Of a stretch of DNA of 64,000 nucleotides, positions 1 to 64,000 are shown piece by piece. Position 1 is the first letter of the stretch, and each line of letters opens with the position of its first letter. Source of the DNA: Haliscomenobacter hydrossis DSM 1100 (lineage in GTDB: Bacteria; Bacteroidota; Bacteroidia; Chitinophagales; Saprospiraceae); NCBI RefSeq assembly GCF_000212735.1, contig NC_015510.1, positions 186,001 through 250,000 of the forward strand. Direction: 5' to 3'. Position numbers and translations under genes: made by a program. Under the pieces are notes generated by a model. The model saw only the letters and a program-made list of their open reading frames with translations, was not told the DNA's origin and ran no database searches.

Positions 1-1896
1 CACGTCACCGTTACCAGTGATGTGCCTTACCACGTAGCGGGTGCGCAACAAGACAACAGCACCCTAGCTATCCCCAGCGATGGATGGGATCACATGCTGG
101 CTGGCGGCCCCAATCACGGCTGGTACTACGAGGTGGGCGGTGGCGAAAGTGGCTACATCACCCAGCACCCGGTCAACAAAGACATTTTTTACGCCGGAAG
201 TCAAGGTGCGTTGCTGACGCGTTACGACCGCAGCAATGGCCAAAACCGCGACATTCAGGTATATCCGCGCTTTTTTTCCGGCGAACCTTCCAGTGCCTTA
301 CCCGAACGTTGGCAGTGGACTTACCCAATCGTTTTTTCACCCAAGGATCCCAATCAGCTCTTTACCTGCTCGCAGCACGTCTGGCGCACCAAAGACGATG
401 GACAAAGTTGGGAAAAAATCAGCCCTGACCTGACTTACGCTGACCCCGAAACCCTCGGACCAACCGGCGGCGAAATCACCAAGGACATGAACGGGCCCGA
501 GATTTATGCCACCGTTTACGCCCTTGCCCCTTCCAACCACGATGTGAACACCATCTGGGCGGGTTCGGACGATGGTCGCATCCACATCACCCGCGACGGG
601 GGCAAGTCCTGGCAAGAAATTACGCCCAAAGACCTGCCCAAACACTCGGTAGTAAGCATCATCGACGAATCAAAACACCAGTCGGGAACGGCTTATGTGG
701 CCGTGTACCGCTATCAAGTGGACGACCGCCAGCCTTATGTATACCGCACCCGGGATTTCGGCAAAACCTGGACCAAAATCATCACGGGTATCGCCAACGG
801 GCATTTTGCGCGAGCCGTGCGTGAAGACCATGTGCGTCCGGGATTGTTGTTTCTGGGCACCGAGCACGGCGTATATGTCTCCTTTGATGCGGGCGATCAC
901 TGGCAAGCCTTGCAACTCAATTTGCCGGATACCCCCATTCGCGACCTGGTCATCAAAGACAATGACGTAGTTTTGGGCACCCATGGTAGGGGTTTTTGGA
1001 TTCTGGACGACATCCACCCTTTCCGCCAACTGAGCCCCGAAAATTTGAAACAACCTGCAACCTTGTTCAAACCCGCGGATGCCATTAGAGGAGTCACTAC
1101 GGCCATGTTTCAGTATTATTTACAGGAAAAAGTAGATTCCGTAAAAATTGAAGTACTGGATGCCAAAGGCGCAACGGTAATTAGTTACAAAGGAGACAAT
1201 ACCCCTGCTCAGCGTGGCGCTGGCGGTGGCCCCAAACCCAGTACCACTGCTGGATTGAACACCTTTTCCTGGAATTTGCGTTACCCTGGGGCTACCGTTT
1301 TTGATGGCATGATCCTCTGGGGAGCACGGCCTCAAAACGGCCCAAAAGCACCTTTGGGCAAGTACCAGGTGAAGTTTACGGCGGGAACCTACAGCCAAAC
1401 TTACCCTTTCCAAATCCTAATGAATCCCAACTTGAAGGGAATCAATGCAGCAGATTTACAGGAGCAGTTTGAGGTAGCCATGAAAATCCGCGACAAAGAA
1501 AGTGCAGGTAATGAGGCGGTGATCCGCATCCGCAATTTGCGCAAACAAATGGAGGCGCGGATGAAAGAAACCACCGATGCCAGCTTTACCACCGCTGCTA
1601 AAGACCTGAATACCAAGTTGACCGTCATCGAGGAAGATTTGTACCAAACCAAAAACCAAAGTGGGCAGGATCCGCTCAACTTCCCGATCAAATTGGGTAA
1701 CCGCATTTCAGCGGTGCGCCGCAGTCTGGAGTCGGGTGATGCCAAACCAACTGCTGGAGTCCACAAGGTTTTTGCCGAACTGAGCAAGGAACTGGAAGGA
1801 CATTTAACCAAATTGGATGCCACCATTTCCGGGGCATTGCCGGGTTTGAACAAACAGTTGCTGGCTTTGCAATTGAAGGAAATTAAGGATAAATAA
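1..1896 (+). CDS. BNR/VPS10-type beta-propeller glycosyl hydrolase-like protein (5' end missing)
   Basis: The reading frame is open from the first base, so the gene starts before the window; 631 residues remain. Several Asp-box (BNR) repeats are visible, such as RTKDDGQSWEKI, ITRDGGKSWQEI, RTRDFGKTWTKI and VSFDAGDHWQAL, spaced as propeller blades. After them come the HGRGFWILDD segment and a beta-rich tail ending in a helical stretch, typical of the large exported sortilin/VPS10-like proteins of Bacteroidota and Acidobacteriota. These are usually annotated as glycosyl hydrolases, but no catalytic residues can be named here. The substrate is unknown and an extracellular or periplasmic location is inferred from the family. 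The stop codon is followed immediately by a long inverted repeat. Confidence 0.8.
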   Translation, partial: HVTVTSDVPYHVAGAQQDNSTLAIPSDGWDHMLAGGPNHGWYYEVGGGESGYITQHPVNKDIFYAGSQGALLTRYDRSNGQNRDIQVYPRFFSGEPSSALPERWQWTYPIVFSPKDPNQLFTCSQHVWRTKDDGQSWEKISPDLTYADPETLGPTGGEITKDMNGPEIYATVYALAPSNHDVNTIWAGSDDGRIHITRDGGKSWQEITPKDLPKHSVVSIIDESKHQSGTAYVAVYRYQVDDRQPYVYRTRDFGKTWTKIITGIANGHFARAVREDHVRPGLLFLGTEHGVYVSFDAGDHWQALQLNLPDTPIRDLVIKDNDVVLGTHGRGFWILDDIHPFRQLSPENLKQPATLFKPADAIRGVTTAMFQYYLQEKVDSVKIEVLDAKGATVISYKGDNTPAQRGAGGGPKPSTTAGLNTFSWNLRYPGATVFDGMILWGARPQNGPKAPLGKYQVKFTAGTYSQTYPFQILMNPNLKGINAADLQEQFEVAMKIRDKESAGNEAVIRIRNLRKQMEARMKETTDASFTTAAKDLNTKLTVIEEDLYQTKNQSGQDPLNFPIKLGNRISAVRRSLESGDAKPTAGVHKVFAELSKELEGHLTKLDATISGALPGLNKQLLALQLKEIKDK

Positions 1897-2036
1897 AGTT
1901 GATGAAGGTTGATAAAAGTTGATGAAGGTTGATACTTAATAAACCATAAAAAGAACCTTCATCAACCCTCATCAACCCTCATCAACCCTCATCAACTTTT
2001 ATCAACCCTCATCAACCCTCATCAACCCTCATCAAC
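1897..2036. repeat. Long inverted repeat of 10-bp GTTGATGAAG units
   Basis: The left arm (1897-1934) consists of GTTGATGAAG-type units. The right part (1955-2036) is a run of about eight 10-bp ATCAACCCTC units with one ATCAACTTTT variant. The left arm pairs with 1981-2016, allowing G:U pairs. The element fills the whole gap, starting at the upstream stop codon and ending two bases before the next start codon, so a transcript reading through would carry a large hairpin directly before the YeiH start. Confidence 0.85.
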
Positions 2037-2038
2037 AC

Positions 2039-3301
2039 ATGGAAGCATCTAACGCAAGGTTTCGTATATCCGAGGATTGGACTTCGGTACTCATTGGTTT
2101 CCTGATCATTGGACTCGCCCTGAGCACCTTGTTTATTTTGCCAGCCCCACAATACGGCTGGTCAAACGGGGGAGAATTGGTGAACAATGTATTTTCTGCC
2201 GCAAACTTTAGCCTAATTTTCAATCAATTTGCTTTCATCTTGCTGTTTGGTGTATTGGGTGCTCGTTTGACGGGGATCAAGGTAAACAGCTTTATCAGCA
2301 CTTTACTTCTCTTGTATTCGATTACCTTGTTGGCGCAAATCCTGGCCGGGAATGCCTTTATCAAATCGCTCAACCTGGAGGCCGTAATTTTCAGCTTAAT
2401 TCTGGGTTTGCTCATTCGCCAGTTTTTTAATTTGCCAGAATGGTTTACCAAAGCCTTGTCCACTGAGCTGTTTGTCAAAATTGGTTTGGTGCTTCTCGGT
2501 TGCAGTGTGATTTTTTCAGACATCCTCAAAAACGGCACCCTCGGCTTGATTCAATCCTTAGTGGTGGTATTGAGTGTGTGGTATTTCTCCTATTGGCTCT
2601 GCAAACGTTGGAAAATCGATGAAGAAATGGCTTTTATGCTGTCTAGCGCGGTGTCCATTTGCGGCGTTTCAGCGGCCATTGCCACGGCAGGTGCCATCAA
2701 TGGCGATAGCAAAAAACTGTCCTTTGTGGTATCTGTAGTGTTGATCGTAGCCATCCCCATGATGATTTTTATGCCCATTTTGGCGAATTACATGGGGCTT
2801 TCACAGGAAATCACCGGAGCCTGGTTGGGTGGCACCATCGATACTTCCGGTGCGGTGGTAGCATCAGGAAGTATGGTCGGTGAAAAAGCGCTGGAGGTCA
2901 GTACCATTGTGAAGTTTTCCCAAAACGTATTGCTGGGCATTGCCGCGTTTTTCATCAGTGTGTATTGGACCCTCACGGGCAAAGAATCCGAAGGTGTGAA
3001 GGTGGAAAAACCAACCCTTGGAATCATCTGGGATCGTTTCCCCAAGTTTGTGCTCGGCTTTTTAGCTGCCTCGCTCGTTTTTTCCTTCCTATTGGAACCT
3101 GATACGGTCAAAGAAGTGAAAGGGCACCTGAAAAACATCCAGACCTTGTGGTTTGGGCTAGCATTCACCAGCATTGGCCTGGAAACCAAGTTTTCCGACT
3201 TGTTTAAGGACGGTTTCCGCAAACCCTTCTGGGCCTTTTTGATCGCACAATTTTTCAACATCATCATTACCTTGATCCTGGCTTATCTTTTATTCAGGTA
3301 A
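2039..3301 (+). CDS. YeiH family (UPF0324) putative sulfate exporter
   Basis: A 420-residue polytopic inner-membrane protein with about ten hydrophobic segments starting near residue 17. The family-typical conserved regions are present: LSSAVSICGVSAAIATAGAI in the middle and WLGGTIDTSGAVVASGSMVG later, with a C-terminal GLAFTSIGLETKF segment. YeiH/UPF0324 proteins are annotated as putative sulfate exporters; transport direction and substrate are not proven for this protein. It is longer than the roughly 350-residue E. coli member. The next gene starts 11 bp after its stop, so the two are probably co-transcribed. There is no Shine-Dalgarno sequence; the start abuts a repeat. Confidence 0.8.
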   Translation: MEASNARFRISEDWTSVLIGFLIIGLALSTLFILPAPQYGWSNGGELVNNVFSAANFSLIFNQFAFILLFGVLGARLTGIKVNSFISTLLLLYSITLLAQILAGNAFIKSLNLEAVIFSLILGLLIRQFFNLPEWFTKALSTELFVKIGLVLLGCSVIFSDILKNGTLGLIQSLVVVLSVWYFSYWLCKRWKIDEEMAFMLSSAVSICGVSAAIATAGAINGDSKKLSFVVSVVLIVAIPMMIFMPILANYMGLSQEITGAWLGGTIDTSGAVVASGSMVGEKALEVSTIVKFSQNVLLGIAAFFISVYWTLTGKESEGVKVEKPTLGIIWDRFPKFVLGFLAASLVFSFLLEPDTVKEVKGHLKNIQTLWFGLAFTSIGLETKFSDLFKDGFRKPFWAFLIAQFFNIIITLILAYLLFR

Positions 3302-3312
3302 AAAGCCAAACA

Positions 3313-4692
3313 ATGGAGCTTGTTCAACAATTAACCGAAGCCCTTGGCGCGGAATGTGTTTTATCACACGCCGAAGCCGCCCAACGAATAGCCAGCAATT
3401 GGGTCGGCGCAGAAAACCTGAATTGTCGGGCCTTACTTTTGCCGCGGAATACGGCTGAAGTCTCGACCGCACTGAAGATCTGCCATGCCGCCAAACAACC
3501 CGTGGTGCCCCATGGCGGCTTGACGAACGTGGTGGGCGGCGTATTGACTCAAGGCCACGAAATCGCCCTCAGTCTGGAAAGGATGAACGCCATTGAGGCT
3601 GTCGACGAAGCCAATCGAACGGCAACCGTACAAGCTGGAGTTGTTTTGCAAGAGCTCCAAAATCAGCTCCAACCCCGTGGTTTGTTTTTCCCACTTGACC
3701 TGGGTGCCAAGGGCAGCTGTATGATTGGGGGCAACATTTCCACCAATGCAGGTGGGCTGCAAGCGCTGCGCTACGGCGTCATGCGCAATTTGGTGCTGGG
3801 CTTGGAAGTCGTCCTGGCCGATGGAACCATCATCACCTCCATGAACCAATTGTTGAAAAACAATGCAGGGTACGACCTCAAACACCTGTTCATCGGTTCA
3901 GAAGGCACCCTTGGCGTCATCACCCGAGCCGTGCTCAAACTTGAAGATGTACCACTTAGCAAAAACACCGCGTACATTGCCCTCAACAGTTTTGCGCAAG
4001 CCTGTGATTTTTTGAGTTTTGCAAAAAAAACACTCGGTCATACCCTCAGCACTTACGAACTGATGTGGCAGGACTACTACCAACTGATGACTTCCTTACC
4101 TTCCCGTTATGCTCCCCCCCTGCCCCAAGATCATGCGTACTACGTCTTGCTGGAAGCGCAGGGCTACCATCCGGAGAACGACCAAAAACTTTTCCAGGAA
4201 ACCTTGGAAAGAGCCTTCGAAAGTGGCCTGATTGCCGATGCCTGTCTGGCACAAAGCCAGCAGGAACTGGACTGGTTTTGGGGCATCCGCGAACAAGTGG
4301 ATTTTATTTTTTCGGTGCATCAGCCCGTGTTTCTTTTTGATGTCAGTTTGTCGATTTCAAACATGGAAACCTATACTCAAGAGATTGCCAAAGGCTTGCA
4401 AAAAGTATGGCCGGATGTCTTCCTTTACGTATTTGGGCACATGGGCGATGGTAACTTGCATTTGTTTGTGTCTTGTGGGCAAAACGACCAGGCGACCCGT
4501 CATCAAGTAGAGGAAATCGTATTTAACCCTTTGACCGCTATTGGTGGTTCAATTACTGCTGAGCACGGTGTTGGTTTGGAAAAAAAGGCCTGGCTGCATT
4601 TGAGTCGGAACCCAGCAGAAATCGCCCTGATGAAAAGTTTGAAGGCCGCGTTGGATCCGGCGGGAATTTTGAATCCAGGGAAGATTTTTTAA
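3313..4692 (+). CDS. FAD-linked oxidoreductase of the GlcD/D-2-hydroxyacid dehydrogenase type
   Basis: A 459-residue protein of the VAO/PCMH flavoprotein family. The FAD-binding domain (roughly residues 35-200) shows PHGGLTNVVGG, then GSCMIGGNISTNAGG and FIGSEGTLGVITRAVLKL. The C-terminal FAD-oxidase domain carries HMGDGNLHLF (about 375-384) and ITAEHGVGLEKKAW, which hold the histidines that bind the active-site metal and substrate in D-lactate/D-2-hydroxyglutarate dehydrogenases. It probably oxidises a D-2-hydroxyacid, but the exact substrate cannot be read from the sequence. It follows the YeiH gene by 11 bp and precedes a sulfurtransferase by 57 bp. Confidence 0.85.
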   Translation: MELVQQLTEALGAECVLSHAEAAQRIASNWVGAENLNCRALLLPRNTAEVSTALKICHAAKQPVVPHGGLTNVVGGVLTQGHEIALSLERMNAIEAVDEANRTATVQAGVVLQELQNQLQPRGLFFPLDLGAKGSCMIGGNISTNAGGLQALRYGVMRNLVLGLEVVLADGTIITSMNQLLKNNAGYDLKHLFIGSEGTLGVITRAVLKLEDVPLSKNTAYIALNSFAQACDFLSFAKKTLGHTLSTYELMWQDYYQLMTSLPSRYAPPLPQDHAYYVLLEAQGYHPENDQKLFQETLERAFESGLIADACLAQSQQELDWFWGIREQVDFIFSVHQPVFLFDVSLSISNMETYTQEIAKGLQKVWPDVFLYVFGHMGDGNLHLFVSCGQNDQATRHQVEEIVFNPLTAIGGSITAEHGVGLEKKAWLHLSRNPAEIALMKSLKAALDPAGILNPGKIF

Positions 4693-4749
4693 CTCAAGTC
4701 ATGCTCAAAAAGCCAAATCCCTTACTAAATTCACGCTAAAATACACCCT

Positions 4750-5592
4750 ATGTCTTCATCCATAACACCCATCATTCATCCTCAAGAATTGTTGGCTCTG
4801 CAAGCTAGCCCAAACCTTGTCATCATCGATGCCCGCAGCGGCCCGGATGTCAGGGTGCGTTATGTTACCAGTCACCTGGCTGGTGCCTTACACGCTGATT
4901 TGGACACCGACCTTGCCGACATCAAACCCAATGCTGCCGATGGAGGCCGGCATCCCTTGCCAAGTCCGGCCCAGTTTTCAAAAGTATTGGGCAAACTGGG
5001 CATTACCCCGGAAAGTCAGGTGGTGGTTTATGATGATAAAAATGGTGCCAATGCCGCCGCACGGTTTTGGTGGATGTTGCGCGCAGTAGGTCACCAACAG
5101 GTGCAAGTCCTCAACGGAGGTTTAAACGCCGCAATTGAAGCTGGTTTTCCCTTTTTGGCTGGTGAAGAGATTGCCGCCCCCGTCGAGGATTATCCCATCC
5201 AGGATTGGAGTTTGCCACTTGCCGATATTGCCGAGGTGGAACAAGCAGGACAAGACCCCCAGCGCCTCATCATCGATGTGCGGGAAAAAGTGCGCTACGA
5301 TGGCATTACCGAACCGATTGATTTGGTGGCAGGCCATATTCCCGGAGCCATCAACGTACCTTTTGCCAATAACCTGGACAGCCAGGGTTTTTATTTGTCA
5401 CCTGAAGTGTTGCACGAACAATACGCTGTAGTACTCAACAATCGAAAGCCCGAAGAGGTGATTGTGCATTGTGGGTCTGGAGTGACGGCTTGCCACACGC
5501 TGCTGGCTATGGATTATGCGGGCTTCGAGATCCCTAAACTTTATGTGGGTTCCTGGAGTGAGTGGTCACGGAGTGATAAACCACTGGCTTAA
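4750..5592 (+). CDS. 3-mercaptopyruvate/thiosulfate sulfurtransferase
   Basis: A 280-residue tandem rhodanese. The N-terminal inactive domain has VVVYDDKNGANAAARFWWML. The C-terminal domain has the catalytic loop VHCGSGVTACHT with Cys241. A CGSGVTA loop is typical of 3-mercaptopyruvate sulfurtransferases, while classical thiosulfate sulfurtransferases have CRKGVT. It would transfer sulfur from mercaptopyruvate to thiols or cyanide in the cytoplasm. It converges on the fusion gene at 5594-8629 with one base between the stop codons and no hairpin element, an exception to the pattern elsewhere in this window. Confidence 0.88.
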   Translation: MSSSITPIIHPQELLALQASPNLVIIDARSGPDVRVRYVTSHLAGALHADLDTDLADIKPNAADGGRHPLPSPAQFSKVLGKLGITPESQVVVYDDKNGANAAARFWWMLRAVGHQQVQVLNGGLNAAIEAGFPFLAGEEIAAPVEDYPIQDWSLPLADIAEVEQAGQDPQRLIIDVREKVRYDGITEPIDLVAGHIPGAINVPFANNLDSQGFYLSPEVLHEQYAVVLNNRKPEEVIVHCGSGVTACHTLLAMDYAGFEIPKLYVGSWSEWSRSDKPLA

Positions 5593-5593
5593 C

Positions 5594-8500
5594 CTAAGGC
5601 TTACACCCATCTTCCTTCAATAACCGCTCCAACATCCTCAGCAAAAAATCCGCCTGTGTTTTTCCAAACACCATTGGCGGTTTGATTTTTAGGACATTGT
5701 GATCTGGCCCGTCAGTGCTCATCAAAATGCCCAGGGTACGCATGCGGTTGGCGAGGTAGTCGGCAATGGATGCAGCTGGGAGTTTGGCAATGGGGTCATG
5801 CACCAGTTCGATGCCCAGAAACAAACCGCTGCCCCGTACATCGCCAATTTGTGGGAAGCGCTGTGCCAGTTCTCCCAAGCCCAGCTTTAAATAATTGCCC
5901 ACGGTCAAGGCATTTTCTTGCAAGCCCTCTTCCCGAATCACCTTGAGCACTTCCATCCCAATGGCACAAGATACCGGATTGCCGCCAAAAGTATTAAAAT
6001 ACTCCATGCCGTTGGCAAAAGCATCGGCTACGGCACGGGTACACAAGACCGCACCAAGCGGATGGCCATTCCCGATGGGTTTGCCGATGGTGACAATGTC
6101 CGGCACCACTCCTTGTTCCTCAAAAGCCCAGAAGTATTTCCCCGGACGACCACAACCCGTTTGTACCTCATCGGCAATACACAAACCGCCCGCAGTCCGT
6201 ACACTGGCGTAGACCTGCTGTAAATATCCGGGGGGAAGGGGAATTTGGCCGCCACAACTCACGATGGTTTCGGCCATAAAAGCAGCTGGTCTCCGGCCTT
6301 GGATATGCAGTCGCTCCAGTATTTCATTTACAGGTTGAGCGTATTGTTGTGCTGAGTCGGGTGTACTGCCTCGGTACAAACCACGATAAGTATCGGGCAA
6401 GGGTACTACGTGAACCCTTGGAGAAGCCCCTTTTCCACCAGGGCCATCAAATTTGTACGAGCTGATCTCCACACAGGCATTGGTGTTGCCGTGATACCCC
6501 ACTTGCAGAGCGATAATGTCTTGTTGGTTGGTGTAGGTTTTGGCCAACCGTAAAGCCAGTTCGTTCGCTTCACTGCCGCTGTTGACAAAAAACGCCACTT
6601 CCAGGGATGCAGGAGCCGTAGCCAGTAGTGCCTCGGCAAACTGCGTAATCTGGTGGTGTACATAGCGGGTATTGGTGTTGAGTACCGCCATTTGGCGCTG
6701 CCCAGCCCGCACTACCCGCGGGTGCTCATGCCCAACGTGGGCCACATTGTTGACCGTATCGAGGTAGCGTCTTCCAGTATGGTCATAGAGGTAGGCACCC
6801 ACACCGCGCTGCATGTACAGGGGTTGGGTGTAGGAAATGCTGAGGTTGGGTGAAAGCAGCTTACGGCGTTCCGTCAAAATTTGCGCTACGGCTATGGCCG
6901 GGGAACAGGGTGAAGCTTGTCCCGCAATCAGGTACCAGGGATCGGGACAAATACCCGTCCAAACCGCCCGTTTATCGGGAAAAGCCACTCCGGGAAAATC
7001 ACCCGCCAAATCCAGTATGTCCAACATGACTTGAAAATGCAGGTGCGGCGACCAGTTGCCATTTTCTGGCATCGGCCCCATCCAGCACAAACGTTCCCCT
7101 TTGGCGATGGGCTTCCCCACGTACAAACCCTCCAAAGACGTACGGCTCAAGTGCCCATACAAGGTGTAAAAGGTCAATTCAGGACTGACGCTGTGCTGCA
7201 AAATGATGGTCGGCCCGTAATCCCGATCGGCAGCATTGTCTTGAAAACTGTGAACTACACCATCCAGCGGTGCAAAAACGGGTGTGCCCTCGGGCATAAA
7301 AATATCCAGACCAATGTGGATACTGCGCCATTCCGGGCCGTGGTTGCCCTCTACGGCAAAGGCATTGGTGGTGTAAAAAGGACGTGCTTCGTTGTAACGG
7401 CCAATACCAACTTTGGCTTGAGCGGCTTCCATTGTTTCCACGATGCGTTGGTGCAAGCGTTGGGCGTCAACAATATCGGCGTAATTGCCCAAATCGGCGC
7501 TACCTACGCTGCAATCGAGCCAGATGCAGTCGGGGCCTTGCAGGTCGATTTCTACCAATGGCGCAAATTGATGTAGGTTGGTTTTGGCCCAGTTGACAAA
7601 CATTTCTGCTTGTGGATGAGGTGACCAGCCACAGGCTTCTCGAACGGTAGAATGGGCCAAATTTGGGGCAATACGCTGCAATTTTTCCAATAAATCCCAG
7701 GCTGGGCGATCACTGATTTGTAGGTAAACGTTTTCAGGGTTAGCCACCCGGTTTTGTGCCGAACACAGCACACTAATCAGCAATCTGGCGACAATCAGGG
7801 GGAACAAAACCTCAGTCTCCAGTTCCTGCAAGGGAAATTGCTGGTGGTATCCGCGCGTCATTTGGCCGATGACGGCCAGAGGATCGGGCTTGTCCATAGC
7901 AGCATATGCAATCGCAATGGCCAGTTCGTTGATGGTATGGGAATAAACGGCGTCGCCAAAATCGATCACGCCCGGCACTTCGGGATGTAAGGGATCAAAA
8001 CTAAGCAGGATGTTGTAGTCATTGGCGTCGTTGTAGTTGACACTTTTCCGCAATTGGGGGAATCGGGGCAAGGCCTTTTTTTGGAACAAATCCAGTGCCC
8101 AGGTGGCCAATTTATTCTTTTCAGGATCGTCAATGGCGTGCAAATGTTCTTTGGTCCAAAGAGCTTCAGAAGGATCCCATTTGATCCAGCGGTGCGCGGC
8201 GGGATGATCAAAATCGGCAAGTGCAGCGCTGAGTTTGCCACACAAAGCCCCTACCCTTTCTAGTAATTCGGGGGTATGTGGATTGGCTTCCGCAAAAACA
8301 CGTCCTTCTACCCAAGTCAGGGCGCGGAGGTAACGAAGTTCCCCGTTGAGCAACCGATGGGTAAGGATTTTTTTATTTCCTACCCCAACTACAGGCACCG
8401 GGATTTCCAAACCCAAATTGGCGGCTTGCAGGTGCTCCATCATAGCATTTTGAAAGTCCAGTTCGGCAATTGAGGTCTGGGGATGGGCAATTTTGAAGCA

Positions 8501-8629
8501 GTAGCGCTGGCCTACTCCGGTTTCGATTAAATAGTTGAGGTCAACCTCACCACTGAGGGTGCGTACCGAACCTTGGATTTGAAAGTATTGTAAAGCAAGT
8601 TGCTGAACTTCGGCGGTAGAAAAAGACAT
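5594..8629 (-). CDS. Trifunctional fusion: APH-type kinase, M23 peptidase-like domain, class III aminotransferase (phospho-lyase type)
   Basis: A 1011-residue protein with three domains. Residues about 1-330 are an aminoglycoside-phosphotransferase/hydroxylysine-kinase fold with [10 protein letters not shown] (catalytic Asp201) and DFGD (223-226). Residues about 410-570 are a LytM/M23-like domain with both zinc motifs intact: HIGLD (438-442) and HLH (529-531). Residues about 590-1005 are a class III PLP enzyme with [10 protein letters not shown] and [11 protein letters not shown], whose Lys850 should bind PLP. In animals, hydroxylysine kinase and the PLP-dependent phospho-lyases PHYKPL/ETNPPL act in sequence. 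The fusion suggests that an amino-alcohol is phosphorylated and then cleaved to an aldehyde, ammonia and phosphate. The substrate and the role of the M23 module are unknown. The His of the kinase HxD motif is Tyr here. Confidence 0.85.
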
Positions 8630-8677
8630 GACTACAATTTGGTTTACCTATAAAATAGAGCTTTCAGTGGTATTTTT

Positions 8678-9262
8678 TCAAATCACCCCCAACCGCTTCA
8701 ATTCCCAATAGCAGCGCGCCGTAGCGGTGATGTCCACCATTGCATCGTGCGCACCTTTGATTCCTTCCTTGAATAGTTTGTAGTGCAACTCTTCCAACTT
8801 GGGCCATTTGTAGCCACCCCGGGGGCTATTGGCGGGTAAAGCGCAATGGTAAATCACTTCAGGACTGGTCATGGTACAAAACTTGGGAATCGGCAAAAGG
8901 GGATCTTCTTTGACATACCGGTGGTATTCCGCGCCTACGATGGCGTGGTCGAAATTCACATTATGCGCCACCAGGAGTTTACTTTTTTCCAAAATGCTTC
9001 GAAAATCGTTGAGCACTTGTGCCACTGGAACCCCCTCTGCCAGTGCCCGCTCGGTCGTAATCCCGTGAATGCGCACTACGGCGGCAGGGATCGTGTATCC
9101 CTCCGGACGAACCAGGTAATTGAGTTGCTCCAATAAAGTACCCTCTTCATCGTAGAGTAAACCGGCCAATTGCACCATTCGTGGCCAGTTGTTGACCCGG
9201 GAAATGGGCGCACTCCAATTGAGGGGCAATCCGGTAGTTTCAGTATCGAGAAATAAAATCAT
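8678..9262 (-). CDS. DnaQ-like DEDDh 3'-5' exonuclease
   Basis: A 194-residue single-domain exonuclease. ExoI is FLDTETTGLPL with Asp6 and Glu8, ExoII is LVAHNVNFDHAIVGAE, and ExoIII is HDAMVDITAT, giving the full DEDDh set. The family removes nucleotides from DNA 3' ends as the polymerase epsilon subunit or as a stand-alone nuclease; which applies here cannot be told. It lies 48 bp upstream of the fusion gene on the same strand and may be co-transcribed with it. Upstream lies a heptad inverted repeat shared with the divergent PhoD gene. Confidence 0.85.
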   Translation of the reverse strand: MILFLDTETTGLPLNWSAPISRVNNWPRMVQLAGLLYDEEGTLLEQLNYLVRPEGYTIPAAVVRIHGITTERALAEGVPVAQVLNDFRSILEKSKLLVAHNVNFDHAIVGAEYHRYVKEDPLLPIPKFCTMTSPEVIYHCALPANSPRGGYKWPKLEELHYKLFKEGIKGAHDAMVDITATARCYWELKRLGVI

Positions 9263-9300
9263 GGAATCGCATTGAAGGAAACAAAGTACACAATACCTTT

Positions 9301-9398
9301 AGAAGTGAAAAGCGAAAAACGAATAGCGAATAGCTAAAAGTGAAAACTATTACATTTCATTATTCGCTTTTAGCTTTTCACTATTCGCTTTTCACTTC
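9301..9398. repeat. Inverted repeat of 7-bp AGYGAAA units
   Basis: The left arm (9301-9347) is a run of degenerate heptads (AGTGAAA, AGCGAAA, AACGAAT, AGCGAAT, AGCTAAA). The right arm (about 9361-9398) is the complementary run; the outermost 16 bases pair perfectly. It lies between the divergent exonuclease and PhoD genes, one of the few copies not at a gene 3' end. The same unit recurs at 40166-40240 and 54464-54500. Confidence 0.85.
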
Positions 9399-9412
9399 TC
9401 AACTTCATTGCA

Positions 9413-10966
9413 ATGTCCAATCCATCCCGTCGCCAATTCGTCAAACAGCTGGGCTATGCCGCTGCGGCAGTGACCGTTCCAACCTGGTTTTACATCCAGC
9501 GCAGTCCTTCCATGCGTCCATTAATGCCATCCGGGCTCAGTTCGGGGGATGTAATCAGCGACCGGGCGATGATATGGGCCAGGGCAGACCGGCCATCGCG
9601 CATGTGGATCGATTGGTCTACTACCGAAAGTTTTGCCCGGTTCAAAACGGTACAAGGCCCAGCGGCATTGACAGAGTTTGATTTTACCACCAAAATGGAC
9701 ATTACCGATTTGCCAGTCGGACAGGAAATATTCTACCGGGTGCGCTATCAGAGTTTGGAAGACCTCAAACTTTGGAGCGAGCCGGTGGTTGGTCGGCTGC
9801 GTACCGCACCGGGGACTTTGCGCAATATTCGTTTTCAATGGGGTGGCGACACCTGCGGGCAAGGCTGGGGGATCAATCCCGAATTGGGGGGGATGAAAAT
9901 ATACTCGACGATGGCCCAACGCAATCCCGATTTTTTCATCCACAGCGGCGACACCATTTACGCGGATGGGCCCATCCAGGCCGAAGTCAAGCTCCCTAAT
10001 GGCAAACTTTGGAAGAACATTGTGACGGAGGAAAAATCAAAAGTAGCGGAAACCCTGGCCGAGTTTCGAGGCAACTACCGCTACAATTACCTCGACGAAA
10101 ACCTGCGCAATTTCAACGCCAAAGTGCCCATCTTGTACCAATGGGACGATCACGAGGTGCTAAACAACTGGTACCCCGAAGAAATCCATACTGACAACCG
10201 CTACACCGAAAAAAATGTGGCCCTGTTGGCCGCCCGCGCCAAACGCGCTTTCCTGGAATACAATCCCATTCGTAGCAATGGCGACGATCCGGAGCGCATT
10301 TACCGCAAAATTCCTTATGGCCCAATGCTGGATGTGTTCATGATCGACATGCGTTCGTACCGCGCGGCCAATGGTCCGAACAAACAGACCAAAGCTGGGG
10401 CAGATACCGCATTTTTGGGGCGGCAACAAATTCAATGGCTCAAGGAAGGGCTGCTGGCCTCCAAAGCCACCTGGAAAATCATCGCTTCGGATATGCCCCT
10501 CGGTTTGATCGTTTATGATGATTACGTCAATAGGTCCACTTTTGAAAATGGCGCGAATGGCAATGGCCCTGCGCTGGGGCGTGAATTGGAAACCGCAGAT
10601 TTGCTGCGTTTTATGCTGCACAATGAGATCAAAAACGTGGTGTGGTTGACTGCCGATGTGCATTATTGCGCGGCGCATTACTACGATCCGGCGAAGGCGC
10701 AGTTTAAAGAATTTAGTCCGTTTTATGAGTTCGTGGCTGGGCCCTTGAATTCCGGCACTTTTGGCCCTGGTGAAATGGACAATACTTTTGGACCACAGGT
10801 GCTTTTCCAAAAAGCCCCCCCAGCGGGCCAGTCTAATTTATCGCCCGCAGCGGGCATGCAGTTTTTTGGCGAAGTGAATATCGACGCAGGAAGTCAGGAA
10901 ATGAAAGTGGCATTGTGGGACAATGCGGGAGTTAAATTATTTGAAAAAACAATAAGCACAACATAA
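9413..10966 (+). CDS. PhoD-type alkaline phosphatase, Tat-exported
   Basis: A 517-residue metallophosphoesterase. The N-terminus SRRQFVKQLGYAAAAVTV is a twin-arginine signal peptide, so it is exported folded. A PhoD N-terminal beta domain (about 40-140) precedes the catalytic domain, which shows GGDTCGQGWG, FFIHSGDTIYADGP, LYQWDDHEVLNNW, DMRSYR and LTADVHYCAAHYY, the Asp/His/Asn metal ligands expected for PhoD enzymes that use Fe and Ca. It should release phosphate from phosphodiesters or monoesters outside the cytoplasm. It is a single gene; the next begins 53 bp downstream. Confidence 0.88.
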   Translation: MSNPSRRQFVKQLGYAAAAVTVPTWFYIQRSPSMRPLMPSGLSSGDVISDRAMIWARADRPSRMWIDWSTTESFARFKTVQGPAALTEFDFTTKMDITDLPVGQEIFYRVRYQSLEDLKLWSEPVVGRLRTAPGTLRNIRFQWGGDTCGQGWGINPELGGMKIYSTMAQRNPDFFIHSGDTIYADGPIQAEVKLPNGKLWKNIVTEEKSKVAETLAEFRGNYRYNYLDENLRNFNAKVPILYQWDDHEVLNNWYPEEIHTDNRYTEKNVALLAARAKRAFLEYNPIRSNGDDPERIYRKIPYGPMLDVFMIDMRSYRAANGPNKQTKAGADTAFLGRQQIQWLKEGLLASKATWKIIASDMPLGLIVYDDYVNRSTFENGANGNGPALGRELETADLLRFMLHNEIKNVVWLTADVHYCAAHYYDPAKAQFKEFSPFYEFVAGPLNSGTFGPGEMDNTFGPQVLFQKAPPAGQSNLSPAAGMQFFGEVNIDAGSQEMKVALWDNAGVKLFEKTISTT

Positions 10967-11019
10967 AAACTTCTAGTTTTCGTTCAAATTATCTGTTATG
11001 TAACAAATGATATACCCAG

Positions 11020-14000
11020 ATGATCCCAAGAATTTTTACGCTCGTTCTATTGTTGTCCAGTAGATTATGCTTCGCTCAATTTACTGAACATTACACAGTT
11101 GATTCACTTACTGAATCAGGACAACCCAGTAAATCCATTTTTTATCAAAACCACGTTTATGCCTTGGGTATTTCTACCGACAATGAAGGCCCTGAGTTTA
11201 TTGCCCGCAAATTAGATACTTTAGGCAATACAGTTTGGTCGACCGCTCTGATCACTCCACGATTGGGTTATCCTCCCACCTATCAGTGTTTTCATTTATC
11301 TACACTCGATGACCAATATCTGTTGGTAGGGATTTCTGACTATGCCAGTCTTGCCTATACTATACTCAAGATAGACTTGAAAAATGGGGCAATCATCAGC
11401 AAATATTTGGATACCAATGGCGGCTATACGTATACTGAGTTAAGTTTTGCCAGTAAAGACACTGCTGTTTTTATAGTTGAAGCTTACCATGACCTTATTT
11501 TGGCTACTTTCGATAAGCTTAGCGGGAAAACCGTTCAAACTTACAAACTTGGCGGAAGAGACCTAAATCCTTTTGCCATCGTTGGCGATAAACGAGGCAA
11601 CGTTTATTACTCAAAAGGAGATACCATCTTTAAAATCAATTACCAAAACCCTGGCTTAAAGCTATGGACTCTCCCTTTTCCTGCACTTGATAAAATAACC
11701 ATTTCCAAAATTTACCTCGATCCAGACGATGGTGCGCTGTATGCTTTTGGTCAGGCCAAATACAATTATACCCTACCCATTGTGGTGAAAATTGACCCCC
11801 AAGCTGGGAAAATAATTTGGAGCACCAAAATCGAAGATCTTGGCGATTTTATTTTTAGTGCTATGGATGTAAGCCCCAGAAGCCTTTACATCAGTTGGAA
11901 CGATCGCTTCGCCGGTGGTGCCTATTACACCCCTACCAGTAAAATAGATAAACAAACGGGAGCAATCATTTGGTCAAAATTGCATCGTTTCGACCCTAGT
12001 CTTCCTATATCTCAAAGGACCACAGTCATTACTGCTGGTTCAGACGGAATTTACCTCCTCGGGCATGATTGGGGCATCATGAAACTGGATACCTTGAGTG
12101 GAGCAAAAATTTATTCTTTTCAAGTAAATGTTTACGAAAGCATTTACGACCTACAAGGATATAACCCTGGTCGGAATATTTTTGAAACGCCAACCAGGCT
12201 CATCTCGATCGGACAAAAGCCTTACCGAAGTATTTCATTCAAAGAGGTTTTTCTAACCCTGGACAAAAACACGGGAAAGATCATTGCGGAAAAAGATTAT
12301 GGTGGCCTCAAACAGTATGATGCGCAAACCATTCAAATGCTGGCAACGCCTCAAGGGCAATTCATTGCAATACAACAAATTGGGGCAATGGGGAAAGTCG
12401 TACTTTTTGATGCAGACAACACCCCTCTTTGGGAATATTTTCTACCTCAAGAAAGAAAGCTGATTTATGCAAAAATTTTGAATGATAGCCTACTTGCTGT
12501 ACTTAGTGGTGGCTTTAATCTCGATTTATTCAATTTTGTGAAAAAGAAATTTCTTAAAAATTTCCCCATATCCAATACTGACTATTCCACTTTCTTTTTG
12601 GCAAAACCAAGTATTGTATTTCATCCCCCAAATATGATTTTCGTCGCAATACACCGCAATGCCTCTGAACCACAAACGGCCATGTATCGGATTGATTTGC
12701 CTGCGAATTTCAATAGCCTCAATGAACATACCCTATACATCAGGAATTCGGTTTCACTGCCAAGTGATAAATTTTCGGTGAATAATGTCTTGGTTCCCCT
12801 CAATAAAGACACCATCATTTTTATTAACGGCTACAGTATTGAAAAAAGGTCTATTCCTAGTAGTGACATCCGGGATGACTACAAAGGGATACCAACCGGG
12901 TTTGTGCAAAAAGTTCATCTCGATCATTATCAAAATAATTTTCTATTGGCGCTTGGCTATGATCGTTCCGAACAGGTCGTGCTCACCAAAATCAATCGGA
13001 CTGCTTTTACAAAAGTATGGACGAACTCGTTACCTGTTTATGGTCAAATATCAAAATGGATACAGGGGGAAACCAGCAACATCATCTATATCATTGTAAA
13101 TCAGGCAAATCGGCAGTTGCACTTGCTCAAATACGACACGGAAAACCAAACGGTTATTTGGCAAAAAACGTTATTTGAAACACCAAACGAATCTGTGCAT
13201 TTCACGGATATTTGCTTGAATCAGAACGACCAATCCTTGTTGATTGCTGGTTATACCGAAAGTATACCCCAAAATAAAAAAGCAATTTTCATCAATATCG
13301 GTTTTGATGGCAGCATACAATCCAATCTTCTCGCTGAAGGCGATTTTCCAGGGAACAATCAGGGCTTATGCGTCCTTTATCTTGAACCTGCCAACAAGTC
13401 GTATTTTGGCGGAAGCATCAACAAGTCCCCACAAAAAGCCAGCTCAGCGTTTATCTATTCCTTTTCTGCTGATCAATTAAACAATTCGATAAAAGGGCTG
13501 ATTTTTTGGGATAAAAATAGCGATGGTAAACAAAGCAAGGACGAACCTGGAGTTGCTTTAGGTGATGTTTTTCTTGGCTTTACTACCCGTGTTTACCACA
13601 ATGCGGAGGGCCAATTCAAAACGCTGGTTCCATCGGGACAATTTACCTTGAGATACCGTGTGCCTGAGCACTGGATACTTACAAGTGGAGAGTTTTCGTA
13701 TCCCATTGATGCTTCAAACATTCAAAATTTAAAAGACACTTTCCGTTTTGGGATCATCCCCATTCAAATGGTCAATAAAATTGACGTTTCAGCAACCAGT
13801 CAACAATTGGTTTGCAACGAAGAAGCTCCGCTGTATGTGATTGTAAAAAACAAAGGCACCAGCATCCAAAATGTAAAGCTGCGGCTTGATTTTCAGGGAA
13901 CGCCTATTTTACAAAACATGCTTCCTGACTCCATTCGTCAGCGCGCAATGTATTGGACTTTTGACTCGCTTTCACCTGGCGCTGCACGCTGGATAAAACT

Positions 14001-14826
14001 TGATTTTTTAATTCCCGGAGTTGGACAAATCGGAGATTCTCTGGTTTACAAGTCCACTGCGTTTTATCAACAGTCGCCTAATCTGGTCGATTCTACCATC
14101 TATCGATACCAGGATATTTTGCTTTGTTCTTACGATCCCAACGATAAATTAGTACAGCCCGAGGGCCTCCAAAAAAATAAATTGACCTTGTTCAACCAAT
14201 ACCTCAATTACACCATCCGCTTTCAAAATACGGGTAATTTTCCCGCCCGTCACATTACCATCATTGATACCATCGATCGGGATTTGGATTTCGCGAGCTT
14301 CGAGTTTTTAAATGCCAGCCATCCTATCACTGAGGTTACGGGTAAAGGCAATGTGGTAAAATTTGTGTTCAAAAACATCAATCTACCCGATTCAACCAAT
14401 AATGAACCAGAAAGCCACGGATTTGTGAGTTTTAGAATCAAAGACCGCAGTGGTTTGGCTGAAAAAACAACAATCAACAATACCGCGTATATTTATTTTG
14501 ATCAAAATCCAGCTATCGTTACCAATACTACCCAAAACATCATGGTATCCAAATTTGAGGATATCTCCACTTCAAGTCAAGATAAATCCATCTCCCCACA
14601 CTTTAGGTTATATCCCAATCCAGCCCAAGATTATTTTTTATTGGATGCCTCAATGGATAATTTCAGCAGCATCAAGTGGAAAATGATCAATACCCTGGGA
14701 AAAACATGCCTGGAAGGAAATACACACCGTTTCCCCCAACATATTTCGACCCATACCCTTCCAAATGGCATGTACTATTTGATACTTGAGGGGAGAAAAA
14801 TAATGAAAGTGGTCATTACCCGCTAA
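11020..14826 (+). CDS. Large secreted protein with type IX secretion (type A) sorting domain
   Basis: A 1268-residue protein. A signal peptide (MIPRIFTLVLLLSSRLCFAQ) is followed by about 800 residues of beta-propeller-like repeats resembling PQQ/YVTN blades (for example KIDPQAGKIIWSTKI and KIDKQTGAIIWSKL). Near residue 825 there is an SdrD-B-like module starting IKGLIFWDKNSDGKQSKDEP, then a DUF11/DUF7619-like module with CSYDPNDKLVQPEG, LNYTIRFQNTGNFPA and AYIYFDQNPAIVTN. The C-terminal 75 residues, from FRLYPNPAQDYF to MKVVITR, form a type A sorting signal. It is predicted to be anchored to or released from the cell surface; its ligand is unknown. Codon use looks more A/T-rich than that of its neighbours. 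Confidence 0.85.
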   Translation: MIPRIFTLVLLLSSRLCFAQFTEHYTVDSLTESGQPSKSIFYQNHVYALGISTDNEGPEFIARKLDTLGNTVWSTALITPRLGYPPTYQCFHLSTLDDQYLLVGISDYASLAYTILKIDLKNGAIISKYLDTNGGYTYTELSFASKDTAVFIVEAYHDLILATFDKLSGKTVQTYKLGGRDLNPFAIVGDKRGNVYYSKGDTIFKINYQNPGLKLWTLPFPALDKITISKIYLDPDDGALYAFGQAKYNYTLPIVVKIDPQAGKIIWSTKIEDLGDFIFSAMDVSPRSLYISWNDRFAGGAYYTPTSKIDKQTGAIIWSKLHRFDPSLPISQRTTVITAGSDGIYLLGHDWGIMKLDTLSGAKIYSFQVNVYESIYDLQGYNPGRNIFETPTRLISIGQKPYRSISFKEVFLTLDKNTGKIIAEKDYGGLKQYDAQTIQMLATPQGQFIAIQQIGAMGKVVLFDADNTPLWEYFLPQERKLIYAKILNDSLLAVLSGGFNLDLFNFVKKKFLKNFPISNTDYSTFFLAKPSIVFHPPNMIFVAIHRNASEPQTAMYRIDLPANFNSLNEHTLYIRNSVSLPSDKFSVNNVLVPLNKDTIIFINGYSIEKRSIPSSDIRDDYKGIPTGFVQKVHLDHYQNNFLLALGYDRSEQVVLTKINRTAFTKVWTNSLPVYGQISKWIQGETSNIIYIIVNQANRQLHLLKYDTENQTVIWQKTLFETPNESVHFTDICLNQNDQSLLIAGYTESIPQNKKAIFINIGFDGSIQSNLLAEGDFPGNNQGLCVLYLEPANKSYFGGSINKSPQKASSAFIYSFSADQLNNSIKGLIFWDKNSDGKQSKDEPGVALGDVFLGFTTRVYHNAEGQFKTLVPSGQFTLRYRVPEHWILTSGEFSYPIDASNIQNLKDTFRFGIIPIQMVNKIDVSATSQQLVCNEEAPLYVIVKNKGTSIQNVKLRLDFQGTPILQNMLPDSIRQRAMYWTFDSLSPGAARWIKLDFLIPGVGQIGDSLVYKSTAFYQQSPNLVDSTIYRYQDILLCSYDPNDKLVQPEGLQKNKLTLFNQYLNYTIRFQNTGNFPARHITIIDTIDRDLDFASFEFLNASHPITEVTGKGNVVKFVFKNINLPDSTNNEPESHGFVSFRIKDRSGLAEKTTINNTAYIYFDQNPAIVTNTTQNIMVSKFEDISTSSQDKSISPHFRLYPNPAQDYFLLDASMDNFSSIKWKMINTLGKTCLEGNTHRFPQHISTHTLPNGMYYLILEGRKIMKVVITR

Positions 14827-14830
14827 AAAT

Positions 14831-14928
14831 GGTTTTAGGGTTTTAGGGTTATCAAAAACTCGAGCATTATTGCACTAGATCTTGCTTTCCCCAAACCCTA
14901 AAACCCTAAAACTTAAAACCCTAAAACC
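14831..14928. repeat. Inverted repeat of 8-bp GGTTTTAG units between convergent genes
   Basis: The left arm GGTTTTAGGGTTTTAGGGTT (14831-14850) is complementary to part of 14893-14928, which reads AAACCCTAAAACCCTAAAAC followed by related units. The element begins 4 bp after the upstream stop and ends directly at the stop of the convergent stress-protein gene. The telomere-like look comes from the unit sequence only. A related element is at 34846-34926. Confidence 0.85.
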
Positions 14929-15771
14929 TTATTTCAACGGAATCGCCAGCACCGGAATTGCCGCGTGGTTGATGGTATCCTCGGTCAAACTGCCCAGCAA
15001 AACGTGGGCCAAACCGCGGCGTTGATGCGTTCCCATCACGATCAGGTCAGCATTCTTTTCTTTGGCAAAATCAAAAATCACCTGCTCTTCATTGAGCGTA
15101 AAGGTTTCGGTTTTGTAGATTTCAACATCCTTCAAACCCGTAGATTCAACGAGCGCTTTTTCCCGTGCTTCGATTTCTGTATCTCCCCGGTAAGCACCCG
15201 GATTGTTGATGTACAACAGGTGGAATTTTCCGCCAAAGATGGCTTCCCATTCACGCAAGCTTTCAAATAATTTCTTTTGGTCAGCTTCAAGTGTAGTAGG
15301 AACTACCACGTTTTTGAATTCGAAAGTTTTGTTGTCATGCACTGTCAATACAGGGCATTTTGCCGTCCGAACGACTTTTTCGGTATTCGAGCCAACAAAA
15401 AATTCTTTCAAGCCACTGGCACCTTTGGTTCCCATAATAATGAGGTCGACACCTTCGGTTTGTACGACGTCTTCAACAATGGTAGAAAATGGGCCGCCAA
15501 TTACAGCAGTACGGATGTTGTGTGCGTTGAGTCTGGCCGCTACATCACCCAGCATTTTTTCCAAATTTTCGTGAACCATATTGAGGTATTTTTCCTCAAT
15601 GGTACGATCGTATGTATAGTAGTATTCGGATACTGGTAAGGCTGCGCCAATTTGTTCGTTGACGTGCAAAAGCACGATCTCAGCGTCAATTTTTTTGGCG
15701 ATTTGTACAGCTACATCCAATGCTTGTTGGGCATTTTCAGAGAAATCGGTAGGAACAAGGATTTTTTTCAT
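14929..15771 (-). CDS. Tandem universal stress protein (UspA family)
   Basis: 280 residues containing two UspA domains, about 1-147 and 150-280. Each ends in the nucleotide-binding pattern G-2x-G-9x-G-S: MGTKGASGLKEFFVGSNTE in the first and MGTHQRRGLAHVLLGSLTED in the second. The N-terminus MKKILVPTDFSENAQQAL is typical. It is probably an ATP-binding cytoplasmic stress-response protein of unspecified output. A minus-strand TAATTTTG (15800-15793) lies 22 bp upstream of the start and fits the -7 box of Bacteroidota promoters, but no matching -33 TTG was found. Confidence 0.9.
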   Translation of the reverse strand: MKKILVPTDFSENAQQALDVAVQIAKKIDAEIVLLHVNEQIGAALPVSEYYYTYDRTIEEKYLNMVHENLEKMLGDVAARLNAHNIRTAVIGGPFSTIVEDVVQTEGVDLIIMGTKGASGLKEFFVGSNTEKVVRTAKCPVLTVHDNKTFEFKNVVVPTTLEADQKKLFESLREWEAIFGGKFHLLYINNPGAYRGDTEIEAREKALVESTGLKDVEIYKTETFTLNEEQVIFDFAKEKNADLIVMGTHQRRGLAHVLLGSLTEDTINHAAIPVLAIPLK

Positions 15772-15861
15772 GGCTACTTTTATTTTCTAGTTCAAAATTA
15801 GCTAGATGAACTGCTAGCTGCGTTGATGATCATGCTGTTGAAGGAATGATTTTTGTCACCA

Positions 15862-16659
15862 TCAGGACTGGGTGTAACCTTTAATAATTTTTTCAAAAAG
15901 CCTCCCACTCAATAAACGTTTCAGCGTCAAAGAGAGTTTCTGGTACGATTTACCAATCGGATATATCTTTTGTAAATGATTCTTATCGAGTAATTTAATG
16001 ATCTCTGTGGCCATGTATTCCGCGGTTGAACCTTTGCTCACCCCGTCGTTCATGTTTTGGGCCACTTTGGCAAACACGGTATTGTATGCAGGGTTGTCGG
16101 AGGCGTATTCCATGATGCGGTGCGCCGTGATGGCCGTTTGGATGTCGCCGCACTGGATGCTGCACACCTGAATGCCAAAACGCTCAACCTCCAGCCTTAA
16201 TGCTTCGGTAATGCGGTCTACTGCGGCTTTGCTCGCGCTGTACACCGCGCGATAAGGCAGAGCCACTTCCGCCGCGATTGAACTGATGTTGATGATTTTT
16301 CCGGTTTTCGCCTCGCGCATAGATGGCAACACTGCTTGGATGACCCGAATCAAGCCAAATACATTGGTGTCAAAAGCCTGCTGAATGCTGTTGATGCTCA
16401 TCACTTCCAAGGGTCCGGCTATGCCTACTCCCGCATTGTTGATCAACACATCAATTTGTCCCTGTTCGCGCAGGATTTGGGCCACGGCTGCTTGTACACT
16501 GGCCTCGTCTTGCACATCCATGATCAAGAGTTTGAACCGATTTTCCTCGGTAGGCTTGCGGCTGGTGCCGTAAACAATGTATCCTTTTTGTGCCAAAAGA
16601 CTAGCCAATGCCTCTCCCAAACCCGAAGAGGCTCCCGTTACCAAAGCTACTTTTTTCAT
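15862..16659 (-). CDS. Short-chain dehydrogenase/reductase
   Basis: A 265-residue classical SDR. The NAD(P)-binding TGASSGLGEALA is at the N-terminus, NNAG (LINNAGVGIAGPLEV) follows, with the catalytic Ser in INISSIAAE and YSASKAAVDR carrying the Tyr/Lys pair. The C-terminal region is basic and probably amphipathic. Its substrate cannot be read; the coupling to a 3-hydroxyacyl-CoA dehydrogenase gene, whose stop lies 2 bp upstream of this start, suggests a role in acyl or lipid metabolism. Confidence 0.85.
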   Translation of the reverse strand: MKKVALVTGASSGLGEALASLLAQKGYIVYGTSRKPTEENRFKLLIMDVQDEASVQAAVAQILREQGQIDVLINNAGVGIAGPLEVMSINSIQQAFDTNVFGLIRVIQAVLPSMREAKTGKIINISSIAAEVALPYRAVYSASKAAVDRITEALRLEVERFGIQVCSIQCGDIQTAITAHRIMEYASDNPAYNTVFAKVAQNMNDGVSKGSTAEYMATEIIKLLDKNHLQKIYPIGKSYQKLSLTLKRLLSGRLFEKIIKGYTQS

Positions 16660-16661
16660 GA

Positions 16662-17552
16662 TTAGCGTGTAAAATTACGGGCAGGAATCAATTCTTTAGA
16701 TCCTGGCGTGTACTTGTAAAATCCTTCTCCATTTTTTACGCCCAGCTTACCAGCAGTCACCATATTGACCAACAGTGGGCAGGGGGCGTATTTGGGTTGG
16801 CCAAAACCATCCTGCAATACCTTTAATATTGACAAACAGACATCCAGTCCGATAAAATCGGCCAATTGTAGGGGTCCCATCGGGTGAGCCATGCCCAATT
16901 TCATCACTGTATCAATTTCCGTTACGCCAGCCACACCTTCATAAAGGGTATAAATCGCCTCGTTGATCATGGGCATCAGGATGCGGTTGGCGACGAAGCC
17001 TGGATAATCATTGACCTCTACTGGTACCTTACCCAGGGTTTGAGAAAGTTCCATAATGATCCGTGTGGTATCCTCGCTGGTATCAAAACCCCGAATCACT
17101 TCCACCAATTTCATCAGGGGTACCGGGTTCATAAAATGCATCCCGATGACCTGGGCGGGCCGCTTGGTGGCAGCGGCAATTTGGGTAATGGAAATGGAGG
17201 AGGTATTGGTGGCCAGAATGGCCTTTTCAGGGGCAAAAACATCCAAATCACGGAAAATCTGGAGCTTCAGCGCACTGTTTTCGGTTGCTGCTTCCACTAC
17301 TAAATGAGCCGTAGCCAGTCCTTCTTCTAAACTGGATACGGTCCGAATGTTGCTCAGCGTACGGTCTTTGTCAGCAGTACTGATGGTTTCTTTTTTGACC
17401 ATACGGTCCAAATTGGCGCTGATGGTAGTCAGGGCTTTTTCGAGGGCGGCCTCAGATACATCAATCAGCGTAACCGGATGATCGTACTGGGCAAAAAGAT
17501 GAGCGATGCCATTTCCCATGGTACCCGCTCCAACGACACTGATGTTTTTCAT
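16662..17552 (-). CDS. 3-hydroxybutyryl/3-hydroxyacyl-CoA dehydrogenase
   Basis: The chosen start, ATG at 17552, gives MKNISVVGAGTMGNGIAH and 296 residues, the usual length. An in-frame upstream extension to 17681 has no family similarity and was not used. The Rossmann motif GAGTMGNGIAHLFAQ, the substrate-loop motif GMHFMNPVPLMKLVEVI and NRILMPMINEAI are all present. It should oxidise (S)-3-hydroxyacyl-CoA with NAD+, or work in reverse, in fatty-acid or butanoate metabolism. It is the first gene of a two-gene operon with the SDR at 15862-16659. Confidence 0.9.
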   Translation of the reverse strand: MKNISVVGAGTMGNGIAHLFAQYDHPVTLIDVSEAALEKALTTISANLDRMVKKETISTADKDRTLSNIRTVSSLEEGLATAHLVVEAATENSALKLQIFRDLDVFAPEKAILATNTSSISITQIAAATKRPAQVIGMHFMNPVPLMKLVEVIRGFDTSEDTTRIIMELSQTLGKVPVEVNDYPGFVANRILMPMINEAIYTLYEGVAGVTEIDTVMKLGMAHPMGPLQLADFIGLDVCLSILKVLQDGFGQPKYAPCPLLVNMVTAGKLGVKNGEGFYKYTPGSKELIPARNFTR

Positions 17553-17699
17553 TCTATAGCGATTGAAGTGACGAAGGTACAGCGAACTACCGTCTTTTTT
17601 CAGCGTTGGCTTTGGAAATGCCCGGCTTAGTCGAATTTTCCAGCATGCCTTTGTGCGAGCGCATAGTTTTGTAAGCATCACAAAAAAACCTGTACCCTA

Positions 17700-18434
17700 A
17701 TGGAAGCAAAATTTAAGTTAACCAGCCTTTTGGGTCTGCTGATTGGACTGAGTCTATTTTCTTGCAGCAACGCCGCCAACGAAAAAGCAGCCCGTGAAGC
17801 CGAAAAAGAAGAAGATGGTTTTCACCTGAGCATTTCCACCAAAGACGGCGATGTCAAAATTGACGCATCGGAAAAAGGGGATAAAAAAACTGCGAAAGAC
17901 AAAGATGGTTTTCACTTGCGTATTTCTACCGATGAAGGAGATACGGAAATCAACGGAAAAGACCTCGAAGAAGAAATTGTGAAAAATTTTGACTTACAAA
18001 TCAATGGTTCTGGTAAAAAACTGGATGCCAAAGTATTGCGCAGCATGTTTCCCGAACGGATTGGCTGGTTCAAACGCACAGAATACAATTTTCAAAATGC
18101 TCTGGGCCTGATGTCCAATGCCGAGGTAGAATACACCAAGGGAAATCAAAAGGTGGCCGTAGTGGTCATGGGTGGTGCCCTTGGCAACATTGCCGGAGCC
18201 TTTGGCGATATGTTTGAAGGTGAGTTTGACCTAAAAGATTCCGATATGCAACAAAAAACCGGAGAATGGAATGGTCAAAAGTACATTGAAGGCTACAACG
18301 AAGCGGAGAAGAAAGCCTTCATGCAAATGATCATCGACGACCGCATCATGGTCGTTGTCGCAGCGGAAAACATGTCCGCATGGAATTTCAACTGGTGGTG
18401 GAAACGGATTGATTGGAAGAAGTTGGAGCAGTAA
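17700..18434 (+). CDS. Lipoprotein of unknown function with an internal repeat
   Basis: 244 residues. The signal LLGLLIGLSLFSC is a lipobox with Cys at residue 22, so it should be lipid-anchored in the envelope. After a charged linker come two copies of a short repeat, DGFHLSISTKDGDVKID and DGFHLRISTDEGDTEING, then a globular part with FPERIGWFKRTEYNF and AVVVMGGALGNIAGAFGDM. The C-terminus is Trp-rich (WNFNWWWKRIDWKKLEQ). No family is recognised. TAGTTTTG at 17664-17671 is a plausible -7 box 28 bp before the start. It converges with the copper ATPase gene. Confidence 0.75.
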   Translation: MEAKFKLTSLLGLLIGLSLFSCSNAANEKAAREAEKEEDGFHLSISTKDGDVKIDASEKGDKKTAKDKDGFHLRISTDEGDTEINGKDLEEEIVKNFDLQINGSGKKLDAKVLRSMFPERIGWFKRTEYNFQNALGLMSNAEVEYTKGNQKVAVVVMGGALGNIAGAFGDMFEGEFDLKDSDMQQKTGEWNGQKYIEGYNEAEKKAFMQMIIDDRIMVVVAAENMSAWNFNWWWKRIDWKKLEQ

Positions 18435-18446
18435 CCCATCCGGGTT

Positions 18447-20549
18447 TTAGATCCGCTTGTATTTCAATCGAATGGCATTCCCGATCACCACTACATCCGA
18501 AAAAGCCATAAACAAAGCCCCCCACATCGGGTTGAGGTAGCCCATCGCCGCCATTGGAATGGCCACAATGTTGTAAGCAAAAGCCCAATACAAGCTCTGC
18601 TTGATGGTCAGCACCGTATGGGTACAAATGGCCAGTGCCTGTGGCAAACGTTCCAGGTTGCCATTGAGCAACACGATTTGCGCCGATTGTATCGCCGCCT
18701 GGGAGGCGTTGCTCAGTGATACACCAATGCTGGCTTTGGCCAGTGCTGGTGCGTCGTTGATGCCATCGCCAACCATTGCGGTCGGGGCTTCCTTGCTCAA
18801 ACGGGCAATGATGTCCAATTTTTGCCCGGGTTGTTGCTCCGCAAAAAAATGGGTGACGCCCAATGCCTCGGCCACGCTTGCCGTTTTTGCCTGTTTGTCG
18901 CCGCTCAATATATAACTAGCGATGTTTTTGGATTTGAGGTAATCGATACATGCTTTGGCCTCGGGTTTGATGGTGTCAGTTATACTCAGGGTGGCCAGTT
19001 TATCGCCATTTTTGCGCAAAATCAGTGTGCCCTGGCCATTTTCTGAAGCGCCAAATTCGTAGATATTGCCCGCTTCATCCTCCCCACTCATGCCTTTACC
19101 TTTTTCTTCCTCCACATTTGTTAAGGTGATTGGCCCCAGGCGTTGCCCATTCAGGCTGACCTGAGCTTCCATTTCCTGCACCAGGGATTTGGCAATGGGG
19201 TGAGAGGAGTGCATTTCGAGGTCGTAAATCAAATTGTTCACTTCTGCTTCACGAACCCCTGGAGCGTAGTCAATGTGCTCCACCACAAATGTCCCCGTGG
19301 TTAATGTTCCAGTCTTGTCAAAAACAATGTTACGAATGTTTGCAAAGATCTCGAGGGTTTTGCCCCCTTTGACCAAAATGCCATTGCGCGCCAGACGCCC
19401 TACCCCCACCATTACCGCAGTTGGCGTAGCCAGGCCCATGGCACATGGGCAAGAGATGACCAGTACCGCGATGGCATTCATCAAGGCATTTTTAAACGCA
19501 ATGTCAAATACAAAATAACTGAGTAGAAAGGTCAGTGCTGAAATGCTCACCACTACCGGCACAAAAATGGCGCTGATTTTATCGGCCAAACGCTGGATTT
19601 CCGGTTTGTCTTGTTGGGCGGTTTTGATCAATTCGATCATTTGACCCAATACCGATTTTTTACCCACCGCATTGACTTTGAGCTGAAAATTGCCACTCAA
19701 CACCAGAGAGCCTCCAATGACCTGATCACCCAGCTGTTTGTTGATGGGCAGACTTTCTCCGGTCAGCATGGATTCGTCGATACTGGCCTGGCCCAGAAAA
19801 ATCTCCCCATCAGCCGGCACTTTGTCTCCTTCGTTGACCTGCAAAATGTATCCGGTTTTGATTTCAGGATAGTGGATTCCCACAATCGTTCCGGAAGGCA
19901 TGATGCGCCGAGCGTGCTCCACCTGAAGTTTACCCAGTTCAGCAATGGCGGTTGTGGTTTGTGCCACCGCTCTTTTTTCAATCCAGTTTCCCAACAACAC
20001 CAGCGTAAAAATGGTGGCACTGGTTTCATAAAAAATGTACTGGGTTTCTCCACTGAGGGTTCCTACCAGACTGTAAACAAAGGCCGCGGTTCCCCCCATG
20101 AAAATCAACACATCCATATTGGGCATGCCATTGCGGATGGAGCTCCAGGCACTTTTGCCAAAATGCCAGGCGCCCAATACAAACACGGGCAGACAGATCG
20201 CCAATTGGATCCAGGCATTGTGCATAAAGGCCAAATGGATGCCTGCCGACATCAAAAGGTGCCCCAACAAAAGTGGAAGGGTGAAAATGGCCCCGATCAA
20301 AAGTTTGCGCTCGAGGGTCCAAAAATCGGGCTTTTGTTCGGGCTCAACCACGGTATAGCCCAATTTGTTGATCCCGCCTTTGGCCTCTTCCAAGGAAATA
20401 CTTTCATCAACCAGACGAAAACGCACTTCTTTGGTTTGGAAGTTGACATACACTTCTTCCAAACCCTTGCGCTCCAGGTAGCGGGTAATGCCCGCTGCAC
20501 AGTTGGCGCAATCCATTCCTTCTACGGTTAATTCGACCAGTGGCTTCAT
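18447..20549 (-). CDS. copA: Heavy-metal (copper-type) P1B ATPase
   Basis: 700 residues. One N-terminal heavy-metal-associated domain carries GMDCANC (Cys14, Cys17). Eight transmembrane segments are expected, and the sixth holds the CPC motif (VISCPCAMGLATPTA), which marks Cu+/Ag+ transporters. The phosphorylation site is FDKTGTLTTG, followed by SSHPIAKSLV (the HP motif of P1B ATPases) and MVGDGINDAPALA. It should pump monovalent copper out of the cytoplasm or load envelope cuproproteins. No copper chaperone or CopY/CueR-like regulator is adjacent. An inverted repeat lies between it and the superoxide dismutase gene upstream. Confidence 0.9.
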   Translation of the reverse strand: MKPLVELTVEGMDCANCAAGITRYLERKGLEEVYVNFQTKEVRFRLVDESISLEEAKGGINKLGYTVVEPEQKPDFWTLERKLLIGAIFTLPLLLGHLLMSAGIHLAFMHNAWIQLAICLPVFVLGAWHFGKSAWSSIRNGMPNMDVLIFMGGTAAFVYSLVGTLSGETQYIFYETSATIFTLVLLGNWIEKRAVAQTTTAIAELGKLQVEHARRIMPSGTIVGIHYPEIKTGYILQVNEGDKVPADGEIFLGQASIDESMLTGESLPINKQLGDQVIGGSLVLSGNFQLKVNAVGKKSVLGQMIELIKTAQQDKPEIQRLADKISAIFVPVVVSISALTFLLSYFVFDIAFKNALMNAIAVLVISCPCAMGLATPTAVMVGVGRLARNGILVKGGKTLEIFANIRNIVFDKTGTLTTGTFVVEHIDYAPGVREAEVNNLIYDLEMHSSHPIAKSLVQEMEAQVSLNGQRLGPITLTNVEEEKGKGMSGEDEAGNIYEFGASENGQGTLILRKNGDKLATLSITDTIKPEAKACIDYLKSKNIASYILSGDKQAKTASVAEALGVTHFFAEQQPGQKLDIIARLSKEAPTAMVGDGINDAPALAKASIGVSLSNASQAAIQSAQIVLLNGNLERLPQALAICTHTVLTIKQSLYWAFAYNIVAIPMAAMGYLNPMWGALFMAFSDVVVIGNAIRLKYKRI

Positions 20550-20569
20550 TGGTTGATCAGTGATTTAAG

Positions 20570-20640
20570 TCCCGCAGATTACGCAGATGTACACAGATAT
20601 TATCATAAAAATCTGTAAAAAATCTGCGTGATCTGCGGGA
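20570..20640. repeat. Inverted repeat of CGCAGATT units
   Basis: The left arm (20570-20598, TCCCGCAGATTACGCAGATG then TACACAGAT) pairs with 20611-20640 (ATCTGTAAAAAATCTGCGTG then ATCTGCGGGA), with a 12-base loop. It starts 21 bp before the CopA start codon and ends 12 bp after the stop of the superoxide dismutase gene on the minus strand. The same units recur at 55208-55290. Confidence 0.88.
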
Positions 20641-20651
20641 AACATTTTTCA

Positions 20652-21392
20652 TTATTTTGCGGCGTTGTACCGCTTTTCTACCTCCGCCCAATTCAAGACA
20701 TTCCAAAAGGCTTTGATGTAATCCGCTCTTTTGTTCTGGTATTTCAGGTAATAGGCGTGTTCCCAAACGTCAAGTCCAAGAACCGGCGTACCCGCCTGCT
20801 TTTTAACAATTTTGCTCATCAATGGGTTGTCTTGATTGGGGGTAGAGCTGATGAAGATTTCTCCTTTGCTGTTGACACTCAACCAGGCCCAACCCGAACC
20901 AAATCGTCCGGTCGCTTCGGCGGTAAAGATTTCTTTAAACTTGTCAAAGCTACCGTACTTGGTGCTGATGGCATTGGCCACATTGCCCGTAGGTGTTCCG
21001 CCACCTTGTGGAGAAAGCAAAGACCAGAACAGCGTATGGTTGAAATGTCCGCCGCCATTGTTGCGAATGGCTGGTTGTTTGCTGGTGACGTTGCTCTGTA
21101 CCTGTTCGATACTCATCGTGGCAAAAGCCGTTCCGGCCACAGCCTTGTTCAGGTTGGTCACATAGGCGTTGTGGTGCCGATCATGGTGGATTTCCATGGT
21201 CATTTTATCAAAGTGAGGCTCAAGGGCATCATTGGCAAAAGCCAGGGGAGCCAAGGTGAATGGCCCGGTTTGTTGCGCTTCATCGGTGTCAAAATCGGGT
21301 ACTAATGCCCGATCAGCCCATACGTTCCGTGGTTTGAGCAGGGATGCTGCTGCTACAAATAAACCCGTTCTCAAAAAATTTCGCTTATCCAT
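20652..21392 (-). CDS. Exported iron/manganese superoxide dismutase
   Basis: Starting at ATG 21392 the protein has 246 residues beginning [19 protein letters not shown], a signal peptide with a KR pair in a Tat-like position; an in-frame start at 21428 adds only 12 unlike residues. The metal ligands are visible in [27 protein letters not shown] and [15 protein letters not shown], and [10 protein letters not shown] is also typical. It converts superoxide to peroxide and oxygen. Export is unusual for Fe/Mn enzymes in general but known in Bacteroidota. Fe or Mn cannot be decided by eye. Confidence 0.9.
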
Positions 21393-21649
21393 TGGTGAAT
21401 CTTTATTGATGAAACAGTCTCCGGTCAAGAGGAGTTCTATGCCGGACTAAATATAAACAGCTTGGCGATTTCATTCGATTTTTGAAAAAAAAATCCTCGG
21501 AATTCTTTACTTGATTTCGAAGGCAAAAGGCATTAAATTTTATCTTCTTCCACTTTTTACAGAATTAATTTTATCAAACCAAAAACTATCATTATTATTA
21601 TGAATCAAAATCGGGTTAAACCAAATTTAATCTATTTCTTTCAAATTAA

Positions 21650-22096
21650 ATGTGCTCTGCTATGTTATCCGTACGCCGTTTGCTTGACAACAAAAAAATC
21701 AATTCGGTTTGGAGTGTCCGACCTGACCACATGGTAATTGACGCCCTTGCATTGATGTCGCAACAAGGTATTGGTGCGGTATTGGTGATGGATGAAGATC
21801 AGTTGATTGGTATTTTTTCGGAAAGAGATTACGCACGCAAAGGCATCATTGTTGGCCGCAAGGCGAAAAGTACGCCCGTTACGGAAGTCATGACTGCCAA
21901 TGTATTTACGGTGTCCCCCGATATGGACATCGAAGATTGTATGACCCTGTTTTCAGAAAAACGCATCCGCCACCTCCCCGTGATGGAAAACCAAAAGGTC
22001 ATTGGCATGCTGAGTATTGGCGACATCGTATCCGCCATCATCCAGGCTCAGGATCAACAAATCAGATATTTGGAAGCTTACATTACTGGTCAATGA
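21650..22096 (+). CDS. CBS domain pair protein
   Basis: 148 residues, or 144 from the alternative ATG at 21662, which gives MLSVRRLL. Two CBS motifs fill the protein: SVRPDHMVIDALALMSQQGI to IGIFSERDYARKGI, and VFTVSPDMDIEDCMTLFSEK to VIGMLSIGDIVSAII. Stand-alone CBS pairs bind adenine nucleotides and act as regulatory modules; the partner is unknown. The Na+/H+ antiporter gene lies 102 bp downstream, separated by a strong hairpin. Confidence 0.85.
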   Translation: MCSAMLSVRRLLDNKKINSVWSVRPDHMVIDALALMSQQGIGAVLVMDEDQLIGIFSERDYARKGIIVGRKAKSTPVTEVMTANVFTVSPDMDIEDCMTLFSEKRIRHLPVMENQKVIGMLSIGDIVSAIIQAQDQQIRYLEAYITGQ

Positions 22097-22124
22097 TCCG
22101 TACAAATTCAAGCTTCTTTTTATA

Positions 22125-22155
22125 GCCCCGAACGCACAGCATGTGCGTTCGGGGC
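22125..22155. terminator. Strong hairpin between CBS and NhaD genes
   Basis: GCCCCGAACGCACA (22125-22138) is perfectly complementary to TGTGCGTTCGGGGC (22142-22155) with a 3-base loop. No T-run follows on the plus strand, so it may be a transcript-end or processing hairpin rather than a canonical intrinsic terminator. Confidence 0.55.
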
Positions 22156-22198
22156 CTAACTCACGCCTATTATCTCCATCCTTTCAACACCTTTACCT

Positions 22199-23509
22199 AT
22201 GTCTATCCTGATTGTAATTGTGTTTATTATTGGTTACACGCTAATTGCCTTGGAGCATCCCTTAAAGTTGGACAAAGCAGCCTCAGCCATGCTTACTGGT
22301 GTATTCTGTTGGTTGGTTTTGGCTTATGGTTTTTCTTCGATGCCCGCAAGTGCAGGTGTTACGGAAAGTTCTACGGTGTATTTAGAGCACCAGCTTTTTG
22401 AGCACCTGGGTGAAATTGCCGGCATCCTCTTTTTCCTGCTCGGCGCCATGACCATTGTAGAGCTGGTGGATGTCCACGATGGTTTTCGGGTCATTACCGA
22501 CCGAATCACGACTACTGATCGGATTCGACTCATCTGGATCATTTCCTGGGTCACTTTTTTCCTTTCGGCGGCATTAGACAACATGACTACTGCAATCATC
22601 ATGTGTGCCTTGCTCCGACGCCTGGTAAAAAAGAAAGAAAACGCCTGGTTGCTGGGTGGCTTTGTCATTATGGCCGCCAATGCAGGCGGCGCCTGGTCGC
22701 CCATTGGGGATGTAACGACCATCATGTTGTGGATTGGGGGACAAGTGTCGACTTTTACCATCATGAAATCGCTATTTATTCCTTCGGCATTAAGTTTGTT
22801 GGTGCCGTTGTTGATGGCCAGTTTTTACCTGAAAGGGAAAATGGAAAGCCGAGAGATGACTGATGAAGACCTCAAAACTAGTCGCATCTTTTCGCCCTGG
22901 GAAAAACAGCTGATGTTCTTCTTAGGTGGTTTAGCGCTACTCTCAGTACCTGTTTTTAAATATTATACCCATTTCCCACCTTATATGGGTATTTTGCTTT
23001 CGCTAGGTTTACTTTGGTACATCACCGAATATTTACACCGCTATAGGGAGGAAGAAATCCAAAAAGAATATTCGGTGGCGGCTATGCTGCACCGCATCGA
23101 CACGCCCAGCATCCTCTTCTTCCTGGGGATTTTATTGGCAGTGGGTGCATTGGATGCTTCGGGCCATCTCAAATTGGCTGCCGATTTTCTCAATCAAACC
23201 GTAGGTAACATTTACCTCATCAACACCTTCATTGGTCTGCTTTCCTCGATTGTCGACAACGTTCCACTGGTTGCCGCAGCGATGGGCATGTACGATTTGT
23301 CTACTTACCCGATGGATCACCCCTTTTGGGAATCACTGGCCTACTGTGCCGGAACTGGGGGCAGCATTCTGATCATTGGTTCCGCCGCAGGTGTAGCTTC
23401 CATGGGGATTTTAAAAATTGACTTTTTGTGGTACATGCGCCACATCTCCATCTATGCATTGGTCGGTTATCTTTGTGGGATTGGAGCCTATTATTTATTG
23501 AGCCATTAG
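22199..23509 (+). CDS. nhaD: NhaD-type Na+/H+ antiporter
   Basis: A 436-residue polytopic membrane protein. The segments LDNMTTAIIMCALLRRLV, NAGGAWSPIGDVTTIMLW and IVDNVPLVAAAMGMYDL match the ion-transporter-superfamily cores of NhaD antiporters, including the paired D-N-x-[TP] elements. It exchanges Na+ or Li+ for H+ across the inner membrane, which suits a salt-exposed or alkaline habitat. The first ATG (22199) precedes a hydrophobic segment directly. Confidence 0.85.
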   Translation: MSILIVIVFIIGYTLIALEHPLKLDKAASAMLTGVFCWLVLAYGFSSMPASAGVTESSTVYLEHQLFEHLGEIAGILFFLLGAMTIVELVDVHDGFRVITDRITTTDRIRLIWIISWVTFFLSAALDNMTTAIIMCALLRRLVKKKENAWLLGGFVIMAANAGGAWSPIGDVTTIMLWIGGQVSTFTIMKSLFIPSALSLLVPLLMASFYLKGKMESREMTDEDLKTSRIFSPWEKQLMFFLGGLALLSVPVFKYYTHFPPYMGILLSLGLLWYITEYLHRYREEEIQKEYSVAAMLHRIDTPSILFFLGILLAVGALDASGHLKLAADFLNQTVGNIYLINTFIGLLSSIVDNVPLVAAAMGMYDLSTYPMDHPFWESLAYCAGTGGSILIIGSAAGVASMGILKIDFLWYMRHISIYALVGYLCGIGAYYLLSH

Positions 23510-23521
23510 ACTTAAATGAGC

Positions 23522-23570
23522 GTGAACGAGCAGCAACTGTTGGCAAGAAAAATGGGGGCTGCTCGTTTAC
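23522..23570. terminator. Imperfect hairpin downstream of NhaD
   Basis: GTGAACGAGCAGC (23522-23534) pairs with GCTGCTCGTTTAC (23558-23570), with one mismatch and a 23-base loop, 13 bp after the NhaD stop. It may terminate or stabilise the transcript end. There is no clear T-run. Confidence 0.4.
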
Positions 23571-23822
23571 TAATGCGTGGAAAAAGAAAAAGCTGCCCTC
23601 AACCGGACAGCCCCCAATAGAACACTGTAAAATACTGTGACACAAAAATAGAATAAGGATTCTAAAATGTCAAGCATAAAATGAGATGATTGTGTACTAT
23701 TTACACTTTGAATGTGGATTTTATGTAAGTCATAAAAAATAAAAATCAGATAACCAGAGCTTTATACAATTCAGTACGGATATTTTTTTTTTTGAATTCC
23801 TAGAATTTCTCTCAACATCTTC

Positions 23823-23838
23823 AATGATAAGTATCATT
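23823..23838. promoter_or_regulatory. Palindrome upstream of biotin carboxylase (possible operator)
   Basis: AATGATA-AG-TATCATT is a perfect 7-2-7 palindrome ending 54 bp before the chosen start codon. The size and position suit a dimeric repressor site, but no regulator is identified. Confidence 0.35.
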
Positions 23839-23892
23839 TGGGGGGAAAGGATATTTTTTTTAGCTTACACCCCTCAAAAGATTGACCCATTT

Positions 23893-25362
23893 ATGAAAAA
23901 AATACTCATTGCCAATCGAGGTGAAATTGCTTTAAGGGTAATGCGCAGCGCCCGAAAAATGGGCATCCAAACCGTTGCGGTCTATTCAGAGGCCGACCGC
24001 AATGCTCCGCACGTTCGTTTTGCCGACGAAGCAGTGTTGTTAGGTCCTGCTCCGTCCAATCAATCTTACCTCCGCGGAGACAAAATCATCGAGATAGCCA
24101 AAACGCTAGGGGTAGATGGCATTCACCCCGGTTATGGTTTTTTGAGTGAAAATGCAAGTTTCGCCCAGGCCGTTACCGATGCGGGGATGATTTTTATTGG
24201 CCCAACACCGCAGGCCATTGAAGTAATGGGCAGCAAATTGGCGGCCAAAGAAACCGTCAAAGCCTACAACATCCCCATGGTGCCCGGTGTCGACCATTCC
24301 ATTAGTGATGTGGAAGAAGCCAAAACCATTGCCCAAACCGTTGGTTACCCCATCTTGATCAAAGCCTCGGCTGGTGGTGGCGGAAAAGGTATGCGGGTAG
24401 TTGAAAACGAGGAAGAACTGGCAGAACAAATGACCCGTGCCATTAGTGAAGCGACTTCTGCATTTGGGGACGGTTCGGTTTTTATCGAAAAATACGTCAC
24501 TGAACCCCGGCACATTGAAATACAAGTTCTGGCCGATGCCCACGGCAATGTGGTGCACCTTTTTGAACGGGAATGCAGCATCCAACGCCGTCACCAAAAA
24601 GTGGTAGAAGAAGCGCCATCCGCCGTGCTTACCCCCGAAATTCGCAAAGCCATGGGTGAAGCAGCCGTCAATGTGGCGCGTTCTTGCCAATACCTCGGCG
24701 CGGGTACGGTAGAGTTTTTGGTTGATGCCGGGCTCAATTTTTATTTCCTGGAAATGAATACCCGCTTGCAGGTCGAACATCCGGTAACGGAATTCATTAC
24801 CGGTTTAGACCTGGTGGAACAACAAATCCGCATTGCCCGGGGAGAAGTACTGGCCTTTACACAGGAAGACCTGAACATTAATGGCCATGCCATCGAGTTG
24901 CGGGTATGTGCTGAAGATCCGCTCAACAATTTTTTACCTAGCGTGGGAAAATTGCAGCGTTACCGCCGCCCGAGTGGTGAACACATCCGTGTAGACGATG
25001 GGATTGAAGAAGGTATGGAGGTGCCGATTTATTACGATCCCCTGTTGGCGAAACTAGCGGTTTGGGGCGTCACCCGCGAAGCGGCCATCAAACGCATGTT
25101 GGAGGCCATCAGTATGTATCAGATTGAAGGTGTGGCCACTACCCTACCCTTCGGGCGTTTTGTTTGTCAACACGATGCTTTTATCAGCGGTAAGTTTGAC
25201 ACGGGTTTTGTCAAAAATTATTATTCACCAGAAGGTATCCAGGCTCAGCAACATGCGGAAATTGAAGTTGCAGCAAGGTTGGCACTGGAAGTATTGTACC
25301 ACCACAAGCGACAATTGATGGTTCCTGATCCAGGGGGAGTAGAATGGTTTACGCAGCGGTAA
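23893..25362 (+). CDS. accC: Biotin carboxylase subunit of an acyl-CoA carboxylase
   Basis: 489 residues from ATG 23893 (MKKILIANRGEIALRVMRSA); an in-frame extension to 23824 is not similar to the family. Motifs are HPGYGFLSENASFA, the ATP-grasp glycine loop KASAGGGGKGMRVVE, FIEKYVTEPRHIEIQVL, FLEMNTRLQVEHPVTE and ELRVCAEDP. It carboxylates biotin on a carrier protein using ATP and bicarbonate. It is about 40 residues longer than E. coli AccC at the C-terminus. No biotin carrier protein is nearby; the propionyl-type carboxyltransferase at 40241-41782 is a possible partner. It could equally serve acetyl-CoA carboxylase. Confidence 0.88.
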   Translation: MKKILIANRGEIALRVMRSARKMGIQTVAVYSEADRNAPHVRFADEAVLLGPAPSNQSYLRGDKIIEIAKTLGVDGIHPGYGFLSENASFAQAVTDAGMIFIGPTPQAIEVMGSKLAAKETVKAYNIPMVPGVDHSISDVEEAKTIAQTVGYPILIKASAGGGGKGMRVVENEEELAEQMTRAISEATSAFGDGSVFIEKYVTEPRHIEIQVLADAHGNVVHLFERECSIQRRHQKVVEEAPSAVLTPEIRKAMGEAAVNVARSCQYLGAGTVEFLVDAGLNFYFLEMNTRLQVEHPVTEFITGLDLVEQQIRIARGEVLAFTQEDLNINGHAIELRVCAEDPLNNFLPSVGKLQRYRRPSGEHIRVDDGIEEGMEVPIYYDPLLAKLAVWGVTREAAIKRMLEAISMYQIEGVATTLPFGRFVCQHDAFISGKFDTGFVKNYYSPEGIQAQQHAEIEVAARLALEVLYHHKRQLMVPDPGGVEWFTQR

Positions 25363-25409
25363 ATAACGTGGGCCGTCCTAAATTTCAGTAGCTCAAAGCG
25401 ACATTTTTT

Positions 25410-25500
25410 AACACAAAGTGCACAAAGGAGGGCACAAGGGACACAATCAGGACGAACCCTACTTTGTGTCCCTTGTGCCCTCCTTTGTGCACTTTGTGTT
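25410..25500. repeat. Perfect 36-bp inverted repeat
   Basis: Positions 25410-25445 are exactly complementary to 25465-25500, with a 19-base loop. The arm is built from units such as CACAAAGTG, CACAAAGGAGGG and CACAAGGGA. It lies 47 bp after the biotin carboxylase stop and 52 bp from the convergent HtrA stop. Confidence 0.92.
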
Positions 25501-25552
25501 ATTTTTTTTATCCGCTTAGGTGCTTTCCAAAATTTGAAACAACTCATGTTGA

Positions 25553-27070
25553 TTACATCCCAAAAGCGTAATAATACTCACCCGGCAGGTCTTCATACAC
25601 CCCTTCCAGCATTACTCCGCCTTTCTTTTTACTCAATATTTTTGCCAAGTCGTCGACATTGGTCACGGTTTGACCATCTACTTTGGTGATGATGAACCCT
25701 TCGCGCATGTCCGTACTTTTGCGCAATTTGCCAGCATTGAGGGCTTTTACTTTTACCCCGCCACTGATGTCCAGTTTTTTGGCAATTTTGCTATCTAGTG
25801 TTTCAAAATCTGCGCCGAGCACATCCATGACTTCGGGTTGGTCATTTTTAACCAGTGCAGTGTTGCCTTTGCGGTTATTCAAAGTCACTTTAAATTCTTT
25901 CTCTTGTCCTTTGCGGTTCACTTTGATGTTGACGACGTCACCCGGACGGTGGCGGGCAATCGCCTCTTGCAATTCCGGCGAACTTTGCACCTTTTGCTCG
26001 TTTACCGCAACAATTACGTCTCCGGGTTTGATGCCTGCTACACCAGCTGCGCTTTTCTCCATCAGGCTATCTACATAGGCTCCGGCGGTAGTTTCCAGGT
26101 TTTTTTCCTTTTTCAAATTGCCATCAACAGTGCGAATCATGACCCCAAGCACCCCTCTTTGCACCGTACCAAAGCGCAGCAAATCTTCTACTACTTTACT
26201 CACTATATTGCTGGGTACCGCGAAACCATACCCGGAATAGGCTCCCGTTGGACTGGCAATGGCGGTGTTGATGCCAATCAGGCCGCCTTGCAAATTGACC
26301 AATGCCCCACCACTGTTGCCAGGATTGATGGCGGCATCCGTTTGGATGAAACTCTCTACTGCAAATTGTTCTTTTAAAATGTTGATGTTGCGCCCTTTGG
26401 CACTGACAATTCCGGCTGTAACCGTAGAGGTAAGGTTAAAAGGATTGCCAACGGCCATTACCCACTCCCCAACTTTTACCTCATCCGAGTTGACAAAGGG
26501 CAAGCTGGGTAGGCCTTTCTCTTTAATTTGAATGAGCGCCAAATCTGTACTTGGGTCGGTACCGATGACCGTAGCTTTATAGGTGCGGTTGTCGTGTAAG
26601 GTAACTTCCAAATCATCGGCATCCGCAATGACATGGTTATTGGTAATGATGTACCCATCCTGGTTGATGATCACCCCACTGCCTTGCCCGACTTGTACTT
26701 CGGGTTTTCTACCCTGTTGAGGAATTTCTTCAGGACGGAATTGATAGCGTTTTCCAAAAAAATCGTTGAACAAATCATCGTTCGGAAACATGTCACCAAA
26801 GGGGTTGGGGGCAGTCCGGTTAGCGGCAGACCGAACGTGGGTTGATTTGATGTGCACCACCGCATCCATTACTTTGGCCGCCACCTGGGTAAAATCCAAG
26901 GGCACCATTTCTCCTTTGCCATTCAACGTATACACCGCTTTGGCCGCAGGAGTGCTGTTGATGTGTTCAATTTTGATGGATGCTTTGTTCTGAATAAAGT
27001 TGTAAATTCCAAGGGCGGTTCCTGTGACTGCCAGGGAAATGAGACCGGAGAAGATCAAGATCTTTTTCAT
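25553..27070 (-). CDS. HtrA/DegQ-type periplasmic serine protease
   Basis: 505 residues with an N-terminal signal anchor (KILIFSGLISLAVTGTALG). The trypsin-like domain has His146 in ITNNHVIADADDL, Asp176 in DPSTDLALIQI and Ser253 in NPGNSGGALVNL. Two PDZ domains follow (about 305-395 and 410-500), the first with GIKPGDVIVAVNEQKVQSS. It degrades or refolds misfolded envelope proteins. The small heat-shock gene lies upstream on the same strand, which fits a stress-response grouping, though a 112-bp gap separates them. Confidence 0.92.
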   Translation of the reverse strand: MKKILIFSGLISLAVTGTALGIYNFIQNKASIKIEHINSTPAAKAVYTLNGKGEMVPLDFTQVAAKVMDAVVHIKSTHVRSAANRTAPNPFGDMFPNDDLFNDFFGKRYQFRPEEIPQQGRKPEVQVGQGSGVIINQDGYIITNNHVIADADDLEVTLHDNRTYKATVIGTDPSTDLALIQIKEKGLPSLPFVNSDEVKVGEWVMAVGNPFNLTSTVTAGIVSAKGRNINILKEQFAVESFIQTDAAINPGNSGGALVNLQGGLIGINTAIASPTGAYSGYGFAVPSNIVSKVVEDLLRFGTVQRGVLGVMIRTVDGNLKKEKNLETTAGAYVDSLMEKSAAGVAGIKPGDVIVAVNEQKVQSSPELQEAIARHRPGDVVNIKVNRKGQEKEFKVTLNNRKGNTALVKNDQPEVMDVLGADFETLDSKIAKKLDISGGVKVKALNAGKLRKSTDMREGFIITKVDGQTVTNVDDLAKILSKKKGGVMLEGVYEDLPGEYYYAFGM

Positions 27071-27182
27071 TGCTCTAATCCAATTTTACAAAAGGTGAAA
27101 GGAAAAAATGTGGGTTTGATGATCATTAAAGGTTTAGGCCGTGGCAAAAAGGACTTCCGCCACGGCACAAATCAAACAGTGA

Positions 27183-27635
27183 TTATTGTACCACAATGGT
27201 ACGAGGAGGAAGCAGTTTGGCTTCTTCTTTTTTAGGAATCAAAATGCGCAAGATGCCATTCTCGTATTGAGCCTGGATTTTCGATTCATCCACCACGGTC
27301 TTGGGCAGATGGAAAGAACGTTCGAAAGATTGGTAGCTAAACTCATGACGGGTGTAACGCTCGTTTTCTTTGAACTCGTTTCTGTTCTCTTTTTGGGAAG
27401 AGATGGTCAATACCTCATTGTTCAACTGGATATGAAAATCCTCTTTGCGCATGCCCGGTGCGGCCATTTCTACCGCAAAACTTTCGTTGTTTTCCACAAT
27501 GTTGACCGATGGAAGGGTGGTGTTGGTAAAAGATTGACCACGATTACCCAGGTCAAAAAGATCGCGGGTGAAAAAATCGTCAAATAGACGAGGGAAACTT
27601 GGGAAAGCAGCAAAATTGCTTTTTACGAGTGCCAT
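27183..27635 (-). CDS. Small heat-shock protein, Hsp20 family
   Basis: A 150-residue protein with an alpha-crystallin domain at about 40-140, including VEMAAPGMRKEDFHIQLNNE, RHEFSYQSFERSFHLP and ENGILRILIPKKEE. The N-terminal arm contains FPRLFDDFFTRDLFD and the tail ends RTIVVQ, a likely IxV-type oligomerisation motif. It is an ATP-independent holdase chaperone. The intergenic region upstream holds repeated ATGTC elements but no CIRCE sequence. Confidence 0.9.
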   Translation of the reverse strand: MALVKSNFAAFPSFPRLFDDFFTRDLFDLGNRGQSFTNTTLPSVNIVENNESFAVEMAAPGMRKEDFHIQLNNEVLTISSQKENRNEFKENERYTRHEFSYQSFERSFHLPKTVVDESKIQAQYENGILRILIPKKEEAKLLPPRTIVVQ

Positions 27636-27771
27636 AATAACCTCTTTTTAAAAGTTTGACAATTGATTTTGTTAAAAAAATCGACAAGCATTGAAGAAGT
27701 GGTTTTTTATGAAACCTTCGTGCCGTCGCACAAAAAATGCATAGGCAATTCAAATGCCAACTGCTTTTTCT

Positions 27772-27829
27772 ATGTCAAAAATGTCCTGAAAAATGAAAAA
27801 ATGTCAAATGGAAATGTCAAAATGACATT
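27772..27829. promoter_or_regulatory. Repeated ATGTCAAA elements and a palindrome between hsp20 and guaA
   Basis: ATGTC occurs at 27772, 27781, 27801 and 27814, three of them as ATGTCAAA. The last forms the palindrome AATGTCA-AAA-TGACATT (27813-27829). The array lies between the divergent hsp20 and guaA starts, so it could bind a regulator of either gene. No factor is assigned. Confidence 0.4.
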
Positions 27830-27913
27830 CCTGCGGTAAGTGATAAATCCCTGTTTAAAATACTCAATTCAATTTTGGTATCTTATTTCGTTTGTGTTCC
27901 TTATTTTTGCGCC

Positions 27914-29452
27914 ATGGAAAAGATCCTCATCCTCGACTTTGGCTCACAGTACACCCAATTGATCGCCCGACGCATCCGGGAATTGAATGTGTATAGCGAA
28001 ATTGTGCCTTTTAATAAGGTTCCACATCTCGACGACAGTTATAAAGGGGTAATCCTTTCGGGTAGCCCCTTCTCGGTAACCGACGAAAATGCCCTCAAAA
28101 TTGACCTGGAACCGATTATCGGTAAAAAACCGGTTTTAGGGGTTTGTTACGGTGCACAGTACATTGCCCAATACTACGGCGGGCAAGTGCAACGTTCGGA
28201 AAAGCGAGAATACGGTAAAGCCAAACTGCATCGCATCTTTCAACAAGATGGTTTGCTCCAAGATGTTCCGATTGATTCGCAGGTATGGATGTCGCATGGC
28301 GATACCATCATGAGTATCCCAGAGCAATTTGAATTGTTGGCCGGTACCGAAAGTGTGAACGTTGCCGCGTTTAAATCCAAAGATGGAGCCTATGCAGCTC
28401 CGGTGTACTGTATCCAGTTTCACCCGGAAGTAACCCATAGTCTGGATGGTGCTACGTTGCTCCGCAACTTCGTCGTCAACATCGCGGGTTGTCACGGCGA
28501 ATGGACGCCCAAATCTTTTGCGGAGCACAGCGTTGCCGAGCTTAAAGAAAAAATTGGCAGCGAAAAAGTTTTGATGGCCCTGTCAGGTGGAGTAGATTCA
28601 ACAGTCGCCGCTACCCTTTTGGACCGCGCCATAGGCGACAACCTGATTTGTTTTTTTGTAGACAATGGGTTGTTGCGCAAAGGCGAATACCAACAAGTAC
28701 TGGATTCTTACGAACACCTGGGCTTGAATGTACATGGCATTGATGCCAAAAACCATTTTTACGAAGAGCTGAAAGGGGTTACCAACCCAGAAGCCAAACG
28801 CAAAATCATCGGGCGACTGTTCATTGAGGTGTTTGAAGCCGAAGCGGCCAAATACCCCGGCGTAAAATGGCTGGGTCAAGGTACCATTTACCCCGATGTC
28901 ATTGAGTCTGTGTCTGTACACGGCCCCTCGGTTACCATCAAGTCGCACCACAATGTGGGGGGCTTACCGGACAAGATGGGTTTAAAAATCGTGGAGCCGC
29001 TGCGGATGTTGTTCAAGGATGAAGTACGTCGCGTGGGCAAAGAATTGGAAATTCCGGTGAACATCCTACAGCGCCATCCTTTCCCTGGCCCCGGATTGGG
29101 TATCCGTATTTTGGGTGAGGTCAATGCAGAAAAAGTAAAACTCCTGCAAGATGCCGATGCCATTTACATCGATAATCTGCGTAAATTTGGACTGTATGAT
29201 CAAGTTTGGCAAGCAGGCACCATTTTGTTGCCGATACAATCAGTAGGCGTAATGGGAGACGAACGAACTTACGAACAAGCCGTGGCCCTTCGTGCCGTGA
29301 ATTCAGTAGATGGCATGACTGCGGAATGGAGTCATTTGCCTTATGAATTTTTGGCCAAAGTGTCGAGTGAAATCATCAACAATGTTAAAGGCATCAATCG
29401 GGTTGTTTATGATATCAGTACCAAGCCACCAGCTACCATCGAGTGGGAGTAA
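27914..29452 (+). CDS. guaA: GMP synthase (glutamine-hydrolysing)
   Basis: 512 residues from ATG 27914 ([20 protein letters not shown]). The class I glutamine amidotransferase domain has [15 protein letters not shown] with the catalytic Cys and FHPEVTHS with the His-Glu pair. The ATP-pyrophosphatase domain has [14 protein letters not shown] and [15 protein letters not shown], and the C-terminal dimerisation domain ends [10 protein letters not shown]. It makes GMP from XMP. A TATTTTTG at 27902-27909 is a possible -7 box, so close to the start that the message would be leaderless; no well-spaced -33 box was seen. Confidence 0.96.
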
Positions 29453-29507
29453 TCTTCGATTCTGGAGCCATCCCCGTGCATTTGGCCGCACTTCAATTTT
29501 TACTTAC

Positions 29508-31013
29508 ATGAGTTTTATCCTCGCGGTAGTACTAACGGGCTGCAGTTTTTTTAAACCAGCCAGTTCGACGGGTACGACAACGCCGGACAAGGTTCCTGCG
29601 GAATACAGCTCTACACCACGCCAAAACAATCCTGCTCAAACCGGAACGGTGAGTGTATACGACCCCGTTAAGCGAGAATGGGTGGTGGTGCAAACCAAAC
29701 CTCAGGAAAAAATCGATACCATCCGCTGGAAAGAGGGTTCTGGCGCGGTACCGATTACCGCTGATGCAGCTCGTTTGCCCGTACCGAATTCCGACCGGGG
29801 TAGCGTTCCGGTTATTCCAGGGGTTCAGAACAACAACCCAAATCCCGTTTCACCCGTAAACCAGCCTGGGCAATACCGCAACACAAGCCCTTACAATATT
29901 GCCGTTTTGTTGCCCTTCATGAGTGGACAAGGCAGTGGCTCGGTAGAGGGCAACTCTGTGGCAGAGTGGGCCATACAGTATTATGGTGGGTTAAAAATGG
30001 CGCTCAGTGCGCTCGATTTGGAAGGAATCCGCCTCAATGTAAGTGTGTTGGATACCAAAGCGGATACCAATGAGATGTATCGTTTGTTGCGTTATCCGGA
30101 TGTGCAAAACGCTCAACTTTTGATGGGTCCGTATCGACGCGACAACATCAAAATTGTTGCCGAATACGCCAAACGCAGTAATAAACCGATGGTTTCTCCC
30201 TTCAGTGCCGTAGGAACACTCACCCAGGACAATCCAAATTACATCCAGATGAACCCCAGTCTGGAATCGCATTGTCAGGCTTTATTGAATCATGCACTGA
30301 GCGAATTCAAACCCGATGAGATTGTGGTCGTCACCCGCAATGTGGTGGGGGAACAAAACTGTTTGGAGTTTCTGCGCAAAGCCTATGCCCCCAAACGCGC
30401 ATTGGGCAATCCGGCTATTCAGGAATATTTTCTGCAAGGAGACGAAAAATCATATGGGACCATCAACTTGCGGCCTTACATTCAGAATAAAACCCAGGCT
30501 GCCATCATTGTGCCTTCCTGGGCGGATGAAACCTATATTTTTTATTTGCTTCGCGCCGTAAAATCGGCCAAAGCCAATGGACAAAAGGTTGTGGTGTACG
30601 GCATGCCCCAATGGGTTGATTTTGAACACATGGAGTTTGATCTGTACGAGCAATGCCAAGTCAGGGTCAGCCAAGTGGCCTTTATTGACGATCAATCGCC
30701 TGAAATATTGAATTTCAAAAAAGAGTTTTTTGCCCGTTATGCTGCGCTGCCCAATCCTGAAGCTTTTGCTGGATATGACCAAATGATTTACTTCGGAAGA
30801 TTGTTGGCCAATTTTGGACCCAATGTCAAAGACCATCTGGAGCGCAATCAGGGTAAGGGCTTACATACGGGTTTTACGTTTACCCGAGTGGTCAACAGTG
30901 TGCCTTTTGGCGGGGAACAGTTTGCGCCTACCCAACGCTACGAAAATCAGTTTGTGCACATTCTGGAGTTTGCCGGGTATCAATTCAGGCCATTGCCGGT
31001 TATACCACGATAG
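29508..31013 (+). CDS. Lipoprotein with type 1 periplasmic-binding-protein fold
   Basis: 501 residues from ATG 29508; upstream in-frame codons overlap guaA and are ignored. MSFILAVVLTGCSFF is a lipoprotein signal with Cys at residue 12. A low-complexity Pro/Thr/Asn linker leads into a receptor-ligand-binding domain beginning SPYNIAVLLPFMSGQGSG, with AEWAIQYYGGLKMALSALDL, YRRDNIKIVAEYAKRSNKPM and EAFAGYDQMIYFGRLLANFG. In Bacteroidota such proteins often resemble LysM-linked or LpoA-like envelope proteins rather than transport receptors, and no ABC genes are adjacent. The ligand is unknown. The gene ends in an inverted repeat. Confidence 0.75.
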   Translation: MSFILAVVLTGCSFFKPASSTGTTTPDKVPAEYSSTPRQNNPAQTGTVSVYDPVKREWVVVQTKPQEKIDTIRWKEGSGAVPITADAARLPVPNSDRGSVPVIPGVQNNNPNPVSPVNQPGQYRNTSPYNIAVLLPFMSGQGSGSVEGNSVAEWAIQYYGGLKMALSALDLEGIRLNVSVLDTKADTNEMYRLLRYPDVQNAQLLMGPYRRDNIKIVAEYAKRSNKPMVSPFSAVGTLTQDNPNYIQMNPSLESHCQALLNHALSEFKPDEIVVVTRNVVGEQNCLEFLRKAYAPKRALGNPAIQEYFLQGDEKSYGTINLRPYIQNKTQAAIIVPSWADETYIFYLLRAVKSAKANGQKVVVYGMPQWVDFEHMEFDLYEQCQVRVSQVAFIDDQSPEILNFKKEFFARYAALPNPEAFAGYDQMIYFGRLLANFGPNVKDHLERNQGKGLHTGFTFTRVVNSVPFGGEQFAPTQRYENQFVHILEFAGYQFRPLPVIPR

Positions 31014-31154
31014 TTGAGAAGGTTGAGAAGTTGAGGGAGGTTGAGGCTACCGCGAGCGATACAATAGGACGTGTTCGTTTACAAAAATACAGAGCCGCTT
31101 TGGTTGGTCACTCGCGGTAGCCTCAACCTTCTCAACCTCCTCAACTTCTCAACT
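31012..31154. repeat. Inverted repeat of GGTTGAGAAG units with conserved inner stem
   Basis: The left arm (31012-31056) starts inside the stop codon of the previous gene; the right arm is 31111-31154. The inner 18 bases around CTCGCGGTAGCCTCAACC pair perfectly; the outer GGTTGAG/CTCAACC units pair in slipped registers. A sister copy at 59387-59513 shares CTCGCGGTAGCCT and the following units. Confidence 0.88.
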
Positions 31155-31176
31155 TTTACAAATTCTTATCAGCAAG

Positions 31177-31806
31177 ATGGAAGCATCTCGGGAACAAAAA
31201 ATCCGCCAACTGGCTCAAAATCGCCAATTCGATCTCACGGTCATTCTCGAAAATGTCGATGATCCGCACAATGTTGGTGCAGTATTGCGCTCTTGCGATT
31301 CTGTAGGCATTCGGGAGATTTTTGTCTTGTACACTAGACCGGGTCTGCAAAACCACAAATTGGAATTGGGAAAACGTACTTCGGCAGGATCGCGGAAATG
31401 GATTGATGTTTACCTGTACCGGGAAGTGGATGCTTGTATGGAACATGTGCGCCGCAATTACCAGCGGGTTTATGCTACCCATTTGGCCCATGACGCCAAA
31501 TCCTTGTACGAACTCGATCTGGCTCAATCCGCAGCCCTGATGTTTGGCAACGAAGCTGATGGCTTATCTGAACTGGCACTGAGTCAGGCCGATGGTAACT
31601 TTATCATTCCGCAGGTAGGCATGGCTCAAAGTTTAAATGTATCGGTAGCTTGTGCGGTGTCATTGTATGAAGCGTTCCGGCAACGCAGTGCCAAAGGTTT
31701 GTACGGTGTTGGAAACCCCGCCAGTACCGATCAACAAGCGGCCCTGTTGGAGGATTATTTTCGTCGGCAAGAAGACCTGGAGGAAGCCTGGAAGACGACC
31801 AAGTAG
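31177..31806 (+). CDS. TrmH/SpoU-type RNA 2'-O-methyltransferase
   Basis: A 209-residue SPOUT enzyme. Motif 1 is NVDDPHNVGAVLRSCDSVG with the catalytic Arg, motif 2 is LMFGNEADGLSE, and motif 3 is IPQVGMAQSLNVSVACAVSL, which forms the SAM-binding knot. The size and the N-terminal helix (QKIRQLAQNRQFDLTVI) resemble TrmH, which methylates G18 of tRNAs. Exact target is inferred from the family only. It begins 22 bp after a large inverted repeat. Confidence 0.85.
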   Translation: MEASREQKIRQLAQNRQFDLTVILENVDDPHNVGAVLRSCDSVGIREIFVLYTRPGLQNHKLELGKRTSAGSRKWIDVYLYREVDACMEHVRRNYQRVYATHLAHDAKSLYELDLAQSAALMFGNEADGLSELALSQADGNFIIPQVGMAQSLNVSVACAVSLYEAFRQRSAKGLYGVGNPASTDQQAALLEDYFRRQEDLEEAWKTTK

Positions 31807-31881
31807 TTTTTTTAAGCCTTCGGCGTGGTCTAGCTGTTTGAATTCTTTTGAATAAATTCTATATTGGGCAAAAAGAATCCT

Positions 31882-32499
31882 ATGCTACTTAAAATCAATG
31901 CCGACAACCCGGAAGGCCGAAAAATCAATCAGGTTATTGAAAAACTCAACGAGGGTGGGATCATCATTTACCCTACGGACACCGTTTATGGTTTGGGTTG
32001 TGACATCAACAACCAGGCTGCGGTAGAAAAAATCTGCCGCTTGCGCCGTCTCGACCCCAAAGACGCCATGTTGGCCATCATTTGTAAAGACATCAGTCAA
32101 GTTCAGGAGTTTACCCAACAAATTGACAATCCAACCTTTAAATTGCTCAAACGCAATTTACCCGGTGCATTTACCTTTATTTTGCCTGCGGCAGGCAGTG
32201 TACCAAAAATGTTTCGCAACCGCAAAAAGACCATCGGTATCCGTATACCCGACCACAACATTCCGCTGCAATTGGTGGAAGGCCTGGGTCGCCCCATCTT
32301 GACGACCTCGCTCAAGTCTGACGATGAAATTCTGGAATACTTCACCGACCCTGAATTGATTTACGAAGATTTCCAAAAACTGGTAGACATCGTCATCGAC
32401 AGTGGCAATGGTGGCAATACCCCATCCACGGTGGTAGATTGTACCCAGGAAAAACCAATAGTACTCCGTTTGGGTGCAGGTATGTTGGAGTTTTCTTAG
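31882..32499 (+). CDS. L-threonylcarbamoyladenylate synthase (Sua5/YciO/YrdC family)
   Basis: 205 residues from ATG 31882; a TTG six codons upstream was rejected. The YrdC fold shows GGIIIYPTDTVYGLGCDIN, ICRLRRLDPKDAMLAIICKD, PGAFTFILPA and RKKTIGIRIPDHNIPLQLV, with TTSLKSDDEI and GNGGNTPSTVVDCTQ near the end. The family makes the intermediate for t6A tRNA modification from threonine, bicarbonate and ATP. The sequence is closer to the YciO branch in length and in lacking a Sua5 domain, so the activity is probable, not certain. Confidence 0.82.
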   Translation: MLLKINADNPEGRKINQVIEKLNEGGIIIYPTDTVYGLGCDINNQAAVEKICRLRRLDPKDAMLAIICKDISQVQEFTQQIDNPTFKLLKRNLPGAFTFILPAAGSVPKMFRNRKKTIGIRIPDHNIPLQLVEGLGRPILTTSLKSDDEILEYFTDPELIYEDFQKLVDIVIDSGNGGNTPSTVVDCTQEKPIVLRLGAGMLEFS

Positions 32500-32534
32500 C
32501 GCATGTTTATCTATTTTCCCGACAAAAAAGGATC

Positions 32535-34853
32535 ATGAGAATATTGTTGTGCTTGCACCTTTTGCTTTTGAGTAGCTTTTTACTGGCTCAAAACGCAACT
32601 TTACGGGGCAACGTTTACGATGAAGAAACCGGCAATCCGATTGGTTTTGCGAGCATTTCACTGGTCAACAATCCTGGCCAAGGTGCCATCACCGATGTGA
32701 ATGGTTTTTTCAGCATCGCCAATTTGGCTCCTGGAAAATACCAGATCAATATTTCCTATTTGGGATATGAAAGCGCTTCCTTCGAGCGGGAATTGAGTGC
32801 AGGAAACATCACCTATCAACGTTTTTTGCTCAAACCTACCGCCATCGAACTGGAGGGCGTGGACATTTCCGGGCGGCGTTCGCAAGCCCGTTCGCAAGTC
32901 CAGATCTCCAAGTTGACGGTTTCTCCCAAACAAATCCGCAGTTTGCCCTCAACGGGCGGGGAATCCGACGTTGCGCAATACCTGACCGTCCTGCCCGGAG
33001 TGGTCAGTTCCGGTGACCAGGGTGGACAATTGTACATCCGCGGCGGATCACCCGTCCAAAACAAGATGCTCCTGGATGGGATGATCATCTACAATCCGTT
33101 TCATTCCATTGGTTTGTTTTCGGTTTTTGAAACCGAAACCATCCGCAACATGGACGTTTACACGGGCGGATACAACGCAGAATACGGCGGGCGCATCTCC
33201 GCAGTGGTGGACATCAAAACCCGCGAAGGCAACCGCAAACGTTTGAGCGGTTTGGTTTCAGCCAGTCCCTTTCAGGCAAAAGCGCTGATTGAAGGGCCGA
33301 TCAAGCCGCTGAAAAATGAAAATGGAGGGAGCATTTCTTTTATGTTCACGGGCAAACATTCCTTGATTGACCGTACTTCGCCTTCGCTGTACAGTTACGC
33401 CGTGGACAGTAATTATTATTCTTTTGCTCAAAAAGACACCAGTTTGAGCGTCGCCAAAAGTTTGCCCTTTCGCTATACCGACTTGTACGGCAAAGTGTCG
33501 TTCAATGCCGACAATGGCAGCAAGCTAGATGTGTTTGGTTTCAACTTTACGGATCAGTTCAATTTTGCCGGGCTGGCCAAATTGGACTGGAGTTCTACTG
33601 GCGGAGGAGGCAATTTCACTTTGATTCCGACCAACTCCAATGTAGTCCTCAATGGGGTGGTGGGTTTCAGTAATTACAACATTGCCTTATTGGAAAAAGA
33701 CGGAGGACCACGGCAGAGTGGCATCACGACGTACAATGCCAACCTCAATTTCACGTATTACGGCGACCACAACCAACTGAATTACGGCTTTGAGTTCGTG
33801 GGGTTGAATACCGATTTTCGCTTTCGCAATTTGGTGGGTTTAACTTTTGCCCAGGAAGATTTCACCAGTGAATTGGCGGGATACGCCAAGTTTAGGCAGG
33901 AATTGAAAAACCTGGTCTTGGAGCCGGGGTTCAGGGTTCATTACTACGCTTCTCAGTCCCGCATGTCTCTGGAACCTCGTTTTGGCCTGAAGTACAACGC
34001 GACGCCTTTCCTGCGCTTTAAAGCTGCCGGAGGGATATACGCTCAAAACCTGGTCAGCACCGTCAATGATCTCGACGTGGTGAATTTCTTTGTAGGTTTT
34101 TTGGCTGGCCCTGAAGAAAGTTTGTTCAAACCCAATACCCGCGAACCCGTCGATCATCGCTTGCAAAAGGCCTGGCACGCGGTAACCGGGGTGGAACTCG
34201 ATTTGGGGAAATACCTGGAGTTCAATGTGGAGCCTTACTGGAAACAGTTCACCCAACTCATCAACATCAACCGCAACAAACTCAATGCACAGGATCCGAA
34301 CTATGTTACGGAGACTGGAGAAGCATACGGCATCGATTTTACACTGCGCTACAGCAAGGGCAATGTATATTGCTGGGGTACTTATTCCTATGCCAAAGTG
34401 AATCGCAATGATGGCATCCAGGAGTATCCGCCCATTTTTGATCGCCGCCACAACATCAACCTGCTGAGTACTTACCGTTTTGGGGGACAAAAACAATGGG
34501 AAGCCAGTGCGCGTTGGAACATCGGCTCAGGATTCCCTTTTACCCAAACACGGGGCTTTTATCAGGACAATCCCTATGGCCAATTGTTACAAACCAACGT
34601 CTTGACGGGGAACTTCCCCCTGGGTATTTTGTTGACGGATGAAATCAATGGTGGACGCTTGTCCTGGTTTCATCGCCTGGATGCTTCCTTGAAGTATACC
34701 GCCAAATTCTCACGCTTTGCTGCGCTGGAACTCACTGCCAGTGTTACCAATGTATACAACCGCGAAAATGTATTTTATGTGGATCGAATCACGAATCGGC
34801 GGGTGAATCAGTTGCCGGTGTTGCCGAGTTTGGCGGCGGCGGTACGGTTTTAA
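32535..34853 (+). CDS. TonB-dependent outer-membrane receptor with CarboxypepD-like N-terminal domain
   Basis: 772 residues from ATG 32535; upstream codons overlap the previous gene. The signal peptide MRILLCLHLLLLSSFLLAQ precedes a carboxypeptidase-regulatory-like domain (LRGNVYDEETGNPIGFASI). The plug domain (about 120-225) includes QYLTVLPGVVSSGDQGGQLY, IRGGSPVQNKMLLDG and VYTGGYNAEYGGRISAVVDI. The rest is a 22-strand barrel ending in an aromatic residue (AAAVRF). No SusD partner is present, so it is not a SusC/D pair; the ligand could be a siderophore, vitamin or peptide. Its stop codon lies inside an inverted repeat. Confidence 0.88.
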   Translation: MRILLCLHLLLLSSFLLAQNATLRGNVYDEETGNPIGFASISLVNNPGQGAITDVNGFFSIANLAPGKYQINISYLGYESASFERELSAGNITYQRFLLKPTAIELEGVDISGRRSQARSQVQISKLTVSPKQIRSLPSTGGESDVAQYLTVLPGVVSSGDQGGQLYIRGGSPVQNKMLLDGMIIYNPFHSIGLFSVFETETIRNMDVYTGGYNAEYGGRISAVVDIKTREGNRKRLSGLVSASPFQAKALIEGPIKPLKNENGGSISFMFTGKHSLIDRTSPSLYSYAVDSNYYSFAQKDTSLSVAKSLPFRYTDLYGKVSFNADNGSKLDVFGFNFTDQFNFAGLAKLDWSSTGGGGNFTLIPTNSNVVLNGVVGFSNYNIALLEKDGGPRQSGITTYNANLNFTYYGDHNQLNYGFEFVGLNTDFRFRNLVGLTFAQEDFTSELAGYAKFRQELKNLVLEPGFRVHYYASQSRMSLEPRFGLKYNATPFLRFKAAGGIYAQNLVSTVNDLDVVNFFVGFLAGPEESLFKPNTREPVDHRLQKAWHAVTGVELDLGKYLEFNVEPYWKQFTQLININRNKLNAQDPNYVTETGEAYGIDFTLRYSKGNVYCWGTYSYAKVNRNDGIQEYPPIFDRRHNINLLSTYRFGGQKQWEASARWNIGSGFPFTQTRGFYQDNPYGQLLQTNVLTGNFPLGILLTDEINGGRLSWFHRLDASLKYTAKFSRFAALELTASVTNVYNRENVFYVDRITNRRVNQLPVLPSLAAAVRF

Positions 34854-34926
34854 GTTTTAGGTTTTAAGTTGTTGGCGCTTCGACTTCGCTCAGCGACCGA
34901 CAACTTAAAACCTAAAACTTAAAACC
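34846..34926. repeat. Inverted repeat of GGTTTTAAG units with CTTCG-rich loop
   Basis: The left arm (34846-34875) overlaps the TonB gene stop; the right arm is 34898-34926 and ends 3 bp from the convergent gene's stop. Units are 7-bp TTTTAAG/TTTTAGG. The loop reads CGCTTCGACTTCGCTCAGCG, similar to the loops at 37343-37364 and 43993-44014. Confidence 0.88.
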
Positions 34927-34929
34927 TAC

Positions 34930-37299
34930 TTAACGTAAAAGCGCTACATCCCCGCTCCGCGTTTCGCGCCTTCCTCCGGGGAATTCAATGACCATATTGT
35001 AAATGTAGACGTCTATTGGTGCAGGATTGCCACCTACGTTGCCGTTCCAGCCTGTATTGCCGTTATAGACCATTTTCCCCCAACGGTTGAAAACTTTCAG
35101 TTCTACGAGGCGAATATTTTTATTGTTGGTGACAGGTCGAAAAATGTCGTTGGCACCATCGCCATTCGGGCTAAAGGCATTGGGAATGGTTACGCTAGCT
35201 GGTACTACGTTGATGGTTAGCTCCTTGGTAATGGCACAGCCGTTGGGACCAGTAACCACCACTTTGAACGTCATTGCACCCGGAGAAGCCCGCGTAACAA
35301 TGGTTGGATTGGTATTGTTACCGGGGTTGTTGCCATTGATGGTCCAGTTGTAGGTAAGGGCTACTGGTGGTTGCGGTTGAACAAGCAGAATGCCTGCGGT
35401 TAGTGGGTCTCCTTCCTGTGCTCCACGGGTACCAACGGAATCCGGTGCAAAGAAAATACCATTTTCGGTAGGCATTTGGATGACTTTTACCGTTGCGGTA
35501 TCGGTCAAGCGGCCGCAGGTAGCACCACCAACCACTCCGTAGGTATAGGTTACATTCACCAACGTGTTTTGGTTCAGGTTGTTGATGCCTAAGGTTGTTG
35601 CACTTGAAACGGTGGAACCTGCAATTTGCCAATTGTAGGTTTCAAATAAAGCAGGGACAGTACCCGGGGATGGATTTACCCGAATGCTGAGTGGGGTGCG
35701 GTTGCGGTCATTGCTGCACACCGTTACGCCGTTGATGTCTACTGAATTTACAGTAGGTACAACGTTGATCGTGATGTCTCCACTATTGTTGCACCCCTTG
35801 ACCACATCCGTTGCCTCCAGGCGATAGGTAGTAGTAGCAGTGGGCGTAACCCGATGCAGAGGATCGGTAGAAATGACATTGCCCCCTTGGGTCCAACGAT
35901 AAGTTACACCCGATTGTGATGCCCCATTGAGTTGAATACTTCCTCCCTGACAGACGGTACGCAAGTTGGGGAAAAGAATCGCAGCCCGTGGCAATACGGT
36001 CACGGTTTTGCTGGCGCTGCTCGGACAGTTTTTTTCCTCCACCATAATGTTGTAGGTAGTGGTTTGGCCGGGGGTAACATTGGGGTTTTTGCAATCCGTA
36101 CAAGAAAGACCAGCTGTGGGGGTCCAGGTAATTTTGTCAAAGTTTCCGGCAAATTCTGCATTGAGGCGTATACTGCCTCCTGGGCAAACCTCAGCAGGCT
36201 CAGGCGTGATGGTAATGGTCTTGGGTTTGATGACGGGTACAAATATCGCTGCGCTATCGATACAACCATTGTTTCTGGTATCGCGGATCAACACCACACT
36301 ATCGATGGTTCCCATCACCATGTTCCAAAGGGTATCTGGCGTTTGGAAATCGTAACCTGGCGTACTGCCGTCGGCGCGAAAACGGGGTCTCCACAGGTGT
36401 TTGATGTCTGGATAAGCCGCTGTTTCGTAGGTTTCCGATTTTAGGGTGATGATTTCCCCAAAACAATATACTTCTTTTTTAGGGTCGATCGTAATGGTTT
36501 GGGTGGGTAATGAATCCACTTTTACCACTACAGAATCGACAATGGTACAGGGTGTGGCGACCATGGTGACGTAGTACGTCGTCGTGATTTTGGGTTCTAC
36601 ATCGATACTCAATACATTTTGGCGGGTAATGCTGCGGTCTTTGGCCGTCCAGGTTACCCCAGTTGCCTGGCCAGTGTTGGTGGTAGCACTCAACTTGACT
36701 TTGGTTGCACCTTTACAAACTTTAACCGTATCGCCATTGGTGATGTCAATTTTTTGGGGTGCAATAGTGACCGTAATGGTTGCGTCAGCCTTGCAGCCAG
36801 TGATGTCCAACTCCGCACGATAGGTGGTGGTATTTTCTGGCAACGCGATTACGTTGGCTGCATTGGGATTGTTGAGTCCTTCCACAGGATCCCAGGTAAT
36901 GCCCTGCCCACCCGCGTTGTTTACGGCCCGCAAAAGCACGGGTGTGCCTCGACAAACTGAGCTTGCATTCAGCGCAATCAGTTGCAATTGTGGCCGAACC
37001 ACCACCAAAGTAATCGTATCCCGGCGCAATTGACCATTGACAAAACCTTCCACAAAAATGCGGGTATTTTGAGTGGGTTTGGCTACTACCACATTGCCAT
37101 TGCTGCGGTTGAGGATATTTGCCGGGCTCCAACTGTAATTGAATCCACCCGTAACTTCCAAAGTGATGCTGCTATCGGGGCAAACATAAGTAGTATCTAC
37201 ATCTGGCCGAATTTTGATGCGGCCAATCTGGGCATTGAGTTCGCCAAATCCAAGGGCAAAAAAACAAAAGCAAAGAAGTGTAATCAACCAATTCTTCAT
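34930..37299 (-). CDS. Secreted Ig/PKD-repeat protein with CHU_C (type B T9SS) C-terminal domain
   Basis: 789 residues. After a signal peptide (ITLLCFCFFALGFGELNAQ) come about seven beta-sandwich repeats, most with paired Cys (for example VCPDSSITLEVTGG, VCRGTPVLLRAVNNAG, VCPGGSIRLNAEF, VCQGGSIQLNGAS). The last 90 residues form the gliding-motility-associated C-terminal domain: IPNAFSPNGDGANDIFRP, KVFNRWGKMVYNG, DVYIYNMVIEFPGG and TRSGDVALLR. It should be exported by the type IX system and attached to or released from the surface, perhaps as an adhesin; the ligand is unknown. Confidence 0.9.
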   Translation of the reverse strand: MKNWLITLLCFCFFALGFGELNAQIGRIKIRPDVDTTYVCPDSSITLEVTGGFNYSWSPANILNRSNGNVVVAKPTQNTRIFVEGFVNGQLRRDTITLVVVRPQLQLIALNASSVCRGTPVLLRAVNNAGGQGITWDPVEGLNNPNAANVIALPENTTTYRAELDITGCKADATITVTIAPQKIDITNGDTVKVCKGATKVKLSATTNTGQATGVTWTAKDRSITRQNVLSIDVEPKITTTYYVTMVATPCTIVDSVVVKVDSLPTQTITIDPKKEVYCFGEIITLKSETYETAAYPDIKHLWRPRFRADGSTPGYDFQTPDTLWNMVMGTIDSVVLIRDTRNNGCIDSAAIFVPVIKPKTITITPEPAEVCPGGSIRLNAEFAGNFDKITWTPTAGLSCTDCKNPNVTPGQTTTYNIMVEEKNCPSSASKTVTVLPRAAILFPNLRTVCQGGSIQLNGASQSGVTYRWTQGGNVISTDPLHRVTPTATTTYRLEATDVVKGCNNSGDITINVVPTVNSVDINGVTVCSNDRNRTPLSIRVNPSPGTVPALFETYNWQIAGSTVSSATTLGINNLNQNTLVNVTYTYGVVGGATCGRLTDTATVKVIQMPTENGIFFAPDSVGTRGAQEGDPLTAGILLVQPQPPVALTYNWTINGNNPGNNTNPTIVTRASPGAMTFKVVVTGPNGCAITKELTINVVPASVTIPNAFSPNGDGANDIFRPVTNNKNIRLVELKVFNRWGKMVYNGNTGWNGNVGGNPAPIDVYIYNMVIEFPGGRRETRSGDVALLR

Positions 37300-37319
37300 A
37301 AATAATGGTTTGGAGGGTG

Positions 37320-37387
37320 TTTCAGCGTACCCTCGATCACTGCCCCTCGGCTTCGCTCGGGGACCAGTGATCGAGGGTACGCTGAAA
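37320..37387. repeat. Perfect 23-bp inverted repeat with CTTCG-rich loop
   Basis: 37320-37342 is exactly complementary to 37365-37387. The 22-base interior CCCCTCGGCTTCGCTCGGGG plus AC can form a smaller hairpin through CCCC/GGGG. It lies between the cytochrome c gene and the CHU_C gene, both on the minus strand, 20 bp upstream of the latter's start. Confidence 0.9.
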
Positions 37388-37484
37388 TACCACAGTTTGT
37401 CGGGTCGGAAATTACGACCTTTTACCCAAAAACAACGGAGAAAGCAGGATTTTATTGATCACCGAGGTGTAATACACCTGACGA

Positions 37485-37880
37485 TTATTTACATTTTTCC
37501 AGCGCCTGTTGTACCTTTTGCACCGGAACGTATGCAGATTCATTGCCCCAGGCTTGATTGATGTAATTGATGATGTTGGCAATTTCAAAATCAGTGAGCT
37601 GTGGAACCCCTGGCATGGGCTCCTGGTATTTTTTACCATTGACCTCAATTTCACCCGTTTTTCCATAACGAATGATGCAAGCTAACTCTGACGGATATTT
37701 TTTGAGGTAATCGGAGTTGGCCAGTGGTGGAATCCTTCCGCGTAAACCACTACCATCGTCCATATGGCAGCTGGCGCAAAAATTGCCATACATGATTTCC
37801 CCTTGTTTGTAGGGGCTACCTTGGCAAGCCAGAATAAACAATAACGCTAACAACTGGGCAAACAGGATGTATCGGTACAT
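37485..37880 (-). CDS. c-type cytochrome, probably lipid-anchored
   Basis: 131 residues. The N-terminus LLALLFILACQGS is a probable lipobox with Cys at residue 19. The heme site is FCASCH (CxxCH), followed by GLRGRIPPLANSDYL; the distal Met ligand is probably the one in YQEPMPGVPQLTDFEIANII. It is a small mono-heme electron carrier of the envelope. The start of this gene lies 36 bp downstream of the ChaN-like gene, so they may form an operon. Confidence 0.87.
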   Translation of the reverse strand: MYRYILFAQLLALLFILACQGSPYKQGEIMYGNFCASCHMDDGSGLRGRIPPLANSDYLKKYPSELACIIRYGKTGEIEVNGKKYQEPMPGVPQLTDFEIANIINYINQAWGNESAYVPVQKVQQALEKCK

Positions 37881-37915
37881 GAACGTTCTTTTGACTCTTG
37901 CAACGTTGAAAGCCC

Positions 37916-38788
37916 CTAATAAGTTTTGGTCATTTTGGCCGGTACACAGATGATGAAATCCGCTTTTTTGAGGTTTTCTTCGTCCAGCTTGTCAATGTTG
38001 TCCTGCTCAACGGTGGAGATGGTTACCATGTCTTTCCCCGGTGCGTATTTGCGCACATACCAAACGGTTCCTTCCTTGAGATCGGAGTGATAAGCCCCAT
38101 TAAAATGGAGGAAAACGTGACCTTTTTTCAGGTTTTGGGCGATGAAATAACCCATGGTGGCGTCTTTTACGGCCTGGGATTTGACCAGATTGGTGGTTGC
38201 TGCTTCGCCCCCGTGTCCACCCATCATTTTGGCCATGGCTTGATAAGAAGGCAGGTTCATGTCTACTTCGATGGGTAGGGGTGCAATCCAGGATTTGGCT
38301 TCGCTGGTCAATGGGTTCAGTGATTCAATGCCTTGTTTGTAGACCATATTGGCATAACGGCGGGGCACATTGGTGGCAATGAAGGGCAGTTTTTTGCTTT
38401 TGGCGAGTTCTACCAAAGGTTTGTAATCGGTGGCGTAATTGTCCCAAACGCGCGCTTCTTCTTCAAAACTTTTGGTATTGATTTGTCCGTTGAGGTATTC
38501 GGTCAGGATGGACTGGTTGTCGCGCTCAAACATCTCGGCACCCATGATCAGTCGGCCATTGCTTTCTTTTTCAAGGTCTTGCGCCAGTTCGATTTGCAGC
38601 CAATGGGAAATGGGGTTGTTGTGTTGTTCGCCAAAAAAGACGACGTCGGCTTTTTTGCTGTTTTTGAGCATTTGCCCATAACTCACTTCTTTTCCGGATT
38701 GATCAAAAAGGCGGTAAGCAGGTTTGTCTTGTGCGGTGGCCACGAGCGTAGCCAAACTCAGCAAACAGATACAAAATATTGGTTTCAT
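37916..38788 (-). CDS. ChaN-like (DUF399) heme/iron-related protein
   Basis: 290 residues from ATG 38788, which gives MKPIFCICLLSLATLVATAQ as signal peptide; a start seven codons upstream is less likely. The core DVVFFGEQHNNPISHWLQ, GRLIMGAEMFERDNQ and HVFLHFNGAYHSDLKEGTVW match the ChaN/DUF399 family, whose Campylobacter member binds heme and works with outer-membrane iron uptake. A heme or iron role is plausible next to the cytochrome c gene but is inference. The final segment is LKKADFIICVPAKMTKTY. Confidence 0.8.
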   Translation of the reverse strand: MKPIFCICLLSLATLVATAQDKPAYRLFDQSGKEVSYGQMLKNSKKADVVFFGEQHNNPISHWLQIELAQDLEKESNGRLIMGAEMFERDNQSILTEYLNGQINTKSFEEEARVWDNYATDYKPLVELAKSKKLPFIATNVPRRYANMVYKQGIESLNPLTSEAKSWIAPLPIEVDMNLPSYQAMAKMMGGHGGEAATTNLVKSQAVKDATMGYFIAQNLKKGHVFLHFNGAYHSDLKEGTVWYVRKYAPGKDMVTISTVEQDNIDKLDEENLKKADFIICVPAKMTKTY

Positions 38789-38826
38789 GTTGGTTTGATT
38801 AAGCAACAAGTGTAATCAGTTTTGGC

Positions 38827-39246
38827 TTAATCTTCCTCTTTTGGCGGGATAATTTTCTTGCGCGCGGCTTTTTTTTCACTTTGTACGGCTTTGGCCTTTT
38901 TGCGTTTGCGGGGATTGGCCACCAGGCGTTCGGGCACTTCTTCACGTTCGGGCTCGGGTATGAGGGCGGTTTCCAGAAGGGTCAGGAGTTTTTTGATGGC
39001 TTTTTCCCGATTGCTTTGTTGGGTACGGCTTTCTTGCGAAACGGCACTCAACAGACCTTCTTTACTGATGCGGGAGGCTAATTTTGCAGCCACGATGGCT
39101 TTTTCTTCTTCATTCAACCCCTCCGAGGTGTTGACTTCAAACAATGCCTCCACCCGTGTTTCTACCTTATTGACGTTCTGCCCGCCGCTGCCGGAGCTAC
39201 GGGAGGTGCGAAATTTGAGTTCTTTTTGTATTTGCAGGGTGTCCAT
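38827..39246 (-). CDS. arfB: Alternative ribosome-rescue factor ArfB (peptidyl-tRNA hydrolase)
   Basis: A 139-residue protein with the release-factor-like domain RTSRSSGSGGQNVNKVETRV, which carries the catalytic GGQ. A lysine/arginine-rich C-terminal tail (PRKRKKAKAVQSEKKAARKK) is expected to enter the empty mRNA channel of stalled ribosomes. It hydrolyses peptidyl-tRNA on ribosomes lacking a stop codon. The ChaN-like gene follows 38 bp downstream on the same strand. Confidence 0.92.
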   Translation of the reverse strand: MDTLQIQKELKFRTSRSSGSGGQNVNKVETRVEALFEVNTSEGLNEEEKAIVAAKLASRISKEGLLSAVSQESRTQQSNREKAIKKLLTLLETALIPEPEREEVPERLVANPRKRKKAKAVQSEKKAARKKIIPPKEED

Positions 39247-39340
39247 GTTGCGTGATTGAACAGCAGTAACAGTAATGGAAAGGTAAAAAGTTTCCGTATG
39301 CGTTACAAAAGTACCTGGAATTTAAAAAAAGCTGTACAAA

Positions 39341-39373
39341 AAGAAAAGGCTGCTCAATTTGCTCAAGCAGCCT
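39341..39373 (-). terminator. Intrinsic terminator downstream of the coiled-coil protein gene
   Basis: Read on the minus strand, AGGCTGCT (39373-39366) pairs with AGCAGCCT (39354-39347) around an 11-base loop, followed by TTTCTTTTTG. It lies 41 bp after the stop of the 39414-40082 gene. Confidence 0.65.
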
Positions 39374-39413
39374 CCTCTTTTGAGGACGGAAAGAAAAGTT
39401 ACAAGTCAATTTC

Positions 39414-40082
39414 CTACTCAATCCGCTTCTTCTTCGTTTCCACCTCCTGGATCTTTATCTGTTGCCTTTCCATTTCCTGGCGGCGGTTGCTTTGGTTGGC
39501 TGCGTTGATTTCCAGCTCTTTTTTGGCCTGGTTGATGCGCTGCTCGGCATCGGTGATTTCTTTTTTGAGGCGTTCTTCCTCTTTGATGAGCTTGTCAAAC
39601 TCCTTTTTCTGGTCTTTAAAGATCAGTTCTTCGGATTCCAACTCAATTTCTACTTTGCGCACACGGGTACGTCGGCCAAATTCTGTCATCCACTGCTCAA
39701 AAGCATCAATTTTTTCGGGGTGTTGCCGACGGCCCAAAAATGCACCGCCCAAATCAACCCAAACCACCATTTCAGTTTGTTTGCCTCTTTCGGTGAAGGT
39801 GGCATAAACATCCATCAAGTTGCTACTGATGGCGGGTACCGATGCATCGTCAGCGAATACCTCATCGGTTTTGCGGTCTTTTTTGGTTTTGGCTTTGGTA
39901 TCTTTTAAGTACTCGATCCACAAACGCTCTACCTCTTTGGTACTGATGTCGTCAATGTTCATGGAAAAGCCAGGTTTGGAACCTTGACTCATGGTACGTT
40001 CGTTTTCCTGAAGATTTTGAGCCTGCATGGTCAGTGGGATCAAAACAATCAGCCAGGCGGTCAAGTTGAATACTTTCTTCAT
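39414..40082 (-). CDS. Exported coiled-coil protein of unknown function
   Basis: 222 residues from ATG 40082 (MKKVFNLTAWLIVLIPLTMQAQ, a signal peptide); 18 upstream in-frame residues are rejected. The middle part (FSMNIDDISTKEVERLWIEY and VYATFTERGKQTEMVVWVDL) looks globular. Residues about 140-222 form a long charged coiled coil, rich in Glu, Lys and Gln and ending QIKIQEVETKKKRIE. No named family is recognised; similar periplasmic proteins are common in Bacteroidota. A clear intrinsic terminator follows. Confidence 0.7.
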   Translation of the reverse strand: MKKVFNLTAWLIVLIPLTMQAQNLQENERTMSQGSKPGFSMNIDDISTKEVERLWIEYLKDTKAKTKKDRKTDEVFADDASVPAISSNLMDVYATFTERGKQTEMVVWVDLGGAFLGRRQHPEKIDAFEQWMTEFGRRTRVRKVEIELESEELIFKDQKKEFDKLIKEEERLKKEITDAEQRINQAKKELEINAANQSNRRQEMERQQIKIQEVETKKKRIE

Positions 40083-40165
40083 AATGATTTCTTTTTTAAT
40101 TAGACTTGGAAAATTACCCTTGGTCACTAGTTCCAAGTGTTGTGTGAGAATAGGTTTGACGCTGC

Positions 40166-40240
40166 AAAAATGAAAAATGAAAAGCGAAAAATGAAAAGTA
40201 GTCTGTAGTGTTTTTCATTTTTCGTTTTTCATTTTTCATT
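40166..40240. repeat. Inverted repeat of 7-bp AATGAAA units
   Basis: The left arm (40166-40198) has AATGAAA/AGCGAAA heptads; the right arm (40211-40240) is its complement and ends exactly at the stop codon of the carboxylase gene at 40241. It belongs to the AGYGAAA family of 9301-9398. Confidence 0.85.
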
Positions 40241-41782
40241 CTACAGTGGGATATTCCCATGCTTCTTCCGCGGCAAATGCAGCACTTTATTTTCAATCGA
40301 AGCAAAAGCTTTGATGAGCTTGCGGCGTGTCAGGCAGGGATCAATGACTTCATCGATGTACCCGCGTTCGGCAGCCTGATAAGGGTGGGCAAAAGCTTCC
40401 TGGTACTCCTTCTCTTTCTGGAGCAGCATGGCTTCGGGGTCTTCGGCTTCGATAATTTCCTTGCGGAAAATGATCTCCGAGGCTCCTTTTGCACCCATTA
40501 CGGCAATTTCGGCAGCTGGCCAGGCATAGTTGAGGTCAGCCCCAATGTGTTTAGAGTTCATCACATCATAAGCACCACCATACGCTTTGCGGGTAATCAG
40601 CGTAATGCGCGGCACCGTGGCTTCACTGAACGCGTACAGCAGCTTCGCCCCGTTGACAATGATGCCATTCCATTCCTGGTCGGTACCCGGCAGAAAGCCA
40701 GGAACGTCGACCAAAACCAAGAGGGGGATATTAAAGCTGTCGCAAAAACGCACAAACCGGGCACCTTTGCGGGAGCTATTGACGTCCAGCACCCCCGCTA
40801 AATTCATAGGCTGGTTGGCAATCACCCCGATGCTGCGCCCAGCCAAACGAGCAAAACCAACCACAATGTTTTCCGCAAATGCCTCATGGATTTCCATAAA
40901 GGAATCTTCATCGACGATCCCGTTGATGACATCGCGCATATCGTAGGGTTGATTCGCGTTTTCAGGAACGATGTGGCGGAGTTCTTCCCGCCATTCCTCA
41001 GTGAGATCATAAGGTTTAAGCGACGGTTTTTCCTCACAGTTTTGTGGCATATAGCTCACCAGACGCCGTACTTTTTCCAGGCATTCAATGTCGTTGGTAG
41101 CGGTCAAATGAGTTACCCCTGACTTGGTTGAATGTGCACTTGCGCCTCCCAATTCTTCGGAAGTAACATCTTCATTGGTCACCGTTTTAACCACGTTGGG
41201 GCCGGTCACAAACATGTATGAAGTGTCTTCCACCATAATGATAAAATCGGTCATGGCTGGCGAATACACCGCACCACCTGCACAAGGGCCCATAATGGCC
41301 GAAATTTGTGGCACCACCCCCGAAGCCATCACGTTGCGGTAAAAAATATCGGCATATCCTCCCAGAGAAGCTACCCCTTCCTGGATGCGTGCACCTCCAG
41401 AGTCATTGAGGCCAATCATCGGAGCACCATTGCGCATGGCCAGATCCATGATTTTACAAATTTTTTCCGCATGGGCTTCAGAAAGAGAGCCACCAAATAC
41501 GGTAAAATCTTGTGAAAAAACGTAAACCAAACGTCCATCAATGGTTCCATACCCCGTAATCACTCCATCGCCCAGGAAGTGTTGTTGTTCCATTCCAAAA
41601 TCGCGACAGCGGTGTTGAACCAGCATCCCAATCTCTTCAAAAGATCCTGGATCAAGTAAAAAATGGATGCGTTCCCGTGCGGTGAGTTTGCCCTTTTTGT
41701 GTTGAGCATCAATGCGCTGTTGCCCGCCTCCGAGTTGAGCCTCGGCAATTTTCTGTTCGAGTGTAAAAAGTTTGTCATTCAT
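40241..41782 (-). CDS. pccB: Acyl-CoA (propionyl-type) carboxylase beta subunit
   Basis: A 513-residue carboxyltransferase. The N-terminal half has [35 protein letters not shown] and [19 protein letters not shown]; the C-terminal half has [38 protein letters not shown] and [14 protein letters not shown]. These match propionyl-CoA carboxylase beta subunits. It moves the carboxyl group from biotin to propionyl-CoA or a similar acyl-CoA. The biotin carboxylase at 23893-25362 could be its partner; the carrier protein is not in the window. Confidence 0.9.
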
Positions 41783-41925
41783 TGGAAATACTATTCTTCG
41801 CTATATGCGTGTATTTGGGAGGGAAAGATAGCAACTTTTCACAGGTCAGGAAGCAAGCAATTGTCAATTAAATGGGTTGACATTTGTAGATTTCGGGTAA
41901 AACCCCACCTCAAAAATAAATTTCC

Positions 41926-41956
41926 TTGGTTCTTTGCAACTTTGGGGCTATTTTTG
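41926..41956 (+). promoter_or_regulatory. Candidate Bacteroidota-type promoter for the aminotransferase gene
   Basis: TTG at 41926-41928, a 20-bp spacer and TATTTTTG at 41949-41956 match the TTG-N19-21-TAnnTTTG pattern of Bacteroidota housekeeping promoters. The predicted transcript would start near 41963, about 100 bases before the start codon. Confidence 0.45.
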
Positions 41957-42061
41957 CTGTCGATTGTCCTGATCGCATTAATTCCCAGGGTATCTTCGCC
42001 TAACCATTTACTGACAGCCCTTGGTTTAATTTTCAAAATTCAATTTCTAAAAACACAAAAC

Positions 42062-43270
42062 ATGTCTGTTGCGACCACCTCTCGTCTGTCTCAGCGCGTA
42101 ATGCAGATGGCAGAATCCGAGACGCTAAAAATGGCGGCTATGGCCCGGGAACTCAAATCCCAAGGCCACAATGTGATCAACCTAAGCCTCGGTGAGCCGG
42201 ATTTTGATACACCCGTGCACATCAAAGAAGCGGCTAAAAAAGCTTTGGACGAAGGGATTACCAAATACACCCCTGTGGCGGGCTTGCAGGAACTGCGCGA
42301 AGCCATCAAGGTAAAGTTCAAACGCGACAACAACCTGGATTACAACCTCAATCAGATTGTTGTTTCCAATGGTGCCAAACAGTCGCTGGCCAATATTTTC
42401 CTGTCCATCCTGGATCCAGGAGATGAAGTGATCATCCTGGCACCCTATTGGGTGTCTTATTCGGCCATCGTAGAGCTGGCGGAGGGAAAATCGGTCATCC
42501 TCAAATCCAGTTTTGAGCAAGACTACAAGGTGCCTGCTGCTGAAATTGCTGCGGCCATCACCGACCGCACCAAAGCCATTGTTTTTTCCTCCCCTTCCAA
42601 CCCAACCGGGATGGTGTATTCCTATGAGGAACTGAAGGCCATTGCGGATGTCCTTGCGCAGCATCCAGACATCATCATCGTTTCTGACGAAATTTACGAA
42701 TACATCAATTTTGGCGAAAAACACGTCAGCATCGGCGCCTTTGACCAGGTAAAAGACCAAACGGTAACCGTGAATGGTTTTGCCAAAGGGTTTGCTATGA
42801 CGGGTTGGCGTTTGGGTTACATCGGAGCTCCCGCCTGGTTGGCTGAAGCCTGCGTTAAGGTACAAGGCCAGGTTACTTCAGGTGCCAATTCATTCAGCCA
42901 AAAAGCAGCAGCATTTGCACTTTTGGGTGATATGAATCCAACATATGACATGCGCGAGGCATTCCTCAAACGCCGCGATTTGATCATCAGTGGCCTGAGC
43001 AAGATTCCTGGATTCAAAGTGAACAAGCCACAAGGTGCGTTCTACATTTTCCCCGATATCAGTGCCTATTTCGGTACTTCTGATGGCACAAACACCATCA
43101 ATGACGCCAACGATTTTTGTGATTACCTGATGATGAAGGCGCATGTGGCTACCGTTTCCGGTGCTGCATTTGGCGCTGACACCTGTTTCCGTATTTCTTA
43201 TGCTGCTTCCGAAGAGGAGCTGAACGAAGCCATCAAACGCATCGCCGAAGGGGTGAGTAAATTGCGTTAA
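42062..43270 (+). CDS. Class I PLP-dependent aminotransferase (aspartate aminotransferase type)
   Basis: 402 residues from ATG 42062; the open frame continues upstream to 41663, but that part has no family character. Motifs are INLSLGEPDFDTPVHIKEAA, YTPVAGLQELREAI, SSPSNPTGMVYSYEEL, ISDEIYEYINFG-like VSDEIYEYINFG, and NGFAKGFAMTGWRLGYIGAP, where the Lys binds PLP. Type I gamma aspartate aminotransferases have this form. It transfers amino groups between aspartate or a similar amino acid and 2-oxoglutarate. A well-spaced promoter lies upstream. Confidence 0.9.
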   Translation: MSVATTSRLSQRVMQMAESETLKMAAMARELKSQGHNVINLSLGEPDFDTPVHIKEAAKKALDEGITKYTPVAGLQELREAIKVKFKRDNNLDYNLNQIVVSNGAKQSLANIFLSILDPGDEVIILAPYWVSYSAIVELAEGKSVILKSSFEQDYKVPAAEIAAAITDRTKAIVFSSPSNPTGMVYSYEELKAIADVLAQHPDIIIVSDEIYEYINFGEKHVSIGAFDQVKDQTVTVNGFAKGFAMTGWRLGYIGAPAWLAEACVKVQGQVTSGANSFSQKAAAFALLGDMNPTYDMREAFLKRRDLIISGLSKIPGFKVNKPQGAFYIFPDISAYFGTSDGTNTINDANDFCDYLMMKAHVATVSGAAFGADTCFRISYAASEEELNEAIKRIAEGVSKLR

Positions 43271-43407
43271 AATCTTTTAAAATACGTTAAAGTTCCTCTA
43301 AGATGCTTGCATCGTTGAGCAGATTGGAGGAACTTTACTGTAGCCTTGATACAACAGAAATTCAAGCTCATTTTACCTTTTCTCAAACCCTAAAACAACT
43401 ACTCATC

Positions 43408-43978
43408 ATGTACAGAAATTTTCTTTTTGTTGCAATCATTGGGATGATTGCAATCAGCCCTTCTTTTGCCCAGGTCGATGTAAAAGTAGGCCCTCTTGGA
43501 CCTCTCTTTGGCACCCTGAATTTGCGCAGTGAATTTGGCCTGGCCGACAACTTTGGATTGGAAGCCACAGTCGGAGGATCATGGAACAAAATCAATTTCG
43601 ATGAAGGGGAAGACCTGAAGAATACCACCCTGCGCTTTGGCGTCAATGGTCGGTATTACTTCAACCCCAGCGATATTGGTTTGGACAAATTTTACCTCGG
43701 CCTTTATTCTCGTTATTCCTCAGGTAAAGCCCGCGGTACTGGCGAAAATAGCGATGAATACAACACCAATCGGTTCTCGGGTGGCTTTCCTGGTTGGATT
43801 CAAAACCTTCTCGCGCAATGAGCGCCTGCATTTTGACTTCAATCTGGGTTTTGGTCGCGCCTTTGTGTACAACATCGATGCCCTCAACGATTCCGAGCCC
43901 GTCAACCTGAGCGATATTCCGTTTTTAAACTTCGATTTACCAACGACGATTGCGATCGGGTATCGCTTTGGAAAGTAA
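43408..43978 (+). pseudogene. Outer-membrane beta-barrel protein disrupted by a frameshift
   Basis: The first frame starts at ATG 43408 with a signal peptide (MYRNFLFVAIIGMIAISPSF-AQ) and barrel-like strands up to NTNRFSGGF, then reads into a stop at 43819-43821. The next frame continues from about 43782 with VAFLVGFKTFSRNERLHFDF and ends IGYRFGK at 43978, a proper barrel C-terminus. Removing one G from the GGG at 43779-43781 restores one reading frame of about 190 residues. The fold resembles small DUF3575-like barrels, with low certainty. It may be a real mutation, a phase-variable G-run or a sequencing error. Confidence 0.75.
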
Positions 43979-44030
43979 GTTGAAAAGGTCGGGCACCTCG
44001 GCTCCGCTCTGTGACCGACCTTTTCAACTT
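43977..44030. repeat. 16-bp inverted repeat between convergent genes with CTCGG-rich loop
   Basis: AAGTTGAAAAGGTCGG (43977-43992) pairs perfectly with 44015-44030. It overlaps the stop codons of both convergent genes. The 22-base loop GCACCTCGGCTCCGCTCTGT plus GA resembles the loops at 34876-34897 and 37343-37364. Confidence 0.88.
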
Positions 44031-44808
44031 AAAAATCCGTATTTGCTTCCTTCAGATCCAATTCCTTGATCCAAATATTGCGGTATAACACATTGTGCCC
44101 TTCCGCCTGTAACTTCAATCCTCCCGGCACATCAGTAATGCCCTTCCCACCATCATTTCCACCATCTATGCCCGAGTTGGGACCGCCCCATACTTGTTGA
44201 ATGCGTCGGTTGACGTGTACTTTTTTGCCATTGAAATACATGGTAACCAAGGCTTTTTCCGTCAATTTTCCGTCGGTAAAACGTGCTGCCCGAAAGGTGA
44301 TGTCATAAGCGTTCCACTTCCCTACCCCATTGTAGGCATGATAAGGCGATTCTGATTCATTGATCACGGCTGCCATGCCATGTTTGGTAGAATCGCCGTC
44401 CAGCACCTGAATTTCATAGCGGTTTTGCAGGTATACCCCACTGTTTCCTCCTTTTTCGGATATGAAAAACTCTACGTGTAGCCGAAAATCCCGAAAGGCT
44501 TTTTTGGTAACAATATCGGCGGAGCCGTACTTTCCACCCGCCGCAGTTGGGTCGTTGCTGTTAACCGCGGTCCCCCCATCTACGGGGTCTTTGACGATCG
44601 TCCATTTGATCGGTAGCGTGGCCGCCAGGCGTGGCCCATTCCAGTAGGTCCAATTTTTGTCCAGTGATTTGCGTGAGCCATTAAAATAGACTTTGGCACC
44701 TTTTTCGGGCTTGAGGCCTACCTGGCTGTGCAAAGTGTTAAAGCCCTGAAGCAGGCAGAGCAGTGCCAAAAAGAGTTTGGCAGTGGTAACAGTTGATTTT
44801 GCGATCAT
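44029..44808 (-). CDS. DUF1080 (3-keto-disaccharide hydrolase-like) exported protein
   Basis: 259 residues with a signal peptide (LFLALLCLLQGFNTLHSQ). The concanavalin-like DUF1080 fold shows DFRLHVEFFISEKGGNSGVY, LQNRYEIQVLDGDSTKHG, WNAYDITFRAARFTDGK and GGLKLQAEGHNVLYRNIWIK. Recent work names part of this family 3-keto-disaccharide or 3-keto-glucoside hydrolases; activity here is assumed from the fold. It stands alone between a frameshifted gene and the M16 gene. Confidence 0.85.
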   Translation of the reverse strand: MIAKSTVTTAKLFLALLCLLQGFNTLHSQVGLKPEKGAKVYFNGSRKSLDKNWTYWNGPRLAATLPIKWTIVKDPVDGGTAVNSNDPTAAGGKYGSADIVTKKAFRDFRLHVEFFISEKGGNSGVYLQNRYEIQVLDGDSTKHGMAAVINESESPYHAYNGVGKWNAYDITFRAARFTDGKLTEKALVTMYFNGKKVHVNRRIQQVWGGPNSGIDGGNDGGKGITDVPGGLKLQAEGHNVLYRNIWIKELDLKEANTDF

Positions 44809-44911
44809 GTCTTGCAGTTTATGTGCTCAAATTTGGAATTTTTTTCTGGACTTTTATTGATTAGTTTTTTATAAATCAATGAGAAAATTTAGAATGAGTA
44901 AAAATTATCAA

Positions 44912-44948
44912 CAAAAAAAGCTTCCCCGGACAAGATATCCAGGGAAGC
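44912..44948 (-). terminator. Intrinsic terminator downstream of the M16 peptidase gene
   Basis: On the minus strand GCTTCCC (44948-44942) pairs with GGGAAGC (44926-44920), with inner TGGA/TCCG pairing, followed directly by seven T and GTT. It lies 23 bp after the M16 stop. Confidence 0.75.
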
Positions 44949-44971
44949 CCTTCATTTTTCATTGGTCTCCA

Positions 44972-47917
44972 TCAATACCCAAACAACTCCTCCAAACTCA
45001 TCGTCTTCACTTCACCATAAGCCTTGAGGTCTTCCATCTTCAGGCGTTTGTCAGAGCCTAGCACACAAAGCGTATAAGCTTTATTGCTGATGTTCGCTGC
45101 GTGGAAAGCTTTTAAGTCATTGTATGCAATGCTTGACGCTTTTTCGTAGGTATGTTTACGGTCGTCGTGATCAACGCCTCGCAGTTGCGCGGCCAGGTAA
45201 CTGAACACGATATCGTCCCCTTTGGTACGGTCCGTTTCGATGCCATTTTTGATTGCCGTTTTGGCCGAGGTAAGGAACCCCTCCGATTCCGGTAATTCAT
45301 TCAGCAGTTCATTCATACCTTCCACTGCTTCTTTAAATTTGTCGGCCTGGGTTTGGATGTAAGCCTGCATGGTATACCGTTCATCTTTTTTACCCGGAGG
45401 CGCATAATAGGCCTGGGTGGCATAAGCCAAAGCCTTGGATTCCCGCAAAGTTTGGACTACCAGACATGAAAATCCACCTGCTCCAAAATAATTGTTGAAC
45501 ACATTGAGCGTAGGTGCCAATTGAGGATTGTACATTTCCGTGTTGCGGATCCAGTCAATTTCAGTTTGCACCATGTCGTAGTTCGCAAACAACACTTGTG
45601 GTTTGTCCTGAGTGATTTTTGCGTAGTTGACTTTAGCCGGATTGGCTTTAAAACTGGCGGGCAACGCATGGGCTTTCTCCAGCATCGGTTTGATTTCTGC
45701 CAGTGTTTTAGGGCCGTAATAGATGATTTGGTGTTTGTGATTGAACAAGTCTTTCAACAAATTGACCAAATCTTCCGCCTTCAACGCATTGATTTCCGCA
45801 TCGCTGAGCACATGGTTGAAAGGGTTTTTAGCACCGTATTGCGCATAGGTGCGCACGGCAGCGCGAATGGCATTTTTGTTCGACTTTGCGTCTTTGCGAC
45901 TCTTCAACAAGCGGGCTTTCAGGTTGTTCCACACCTGTTCGTCGGCCTTGCAGTTGCGGATCAACTCTTCTACCAAGGCCAAACCTGCACCCAGGTGTTC
46001 CTGCAAACCACTCAGCGTAAGTGTAGTGAACTCTTGTCCAGGGGTAAAATTATAGGCCGTTGCCGTTTTGAACAATTCCTGGCTGAACTGGTCTGCCGTG
46101 TATTTATCCGTGCTGGCCAATTGCAGGTACTGCGCTGCGAGCGGCAATAATTTGTTGCTCCAGGTACCCATCTCAAAACGCATGCTCAAGCGATACTGCT
46201 CATCGTCTTTGTTTTGCACATAAAAAAACTCAGCGCCTTTGATTTGATCCCGTTGGAAGTCTTTTTGATAATCCATCCATGCCGGAGCAATCGGCGACAA
46301 AGGCATTTGGTTGATTTCTTTGAACAGTGGAGATTGAGCATCCTTGTTCACTGCAACGGGGGTAATGGTGGGCTTTTGTACTTTCTGTGCCGATTTATCC
46401 TCACCCTGGCGCTTGTACACCACGACATAACCCGCACTGAAATGTTTCTTGGCAAAATCTACCACTTGCTGCTTACTTACCAATCCCATGGCATCCAGTT
46501 TGGCTACTTCGTCGGCCCACAGTTGGCCCTTATTGCGGATGAAAATATCGGACAAACGATTGGCTCGATCGTCATTGTTTTCCAGGTTACGCAATGCATT
46601 GAGTTTGTAGTTGGCGACAATTGCTTTGATCAGCCATTCCTCAAACTCCCCTTTTTTCAACTTGTCCAATTGCGCCATCAACAGGTTTTTCACTTCTTCC
46701 AAGCTTTGACCTTGTTTGGGGGTGCCAAAAAGGAACTCCACCGAATAATCCTTGAAGCGATAATTGGACGAACCTCCTCCCTGGATTTTCTGCGCCTTAT
46801 TGAGGTTGAGGTCAATCAATCCGGCTTGGGCGTTGGAAAGGATTTCGTCACAAAGGGTCAGCAACACGGAGGATTTTACATCCCATTCGCCCGGCATGCG
46901 GAAATTGATGCGAACAGATTCTGCCGATGGGCCCCAGACTTCTTTGACGGTTTCGCCCAGCAATGGTTTTTCGGGGACTGGTTTGTATTCGGGCACCGGT
47001 TTGTTGGGCAAAAAACCGAATTTTTGGTCTATTTTTTTGATCACCTCATCCGGGTTAAAATCGCCGGCAAAAATGAACGCCATGTTGTTGGCTACGTAGT
47101 ATTTGTTGTAGTAGTTCCGAATTTCAACCAGGGACGGATTTTTCAAGTGTTCGATGGTACCGATGGTCGTTTGTTGGCCGTAATTATGGCTTGGAAATAC
47201 CCCGGACAAGGATGCGTATAAAATCTTGCGGGGATCTTCGTCCAAAGTGCGGTTTTTTTCCTCATAAACGGCTTCCAACTCGGTGTGAAAAATGCGGAAA
47301 ATCGGCTTGCGGAAACGCTCCGCCTGTAAGGTCAAAAAACGGTCGATGGCATTGGAAGGAATGTCCTCTTCGTATACCGTTTCTTCCACTGAAGTGTGCG
47401 CATTGGTGCCTACGCTCCCCATGTTTTTCATGGTTTTGTCGTATTCATTGGCGATCGCAAACTTGGCGGCCTCACCCGACACTTTGTCAATTTCACGGTA
47501 AATCTCGGCCCGTTTATCGGGATCAGTGGTTTTGTTGTACTGCTCGTACAGGGCGTCGATTTGGTCCAACAATGGTTTTTCTTTGGCCCAGTCGAGCGAA
47601 CCAATTTTGTCGGTTCCTTTGAACAACAGGTGCTCCAGATAGTGGGCCAAACCCGTATTGGTGGCAGGATCGGTATTGCTGCCCGCACGTACAGCAATCA
47701 GGGTGCGGATGCGCGGTTCCTTTTTATTGGGTGAAAGAATGACGGTCAAGCCATTTTTCAGGGTATAAAAACGGGTTTGCATCGGGTCGTTAGCGACGTA
47801 CCGATAAGTATAGCCGTTGGCTGTAGCCTGTTTCCATTCAAATTTGGGTGGTTTTGCCCACAATTGAGTGAGCACACTGCTCAAAAGCAGTGCCAATAAA
47901 AATATACTCCTTTTCAT
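44972..47917 (-). CDS. M16 (insulinase/pitrilysin) zinc peptidase, two-repeat form, exported
   Basis: 981 residues. A signal peptide (SIFLLALLLSSVLTQLWA) is followed by the catalytic M16 half with the inverted zinc motif HYLEH (92-96) and a downstream ELEAVYEEKN that gives the third ligand. The second, non-catalytic M16 repeat lies in the C-terminal half (about 540-960), with FNNYFGAGGFSCLVVQTLRE. The length fits pitrilysin-like single-chain enzymes. It probably degrades peptides in the periplasm. A strong intrinsic terminator follows. Confidence 0.92.
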   Translation of the reverse strand: MKRSIFLLALLLSSVLTQLWAKPPKFEWKQATANGYTYRYVANDPMQTRFYTLKNGLTVILSPNKKEPRIRTLIAVRAGSNTDPATNTGLAHYLEHLLFKGTDKIGSLDWAKEKPLLDQIDALYEQYNKTTDPDKRAEIYREIDKVSGEAAKFAIANEYDKTMKNMGSVGTNAHTSVEETVYEEDIPSNAIDRFLTLQAERFRKPIFRIFHTELEAVYEEKNRTLDEDPRKILYASLSGVFPSHNYGQQTTIGTIEHLKNPSLVEIRNYYNKYYVANNMAFIFAGDFNPDEVIKKIDQKFGFLPNKPVPEYKPVPEKPLLGETVKEVWGPSAESVRINFRMPGEWDVKSSVLLTLCDEILSNAQAGLIDLNLNKAQKIQGGGSSNYRFKDYSVEFLFGTPKQGQSLEEVKNLLMAQLDKLKKGEFEEWLIKAIVANYKLNALRNLENNDDRANRLSDIFIRNKGQLWADEVAKLDAMGLVSKQQVVDFAKKHFSAGYVVVYKRQGEDKSAQKVQKPTITPVAVNKDAQSPLFKEINQMPLSPIAPAWMDYQKDFQRDQIKGAEFFYVQNKDDEQYRLSMRFEMGTWSNKLLPLAAQYLQLASTDKYTADQFSQELFKTATAYNFTPGQEFTTLTLSGLQEHLGAGLALVEELIRNCKADEQVWNNLKARLLKSRKDAKSNKNAIRAAVRTYAQYGAKNPFNHVLSDAEINALKAEDLVNLLKDLFNHKHQIIYYGPKTLAEIKPMLEKAHALPASFKANPAKVNYAKITQDKPQVLFANYDMVQTEIDWIRNTEMYNPQLAPTLNVFNNYFGAGGFSCLVVQTLRESKALAYATQAYYAPPGKKDERYTMQAYIQTQADKFKEAVEGMNELLNELPESEGFLTSAKTAIKNGIETDRTKGDDIVFSYLAAQLRGVDHDDRKHTYEKASSIAYNDLKAFHAANISNKAYTLCVLGSDKRLKMEDLKAYGEVKTMSLEELFGY

Positions 47918-48013
47918 GCCGAGTGATGTTTAATGAAATAAAATCGGGCATGAAATTAGGAAGAATTCCAAAAACAAACAACGCTCAGGAGTCCCGCAAA
48001 AAGGGGGATTTTA

Positions 48014-48649
48014 TTACAAAAGTGGCTTCAAATCTTTAAAATGACCATTCAACAAAGCCCTTTGTTGCAAGTTGCGCATTTCTTTGACCATTGGCAGAAA
48101 CTGTTCCAGGTGCTGGATCAAAAAAGTTTGGCGCTCTTTTTCGGTAAGCATGGTCAACAATTCGTATTCCTGTTCGGTGGACATCCCCGCATGGTGCGCG
48201 ACGTCATAAGTGACAAAATCACTGGGGCCGTCGGGCAAGGGTTTGTCAATGTTCAACAGATCGAACAACTCAATCAGATACCCGAGGATTTTTTCATTCA
48301 AAGCCCAATCGTATTCCAGGTCGGTTTCTATGCGCACAATGGTTGCACCTGCGTAGAGTTTTCCGGGCACCGGATTGATGAATTGCTCCATGCGGTATAC
48401 ACTAATCCCCTTGGTTTTGATGTCCATTTCGCCTCCGTCATGCTGCTTTTCCACCGTGAGGAGTTGGATCTCTGTTCCAATAGGCATTACCCTGTTGTTG
48501 AGGAAAGTAGGAATACCAAAAGTGGTGCCCTTTTCCTCACTTTCTTTGATGAGTTGTCGGTAACGGGGTTCAAAAATATGTAGGTTCAGATTTTCGTTTG
48601 GATAGACGACAATCTGCAGCGGAAATTGCGGCAATAAAACAAATTCCAT
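48014..48649 (-). CDS. LON-substrate-binding-domain protein
   Basis: 211 residues. The N-terminus LLPQFPLQIVVYPNENLNLH and HIFEPRYRQLIKESEEKG matches the LON N-terminal (PUA-like) domain without any ATPase or protease part. Stand-alone LON-N proteins are common in bacteria, with no established role. The C-terminal half is helical (LLTMLTEKERQTFLIQHLEQ and MVKEMRNLQQRALLNGHFK). It is divergent from the macroglobulin gene, with 204 bp between the starts. Confidence 0.85.
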   Translation of the reverse strand: MEFVLLPQFPLQIVVYPNENLNLHIFEPRYRQLIKESEEKGTTFGIPTFLNNRVMPIGTEIQLLTVEKQHDGGEMDIKTKGISVYRMEQFINPVPGKLYAGATIVRIETDLEYDWALNEKILGYLIELFDLLNIDKPLPDGPSDFVTYDVAHHAGMSTEQEYELLTMLTEKERQTFLIQHLEQFLPMVKEMRNLQQRALLNGHFKDLKPLL

Positions 48650-48853
48650 CCTGCGGTTCTTTTTTGTTGATTAACAATAAAAAAATATGTAACCTTTGTT
48701 TGTAATCCTCGTATATCAACCTAAATTGATGAGTTGTTGAGCGTGCACAATAATGGCAAAAAATATTTACTGCTCACGCAACAATTCCAAACGTGAATTA
48801 AACCCAATGGTTGCAAATTTAATCCTACAAAAACCATTTTAACAATTCTCATC

Positions 48854-51800
48854 ATGTCAATGCTTAACGCCAAAGCCCTACGGCCACTTGTACTGGGTAC
48901 TACTACAGTGGTTCTTTTTCTAGCCCTTTTGAGTACTGGCTGTCGAAAAAACAAAGACATCAGTACCCTTGCCGCCGAAAATCCCTTTGTGTACGCTTAC
49001 ACCTCCGGGGTGATTTCCAAAACCGATCCCATCCGGGTTCGTTTTGCTCAGAATGTAGCGAATTCTGATGAGATTGGCAAAGAAGCGCCAGCAATTTTGT
49101 CTATTTCACCCAATATCAAAGGTAAATTGACCTGGGAAGACGCCAACACGCTGCGCTTGGATCCCAACCAGGATCTGGTTTCTGGCACTACTTATGACGT
49201 TTCGGTAAATGTAAAACAAGTCATCCAAGACGCCAAAGGAGAAAACGCCAATTTTGCTTTTCAATTTCATACCCGCGAGCAGCACTACCAGGTTGAACTG
49301 GAGGGCATGCGCTCGGCCAGCGCCACCGATTATTCCAAACAAAGCCTCAAAGGTACCGTATACACTTCCGATGTAGCCGAGAACACCGAGGTGGAAAAAA
49401 TGCTCAACGCCCAGCAGGACGGAGGAAAACTCAATGTGCAATGGAATCACTCCACTGACCAGCTCGTGCATTATTTCACCGTTAAATCCGTCAACCGCGG
49501 CCAGCAACCCTCGGAGGTCAAACTTGCCTACGATGGCAACTCAATCGGGGTAAAAAACGACAAATCCGAGACCTACAAAATCCCGGCGGTGGGCAGTTTT
49601 ACCGCTATGGATGCCGATGCGGTACAAATACCGGAACAATACATCCGCATCACCTTTTCTGACCCGCTGAACAAATCCCAAAACCTGGACGGTTTGATCT
49701 CCATCGATGAATACGAAGGTACTTTGCGCTACATCATCGAAGACAATACCGTGCGGGTGTACCCCGACAAAACCCTCGACGGCAGTTACCGGGTGCGCAT
49801 TGCTCCCGGCGTTGAAAATACCAAAGGCAATACTTTTGTCGAAACCACCATTTGGGATGTCACTTTTGAAGAAATCAAACCAGGAGTTCGCCTCGTAGGA
49901 AAAGGGGTCATTCTACCCAATTCTGAAGGGCTAATGTTTCCCTTTGAATCCGCGGGCCTCAAATCGGTGGACATCGAAGTTTTTAAGATTTACAACAACA
50001 ATATCCTCCAGTTTTTACAAGACAACAGCCTGGACGGTGAATATGACTTGTACAAAGTTGGCCGGATTGTGTTGCAGAAAAAAGTCAACCTGCAAACCCT
50101 GAGCCCCAATGCCAAAGCGGGCCGTTGGTCGCGCTACGCCATCGACCTGGGCAAGTTGATCAAGGCCGACGAGCAAGCCATTTACCAGGTGCGGATTGGT
50201 TTCCGCTCCGAATACGCCGCGATAGGTTGTATGGCCGATGCCAACGCCAATGGTTTGGGTGGGGATCCTTTCTCCCGCACGGGCGAGGATGAAGATGAGC
50301 CCCTCGAAAGCATCATGGACAACTATTATGGCTACGAGGGCTATTATGATGATTACGAATACGAGAATCGGGATGATCCTTGTACAAAAGAATACTACAA
50401 CTCCGACCATTTTGTACAACGCAACGTCATTTCTTCCAACCTGGGTTTGATTGCAAAAAAAGGCGGCAACCGCAAACTGATGGTCATCGTCAGCGACCTG
50501 CGCAGCACCGATCCCATCAGTGGCGCACAAGTGGAAGTTTTTGACCGCCAAAACCAATCCATTGGCAAAGGCAGCAGCAACGGAGACGGTATTGCCGATG
50601 TGGCCTACAAAGGCAATCCTTTTGTGGCCATCGTCACCCACAGTGGCCAACGGGGCTACATCCGCCTGGAAGATGGTGAATCGCTCTCCCTCAGCAAATT
50701 TGATGTGGCGGGCTCGGTGACCCAAAAAGGTTTGAAAGGATTGTTGTACGGCGAGCGTGGCGTTTGGCGCCCCGGAGACTCGGTGTACCTCAACTTCATG
50801 ATCGAAGACCGCGAAAAACGCCTGCCCGAAAATTACCCCATCACCATGGAGTTGTACAATGCCCGGGGTCAATTGCAGGAAAAACGTACTTCGTCCAAAA
50901 CCGTAGGCGGCATTTATCCCCTGTACTTTGCGACCAGCCCAGACGCCCCTACGGGCAACTGGCGGGTAAAAGTTAAAGCGGGAGGAGCGATTTTTGAAAA
51001 AATCCTCAAAATTGAAACCGTTAAACCCAACCGCATCAAGGTGGATTTGAATACCGGAAGCGGAAATGAATTGCAGGCTGAAGACGGCAAAATGAATGCC
51101 CGCTTGCAAGCCGATTGGCTGACGGGGTCACCTGCCAGTGGATTGAAAGCCATTGTAGAAGTACAATTGCGTGAAGCCTCCACGGGTTTCCCCAAATACC
51201 CCAGCTATATATTTGACGATCCGGCGCGCAAGTTGACCAAAACCGAACCACGGGTCATTTTTGACAATGTGCTCGATGGCGAAGGCAAAGCCAACATCAG
51301 CACCACCTTGTTGGAAGAAGACCTGGCACCGGGCATGCTCACGGCATCTTTCCAAACCCGGGTGTTCGAAAAAGGGGGCGACTTCAGTACCGACAATGTT
51401 TCGGTGAAGTACTCCCCTTATTCCAGTTATGCCGGTATGGAAATTCCGAAAAACAAATACGGCAGTCCCCAATTTGAGGTGGGCAAAAACAATACCATCC
51501 GTTTGGTGGATGTGGATAAAAATGGCAAACCCGTCAGTGGCCGTCGCCTCTCGATTGGTTTGTATAAGGTAGAATGGCGCTGGTGGTGGGATCAATACCA
51601 GGAAAACGAAGCCAACTACAACTCTGGTGAGCACGTAGGTGCGGTACAAACCGCTGCGGTGAACACCAATGCCAAAGGGGAAGCCAGCTGGAGTTTCAAA
51701 ACCAGCACCTGGGGCCGTTACATGATCCGGGTTTGTGATGCCGAAAGCGGCCACTGCACCGGAGGGTTTATTTACATCGGTACGCCCTGGTACGAAGGTG

Positions 51801-54463
51801 ACGATATGGACGACAATTTCCGCGAAGCCGCAGCCATGCTGAGTTTCCAGGCGGACAAAGAGAAATACAACGTAGGTGAAACGGTGACCTTGACCATTCC
51901 CGGCGGGAAAAACGGTCGGGTCTTGGTTTCTCTGGAAACAGGCACCAAAATCCTGCAAACTTTCTGGGCCAAATCGGTAGAAGGTGAAAACAAAATCACC
52001 TTCAAAACCACCCCGGACATGTCGCCAACCGTGTACGCCAACGTCGCCTTGATCCAGCCACACGGCCAAGTGGCGAATGACTTGCCGATTCGTCTGTATG
52101 GCATTACGCCCATCCAGATTGAAAATGCGGAGACCCTCCTCAGCCCGACCATCGAATCGCCCGCTGAATTCCGGCCAGAAACGACCGTAAGTGTCAGCGT
52201 CGGCGAAAAATCGGGCAAAGCCATGGCCTATAGCCTGGCCGTGGTAGACGAAGGTTTGTTGGGGCTGACCCGCTTCAAAACCCCCAATCCGCACGATGTT
52301 TTTTATGCTCGCGAAGCCCTTGGCGTTCAAACCTGGGACATTTACGATAAAGTTCTCGGCGCTTTTGCCGGTGAAATGGAAGGCATCCTCAGCATTGGTG
52401 GCGACGGTGCCATCGATCCCGGTGCCTTGAACAATACCGCCAACCGCTTCAAACCCATGGTGGTTTGTCTGGGGCCTTTCGAATTGGCCAAAGGCCGCAC
52501 GAACAAGCACCAGATCAAAATACCCAACTACATCGGAGCTGTGCGGGTGATGGTGGTGGCCGCCAAAGACAATGCCTACGGCGCTGCGGATAAAAGTGTA
52601 CCCGTGCGCAACCCGCTCATGGTGCGCTCTACCTTGCCCAGGGTGATTTCTCCCGGCGATCAGTTTGAACTGCCCGTGAACGTGTTTGTCACCGATGCCA
52701 AAATCAGCAATGTACAGGTCAAGGTGAGCGAAAGTAGCGGCTTGGTATCGATTGAAGACGGTGACCAAAGCATGAGCTTCAGCCGCAACAATACGGATCA
52801 AATTACTGGTTTTAAAATCAAGGTGAAAGACAGGACGGGTATTGCGAAATTCAAAATTATGGCCACGGGTGGCGGTGCTTCTTCAGCAGAAGAAATTGAA
52901 ATCGACGTGCGCAATCCGAATCCGTTCCAAACCAAAGTGTTTGCCGAGGTGGTAGAACCCGGCAAGTCCTGGGAACAAGCCATCGAAGTATTCGGCTCGG
53001 CGGGAACCCGCAGTACTATGCTGGAAGTATCCAATGTGCCCCCACTCAACCTGGGCGAACGTTTGGGTTACCTCCTCTCCTACCCTTATGGCTGTATTGA
53101 ACAAACGATCTCGGCGGCATTCCCGCAGTTGTTTGTAAGCAACCTCATGGAACTGGATGAAAAACGCCAAAAAGAAGTCGCCACCAACATCAAAGCGGCC
53201 ATTGAGCGCGTCAAAACCTTCCAAACCAACGAAGGTGGTTTCACCTACTGGCCCGGCAATGGCACGCCTGATCATTGGTCGACGAGCTACGTAGGGCATT
53301 TCCTCGTGGAGGCCAAAGCCAAAGGGTACGATGTGCCGCAAAACCTGATCAAGGATTGGAGCAAATTCCAGAAAAAAGTGGCACGGATGTGGGATTCCAA
53401 ACTGCCCGCTTACGGCTTCTGGAGCATCGAAGGCCATGAATTGAGCCAGGCTTACCGCTTGTACACCCTGGCCCTGGCGGGTGAGGCCGACATGGCGTCG
53501 ATGAACCGCTTGCGCGAAAATCCCAAAATCAACCTGGCGGCACGCTGGCGTTTGGCTGCGGCTTATGCCCTGGCCGGGAAACCAGAGGTGGCCAAGGAAT
53601 TGATCCAGGACAAACCCACCGAAGTGGCCGAATATACCGAGATGAGTTACACCTACGGATCGGGCATGCGCGACCGCGCCATGATCCTCGAAACCCTGGT
53701 GTTGCTCAAAGACATGAAAAAAGCTGGGGCACTGGTGCAATACCTCTCGCAAGGATTGAGCAGCCAGCGTTGGTACTCTACCCAAACCGTTGCGTACACC
53801 TTGATGGCGGTATCCAAGTATTTGGGTGATCAAAAAGCGACCCAGACCTTTAGTTTCAGCTACGCGGTAAGTGGAGGCCAAAGCACTTCGGCCAACTCCA
53901 AAAGTGCCATCATGCAGATCAACTTGCCCGCAGGTGGCAGCAATACCAGCCTGACCGTGAAAAATACCAGCAAAGCCAAGCTCTTTGTCCGGGTGGTGCA
54001 ACGTGGTCAACCCACCGCAGGACAGGAATCGGCCCAGGCCAATGACCTCAAAATTGCGGTTGCCTATACCGACATGAGTGGCAAAGCGCTGGATCCGGCC
54101 AATCTGCCCCAGGGCAAAGACTTTATCGCCGAAGTACGGGTGAATCACCCCAATTCGCGCCCCGTACCTTACCTGGAGCTGGCCCTGAACCAAACCTTCC
54201 CCTCGGGCTGGGAAATCAGCAACAGCCGCATGACGGACATCGAAAGTACGTCCCAATCGGCCTTCGATTACCAAGACATCCGGGATGATCGGGTAAATAC
54301 CTTCTTCGACCTGCCAGAAAGCCAAAGCAAAACCTTCCGGGTGCGTTTGAATGCGGCTTATCCGGGGCGGTATTATTTGCCAGCGGTGTCTTGCTCAGCG
54401 ATGTATGATAACTCGATTAGTGCGAATACGAAGGGGATGTGGGTGACGGTGACAGCGCGGTGA
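48854..54463 (+). CDS. Alpha-2-macroglobulin family lipoprotein with thioester motif
   Basis: 1869 residues. FLALLSTGC is a lipobox (Cys at about residue 30). An SbsA-like Ig domain follows (VYAYTSGVISKTDPIRVRF, about 42-140), then MG domains, including the MG2-like GLLYGERGVWRPGDSVYLNF. The macroglobulin core has YSLAVVDEGLLGLTRFKTPN, and the thioester-type YPYGCIEQT has Cys1414. An alpha/alpha-barrel complement-like domain and a C-terminal MG10-like domain follow. Residues about 480-520 form an unusual Tyr/Asp/Glu-rich insert (NYYGYEGYYDDYEYENRDD). It should trap proteases in the periplasm or at the surface. The usual PbpC partner is not adjacent. Confidence 0.92.
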   Translation: MSMLNAKALRPLVLGTTTVVLFLALLSTGCRKNKDISTLAAENPFVYAYTSGVISKTDPIRVRFAQNVANSDEIGKEAPAILSISPNIKGKLTWEDANTLRLDPNQDLVSGTTYDVSVNVKQVIQDAKGENANFAFQFHTREQHYQVELEGMRSASATDYSKQSLKGTVYTSDVAENTEVEKMLNAQQDGGKLNVQWNHSTDQLVHYFTVKSVNRGQQPSEVKLAYDGNSIGVKNDKSETYKIPAVGSFTAMDADAVQIPEQYIRITFSDPLNKSQNLDGLISIDEYEGTLRYIIEDNTVRVYPDKTLDGSYRVRIAPGVENTKGNTFVETTIWDVTFEEIKPGVRLVGKGVILPNSEGLMFPFESAGLKSVDIEVFKIYNNNILQFLQDNSLDGEYDLYKVGRIVLQKKVNLQTLSPNAKAGRWSRYAIDLGKLIKADEQAIYQVRIGFRSEYAAIGCMADANANGLGGDPFSRTGEDEDEPLESIMDNYYGYEGYYDDYEYENRDDPCTKEYYNSDHFVQRNVISSNLGLIAKKGGNRKLMVIVSDLRSTDPISGAQVEVFDRQNQSIGKGSSNGDGIADVAYKGNPFVAIVTHSGQRGYIRLEDGESLSLSKFDVAGSVTQKGLKGLLYGERGVWRPGDSVYLNFMIEDREKRLPENYPITMELYNARGQLQEKRTSSKTVGGIYPLYFATSPDAPTGNWRVKVKAGGAIFEKILKIETVKPNRIKVDLNTGSGNELQAEDGKMNARLQADWLTGSPASGLKAIVEVQLREASTGFPKYPSYIFDDPARKLTKTEPRVIFDNVLDGEGKANISTTLLEEDLAPGMLTASFQTRVFEKGGDFSTDNVSVKYSPYSSYAGMEIPKNKYGSPQFEVGKNNTIRLVDVDKNGKPVSGRRLSIGLYKVEWRWWWDQYQENEANYNSGEHVGAVQTAAVNTNAKGEASWSFKTSTWGRYMIRVCDAESGHCTGGFIYIGTPWYEGDDMDDNFREAAAMLSFQADKEKYNVGETVTLTIPGGKNGRVLVSLETGTKILQTFWAKSVEGENKITFKTTPDMSPTVYANVALIQPHGQVANDLPIRLYGITPIQIENAETLLSPTIESPAEFRPETTVSVSVGEKSGKAMAYSLAVVDEGLLGLTRFKTPNPHDVFYAREALGVQTWDIYDKVLGAFAGEMEGILSIGGDGAIDPGALNNTANRFKPMVVCLGPFELAKGRTNKHQIKIPNYIGAVRVMVVAAKDNAYGAADKSVPVRNPLMVRSTLPRVISPGDQFELPVNVFVTDAKISNVQVKVSESSGLVSIEDGDQSMSFSRNNTDQITGFKIKVKDRTGIAKFKIMATGGGASSAEEIEIDVRNPNPFQTKVFAEVVEPGKSWEQAIEVFGSAGTRSTMLEVSNVPPLNLGERLGYLLSYPYGCIEQTISAAFPQLFVSNLMELDEKRQKEVATNIKAAIERVKTFQTNEGGFTYWPGNGTPDHWSTSYVGHFLVEAKAKGYDVPQNLIKDWSKFQKKVARMWDSKLPAYGFWSIEGHELSQAYRLYTLALAGEADMASMNRLRENPKINLAARWRLAAAYALAGKPEVAKELIQDKPTEVAEYTEMSYTYGSGMRDRAMILETLVLLKDMKKAGALVQYLSQGLSSQRWYSTQTVAYTLMAVSKYLGDQKATQTFSFSYAVSGGQSTSANSKSAIMQINLPAGGSNTSLTVKNTSKAKLFVRVVQRGQPTAGQESAQANDLKIAVAYTDMSGKALDPANLPQGKDFIAEVRVNHPNSRPVPYLELALNQTFPSGWEISNSRMTDIESTSQSAFDYQDIRDDRVNTFFDLPESQSKTFRVRLNAAYPGRYYLPAVSCSAMYDNSISANTKGMWVTVTAR

Positions 54464-54500
54464 AGTGAAAAGCGAATAGCGAAAAGTGAATAGCGAAAAG
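54464..54500. repeat. Single-arm heptad repeat AGYGAAA
   Basis: Five or six degenerate heptads (AAGTGAAAAGCGAATAGCGA and on) start at the macroglobulin stop codon. No complementary arm follows; instead a separate hairpin begins at 54504. It looks like a half copy of the 9301-9398 type. Confidence 0.75.
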
Positions 54501-54503
54501 TAA

Positions 54504-54553
54504 TCAACAACCAATGTTCGGAGTAATGTCTGGATGTTGGTTGTTGAGTTTTT
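54504..54553. terminator. Probable terminator between convergent genes
   Basis: TCAACAACCAA (54504-54514) pairs with TTGGTTGTTGA (54537-54547) around 22 bases, followed by GTTTTTG on the plus strand. On the minus strand the stem is followed by TTACTTTTC, so it may serve both the macroglobulin gene and the small gene at 54575. Confidence 0.5.
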
Positions 54554-54574
54554 GGGGAGGTCATGAAACGGCAT

Positions 54575-54979
54575 TCAAGTCAATTTTTTAACGACGTAGT
54601 CAAGATAGTTTCTAAAATTAGCATAACCATTTTTTTCTGGCTTTTCGAGGTCTAGCATCTGTTCGATTCCTGTATCAAAAGCTTGCCAGTTGTGGGTTCT
54701 ACAAAAGTCGATAATTTCATAAATGGCATTTTCACCATAAAGATGAAAAACCTGATGACTTAGTGTTTCTTCCAAATTATCGTTCAATCCAAATTCTATT
54801 GAAAAGTTGATACCTGAGATGATTCCCCAGTTTCCCTCCCATTTGATGGGGTTATATCTTTTTTCTATGAGGGCTTTGAATTCACGATTGGTGCCAATAG
54901 CTGAAAGTACACTATCATTAATTTCATCAGCGTTTTCAACCTTTTTGTTGAGGTTAAAAACGATTACATCCCAACTCAT
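54575..54979 (-). CDS. Small protein of unknown function, immunity-like context
   Basis: 134 residues, A/T-richer than its neighbours. It starts MSWDVIVFNLNKKVENADEI and contains WEGNWGIISGINFSIEFGL, VFHLYGENAIYEIIDFCRTH and MLDLEKPEKNGYANFRNYLD. No signal peptide or membrane segment is visible. The size, acidic character and solitary A/T-rich setting recall orphan immunity proteins of polymorphic toxins, but no family is recognised and no toxin gene is near. The function is unknown. Confidence 0.65.
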   Translation of the reverse strand: MSWDVIVFNLNKKVENADEINDSVLSAIGTNREFKALIEKRYNPIKWEGNWGIISGINFSIEFGLNDNLEETLSHQVFHLYGENAIYEIIDFCRTHNWQAFDTGIEQMLDLEKPEKNGYANFRNYLDYVVKKLT

Positions 54980-55012
54980 GCTACTATTTTTTTCATCAGG
55001 ATAATTTTGAAA

Positions 55013-55120
55013 TCACGCCACCGCATACTCCGAATCCTCCCGCATATACTCTTGCAAAAAGCCCAGCACAATAAAAATTGCTTGTTGGTATCTCTTTATG
55101 GTCTCCATTGCATTGTTCAT
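55013..55120 (-). pseudogene. 35-codon ORF, possibly a remnant of a XisI-like gene
   Basis: The ORF runs from ATG 55120 to TGA at 55013. It encodes MNNAMETIKRYQQAIFIVLG then FLQEYMREDSEYAVA. The helix-plus-acidic start resembles the N-terminus of XisI-like or similar small proteins, but it stops where a domain would begin. It could be a truncated remnant or chance. Confidence 0.25.
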
Positions 55121-55207
55121 GACTCAAAAATAAGCGAATATAAGGCTTGATGCAAAAAATTGTTGAAAGTCTAGCACTCGCCTACGGTGCATGCACTTAG
55201 ACATCAT

Positions 55208-55290
55208 TCGCCCGCAGATTGCGCAGATTTACGCAGATTTTTTCAAAAAAAGAGTCATTATCTGCGTAAATCTGCGTGATCTGCGGGCGA
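55208..55290. repeat. Inverted repeat of CGCAGATT units, second copy
   Basis: The left arm (55208-55238) and right arm (55260-55290) pair at 29 of 31 positions around a 21-base A/T-rich loop. The units CGCAGATT/AATCTGCG are those of 20570-20640. Confidence 0.88.
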
Positions 55291-55470
55291 AAAAAATGAG
55301 CCTGACGAAGTCAGCGTTCTGATCTTTTATAATCCTCCGCTCCTCTCCCACTTGATTTTATTTCGAACTCCCTCCATTTTTTCAAATAAAATATTGAACT
55401 TGGCTACGAAAAGAATTTTTCTGCGCAACTTGCCCATTAATATGGCGATCGCGCATTTAACCAACTGATT

Positions 55471-58035
55471 ATGTTCTTTTTACGCCTTCTGCTTGGTTCA
55501 ATCCTGTTTTCTCTTTTGATTTCTGGCAAAGAATCAAACCCAAATGTGTTTGCCGACCCCTCAGCTGCCAAGTCGCCGGAAGAAGAATTGGCCACCTTTC
55601 AGGTAGAACCAGGCTTTCAAGTCCAGTTGGTTGCCGCCGAACCCATGGTGCAAGAACCTGTAGCGCTCAGTTTTGATGCAGATGGCCGCCTCTGGGTGGT
55701 TGAAATGCGGGGCTTCATGCCCGACATCGACGGTAAGGGCGAAAAATTACCCTCCGGGCGTATCTCCGTTTTAGAAGACACCAATGGCGATGGACTGATG
55801 GACAAAAGTACCATCTACCTCGATAGCCTGGTCATGCCCCGGTCTTTAGGTTTGATCAAAGGAGGTGCGTTGGTGGCGCACAGTCGGGCACTTTGGCTCA
55901 CCCAGGATGTAAACGGCGATTTGAAGGCGGATTCCCAAATTCTACTAGACTCTACCTATGCCCGCAATGGCCTGCCCGAACATTCCGACAACGGGCTCCT
56001 GCTCAATACCGATAACTGGTACTACAACGTCAAATCCCGGCTCCGCTACCGCCTCATCAATGGCACCTGGACAAGGGACAGCACCGAATTCAGGGGCCAG
56101 TGGGGAATGTGCCACGATGACCAGGGTCGCTTGTTTTACAATTACAACTGGTCGCAATTGCACGCGGATCTGGTGCCCCCCAATAGTCTTTCCAGAAACA
56201 AAAACCACAGTCCCTCCACTGGCATTGACCACGGGCTGACCATCGACCGCAAGGTATTCCCCATCCGGGCAACCCCGGCCGTCAACCGGGGGTACATTCC
56301 CGGAACCTTGAACAAAAAAGGGAGATTGCTGGAATTCACCGCCGCCTGCTCTCCTTTGGTCTTGAGATCCAGCCTTTATCCTCCGGATTATTACGGCAAT
56401 GCCCTGGTTTGTGAACCCTCTGGAAATTTGATCAAAAGAAATGTAGTCAAAGAAAGTGGGGCTTTTTTAAATGCCTACGACCCCAACCCCGGCAAAGAGT
56501 TTTTGGCCTCAACGGATGAACGCTTTCGCCCCGTCAATCTGTGCACTGGACCCGATGGAGCCATTTACGTTGCTGACATGTACCGCGGGCTGATCCAACA
56601 CGGCGCTTATGTCACCCCCTACCTGCGCGAACAAACCCTCAAAAGAAACCTGGTGCTGCCCATTCACATGGGGCGAATTTGGAAGATTGTACCCAAAAAC
56701 CGAAAGCTGTCGAAAGTCGAAAAACTGAGCAGCTTTGGCTCAGCTGAGCTGGTCCAACACTTGTCGCATCCCGATGGCTGGCAACGCGATATGGCCCAAC
56801 GCCTGCTGGTGGAAAAAGCCGATCTGGCCGTGGTTCCACTGCTGGAATCCATAGCCAAACAATCGACCTTCACACTCGCCAGGTTTCATGCCTTGTGGAC
56901 GCTGGAAGGTTTGGGACAGCTACAGCCTGCCCTTTTGCTGGAATTGCTGGACGATCCGCAAGACCTCATCAAAACTACGGCCTTGCGCTTGTTGGAAATC
57001 AATCCCGCACAGCATGCGCAGATGCAGCAAGTTTTGGATCAGAAAGTGCTAGCCTTGTCAAAAACAGCCAACATCAAAGTGGCGTTACAATGTGCGTTGA
57101 GCGCTCATCTGCTCAGCTCGGAAGTCAATTTGACCGTAAATCAAGAAATCATCGATCGTTTCGGCACCCTCGCCTTGATTCGGGATGCGGTGATTAGCAG
57201 CATTGAAAATCAGGAGTTTACCCTCTTGAAAAAACTCTGGGTTGCTCCACTTTGGCAGAATCCAGAGCAAGCCCAGGAAATATTTCTGGAAATGTTGGCC
57301 AATGCCATTGCCAGAAAAAAAGACCCCACTGAACTCTTGGCTTTGTTGGAGCTGGCACACCATCAAGGAAAAGCATTTGGAAAAAAAGAGCAAGTGGTGC
57401 TGAATGGTCTGGCTGTTGCTGCGCTTAATTTTAAAGGGTCAAAACCCATCGCCTTGAGTGCGCAGCCAGAATTGTTAAAAAGACCCGATCTTCCCCTGGA
57501 TCAAAATGGCGCGGCCAACTTGAAAAACCTGTTTACCTGGCCGGGGTTCAACCCCGAAATTTCCACGGTGACTAAATCTACCCTGGATGAAAAAGCCAGC
57601 AAACAATTTGCAATGGGCAGGCAAAAGTACCTCAGCAACTGTGCGGGTTGCCACGGCACGGATGGTCGGGGAATGGATCGATTTGGCCCGCCGATGGCTG
57701 GTTCTGAGTGGGTGCTGGGTGACGAAAAACGATTGTCGCTAGTTCTGCTGCACGGACTGGAAGGCCCCATTGTGGTGCAAGGTAAAAAATACGATGCCCC
57801 GGATATCTTACCCATGATGCCCGCTCATTCCATCATGGACGACGCGGATATTGCGGCCATTTTGACCTACATCCGCAACGAATGGGGCAACCAGGCTACC
57901 CCGGTCACAGCGAGTACCGTCGGTAGCACCCGACATACTTCCCAAGGTCGGGTCATACCCTGGACGGTGAAGGATCTGGATAAATACGTAAAAGCCAAAT
58001 GGCCTGCGGAAAAAACTTCCAAAGGCCAAAAGTAA
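55471..58035 (+). CDS. PVC-type heme-binding protein with sorbosone-dehydrogenase-like propeller and cytochrome c domain
   Basis: 854 residues. After a signal peptide (LLLGSILFSLLISG) comes a beta-propeller of the membrane-bound-dehydrogenase type: GFQVQLVAAEPMVQEPVALS, DADGRLWVVEMRGFMPDIDG, EDTNGDGLMDKSTIYLD, TGPDGAIYVADMYRGLIQ. Helical HEAT-like repeats occupy about 420-640. The C-terminal cytochrome c domain binds heme at CAGCH (Cys724, Cys727, His728), with GPPMAGSEWVLG holding a possible Met ligand. Such proteins probably oxidise sugars or related alcohols in the periplasm; the substrate is unknown. Genes for a sugar isomerase, an SDR and GntP follow. Confidence 0.88.
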   Translation: MFFLRLLLGSILFSLLISGKESNPNVFADPSAAKSPEEELATFQVEPGFQVQLVAAEPMVQEPVALSFDADGRLWVVEMRGFMPDIDGKGEKLPSGRISVLEDTNGDGLMDKSTIYLDSLVMPRSLGLIKGGALVAHSRALWLTQDVNGDLKADSQILLDSTYARNGLPEHSDNGLLLNTDNWYYNVKSRLRYRLINGTWTRDSTEFRGQWGMCHDDQGRLFYNYNWSQLHADLVPPNSLSRNKNHSPSTGIDHGLTIDRKVFPIRATPAVNRGYIPGTLNKKGRLLEFTAACSPLVLRSSLYPPDYYGNALVCEPSGNLIKRNVVKESGAFLNAYDPNPGKEFLASTDERFRPVNLCTGPDGAIYVADMYRGLIQHGAYVTPYLREQTLKRNLVLPIHMGRIWKIVPKNRKLSKVEKLSSFGSAELVQHLSHPDGWQRDMAQRLLVEKADLAVVPLLESIAKQSTFTLARFHALWTLEGLGQLQPALLLELLDDPQDLIKTTALRLLEINPAQHAQMQQVLDQKVLALSKTANIKVALQCALSAHLLSSEVNLTVNQEIIDRFGTLALIRDAVISSIENQEFTLLKKLWVAPLWQNPEQAQEIFLEMLANAIARKKDPTELLALLELAHHQGKAFGKKEQVVLNGLAVAALNFKGSKPIALSAQPELLKRPDLPLDQNGAANLKNLFTWPGFNPEISTVTKSTLDEKASKQFAMGRQKYLSNCAGCHGTDGRGMDRFGPPMAGSEWVLGDEKRLSLVLLHGLEGPIVVQGKKYDAPDILPMMPAHSIMDDADIAAILTYIRNEWGNQATPVTASTVGSTRHTSQGRVIPWTVKDLDKYVKAKWPAEKTSKGQK

Positions 58036-58073
58036 GCTAGCGAAAGTTTAGGATGCAACTGGATATTTTTTTC

Positions 58074-58223
58074 GCAGCTTCGCTGCTTTTTTATAAACAC
58101 GACGTCACGACGGAACGACGACACGACGTTAGCTGCCGCTACAAGCGCGTAGCGCGCAAAAACGTCGTGTCGTCGTGGTAAAAAACGATTTGGCGCAGCC
58201 GAATCAAATTAATTCGTTGTGTT
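58074..58223 (+). repeat. Composite 3'-end repeat element, copy 1
   Basis: It begins GCAGCTTCGCTGC-TTTTTT (a terminator-like hairpin), then ACACGACG 8-bp units (58097-58130) that pair with 58161-58178, and ends with TTTGGCGCAGCCGAATCAAA then TTAATTCGTTGTGTT. It starts 38 bp after the stop of the heme-protein gene. An inverted, colinear copy is at 62157-62349; the two ends match closely while the middle differs. Confidence 0.85.
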
Positions 58224-58282
58224 GATGAGCATACGACGTTCGACAGTATTGAGATGCTAAATGTTTACATAAATCAAAGAAA

Positions 58283-59386
58283 ATGAAGCAGACAAACCCA
58301 TACCCAGCCAAACAGCGCGGCATCAAGCGAAGGGAGTTTGTACAAACCGCCAGCCTTGGCCTCGCCGCCCTGACCAGCCCCATCTCCATCCTGTCTGCTC
58401 TGGTTGGGGGAACGGCGATGGGCATTGTGGTACATTCTTATGCCACGCGGTGGAATGCCAAGGCAGAAAGTAAAAACTACCCTGCCTTTACCAATGCCAT
58501 TCAACTCCTGGAGCACAGTCACAGCATCGGAGCCGGAGGAATCCAGGTGGTAGTTGGGGGATGGACGCAGGATTTTGCCAAAAAAGTGCGAGACAGCCGG
58601 GAGAAATTGGGGCTTTATCTGGAAGGGAGTATCGGTTTGCCCAAAGCCGCTGCCGATGTTGCCACGTTTGAAAAAGAAGTGCTTGCGGCCAAAGAGGCAG
58701 GTGTCCAAATCCTCCGAACCGTTTGTTTGAATGGACGCAGGTACGAAAATTTTCATTCCGCCGAGGCATTTAAGGCCTTCAAAGAACAATCGTTACAATC
58801 CATCCGCTGGGCCGAACCGATTGTCAAAAAACACCGCATAAAACTGGCGGTAGAAAACCACAAAGATTGGAAAGCCCAGGAACTGGTGGACATCATCAAA
58901 AGTATATCCAGTCCCTGGGTAGGCGTTACCCTCGATTTTGGCAACAACATCTCCCTGTTGGAAGATCCGATGGAAGTCATTACCACCCTAGCCCCATACG
59001 CTTTTTCCACCCACGTAAAAGACATGGGTCTGGGCGAGTACGAGCAGGGCTTTTTGTTGTCGGAAGTGCCCCTGGGTAGCGGCGTGGTTGACTTGTCCGC
59101 AGCCGTAGCGTTGTGTAAAAAAATGAATCCGGGCATTACGTTCAACCTGGAAATGATCACGCGCGATCCGCTGGAAATTCCTTGTTTCAGTGAGGGCTAT
59201 TGGCCCACTTTCCCCCAAACACCAGCCCCTCAATTGGCCAAAATCATCCACATGGTGCGGGCGAAAAAATTCGCAGGAGCTTTGCCTTCGGTGAAAAATC
59301 TGGCTTTTGAAGAAAAGCTGGCTTTTGAAGAAAAAAATGTGCTGGAATGTTTACAGTACAGCAAGAATACACTAGGTTTAGGGTAG
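58283..59386 (+). CDS. Sugar phosphate isomerase/epimerase (TIM barrel), Tat-exported
   Basis: 367 residues. GIKRREFVQTASLGLAALTS is a twin-arginine signal. The AP-endonuclease-2-like barrel shows NYPAFTNAIQLLEHSHSIG, AGVQILRTVCLNGRRY, IKLAVENHKDW, PWVGVTLDFGNNISLLEDP, YAFSTHVKDMGLGEYE and ITFNLEMITRDPLEIP; the Glu, Asp, His and Glu in these strands are the likely metal ligands. Such exported xylose-isomerase-like proteins act on keto or epimerised sugars in Bacteroidota; the substrate is unknown. It ends in an inverted repeat. Confidence 0.85.
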   Translation: MKQTNPYPAKQRGIKRREFVQTASLGLAALTSPISILSALVGGTAMGIVVHSYATRWNAKAESKNYPAFTNAIQLLEHSHSIGAGGIQVVVGGWTQDFAKKVRDSREKLGLYLEGSIGLPKAAADVATFEKEVLAAKEAGVQILRTVCLNGRRYENFHSAEAFKAFKEQSLQSIRWAEPIVKKHRIKLAVENHKDWKAQELVDIIKSISSPWVGVTLDFGNNISLLEDPMEVITTLAPYAFSTHVKDMGLGEYEQGFLLSEVPLGSGVVDLSAAVALCKKMNPGITFNLEMITRDPLEIPCFSEGYWPTFPQTPAPQLAKIIHMVRAKKFAGALPSVKNLAFEEKLAFEEKNVLECLQYSKNTLGLG

Positions 59387-59513
59387 GTGGTTGAGGAGGT
59401 TGAGAAGTTGAGAAGGTTGAGACTACTGAAAGAATGTGTTTGATTGTGATGTGTGCGTGTCTCTCGCGGTAGCCTAAACCTTCTCAACCTCCTCAACTTC
59501 TCAACTTCTCAAC
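59387..59513. repeat. Inverted repeat of GGTTGAGAAG units, second copy
   Basis: The left arm (59387-59421) starts right after the stop codon; the right arm is 59472-59513. CTCTCGCGGTAGCCT in the centre and CTTCTCAACCTCCTCAACTT in the right arm match the element at 31012-31154. It ends 15 bp before the next start codon. Confidence 0.87.
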
Positions 59514-59528
59514 CAAATTTAAACAAAA

Positions 59529-60320
59529 ATGGATCAAGGATTAAAAGCACTTCCCGGCATAAAATTATTTGACCTCAGTGGCAAAACGGCCATCGTCACG
59601 GGTGGATCAAAAGGGCTCGGCCTGGCCATGGCCGCAGGTTTGGCCTCGGCTGGTGCCAACATCCTGCTGGTCAATCGCAACGAGGCAGAAGGCATCCAGG
59701 CTGCCGCCGAATTGGCGCAAGCCTTTTCCATTCGAGCCGACTCTTTTGCCGCAGATGTGACCAAGCAGGCACAAACCGAAGCCATGGCGCAAAAAGCGAT
59801 GGACACCTTCGGTCGCATCGACATTTTGATCAACAGCGCGGGCATCAACATCCGCGGCGCAATTGATGAATTGAATCTGGAGGATTTTAACCAGGTCATG
59901 GCCGTGAACGTGACGGGCACCTGGTTGTGCTCCAAAGCGGTGGTTCCACACATGAAAAAAGCGGGTACAGGGAGCATCATCAATTTGGCCAGTACCCTTG
60001 GCTTAGTGGGCCTCGCCAATCGTACGCCCTACACCTCCAGCAAGGGCGCCGTGGTGCAAATGACTCGTGCGCTGGGCCTAGAATTGGCACCTTTCAACAT
60101 CAAGGTAAACGCCATTTGCCCAGGGCCGTTTTTAACTGAAATGAACCTGCCCATCGCGGATACGGAAGAGGGCAAAAAGTTTGTCGTAGGTGCCACAGCC
60201 TTGGGGCGCTGGGCGGAAATGAAGGAAATTCAGGGTGCAGCGATTTTTTTGGCGAGTGAAGCGGCGAGTTATATGGTCGGGAGTATGGTTACGGTGGATG
60301 GGGGCTGGACGGCGCGGTGA
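59529..60320 (+). CDS. SDR oxidoreductase, gluconate 5-dehydrogenase-like
   Basis: A 263-residue classical SDR. It begins LFDLSGKTAIVTGGSKGLGL with the TGxxxGxG loop, then INSAGINIRGAIDELNLEDF, IINLASTLGLVGLANRTPYT with the catalytic Ser, YTSSKGAVVQMTRALGLEL with Tyr and Lys, and SYMVGSMVTVDGGW at the end. Members of this branch oxidise gluconate or related sugar acids at C5 or C3. With the isomerase upstream and a GntP permease downstream, a sugar-acid pathway is likely, though not proven. Confidence 0.85.
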   Translation: MDQGLKALPGIKLFDLSGKTAIVTGGSKGLGLAMAAGLASAGANILLVNRNEAEGIQAAAELAQAFSIRADSFAADVTKQAQTEAMAQKAMDTFGRIDILINSAGINIRGAIDELNLEDFNQVMAVNVTGTWLCSKAVVPHMKKAGTGSIINLASTLGLVGLANRTPYTSSKGAVVQMTRALGLELAPFNIKVNAICPGPFLTEMNLPIADTEEGKKFVVGATALGRWAEMKEIQGAAIFLASEAASYMVGSMVTVDGGWTAR

Positions 60321-60340
60321 TTCCCAGCTACCCCCAAACT

Positions 60341-60379
60341 TATCCGTTCCAATCCGCTTAAATCCGCGTCATCCGTTCT
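60341..60379. repeat. Single-arm tandem repeat AATCCGNNTNA
   Basis: Four degenerate units of about 10 bp (TATCCGTTCC, AATCCGCTTA, AATCCGCGTC, ATCCGTTCTC) follow the SDR stop by about 20 bp. There is no opposite arm; the IS element lies just beyond and may have separated it. Confidence 0.6.
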
Positions 60380-60501
60380 CCCATTCATGTCGCTTTAGTC
60401 TAACTCACTCGCCTAAAACTAGGGAATTTGGCGCGGCACACAAATCTCCCCTAGAAGCCAGAGATGACTTAACTCCAAATGCCCCATAATGTAAAAGCGG
60501 T

Positions 60502-61842
60502 TCAGGCAAAAACGAGTTCATGCTCATGAACCTCGAGGTTTCGAATGGTTCTTTGAATTTGCTTGATTTTTTGAGTACGTACTTTTTGTTGATAATCTTC
60601 CAATTGTTGTGGTTGATAAGCCTCTTTTTTTTGAAGCATATGGTAGACAATGACGGCTATCTTTCTGGCCGTTGCGGTAATAGCGGTTCCTTTGCCATGT
60701 TTAGCGGCCATTTTTCGATAGAAATGAGCCAAGACGCAGTCTTTCTTTCTGCACACTCCGATAGCCGTTTGCTTAAATGCTTTGCGTAATCGAGACTTAT
60801 TTTTGCGCGTACTGGAAGAGAGTACTTTACCTCCGCTCACCTTTTTATTGGGACAAAGACAGAGCCAGGATGTAAAGTGTTTCGCACTTGGGAATTGGGT
60901 TAAATCCAAACCTACTTCGGACAGCAAGGTCAAAATCAGGTTTAAACCCACCCCATCCACTTGGAGCAAGTCTACCCCATCGCTTAATTGATAGGCGTAG
61001 GTAGCTAGTTGAAAACTCGGATCATTTTTGCCTCGGCTTTTTTTTTGATCGTAGGCTAATTCGGCTTGACCAGTGACTTGCACGCGGCTTTGTAACACCT
61101 CCTCAATTTTTTGATCACACTGCGCTAAGTGCTCTTGATAATGGTGATACATCTTCCAATGTTGATCCAACTCAAACAAGTGGTCAGCCCGCCAAAAACC
61201 AGTTAAAGCCTCGCTAAGGGTGGCTTTATCCGCTTTGAGTCGGTAATCGGCCAGTTGAGCCAATTTCGATCCATCGCGTTCCCCATTGAGAATAGCTTCA
61301 ATGATGGCCTTTCCGCTTTTACCACTTATGTCGCTTACCACAATGGGTAATTGGAGATTCATTAAAGTGAGGCATTTCTGCATCCGATTGACACATTGAG
61401 CTGCGCCTTCAATGAGTCGATTGCGATGACGAACATACGTACGTAACTCTTCGGTGAAAGAATCAGGTTGAAAACTGGCCGGTAATAAGCCAACACTGTG
61501 CATTTTCCATATCCATTGACTATCCGACAGATCAGAGGGTTTTCTTCCTTGGATATTCTTGGTAAAGGAGGCATTGACCAGGTAGACTTCCATTCCATAA
61601 GACTGTAACATTACAAATAGCTGCTTCCAGTAAAACCCGGTACTTTCCATCGCTACCGTTCTGATCCCAAGGGAAACTAGCCATTGGCATAAAGCATGCA
61701 AGTCCTTAGTAAACACCCCAAACTGTTTACTTTCTCCTGCCTCTTGCCCTACGCTTACCCAATGAAAGCGGCTGCCTACATCTATTCCCGCTGCCTGTGG
61801 ATGAACAATCGAAAACTTGGCACTGGCTGATTCTTTTGCCAT
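60502..61842 (-). CDS. IS110-family transposase (DEDD recombinase)
   Basis: 446 residues from ATG 61842 (MAKESASAKFSIVHPQAAGID); a TTG two codons upstream was rejected. The N-terminal RuvC-like domain has Asp21 in GIDVGSRFHWVSVG, VAMESTGFYWKQLF with the Glu, and KPSDLSDSQWIWKM with the paired Asp residues. The C-terminal IS116/110/902 domain has QVDGVGLNLILTLLSEVGL and LCPNKKVSGGKVLSS, whose Ser is a candidate for the catalytic serine. It appears full-length and intact, so the element may be active. Confidence 0.92.
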   Translation of the reverse strand: MAKESASAKFSIVHPQAAGIDVGSRFHWVSVGQEAGESKQFGVFTKDLHALCQWLVSLGIRTVAMESTGFYWKQLFVMLQSYGMEVYLVNASFTKNIQGRKPSDLSDSQWIWKMHSVGLLPASFQPDSFTEELRTYVRHRNRLIEGAAQCVNRMQKCLTLMNLQLPIVVSDISGKSGKAIIEAILNGERDGSKLAQLADYRLKADKATLSEALTGFWRADHLFELDQHWKMYHHYQEHLAQCDQKIEEVLQSRVQVTGQAELAYDQKKSRGKNDPSFQLATYAYQLSDGVDLLQVDGVGLNLILTLLSEVGLDLTQFPSAKHFTSWLCLCPNKKVSGGKVLSSSTRKNKSRLRKAFKQTAIGVCRKKDCVLAHFYRKMAAKHGKGTAITATARKIAVIVYHMLQKKEAYQPQQLEDYQQKVRTQKIKQIQRTIRNLEVHEHELVFA

Positions 61843-61998
61843 CTTCAACCTGTTTTGGCCTAATTACCTTCGATCAAGTCGGATTTTAGGTCTGTTTAAT
61901 CTCGCCTTCGGGATAGAATGGCGCAGCATTCTTCACCAATATGCATCTTTGCAAGATCCAACTCGGATTAGACTCACATTGGGGTTGCTTAACTCCAA
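61843..61998 (-). ncRNA. Candidate bridge RNA locus in the left end of the IS110 element
   Basis: IS110 elements are known to express a bridge RNA from their longer non-coding end. Here the only such space is this 156 bp upstream of the transposase gene. Minus-strand GATCTT-GCA-AAGATGC can form a short stem. No promoter or fold was computed, so this is a positional candidate. Confidence 0.4.
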
Positions 61999-62059
61999 TT
62001 AATTAGTGCAATCTCTCATCGAACGTAACTTAGACTGGTTAACTAACTCTCCAAAGGTA

Positions 62060-62119
62060 GCGCCAAGTTCCCAGTTTTTCTGGCATCTTTGCAATGTGCC
62101 GTTAGGTGGGACTCACATT
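62060..62119. repeat. Diverged partial copy of the IS110 left end outside the element
   Basis: GCATCTTTGCAA (62083-62094), 15 variable bases, then GACTCACATT (62110-62119) repeat the arrangement at 61943-61980, where the same two blocks flank 16 different bases. GCGC at 62060 matches GCGC at 61921. It may be a remnant of a second related element or a homologous RNA. Confidence 0.6.
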
Positions 62120-62156
62120 ACGCAGCCCCTGTATTAAAAGACTTAGCAGATGTATA

Positions 62157-62349
62157 AACACAACGAATTAATTGGATTCGGCTTCGCCAAATATTTTTAA
62201 CACGACGACACGACGCAACGATGACACGACGGAATGGCTACCGCCTCAATACGACGCAAAGCGTCTTATACACTGAGCGCGTAGCGTGAAGATCGTCGTG
62301 TCGTCGTTGCGTCGTGTCGTCGTGTTTATAAAAAAAGCAGCGAAGCTGC
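62157..62349 (-). repeat. Composite 3'-end repeat element, copy 2 (inverted)
   Basis: Read on the minus strand it begins GCAGCTTCGCTGC-TTTTTTT (62349 down), then ACACGACG units, a divergent middle, the complementary units and TTTGGCGAAGCCGAATCCAA then TTAATTCGTTGTGTT. It lies 69 bp after the GntP stop, with the same polarity to its gene as copy 1 at 58074-58223. Confidence 0.85.
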
Positions 62350-62417
62350 TTCCTAACTGCGTAATCGTGAGTAACTAAGATGCAGCACAGCTGCCCATTC
62401 ACATCCCGGTTACTCCC

Positions 62418-63749
62418 CTACCCCACCAAAAACGTCAACCCAAAGATCACCAAAATCGCCGTCGCCGACATGATCAAGGTCCCGATGCTGTGCGACAAAT
62501 TCCCCTGCTTGATCGTCAAACCCGTCAATTGCGTCACCGCCCAAAAGAAGCTGTCATTGGCGTGTGAAATGGCAATTGCACCCGAACCAATGGCCAGTAC
62601 CGTAAAAATCCGCATCATTTCTGAATCCAGGCCTAACGTAACCAGCAACGGCGCAATGATGGATGCCGTAGTGATCATGGCCACCGTAGAGGAACCCTGC
62701 GCCGTTTTTAGGGAAAACGCAATGATGTAGGGCAAAAAGATACCCCAACCCGCTTCACTTAAACTGGAGCTCACCAGATCACCAATGCCCGAATTTTGCA
62801 GCATTTTACCAAAAACACCACCTGCTCCGGTAATGAGAATAACTGGCGCAGCGAGCACCAGCGAATCGCCAATCCAACCCGTAGAGGAAAGCAATTTGCG
62901 GTCAAATTTTTCGGGCAAAAAGAAAGACAAAAATGCGCCAATCAACAAGGCGATGATCGGACTACCCACAAATAAAATCGTTTGGGCCAGTGCGCCCGTG
63001 CCGAATGGTTTGGTGGGATAATCGGCAATTGAGGCAAAAATGATGAGGATTAATGGAAAAACGATGGGCAAAAATGCCTTGAAAGCCGAGGGTTGTTTGC
63101 CAGTCTTTTCTACATTTTCATCAGTCGCAAATTTAGGCTCAAGGGGGATTCCCATCACGAACTTTTTGATGAAAAAGTAGCTGGGGATCAGGGTAATCGA
63201 ACTCACCAATAAACCCCATAATATGACACTCCCCAGATTGGCTTCAATAATCCCGGCCGCAGCGATCGGTCCTGGCGTAGGTGGCACCAAGGAGTGGCTG
63301 GCGGTAGCACCAAGGGCCAGGGCAATGGCAACTGCTGCATAGGGCACCTTGCTTTTTAATGAAAGGGATTTACAAATGGGGTTCATCATGATGAACGTGC
63401 TATCCCCAAAAATGGGGATCGACAAAATATAGCCACTCAGCATCATGGCCAGCATCACCGATTTTTCGCCAATCCAGGACAGCACCTTTTGCGCAATCAC
63501 CATGGCGCCACCCGTTTTTTCCAAAAACACCCCAATGGTTACCCCCAATAAGATGAGGATACCAATATTGCCCATGACGCCTCCAAAGCCGTCCTTGATG
63601 GATTGGATGATCAGACTCGTGGGCATTCCAACCAATAATCCAAACCCGATCGCTCCGACGAACAAGGCTAAAAAAGGATGAATGTCGTATTTGGTGATGG
63701 CCACCAGAATAAAAGCGAGTGCAACAAGGGTAAAAAGAATGGTGAGCAT
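62418..63749 (-). CDS. GntP-family gluconate/sugar-acid:H+ symporter
   Basis: A 443-residue permease with about 12 hydrophobic segments. Characteristic stretches are HPFLALFVGAIGFGLLVGMP, IPIFGDSTFIMMNPICKSL, SLVPPTPGPIAAAGIIEANL (the family's signature) and AQGSSTVAMITTASIIAPLL. Members import gluconate or related hydroxyacids with protons. Its position beyond the isomerase and SDR genes, on the opposite side of the IS element, suggests the same pathway but a separate transcript. A composite inverted repeat follows. Confidence 0.9.
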   Translation of the reverse strand: MLTILFTLVALAFILVAITKYDIHPFLALFVGAIGFGLLVGMPTSLIIQSIKDGFGGVMGNIGILILLGVTIGVFLEKTGGAMVIAQKVLSWIGEKSVMLAMMLSGYILSIPIFGDSTFIMMNPICKSLSLKSKVPYAAVAIALALGATASHSLVPPTPGPIAAAGIIEANLGSVILWGLLVSSITLIPSYFFIKKFVMGIPLEPKFATDENVEKTGKQPSAFKAFLPIVFPLILIIFASIADYPTKPFGTGALAQTILFVGSPIIALLIGAFLSFFLPEKFDRKLLSSTGWIGDSLVLAAPVILITGAGGVFGKMLQNSGIGDLVSSSLSEAGWGIFLPYIIAFSLKTAQGSSTVAMITTASIIAPLLVTLGLDSEMMRIFTVLAIGSGAIAISHANDSFFWAVTQLTGLTIKQGNLSHSIGTLIMSATAILVIFGLTFLVG

Positions 63750-63854
63750 ATCCGAGTAAGTTTGAATTTAAAGCTAAATAAAGTCAAAATACTCAGAAAT
63801 ACGCACGCTTACATTATTTAAATTTGCGTAGCGCCCAAAAAACGATACAATTAC

Positions 63855-64000
63855 CTACCACCCCAATACCGCGAGTACCGCATGGTGATCCGAAGCAAAC
63901 CTACCCGCCCAGGTATTGGTCAAGGTGGCATGTTTGAGCACTTTCAACTTACCCGGATTTTTGATAAAAATATAATCGATGTGTCTGCCCTCCTGCTCCA
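63855..64000 (-). CDS. Endonuclease/exonuclease/phosphatase family protein (C-terminus only)
   Basis: The gene enters from the right edge; only the last 47 codons and the TAG at 63857-63855 are present. The translated tail has RHIDYIFIKNPGKLKVL and RFASDHHAVLAVLGW, matching the IDYIF strand and the SDHxPV-like catalytic motif (SDHHAV) at the end of the EEP fold. These enzymes hydrolyse phosphodiesters in nucleic acids or lipids; the substrate is not determinable. Confidence 0.75.
   Translation of the reverse strand, partial: EQEGRHIDYIFIKNPGKLKVLKHATLTNTWAGRFASDHHAVLAVLGW

Follow-up and report, generated by a model that had tools for sequence, protein, structure and literature searches.

Intergenic hairpins with arms of short tandem units at gene ends in Haliscomenobacter hydrossis DSM 1100

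The window analysed here, a 64,000-nucleotide stretch of the H. hydrossis DSM 1100 genome (contig NC_015510.1, positions 186,001 to 250,000), was described in an initial annotation as carrying inverted repeats built from short tandem units in at least fourteen intergenic gaps, together with two single arms. An inverted repeat was found in 14 of the 14 listed gaps, and a search of the window for known RNA families at gathering score gave 0 matches. Using an arm-shuffling test (p <= 0.05), the arms proved to be runs of one unit in 10 of the 14 loci; periodicity was weak, with the family unit recognisable, at 25409 (CACAAAG, p = 0.106) and 55207 (CGCAGAT, p = 0.08), and the hairpins at 37316 (p = 0.10) and 43976 (p = 0.475) lack a tandem array. 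The five unit families named in the annotation are real, and its view of one architecture with many unit sequences was borne out, with the amendment that the class comprises at least two kinds. Kind A includes GTTGAG, GTTGAA, AGTGAAA, GGTTCG and other units; kind B comprises CACAAAG, CACAGATT, CGCAGATT, GCGGATT, ACGACG and CGGAGTT. Coordinates below are window positions, and the hairpins are given without strand.

Seven hairpins of the window are of kind A. The GTTGATGAAG hairpin (1895..2036) begins 2 nt past the stop at 1896, with arms at 1898-1933 and 1981-2016 and an array that runs on to 2036, and the GGTTTTAG hairpin (14825..14934) sits between convergent stops. A GTTGAGAAG hairpin with the inner core CTACCGCGAG (31012..31161) overlaps the stop at 31011-31013; a second one (59385..59514) has a CTAAGGTG hairpin at the same site in the relatives G002 and G004. 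The GGTTTTAAG hairpin (34846..34928) overlaps the stop of the left gene, and G001 and G004 have a CTNAGGTG hairpin there. At 40166..40240 the heptamer drifts between species, from AATGAAA here to AGATGAA (G002) and AGTGAAA (G004) hairpins with a CTACCGCAG core. The AAGCGAA/AGTGAAA heptamer hairpin at 9298..9402 lies in a divergent gap, an exception to placement at gene ends.

Five further hairpins are of kind B: two of the CGCAGATT family (20570..20640, and 55207..55291 with 3 units per arm in a divergent gap), which is present in many phyla; a CACAAAG hairpin (25409..25501) whose 38-nt arms are 100% complementary and whose left flank, CAAAGCGACA, is common to other copies; and an ACGACG hairpin (58074..58230) with flanking mini-hairpins common to other copies, of which 62157..62349 is the second copy of the composite in the window. 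Two hairpins stand apart, one without a tandem unit (37316..37391), where three relatives have different palindromic sequences, and a short one without a tandem array (43976..44031) that overlaps both convergent stop codons. Both lone arms exist: an AAGCGAA array without inverted partner on the plus strand (54463..54501) begins at the stop at 54463, and an arm of a GCGGATT-type unit, of the GCGGAT family, on the minus strand (60341..60400) was read by eye with no partner seen. As had been annotated, most elements start within 0-50 bp of a stop codon; the exceptions are 9306 and 55207, in divergent gaps, and 37316, 58115 and 62199, which lie 94, 80 and 92 nt from the stop of the nearest upstream gene.

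To place these loci in their genome, we sampled three blocks of 400 kb (1.2 Mb) of the same genome, called genes with our own hexamer caller instead of the reference annotation, and retrieved inverted repeats scoring at least 16. This yielded 235 inverted repeats, 227 of them more than 70% intergenic; a single first-order shuffle of each block, with its coding/non-coding layout preserved, gave 0. Grouping by eye placed 155 of the 235 in 17 unit families, a few members being chance motif matches, and extrapolates to about 1,100 elements in the whole genome. An inverted 11-mer partner lay at most 250 bp away for 172 of 258 intergenic short-period arrays, compared with 1 in the reversed uncomplemented control. 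The enrichment at gene ends held beyond the window: among gaps of at least 30 bp, a family element was present in 43/119 convergent, 96/498 codirectional and 7/144 divergent gaps.

The two kinds differ in placement and in flanks. Kind A elements abut or overlap stop codons, with the nearest stop at a median of 4 nt (at most 25 nt in 74/85), compared with a median of 46 nt for kind B (at most 25 nt in 20/60). A stop codon lay inside the array, scored as a 10-mer recurring with at most one mismatch, for 21 of 104 element/stop pairs, against 13 of 696 other genes and 1 of 104 coding 10-mers. Stops close on average 1.71 frames in the left and 0.70 in the right arm of kind A, the reverse of kind B (0.68 left, 1.02 right); a stop-carrying arm was not seen in GGTTCG (0.29 vs 0.14 frames). 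Flanks are shared between copies in 9/182 cases for kind A, which has no evident ends, and in 49/126 for kind B (ACGACG 14/16, CGGAGTT 9/10, CACAGATT 14/40, CACAAAG 10/32), and outer complementarity exceeds the control in 25 of the 155 elements. Two candidate terminal repeats were discarded. As a shared outer terminal repeat, AAAGCGACA occurred exactly 36 times, with 1 inverted pair among these; CAAAGCGACA, allowing two mismatches (background 75/4500 random 45-bp stretches), lay on one side of 13/16 CACAAAG copies and on both sides in one of these, and was rejected as a terminal inverted repeat because it flanks the copies on one side almost always. Across 127 tandem-like repeats, arm-arm identity was 0.94 and unit-unit identity 0.69. 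Arm mismatches were of transition type in 236/357 cases, as expected for recently made palindromes decaying by mutation.

Comparison with relatives showed that sites persist between species while units change. In 48 orthologous gaps a hairpin was present in both in 14, here only in 8, in relatives only in 3 and in neither in 23 (p = 0.0002), and the co-occurrence also held when codirectional gaps were taken alone (p = 0.002). GTTCG triplets number 619 in this genome and 0 in four relatives, and GTTCC triplets, absent here, number 240 in G004; GTTCC stands in G004 at 13/18 GGTTCG sites vs 2/18 other sites (p = 0.0005), so that for the GGTTCG/GTTCC pair private units at shared sites are shown. 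At the three GGTTCG sites readable in G001 and G002 the array is absent in both, though G002 is the sister of G004, which agrees with insertion in parallel, or with precise loss more than once, and not with simple descent with conversion. Within the GTTCC hairpins of G004, GTTCG is left in 8/14 loop units vs 3/101 stem units, a hint of change confined to stems from which we draw no conclusion because the set of 16 includes two elements of other families. The long palindrome of L142 starts at the end of the contig, resembles a foldback artefact and was set aside.

Elements also vary in presence and absence between relatives, as for a MITE or foldback element. Site 217013 of the genome (the hairpin that starts at 31012 in the window) holds a GTTGAG hairpin here, a CACAAAG hairpin in G001 and G002 and a 7-nt gap with no hairpin in G004; site 3059445 holds a hairpin in G000 and G004 and a 2-nt gap in G001 and G002. 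No target-site duplication was evident by eye in the aligned sites, which have about 77% DNA identity.

Several explanations were weighed against these data. The hairpins might be RNA 3'-end structures kept because they hold off exonucleases, a role proposed for REPs; their position directly past stops and the association of hairpin presence between orthologous gaps agree with this, and a T-run would be unnecessary. We nevertheless consider it rather improbable, as mismatches are spread symmetrically over the strands in a way that looks mutational, the CTAAGGTG arms orthologous between G002 and G004 show uncompensated changes (by eye), and for 8 of 22 occupied gaps every relative read lacks a hairpin. 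Bidirectional terminators are one of the roles proposed in the initial annotation; that the hairpins are intrinsic ones, with stems lengthened by slippage, would agree with elements just past stops, the enrichment of convergent gaps and the presence of some hairpin in the same gaps of relatives more often than elsewhere. Both asymmetries looked for were negative: among 98 codirectional elements mean T per 10 nt after the hairpin was 3.11 sense vs 3.58 antisense, at least 6 T in 10 nt occurred in 10/98 sense vs 18/98 antisense, and sense-strand mismatches had no G.U excess (84 G.U vs 79 A.C), which makes this reading unlikely. Canonical terminators, moreover, do not resemble stems 20-50 bp long with AT-rich heptamers. 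Single elements do carry a T-run, for instance 25409.

That the elements are REPs moved by RAYT/Y1 transposases of the genome has in its favour REP-like size, place and palindromy, two tip cores that recur across unit families and the 7 Y1_Tnp matches that the genome contains, of which one has an internal stop. The elements resemble REPs and REPINs with RAYT as short intergenic palindromes in many copies downstream of coding regions in convergent and codirectional gaps; the REPs described there, however, keep a conserved sequence bearing a GTAG or CGTC tag (PMC3733652), and here tandem-unit arms occur in many families. In addition, no tandem-unit hairpin stood within 1.2 kb of any of the 7 Y1 genes, near which we saw other palindromes (AACCCCGAAGGGGTGAC near two of them, GGCGGATTTTAATCCGCC-like sequences near two, GACCTCGGAGAGGTC, CCACGACTTCAGTCGTGG) or one unrelated inverted repeat. 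We regard this explanation as very unlikely. Equally slight are the prospects of a reading without movement, in which slippage and foldback at the stop codon would build up each element where it stands: some arrays do start at the stop codon, kind A flanks are almost never shared between copies and the heptamer drifts at 40166, but one unit recurs at many loci (the 619 GTTCG triplet matches), CGCAGATT hairpins occur across phyla, and convergence of unlinked sites on one private unit is not expected; growth in place is already disfavoured. The least probable reading, that a nucleoid or global regulator protein would bind the elements as paired sites, has in its favour tandem 7-10 bp units on opposite strands, a similar architecture having been so interpreted in Geobacter metallireducens (PMC2700814), but sister species differ in unit sequence where the site is kept, and the occupied gaps are gene ends, not divergent promoter gaps.

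The reading we favour, which we would give an even chance, is that the elements are foldback-like mobile hairpins tolerated at gene ends, with arms copied from each other and units homogenised within each genome. Short self-complementary repeats with arms of tandem 7-10 bp units would be copied into intergenic DNA from other places in the genome and, in some families, from other species; they would persist chiefly at the 3' ends of genes, where a hairpin does no great damage and is tolerated. The kind A arm met by the gene often has stop codons in several frames, and insertion at or over a stop would therefore do little harm. One arm would serve as template for the other, through foldback or quasi-palindrome copying, which would keep the two complementary, and the units of dispersed copies would be homogenised by ectopic conversion, leading to private spellings per species at the same gene ends; copying, templating and conversion are what we infer from the patterns above. 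The suggestion in the annotation of non-autonomous mobile units thus finds backing in the flank-sharing families, the bare families supporting it less directly, and the near-absence of common flanks or evident ends in kind A is odd for a transposon. Our searches found no mobilising enzyme. Within 3 kb of CGCAGAT hairpins (80 loci) no protein cluster that could mark an autonomous partner spans more than 7 loci, the widest covering 7, 6 and 3.

Eukaryotic foldback transposons (Drosophila FB; Tetris) have long inverted repeats of short tandem units. They are much larger, and homology with the hairpins here is not implied. Porphyromonas gingivalis, which belongs to the same phylum, offers another comparison. 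Its BrickBuilt MITE is likewise intergenic with a tandem repeat within a small inverted-repeat element, and differs as one family with 23-nt direct units between small inverted-repeat ends (PMC4596501). Literature searches by unit motif returned nothing on these units. The statement in the annotation that no named class has this definition stood, in that none was found, although close descriptions are in print (PMC2700814, PMC4679880). The 'predicted global regulator binding sites' classes 1-3 of Geobacter metallireducens are opposite-strand pairs of tandem octamers (GTTGCTYN, TCTCCGTS) or heptamers (MTYCTGA); they number 24, 21 and 8 pairs and were interpreted as possible IHF/HU sites. They share paired tandem 7-9 nt units on both strands, in dispersed pairs of variable spacing; the passages on these classes, unlike our data, mention neither a preference for gene ends nor overlap with stop codons nor units that change between species (PMC2700814). 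The TAACTGA repeats of Beggiatoaceae, Cyanobacteria and Bacteroidetes are also tandem heptamers, patchy across phyla and in part overlapping stop codons, but are described as direct (in one genome 169 sets are direct and one is indirect) and mostly just upstream of start codons (PMC4679880).

Alongside foldback-like mobility we tentatively propose, as a possibility we would not bet on, that gene-end hairpins are fixed addresses whose arms each species rewrites in a unit peculiar to it (GTTCG here, GTTCC in G004), through templated writing or homology-directed replacement that would leave the site inherited and the spelling not. The elements offer a parallel in bacteria to the concerted evolution seen in satellites, at addresses that are known, and the Geobacter and Beggiatoaceae reports and the elements described here may form one widespread unnamed class. 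Hairpins that sister species often keep at shared gene ends with changed units point to an unusual, fast rewriting of non-coding DNA.

We searched for ungapped inverted repeats in three 400-kb blocks of the Haliscomenobacter hydrossis chromosome (1.2 Mb of an 8.77-Mb genome in four contigs), in which 931 genes were called with a hexamer model; the window spans chromosome positions 186001-250000. At a score of at least 16 this yielded 235 inverted repeats, of which 227 have more than 70% of their length in intergenic DNA, versus 0 in a shuffled control (one copy per block, first-order model, coding/non-coding layout retained). Arm shuffling, applied to periods of 5-13 nt, gave p<=0.05 for 127/235 repeats and p<=0.01 for 97/235, the latter with periods of 7 to 11. 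We named 17 unit families by eye among the repeats listed and assigned 155 of the 235 repeats to them, including 116 of the 127 tandem-like ones, a few assignments being chance motif matches in non-tandem repeats (e.g. 42956, 6249969). The tandem-unit inverted repeats are real: of the fourteen elements originally named in gaps of the window, 10 have p<=0.05 and two further ones carry clear family units, leaving 37316 and 43976 as non-tandem.

The usual form is a hairpin rather than a lone array, an inverted partner being present within 250 bp for 172/258 intergenic short-period arrays (reversed control, 1) and for 7/61 genic ones (control, 3). Paired tandem octamers or heptamers on opposite strands have also been described in Geobacter metallireducens, where they were interpreted as potential binding sites of IHF/HU (PMC2700814). 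In the 127 tandem-like repeats the arms match each other at 0.94 and the units at 0.69, which argues that arms were copied mutually after unit divergence, or held in step. The left-hand unit has the same sense in 151/155 family elements, a figure that speaks to within-family consistency alone because the sense was set by majority. Two inner cores were found repeatedly at the tips of family elements in the 1.2 Mb: a CTACCGC type (12/19 GTTGAG, 3/8 ACGACG and 1/1 GAGTTCC elements), which in the relatives also lies within AGATGA and AGTGAAA arms, and, using a loose pattern, a GGTCAC/TGAGCG type (6/21 GGTTCG, 3/19 GTTGAG, 2/10 GTTGAA, 1/8 GGTTTTAG and 1/6 ATGACGA elements).

Family elements occupy 43/119 convergent, 96/498 codirectional and 7/144 divergent gaps of at least 30 bp, in agreement with the gene-end enrichment noticed initially. 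In the literature, REPs are reported to favour the same gap types (PMC3733652), a stem-loop survey found clustering at 3' ends and novel families (PMC1590033), and perfect inverted repeats surveyed in 2026 were most frequent just after stop codons, which the authors ascribed to termination (PMC13155455). The suggestion that the present elements could be bidirectional terminators is not supported by the T content after the hairpin (3.11 T per 10 nt sense vs 3.58 antisense, 98 codirectional family elements) or by the symmetry of arm mismatches on the sense strand (A.C 79 vs G.U 84); the latter near-equality means that no strand-specific selection on RNA pairing is seen, and young elements may have had too little time to show it.

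Flank sharing, defined as a match to another family member at a score >40, divides the class in two. Flanks are shared in ACGACG (14/16), CGGAGTT (9/10), CACAGATT (14/40), CACAAAG (10/32) and GCGGATT (2/14), which we grouped post hoc as kind B together with CGCAGATT, included for its unit type despite 0/14 shared flanks. The remaining families, kind A, share 9/182 flanks, all in GTTGAG (7/38) and AGTGAAA (2/28). Excluding divergent and in-gene elements, the nearest stop codon lies at a median of 4 nt in kind A (n=92; within 25 nt in 74/85) and 46 nt in kind B (n=63; within 25 nt in 20/60), a difference with p=2e-12 after this post hoc grouping. The 10-mer that begins at the stop is repeated, allowing a single mismatch, within the next 88 nt in 21/104 kind A element/stop pairs vs 13/696 genes without an element, and with two mismatches in 42/104 vs 48/696; coding-end 10-mers are repeated in 1/104 kind A pairs. 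Kind A left arms close a mean of 1.71 reading frames, right arms 0.70 and left arms after shuffling 1.45; closure of all three frames is seen in 30/92 left and 5/92 right arms. In these figures the independent units are families rather than copies. Kind B trends the opposite way (left 0.68, right 1.02); within kind A, frame closing is barely seen in GGTTCG, the family with most copies (0.29 vs 0.14), and the asymmetry is reversed in AGCTnTGAGC. At chromosome position 118515, the aligned sequence of the relative G002 runs out of the gene into AGATGAG units, and by our reading the element there would provide the gene's stop, a property already reported for TAACTGA repeats (PMC4679880).

Matches to Y1 transposases number seven in H. 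hydrossis, one with an internal stop, and the palindromes near these seven genes belong to other families than the tandem-unit hairpins. A palindromic repeat of ~200 bp with AACCCCGAAGGGGTGACAGG arms (chromosome 107859-108061; 7859-8061 of the retrieved stretch L006), 88-94% identical to its copies in relatives, looks like part of a true REP/RAYT system, since its core is also found beside the Y1 genes located at 1861241 and 6217240. Separately, an inverted-repeat element of ~170 bp (TAGACTTGTTG...; 298661-298827; 18661-18827 of stretch L015), with G002 copies up to 97% identical, is a candidate recently active MITE, and some CACAAAG hairpins (3074452, 3354279 and 6334801) sit, by eye, within a larger repeat whose inverted ends are TCATCCCGAATTTTT-like. 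Genome contigs contain at least 120 stretches matching a two-unit CGCAGAT hairpin pattern; the 80 listed loci, mostly from MAGs, have record titles that point to Chloroflexota, Planctomycetes, Gammaproteobacteria, Bacteroidota, Acidobacteria, NC10, Nitrospinota, Verrucomicrobia and others, and no protein cluster near the hairpins spans more than 7/80 loci. Beyond what the pattern required, many of these loci have a third unit as well as ATC/GAT at the edge. Further tandem-unit hairpins occur there, among them one with GTTGAG units in a Bacteroidota MAG and, at an Ardenticatenia locus, one with TGACGAATTACGAAT that is separated from the end of an ORF by 1 nt. With 9/19 hand-picked further elements within called ORFs, and 81 CGCAGAT matches distributed by a crude ORF caller as 23 in ORFs, 21 codirectional, 11 convergent, 7 divergent and 19 at edges, the gene-end rule is not evident in these loci.

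Three relatives of the same genus (G001, G002 and G004) were compared with H. hydrossis. In an alignment of 28 genes (28,755 nt), identity is 77% between H. hydrossis and each relative, 92% between G002 and G004, and 88% between either of these two and G001. Several of their draft contigs seem to end near these repeats, so the elements may be undercounted in draft genomes. Among 48 orthologous gaps, a hairpin scoring at least 16 is present in both H. hydrossis and a relative in 14, in H. hydrossis only in 8, in a relative only in 3 and in neither in 23 (Fisher p=0.0002); codirectional gaps alone give 12, 6, 3 and 17 (p=0.002). By reading, the unit is unchanged at one of the 14 shared gaps (103746, CTTAGGTG type) and related or different elsewhere: GGTTTTAAG vs CTNAGGTG at window position 34846, GTTGAGAAG vs CTAAGGTG at 59385, and AATGAAA vs AGATGAA vs AGTGAAA at 40166. 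At 118515, G001, which is not in this set, retains the ATGACGA unit of H. hydrossis. At window position 31012, H. hydrossis carries GTTGAG units around a CTACCGC core and both G001 and G002 carry CACAAAG, whereas the gap in G004 is 7 nt long and appears to reflect a deletion between ACTA repeats. In the gap orthologous to window position 34853 (stretches L064/L078), a gene end holding a hairpin in other species, G002 has an insert with, by eye, a small open frame. Staphylococcal STAR repeats, reported to occupy different loci in each species (PMC3532100), are in this respect unlike these hairpins, and private units at shared gene ends are not described in the titles and abstract openings of the open-licence literature searched.

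To examine private units, we used all 21 GGTTCG-labelled elements in the 1.2 Mb: 4 were already aligned and, of the 17 others, 15 were located in G004 (two had no match) and 14 were readable (one lay at a contig end), giving 18 sites. GTTCGNNGGTTCGNNNGTTCG has 619 matches in H. hydrossis and 0 in the four relative genomes G001-G004 (backward control 0), and GTTCCNNGGTTCCNNNGTTCC has 240 in G004 (backward control 4), 14 in G002 and 0 in H. hydrossis, G001 and G003. GTTCC arrays, mostly hairpins (a single-arm array at 287947), stand in G004 at 13/18 GGTTCG sites vs 2/18 other element sites for which G004 could be read, one of the latter being the distinct GAGTTCC family (p=0.0005). Three of the other five sites have hairpins in G004 (GTTGAG; CACAAAG; GCGGAT with CACAAAG), 348533 shows by eye a short pairing under the score limit, and 6293622 is empty. 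At 287947, 3058689 and 3059445, the three GGTTCG sites readable in both G001 and G002, the array is present in H. hydrossis and G004 and missing in G001 and G002 (a 2-nt gap at 3059445, other sequence at the other two), against the species tree, in which G002 and G004 are sisters; these sites would call for either parallel insertion at fixed addresses or repeated loss. The excess of GTTCC at GGTTCG sites indicates that the site and broad family are retained and the unit is private, and descent with conversion would account for retained sites bearing private units.
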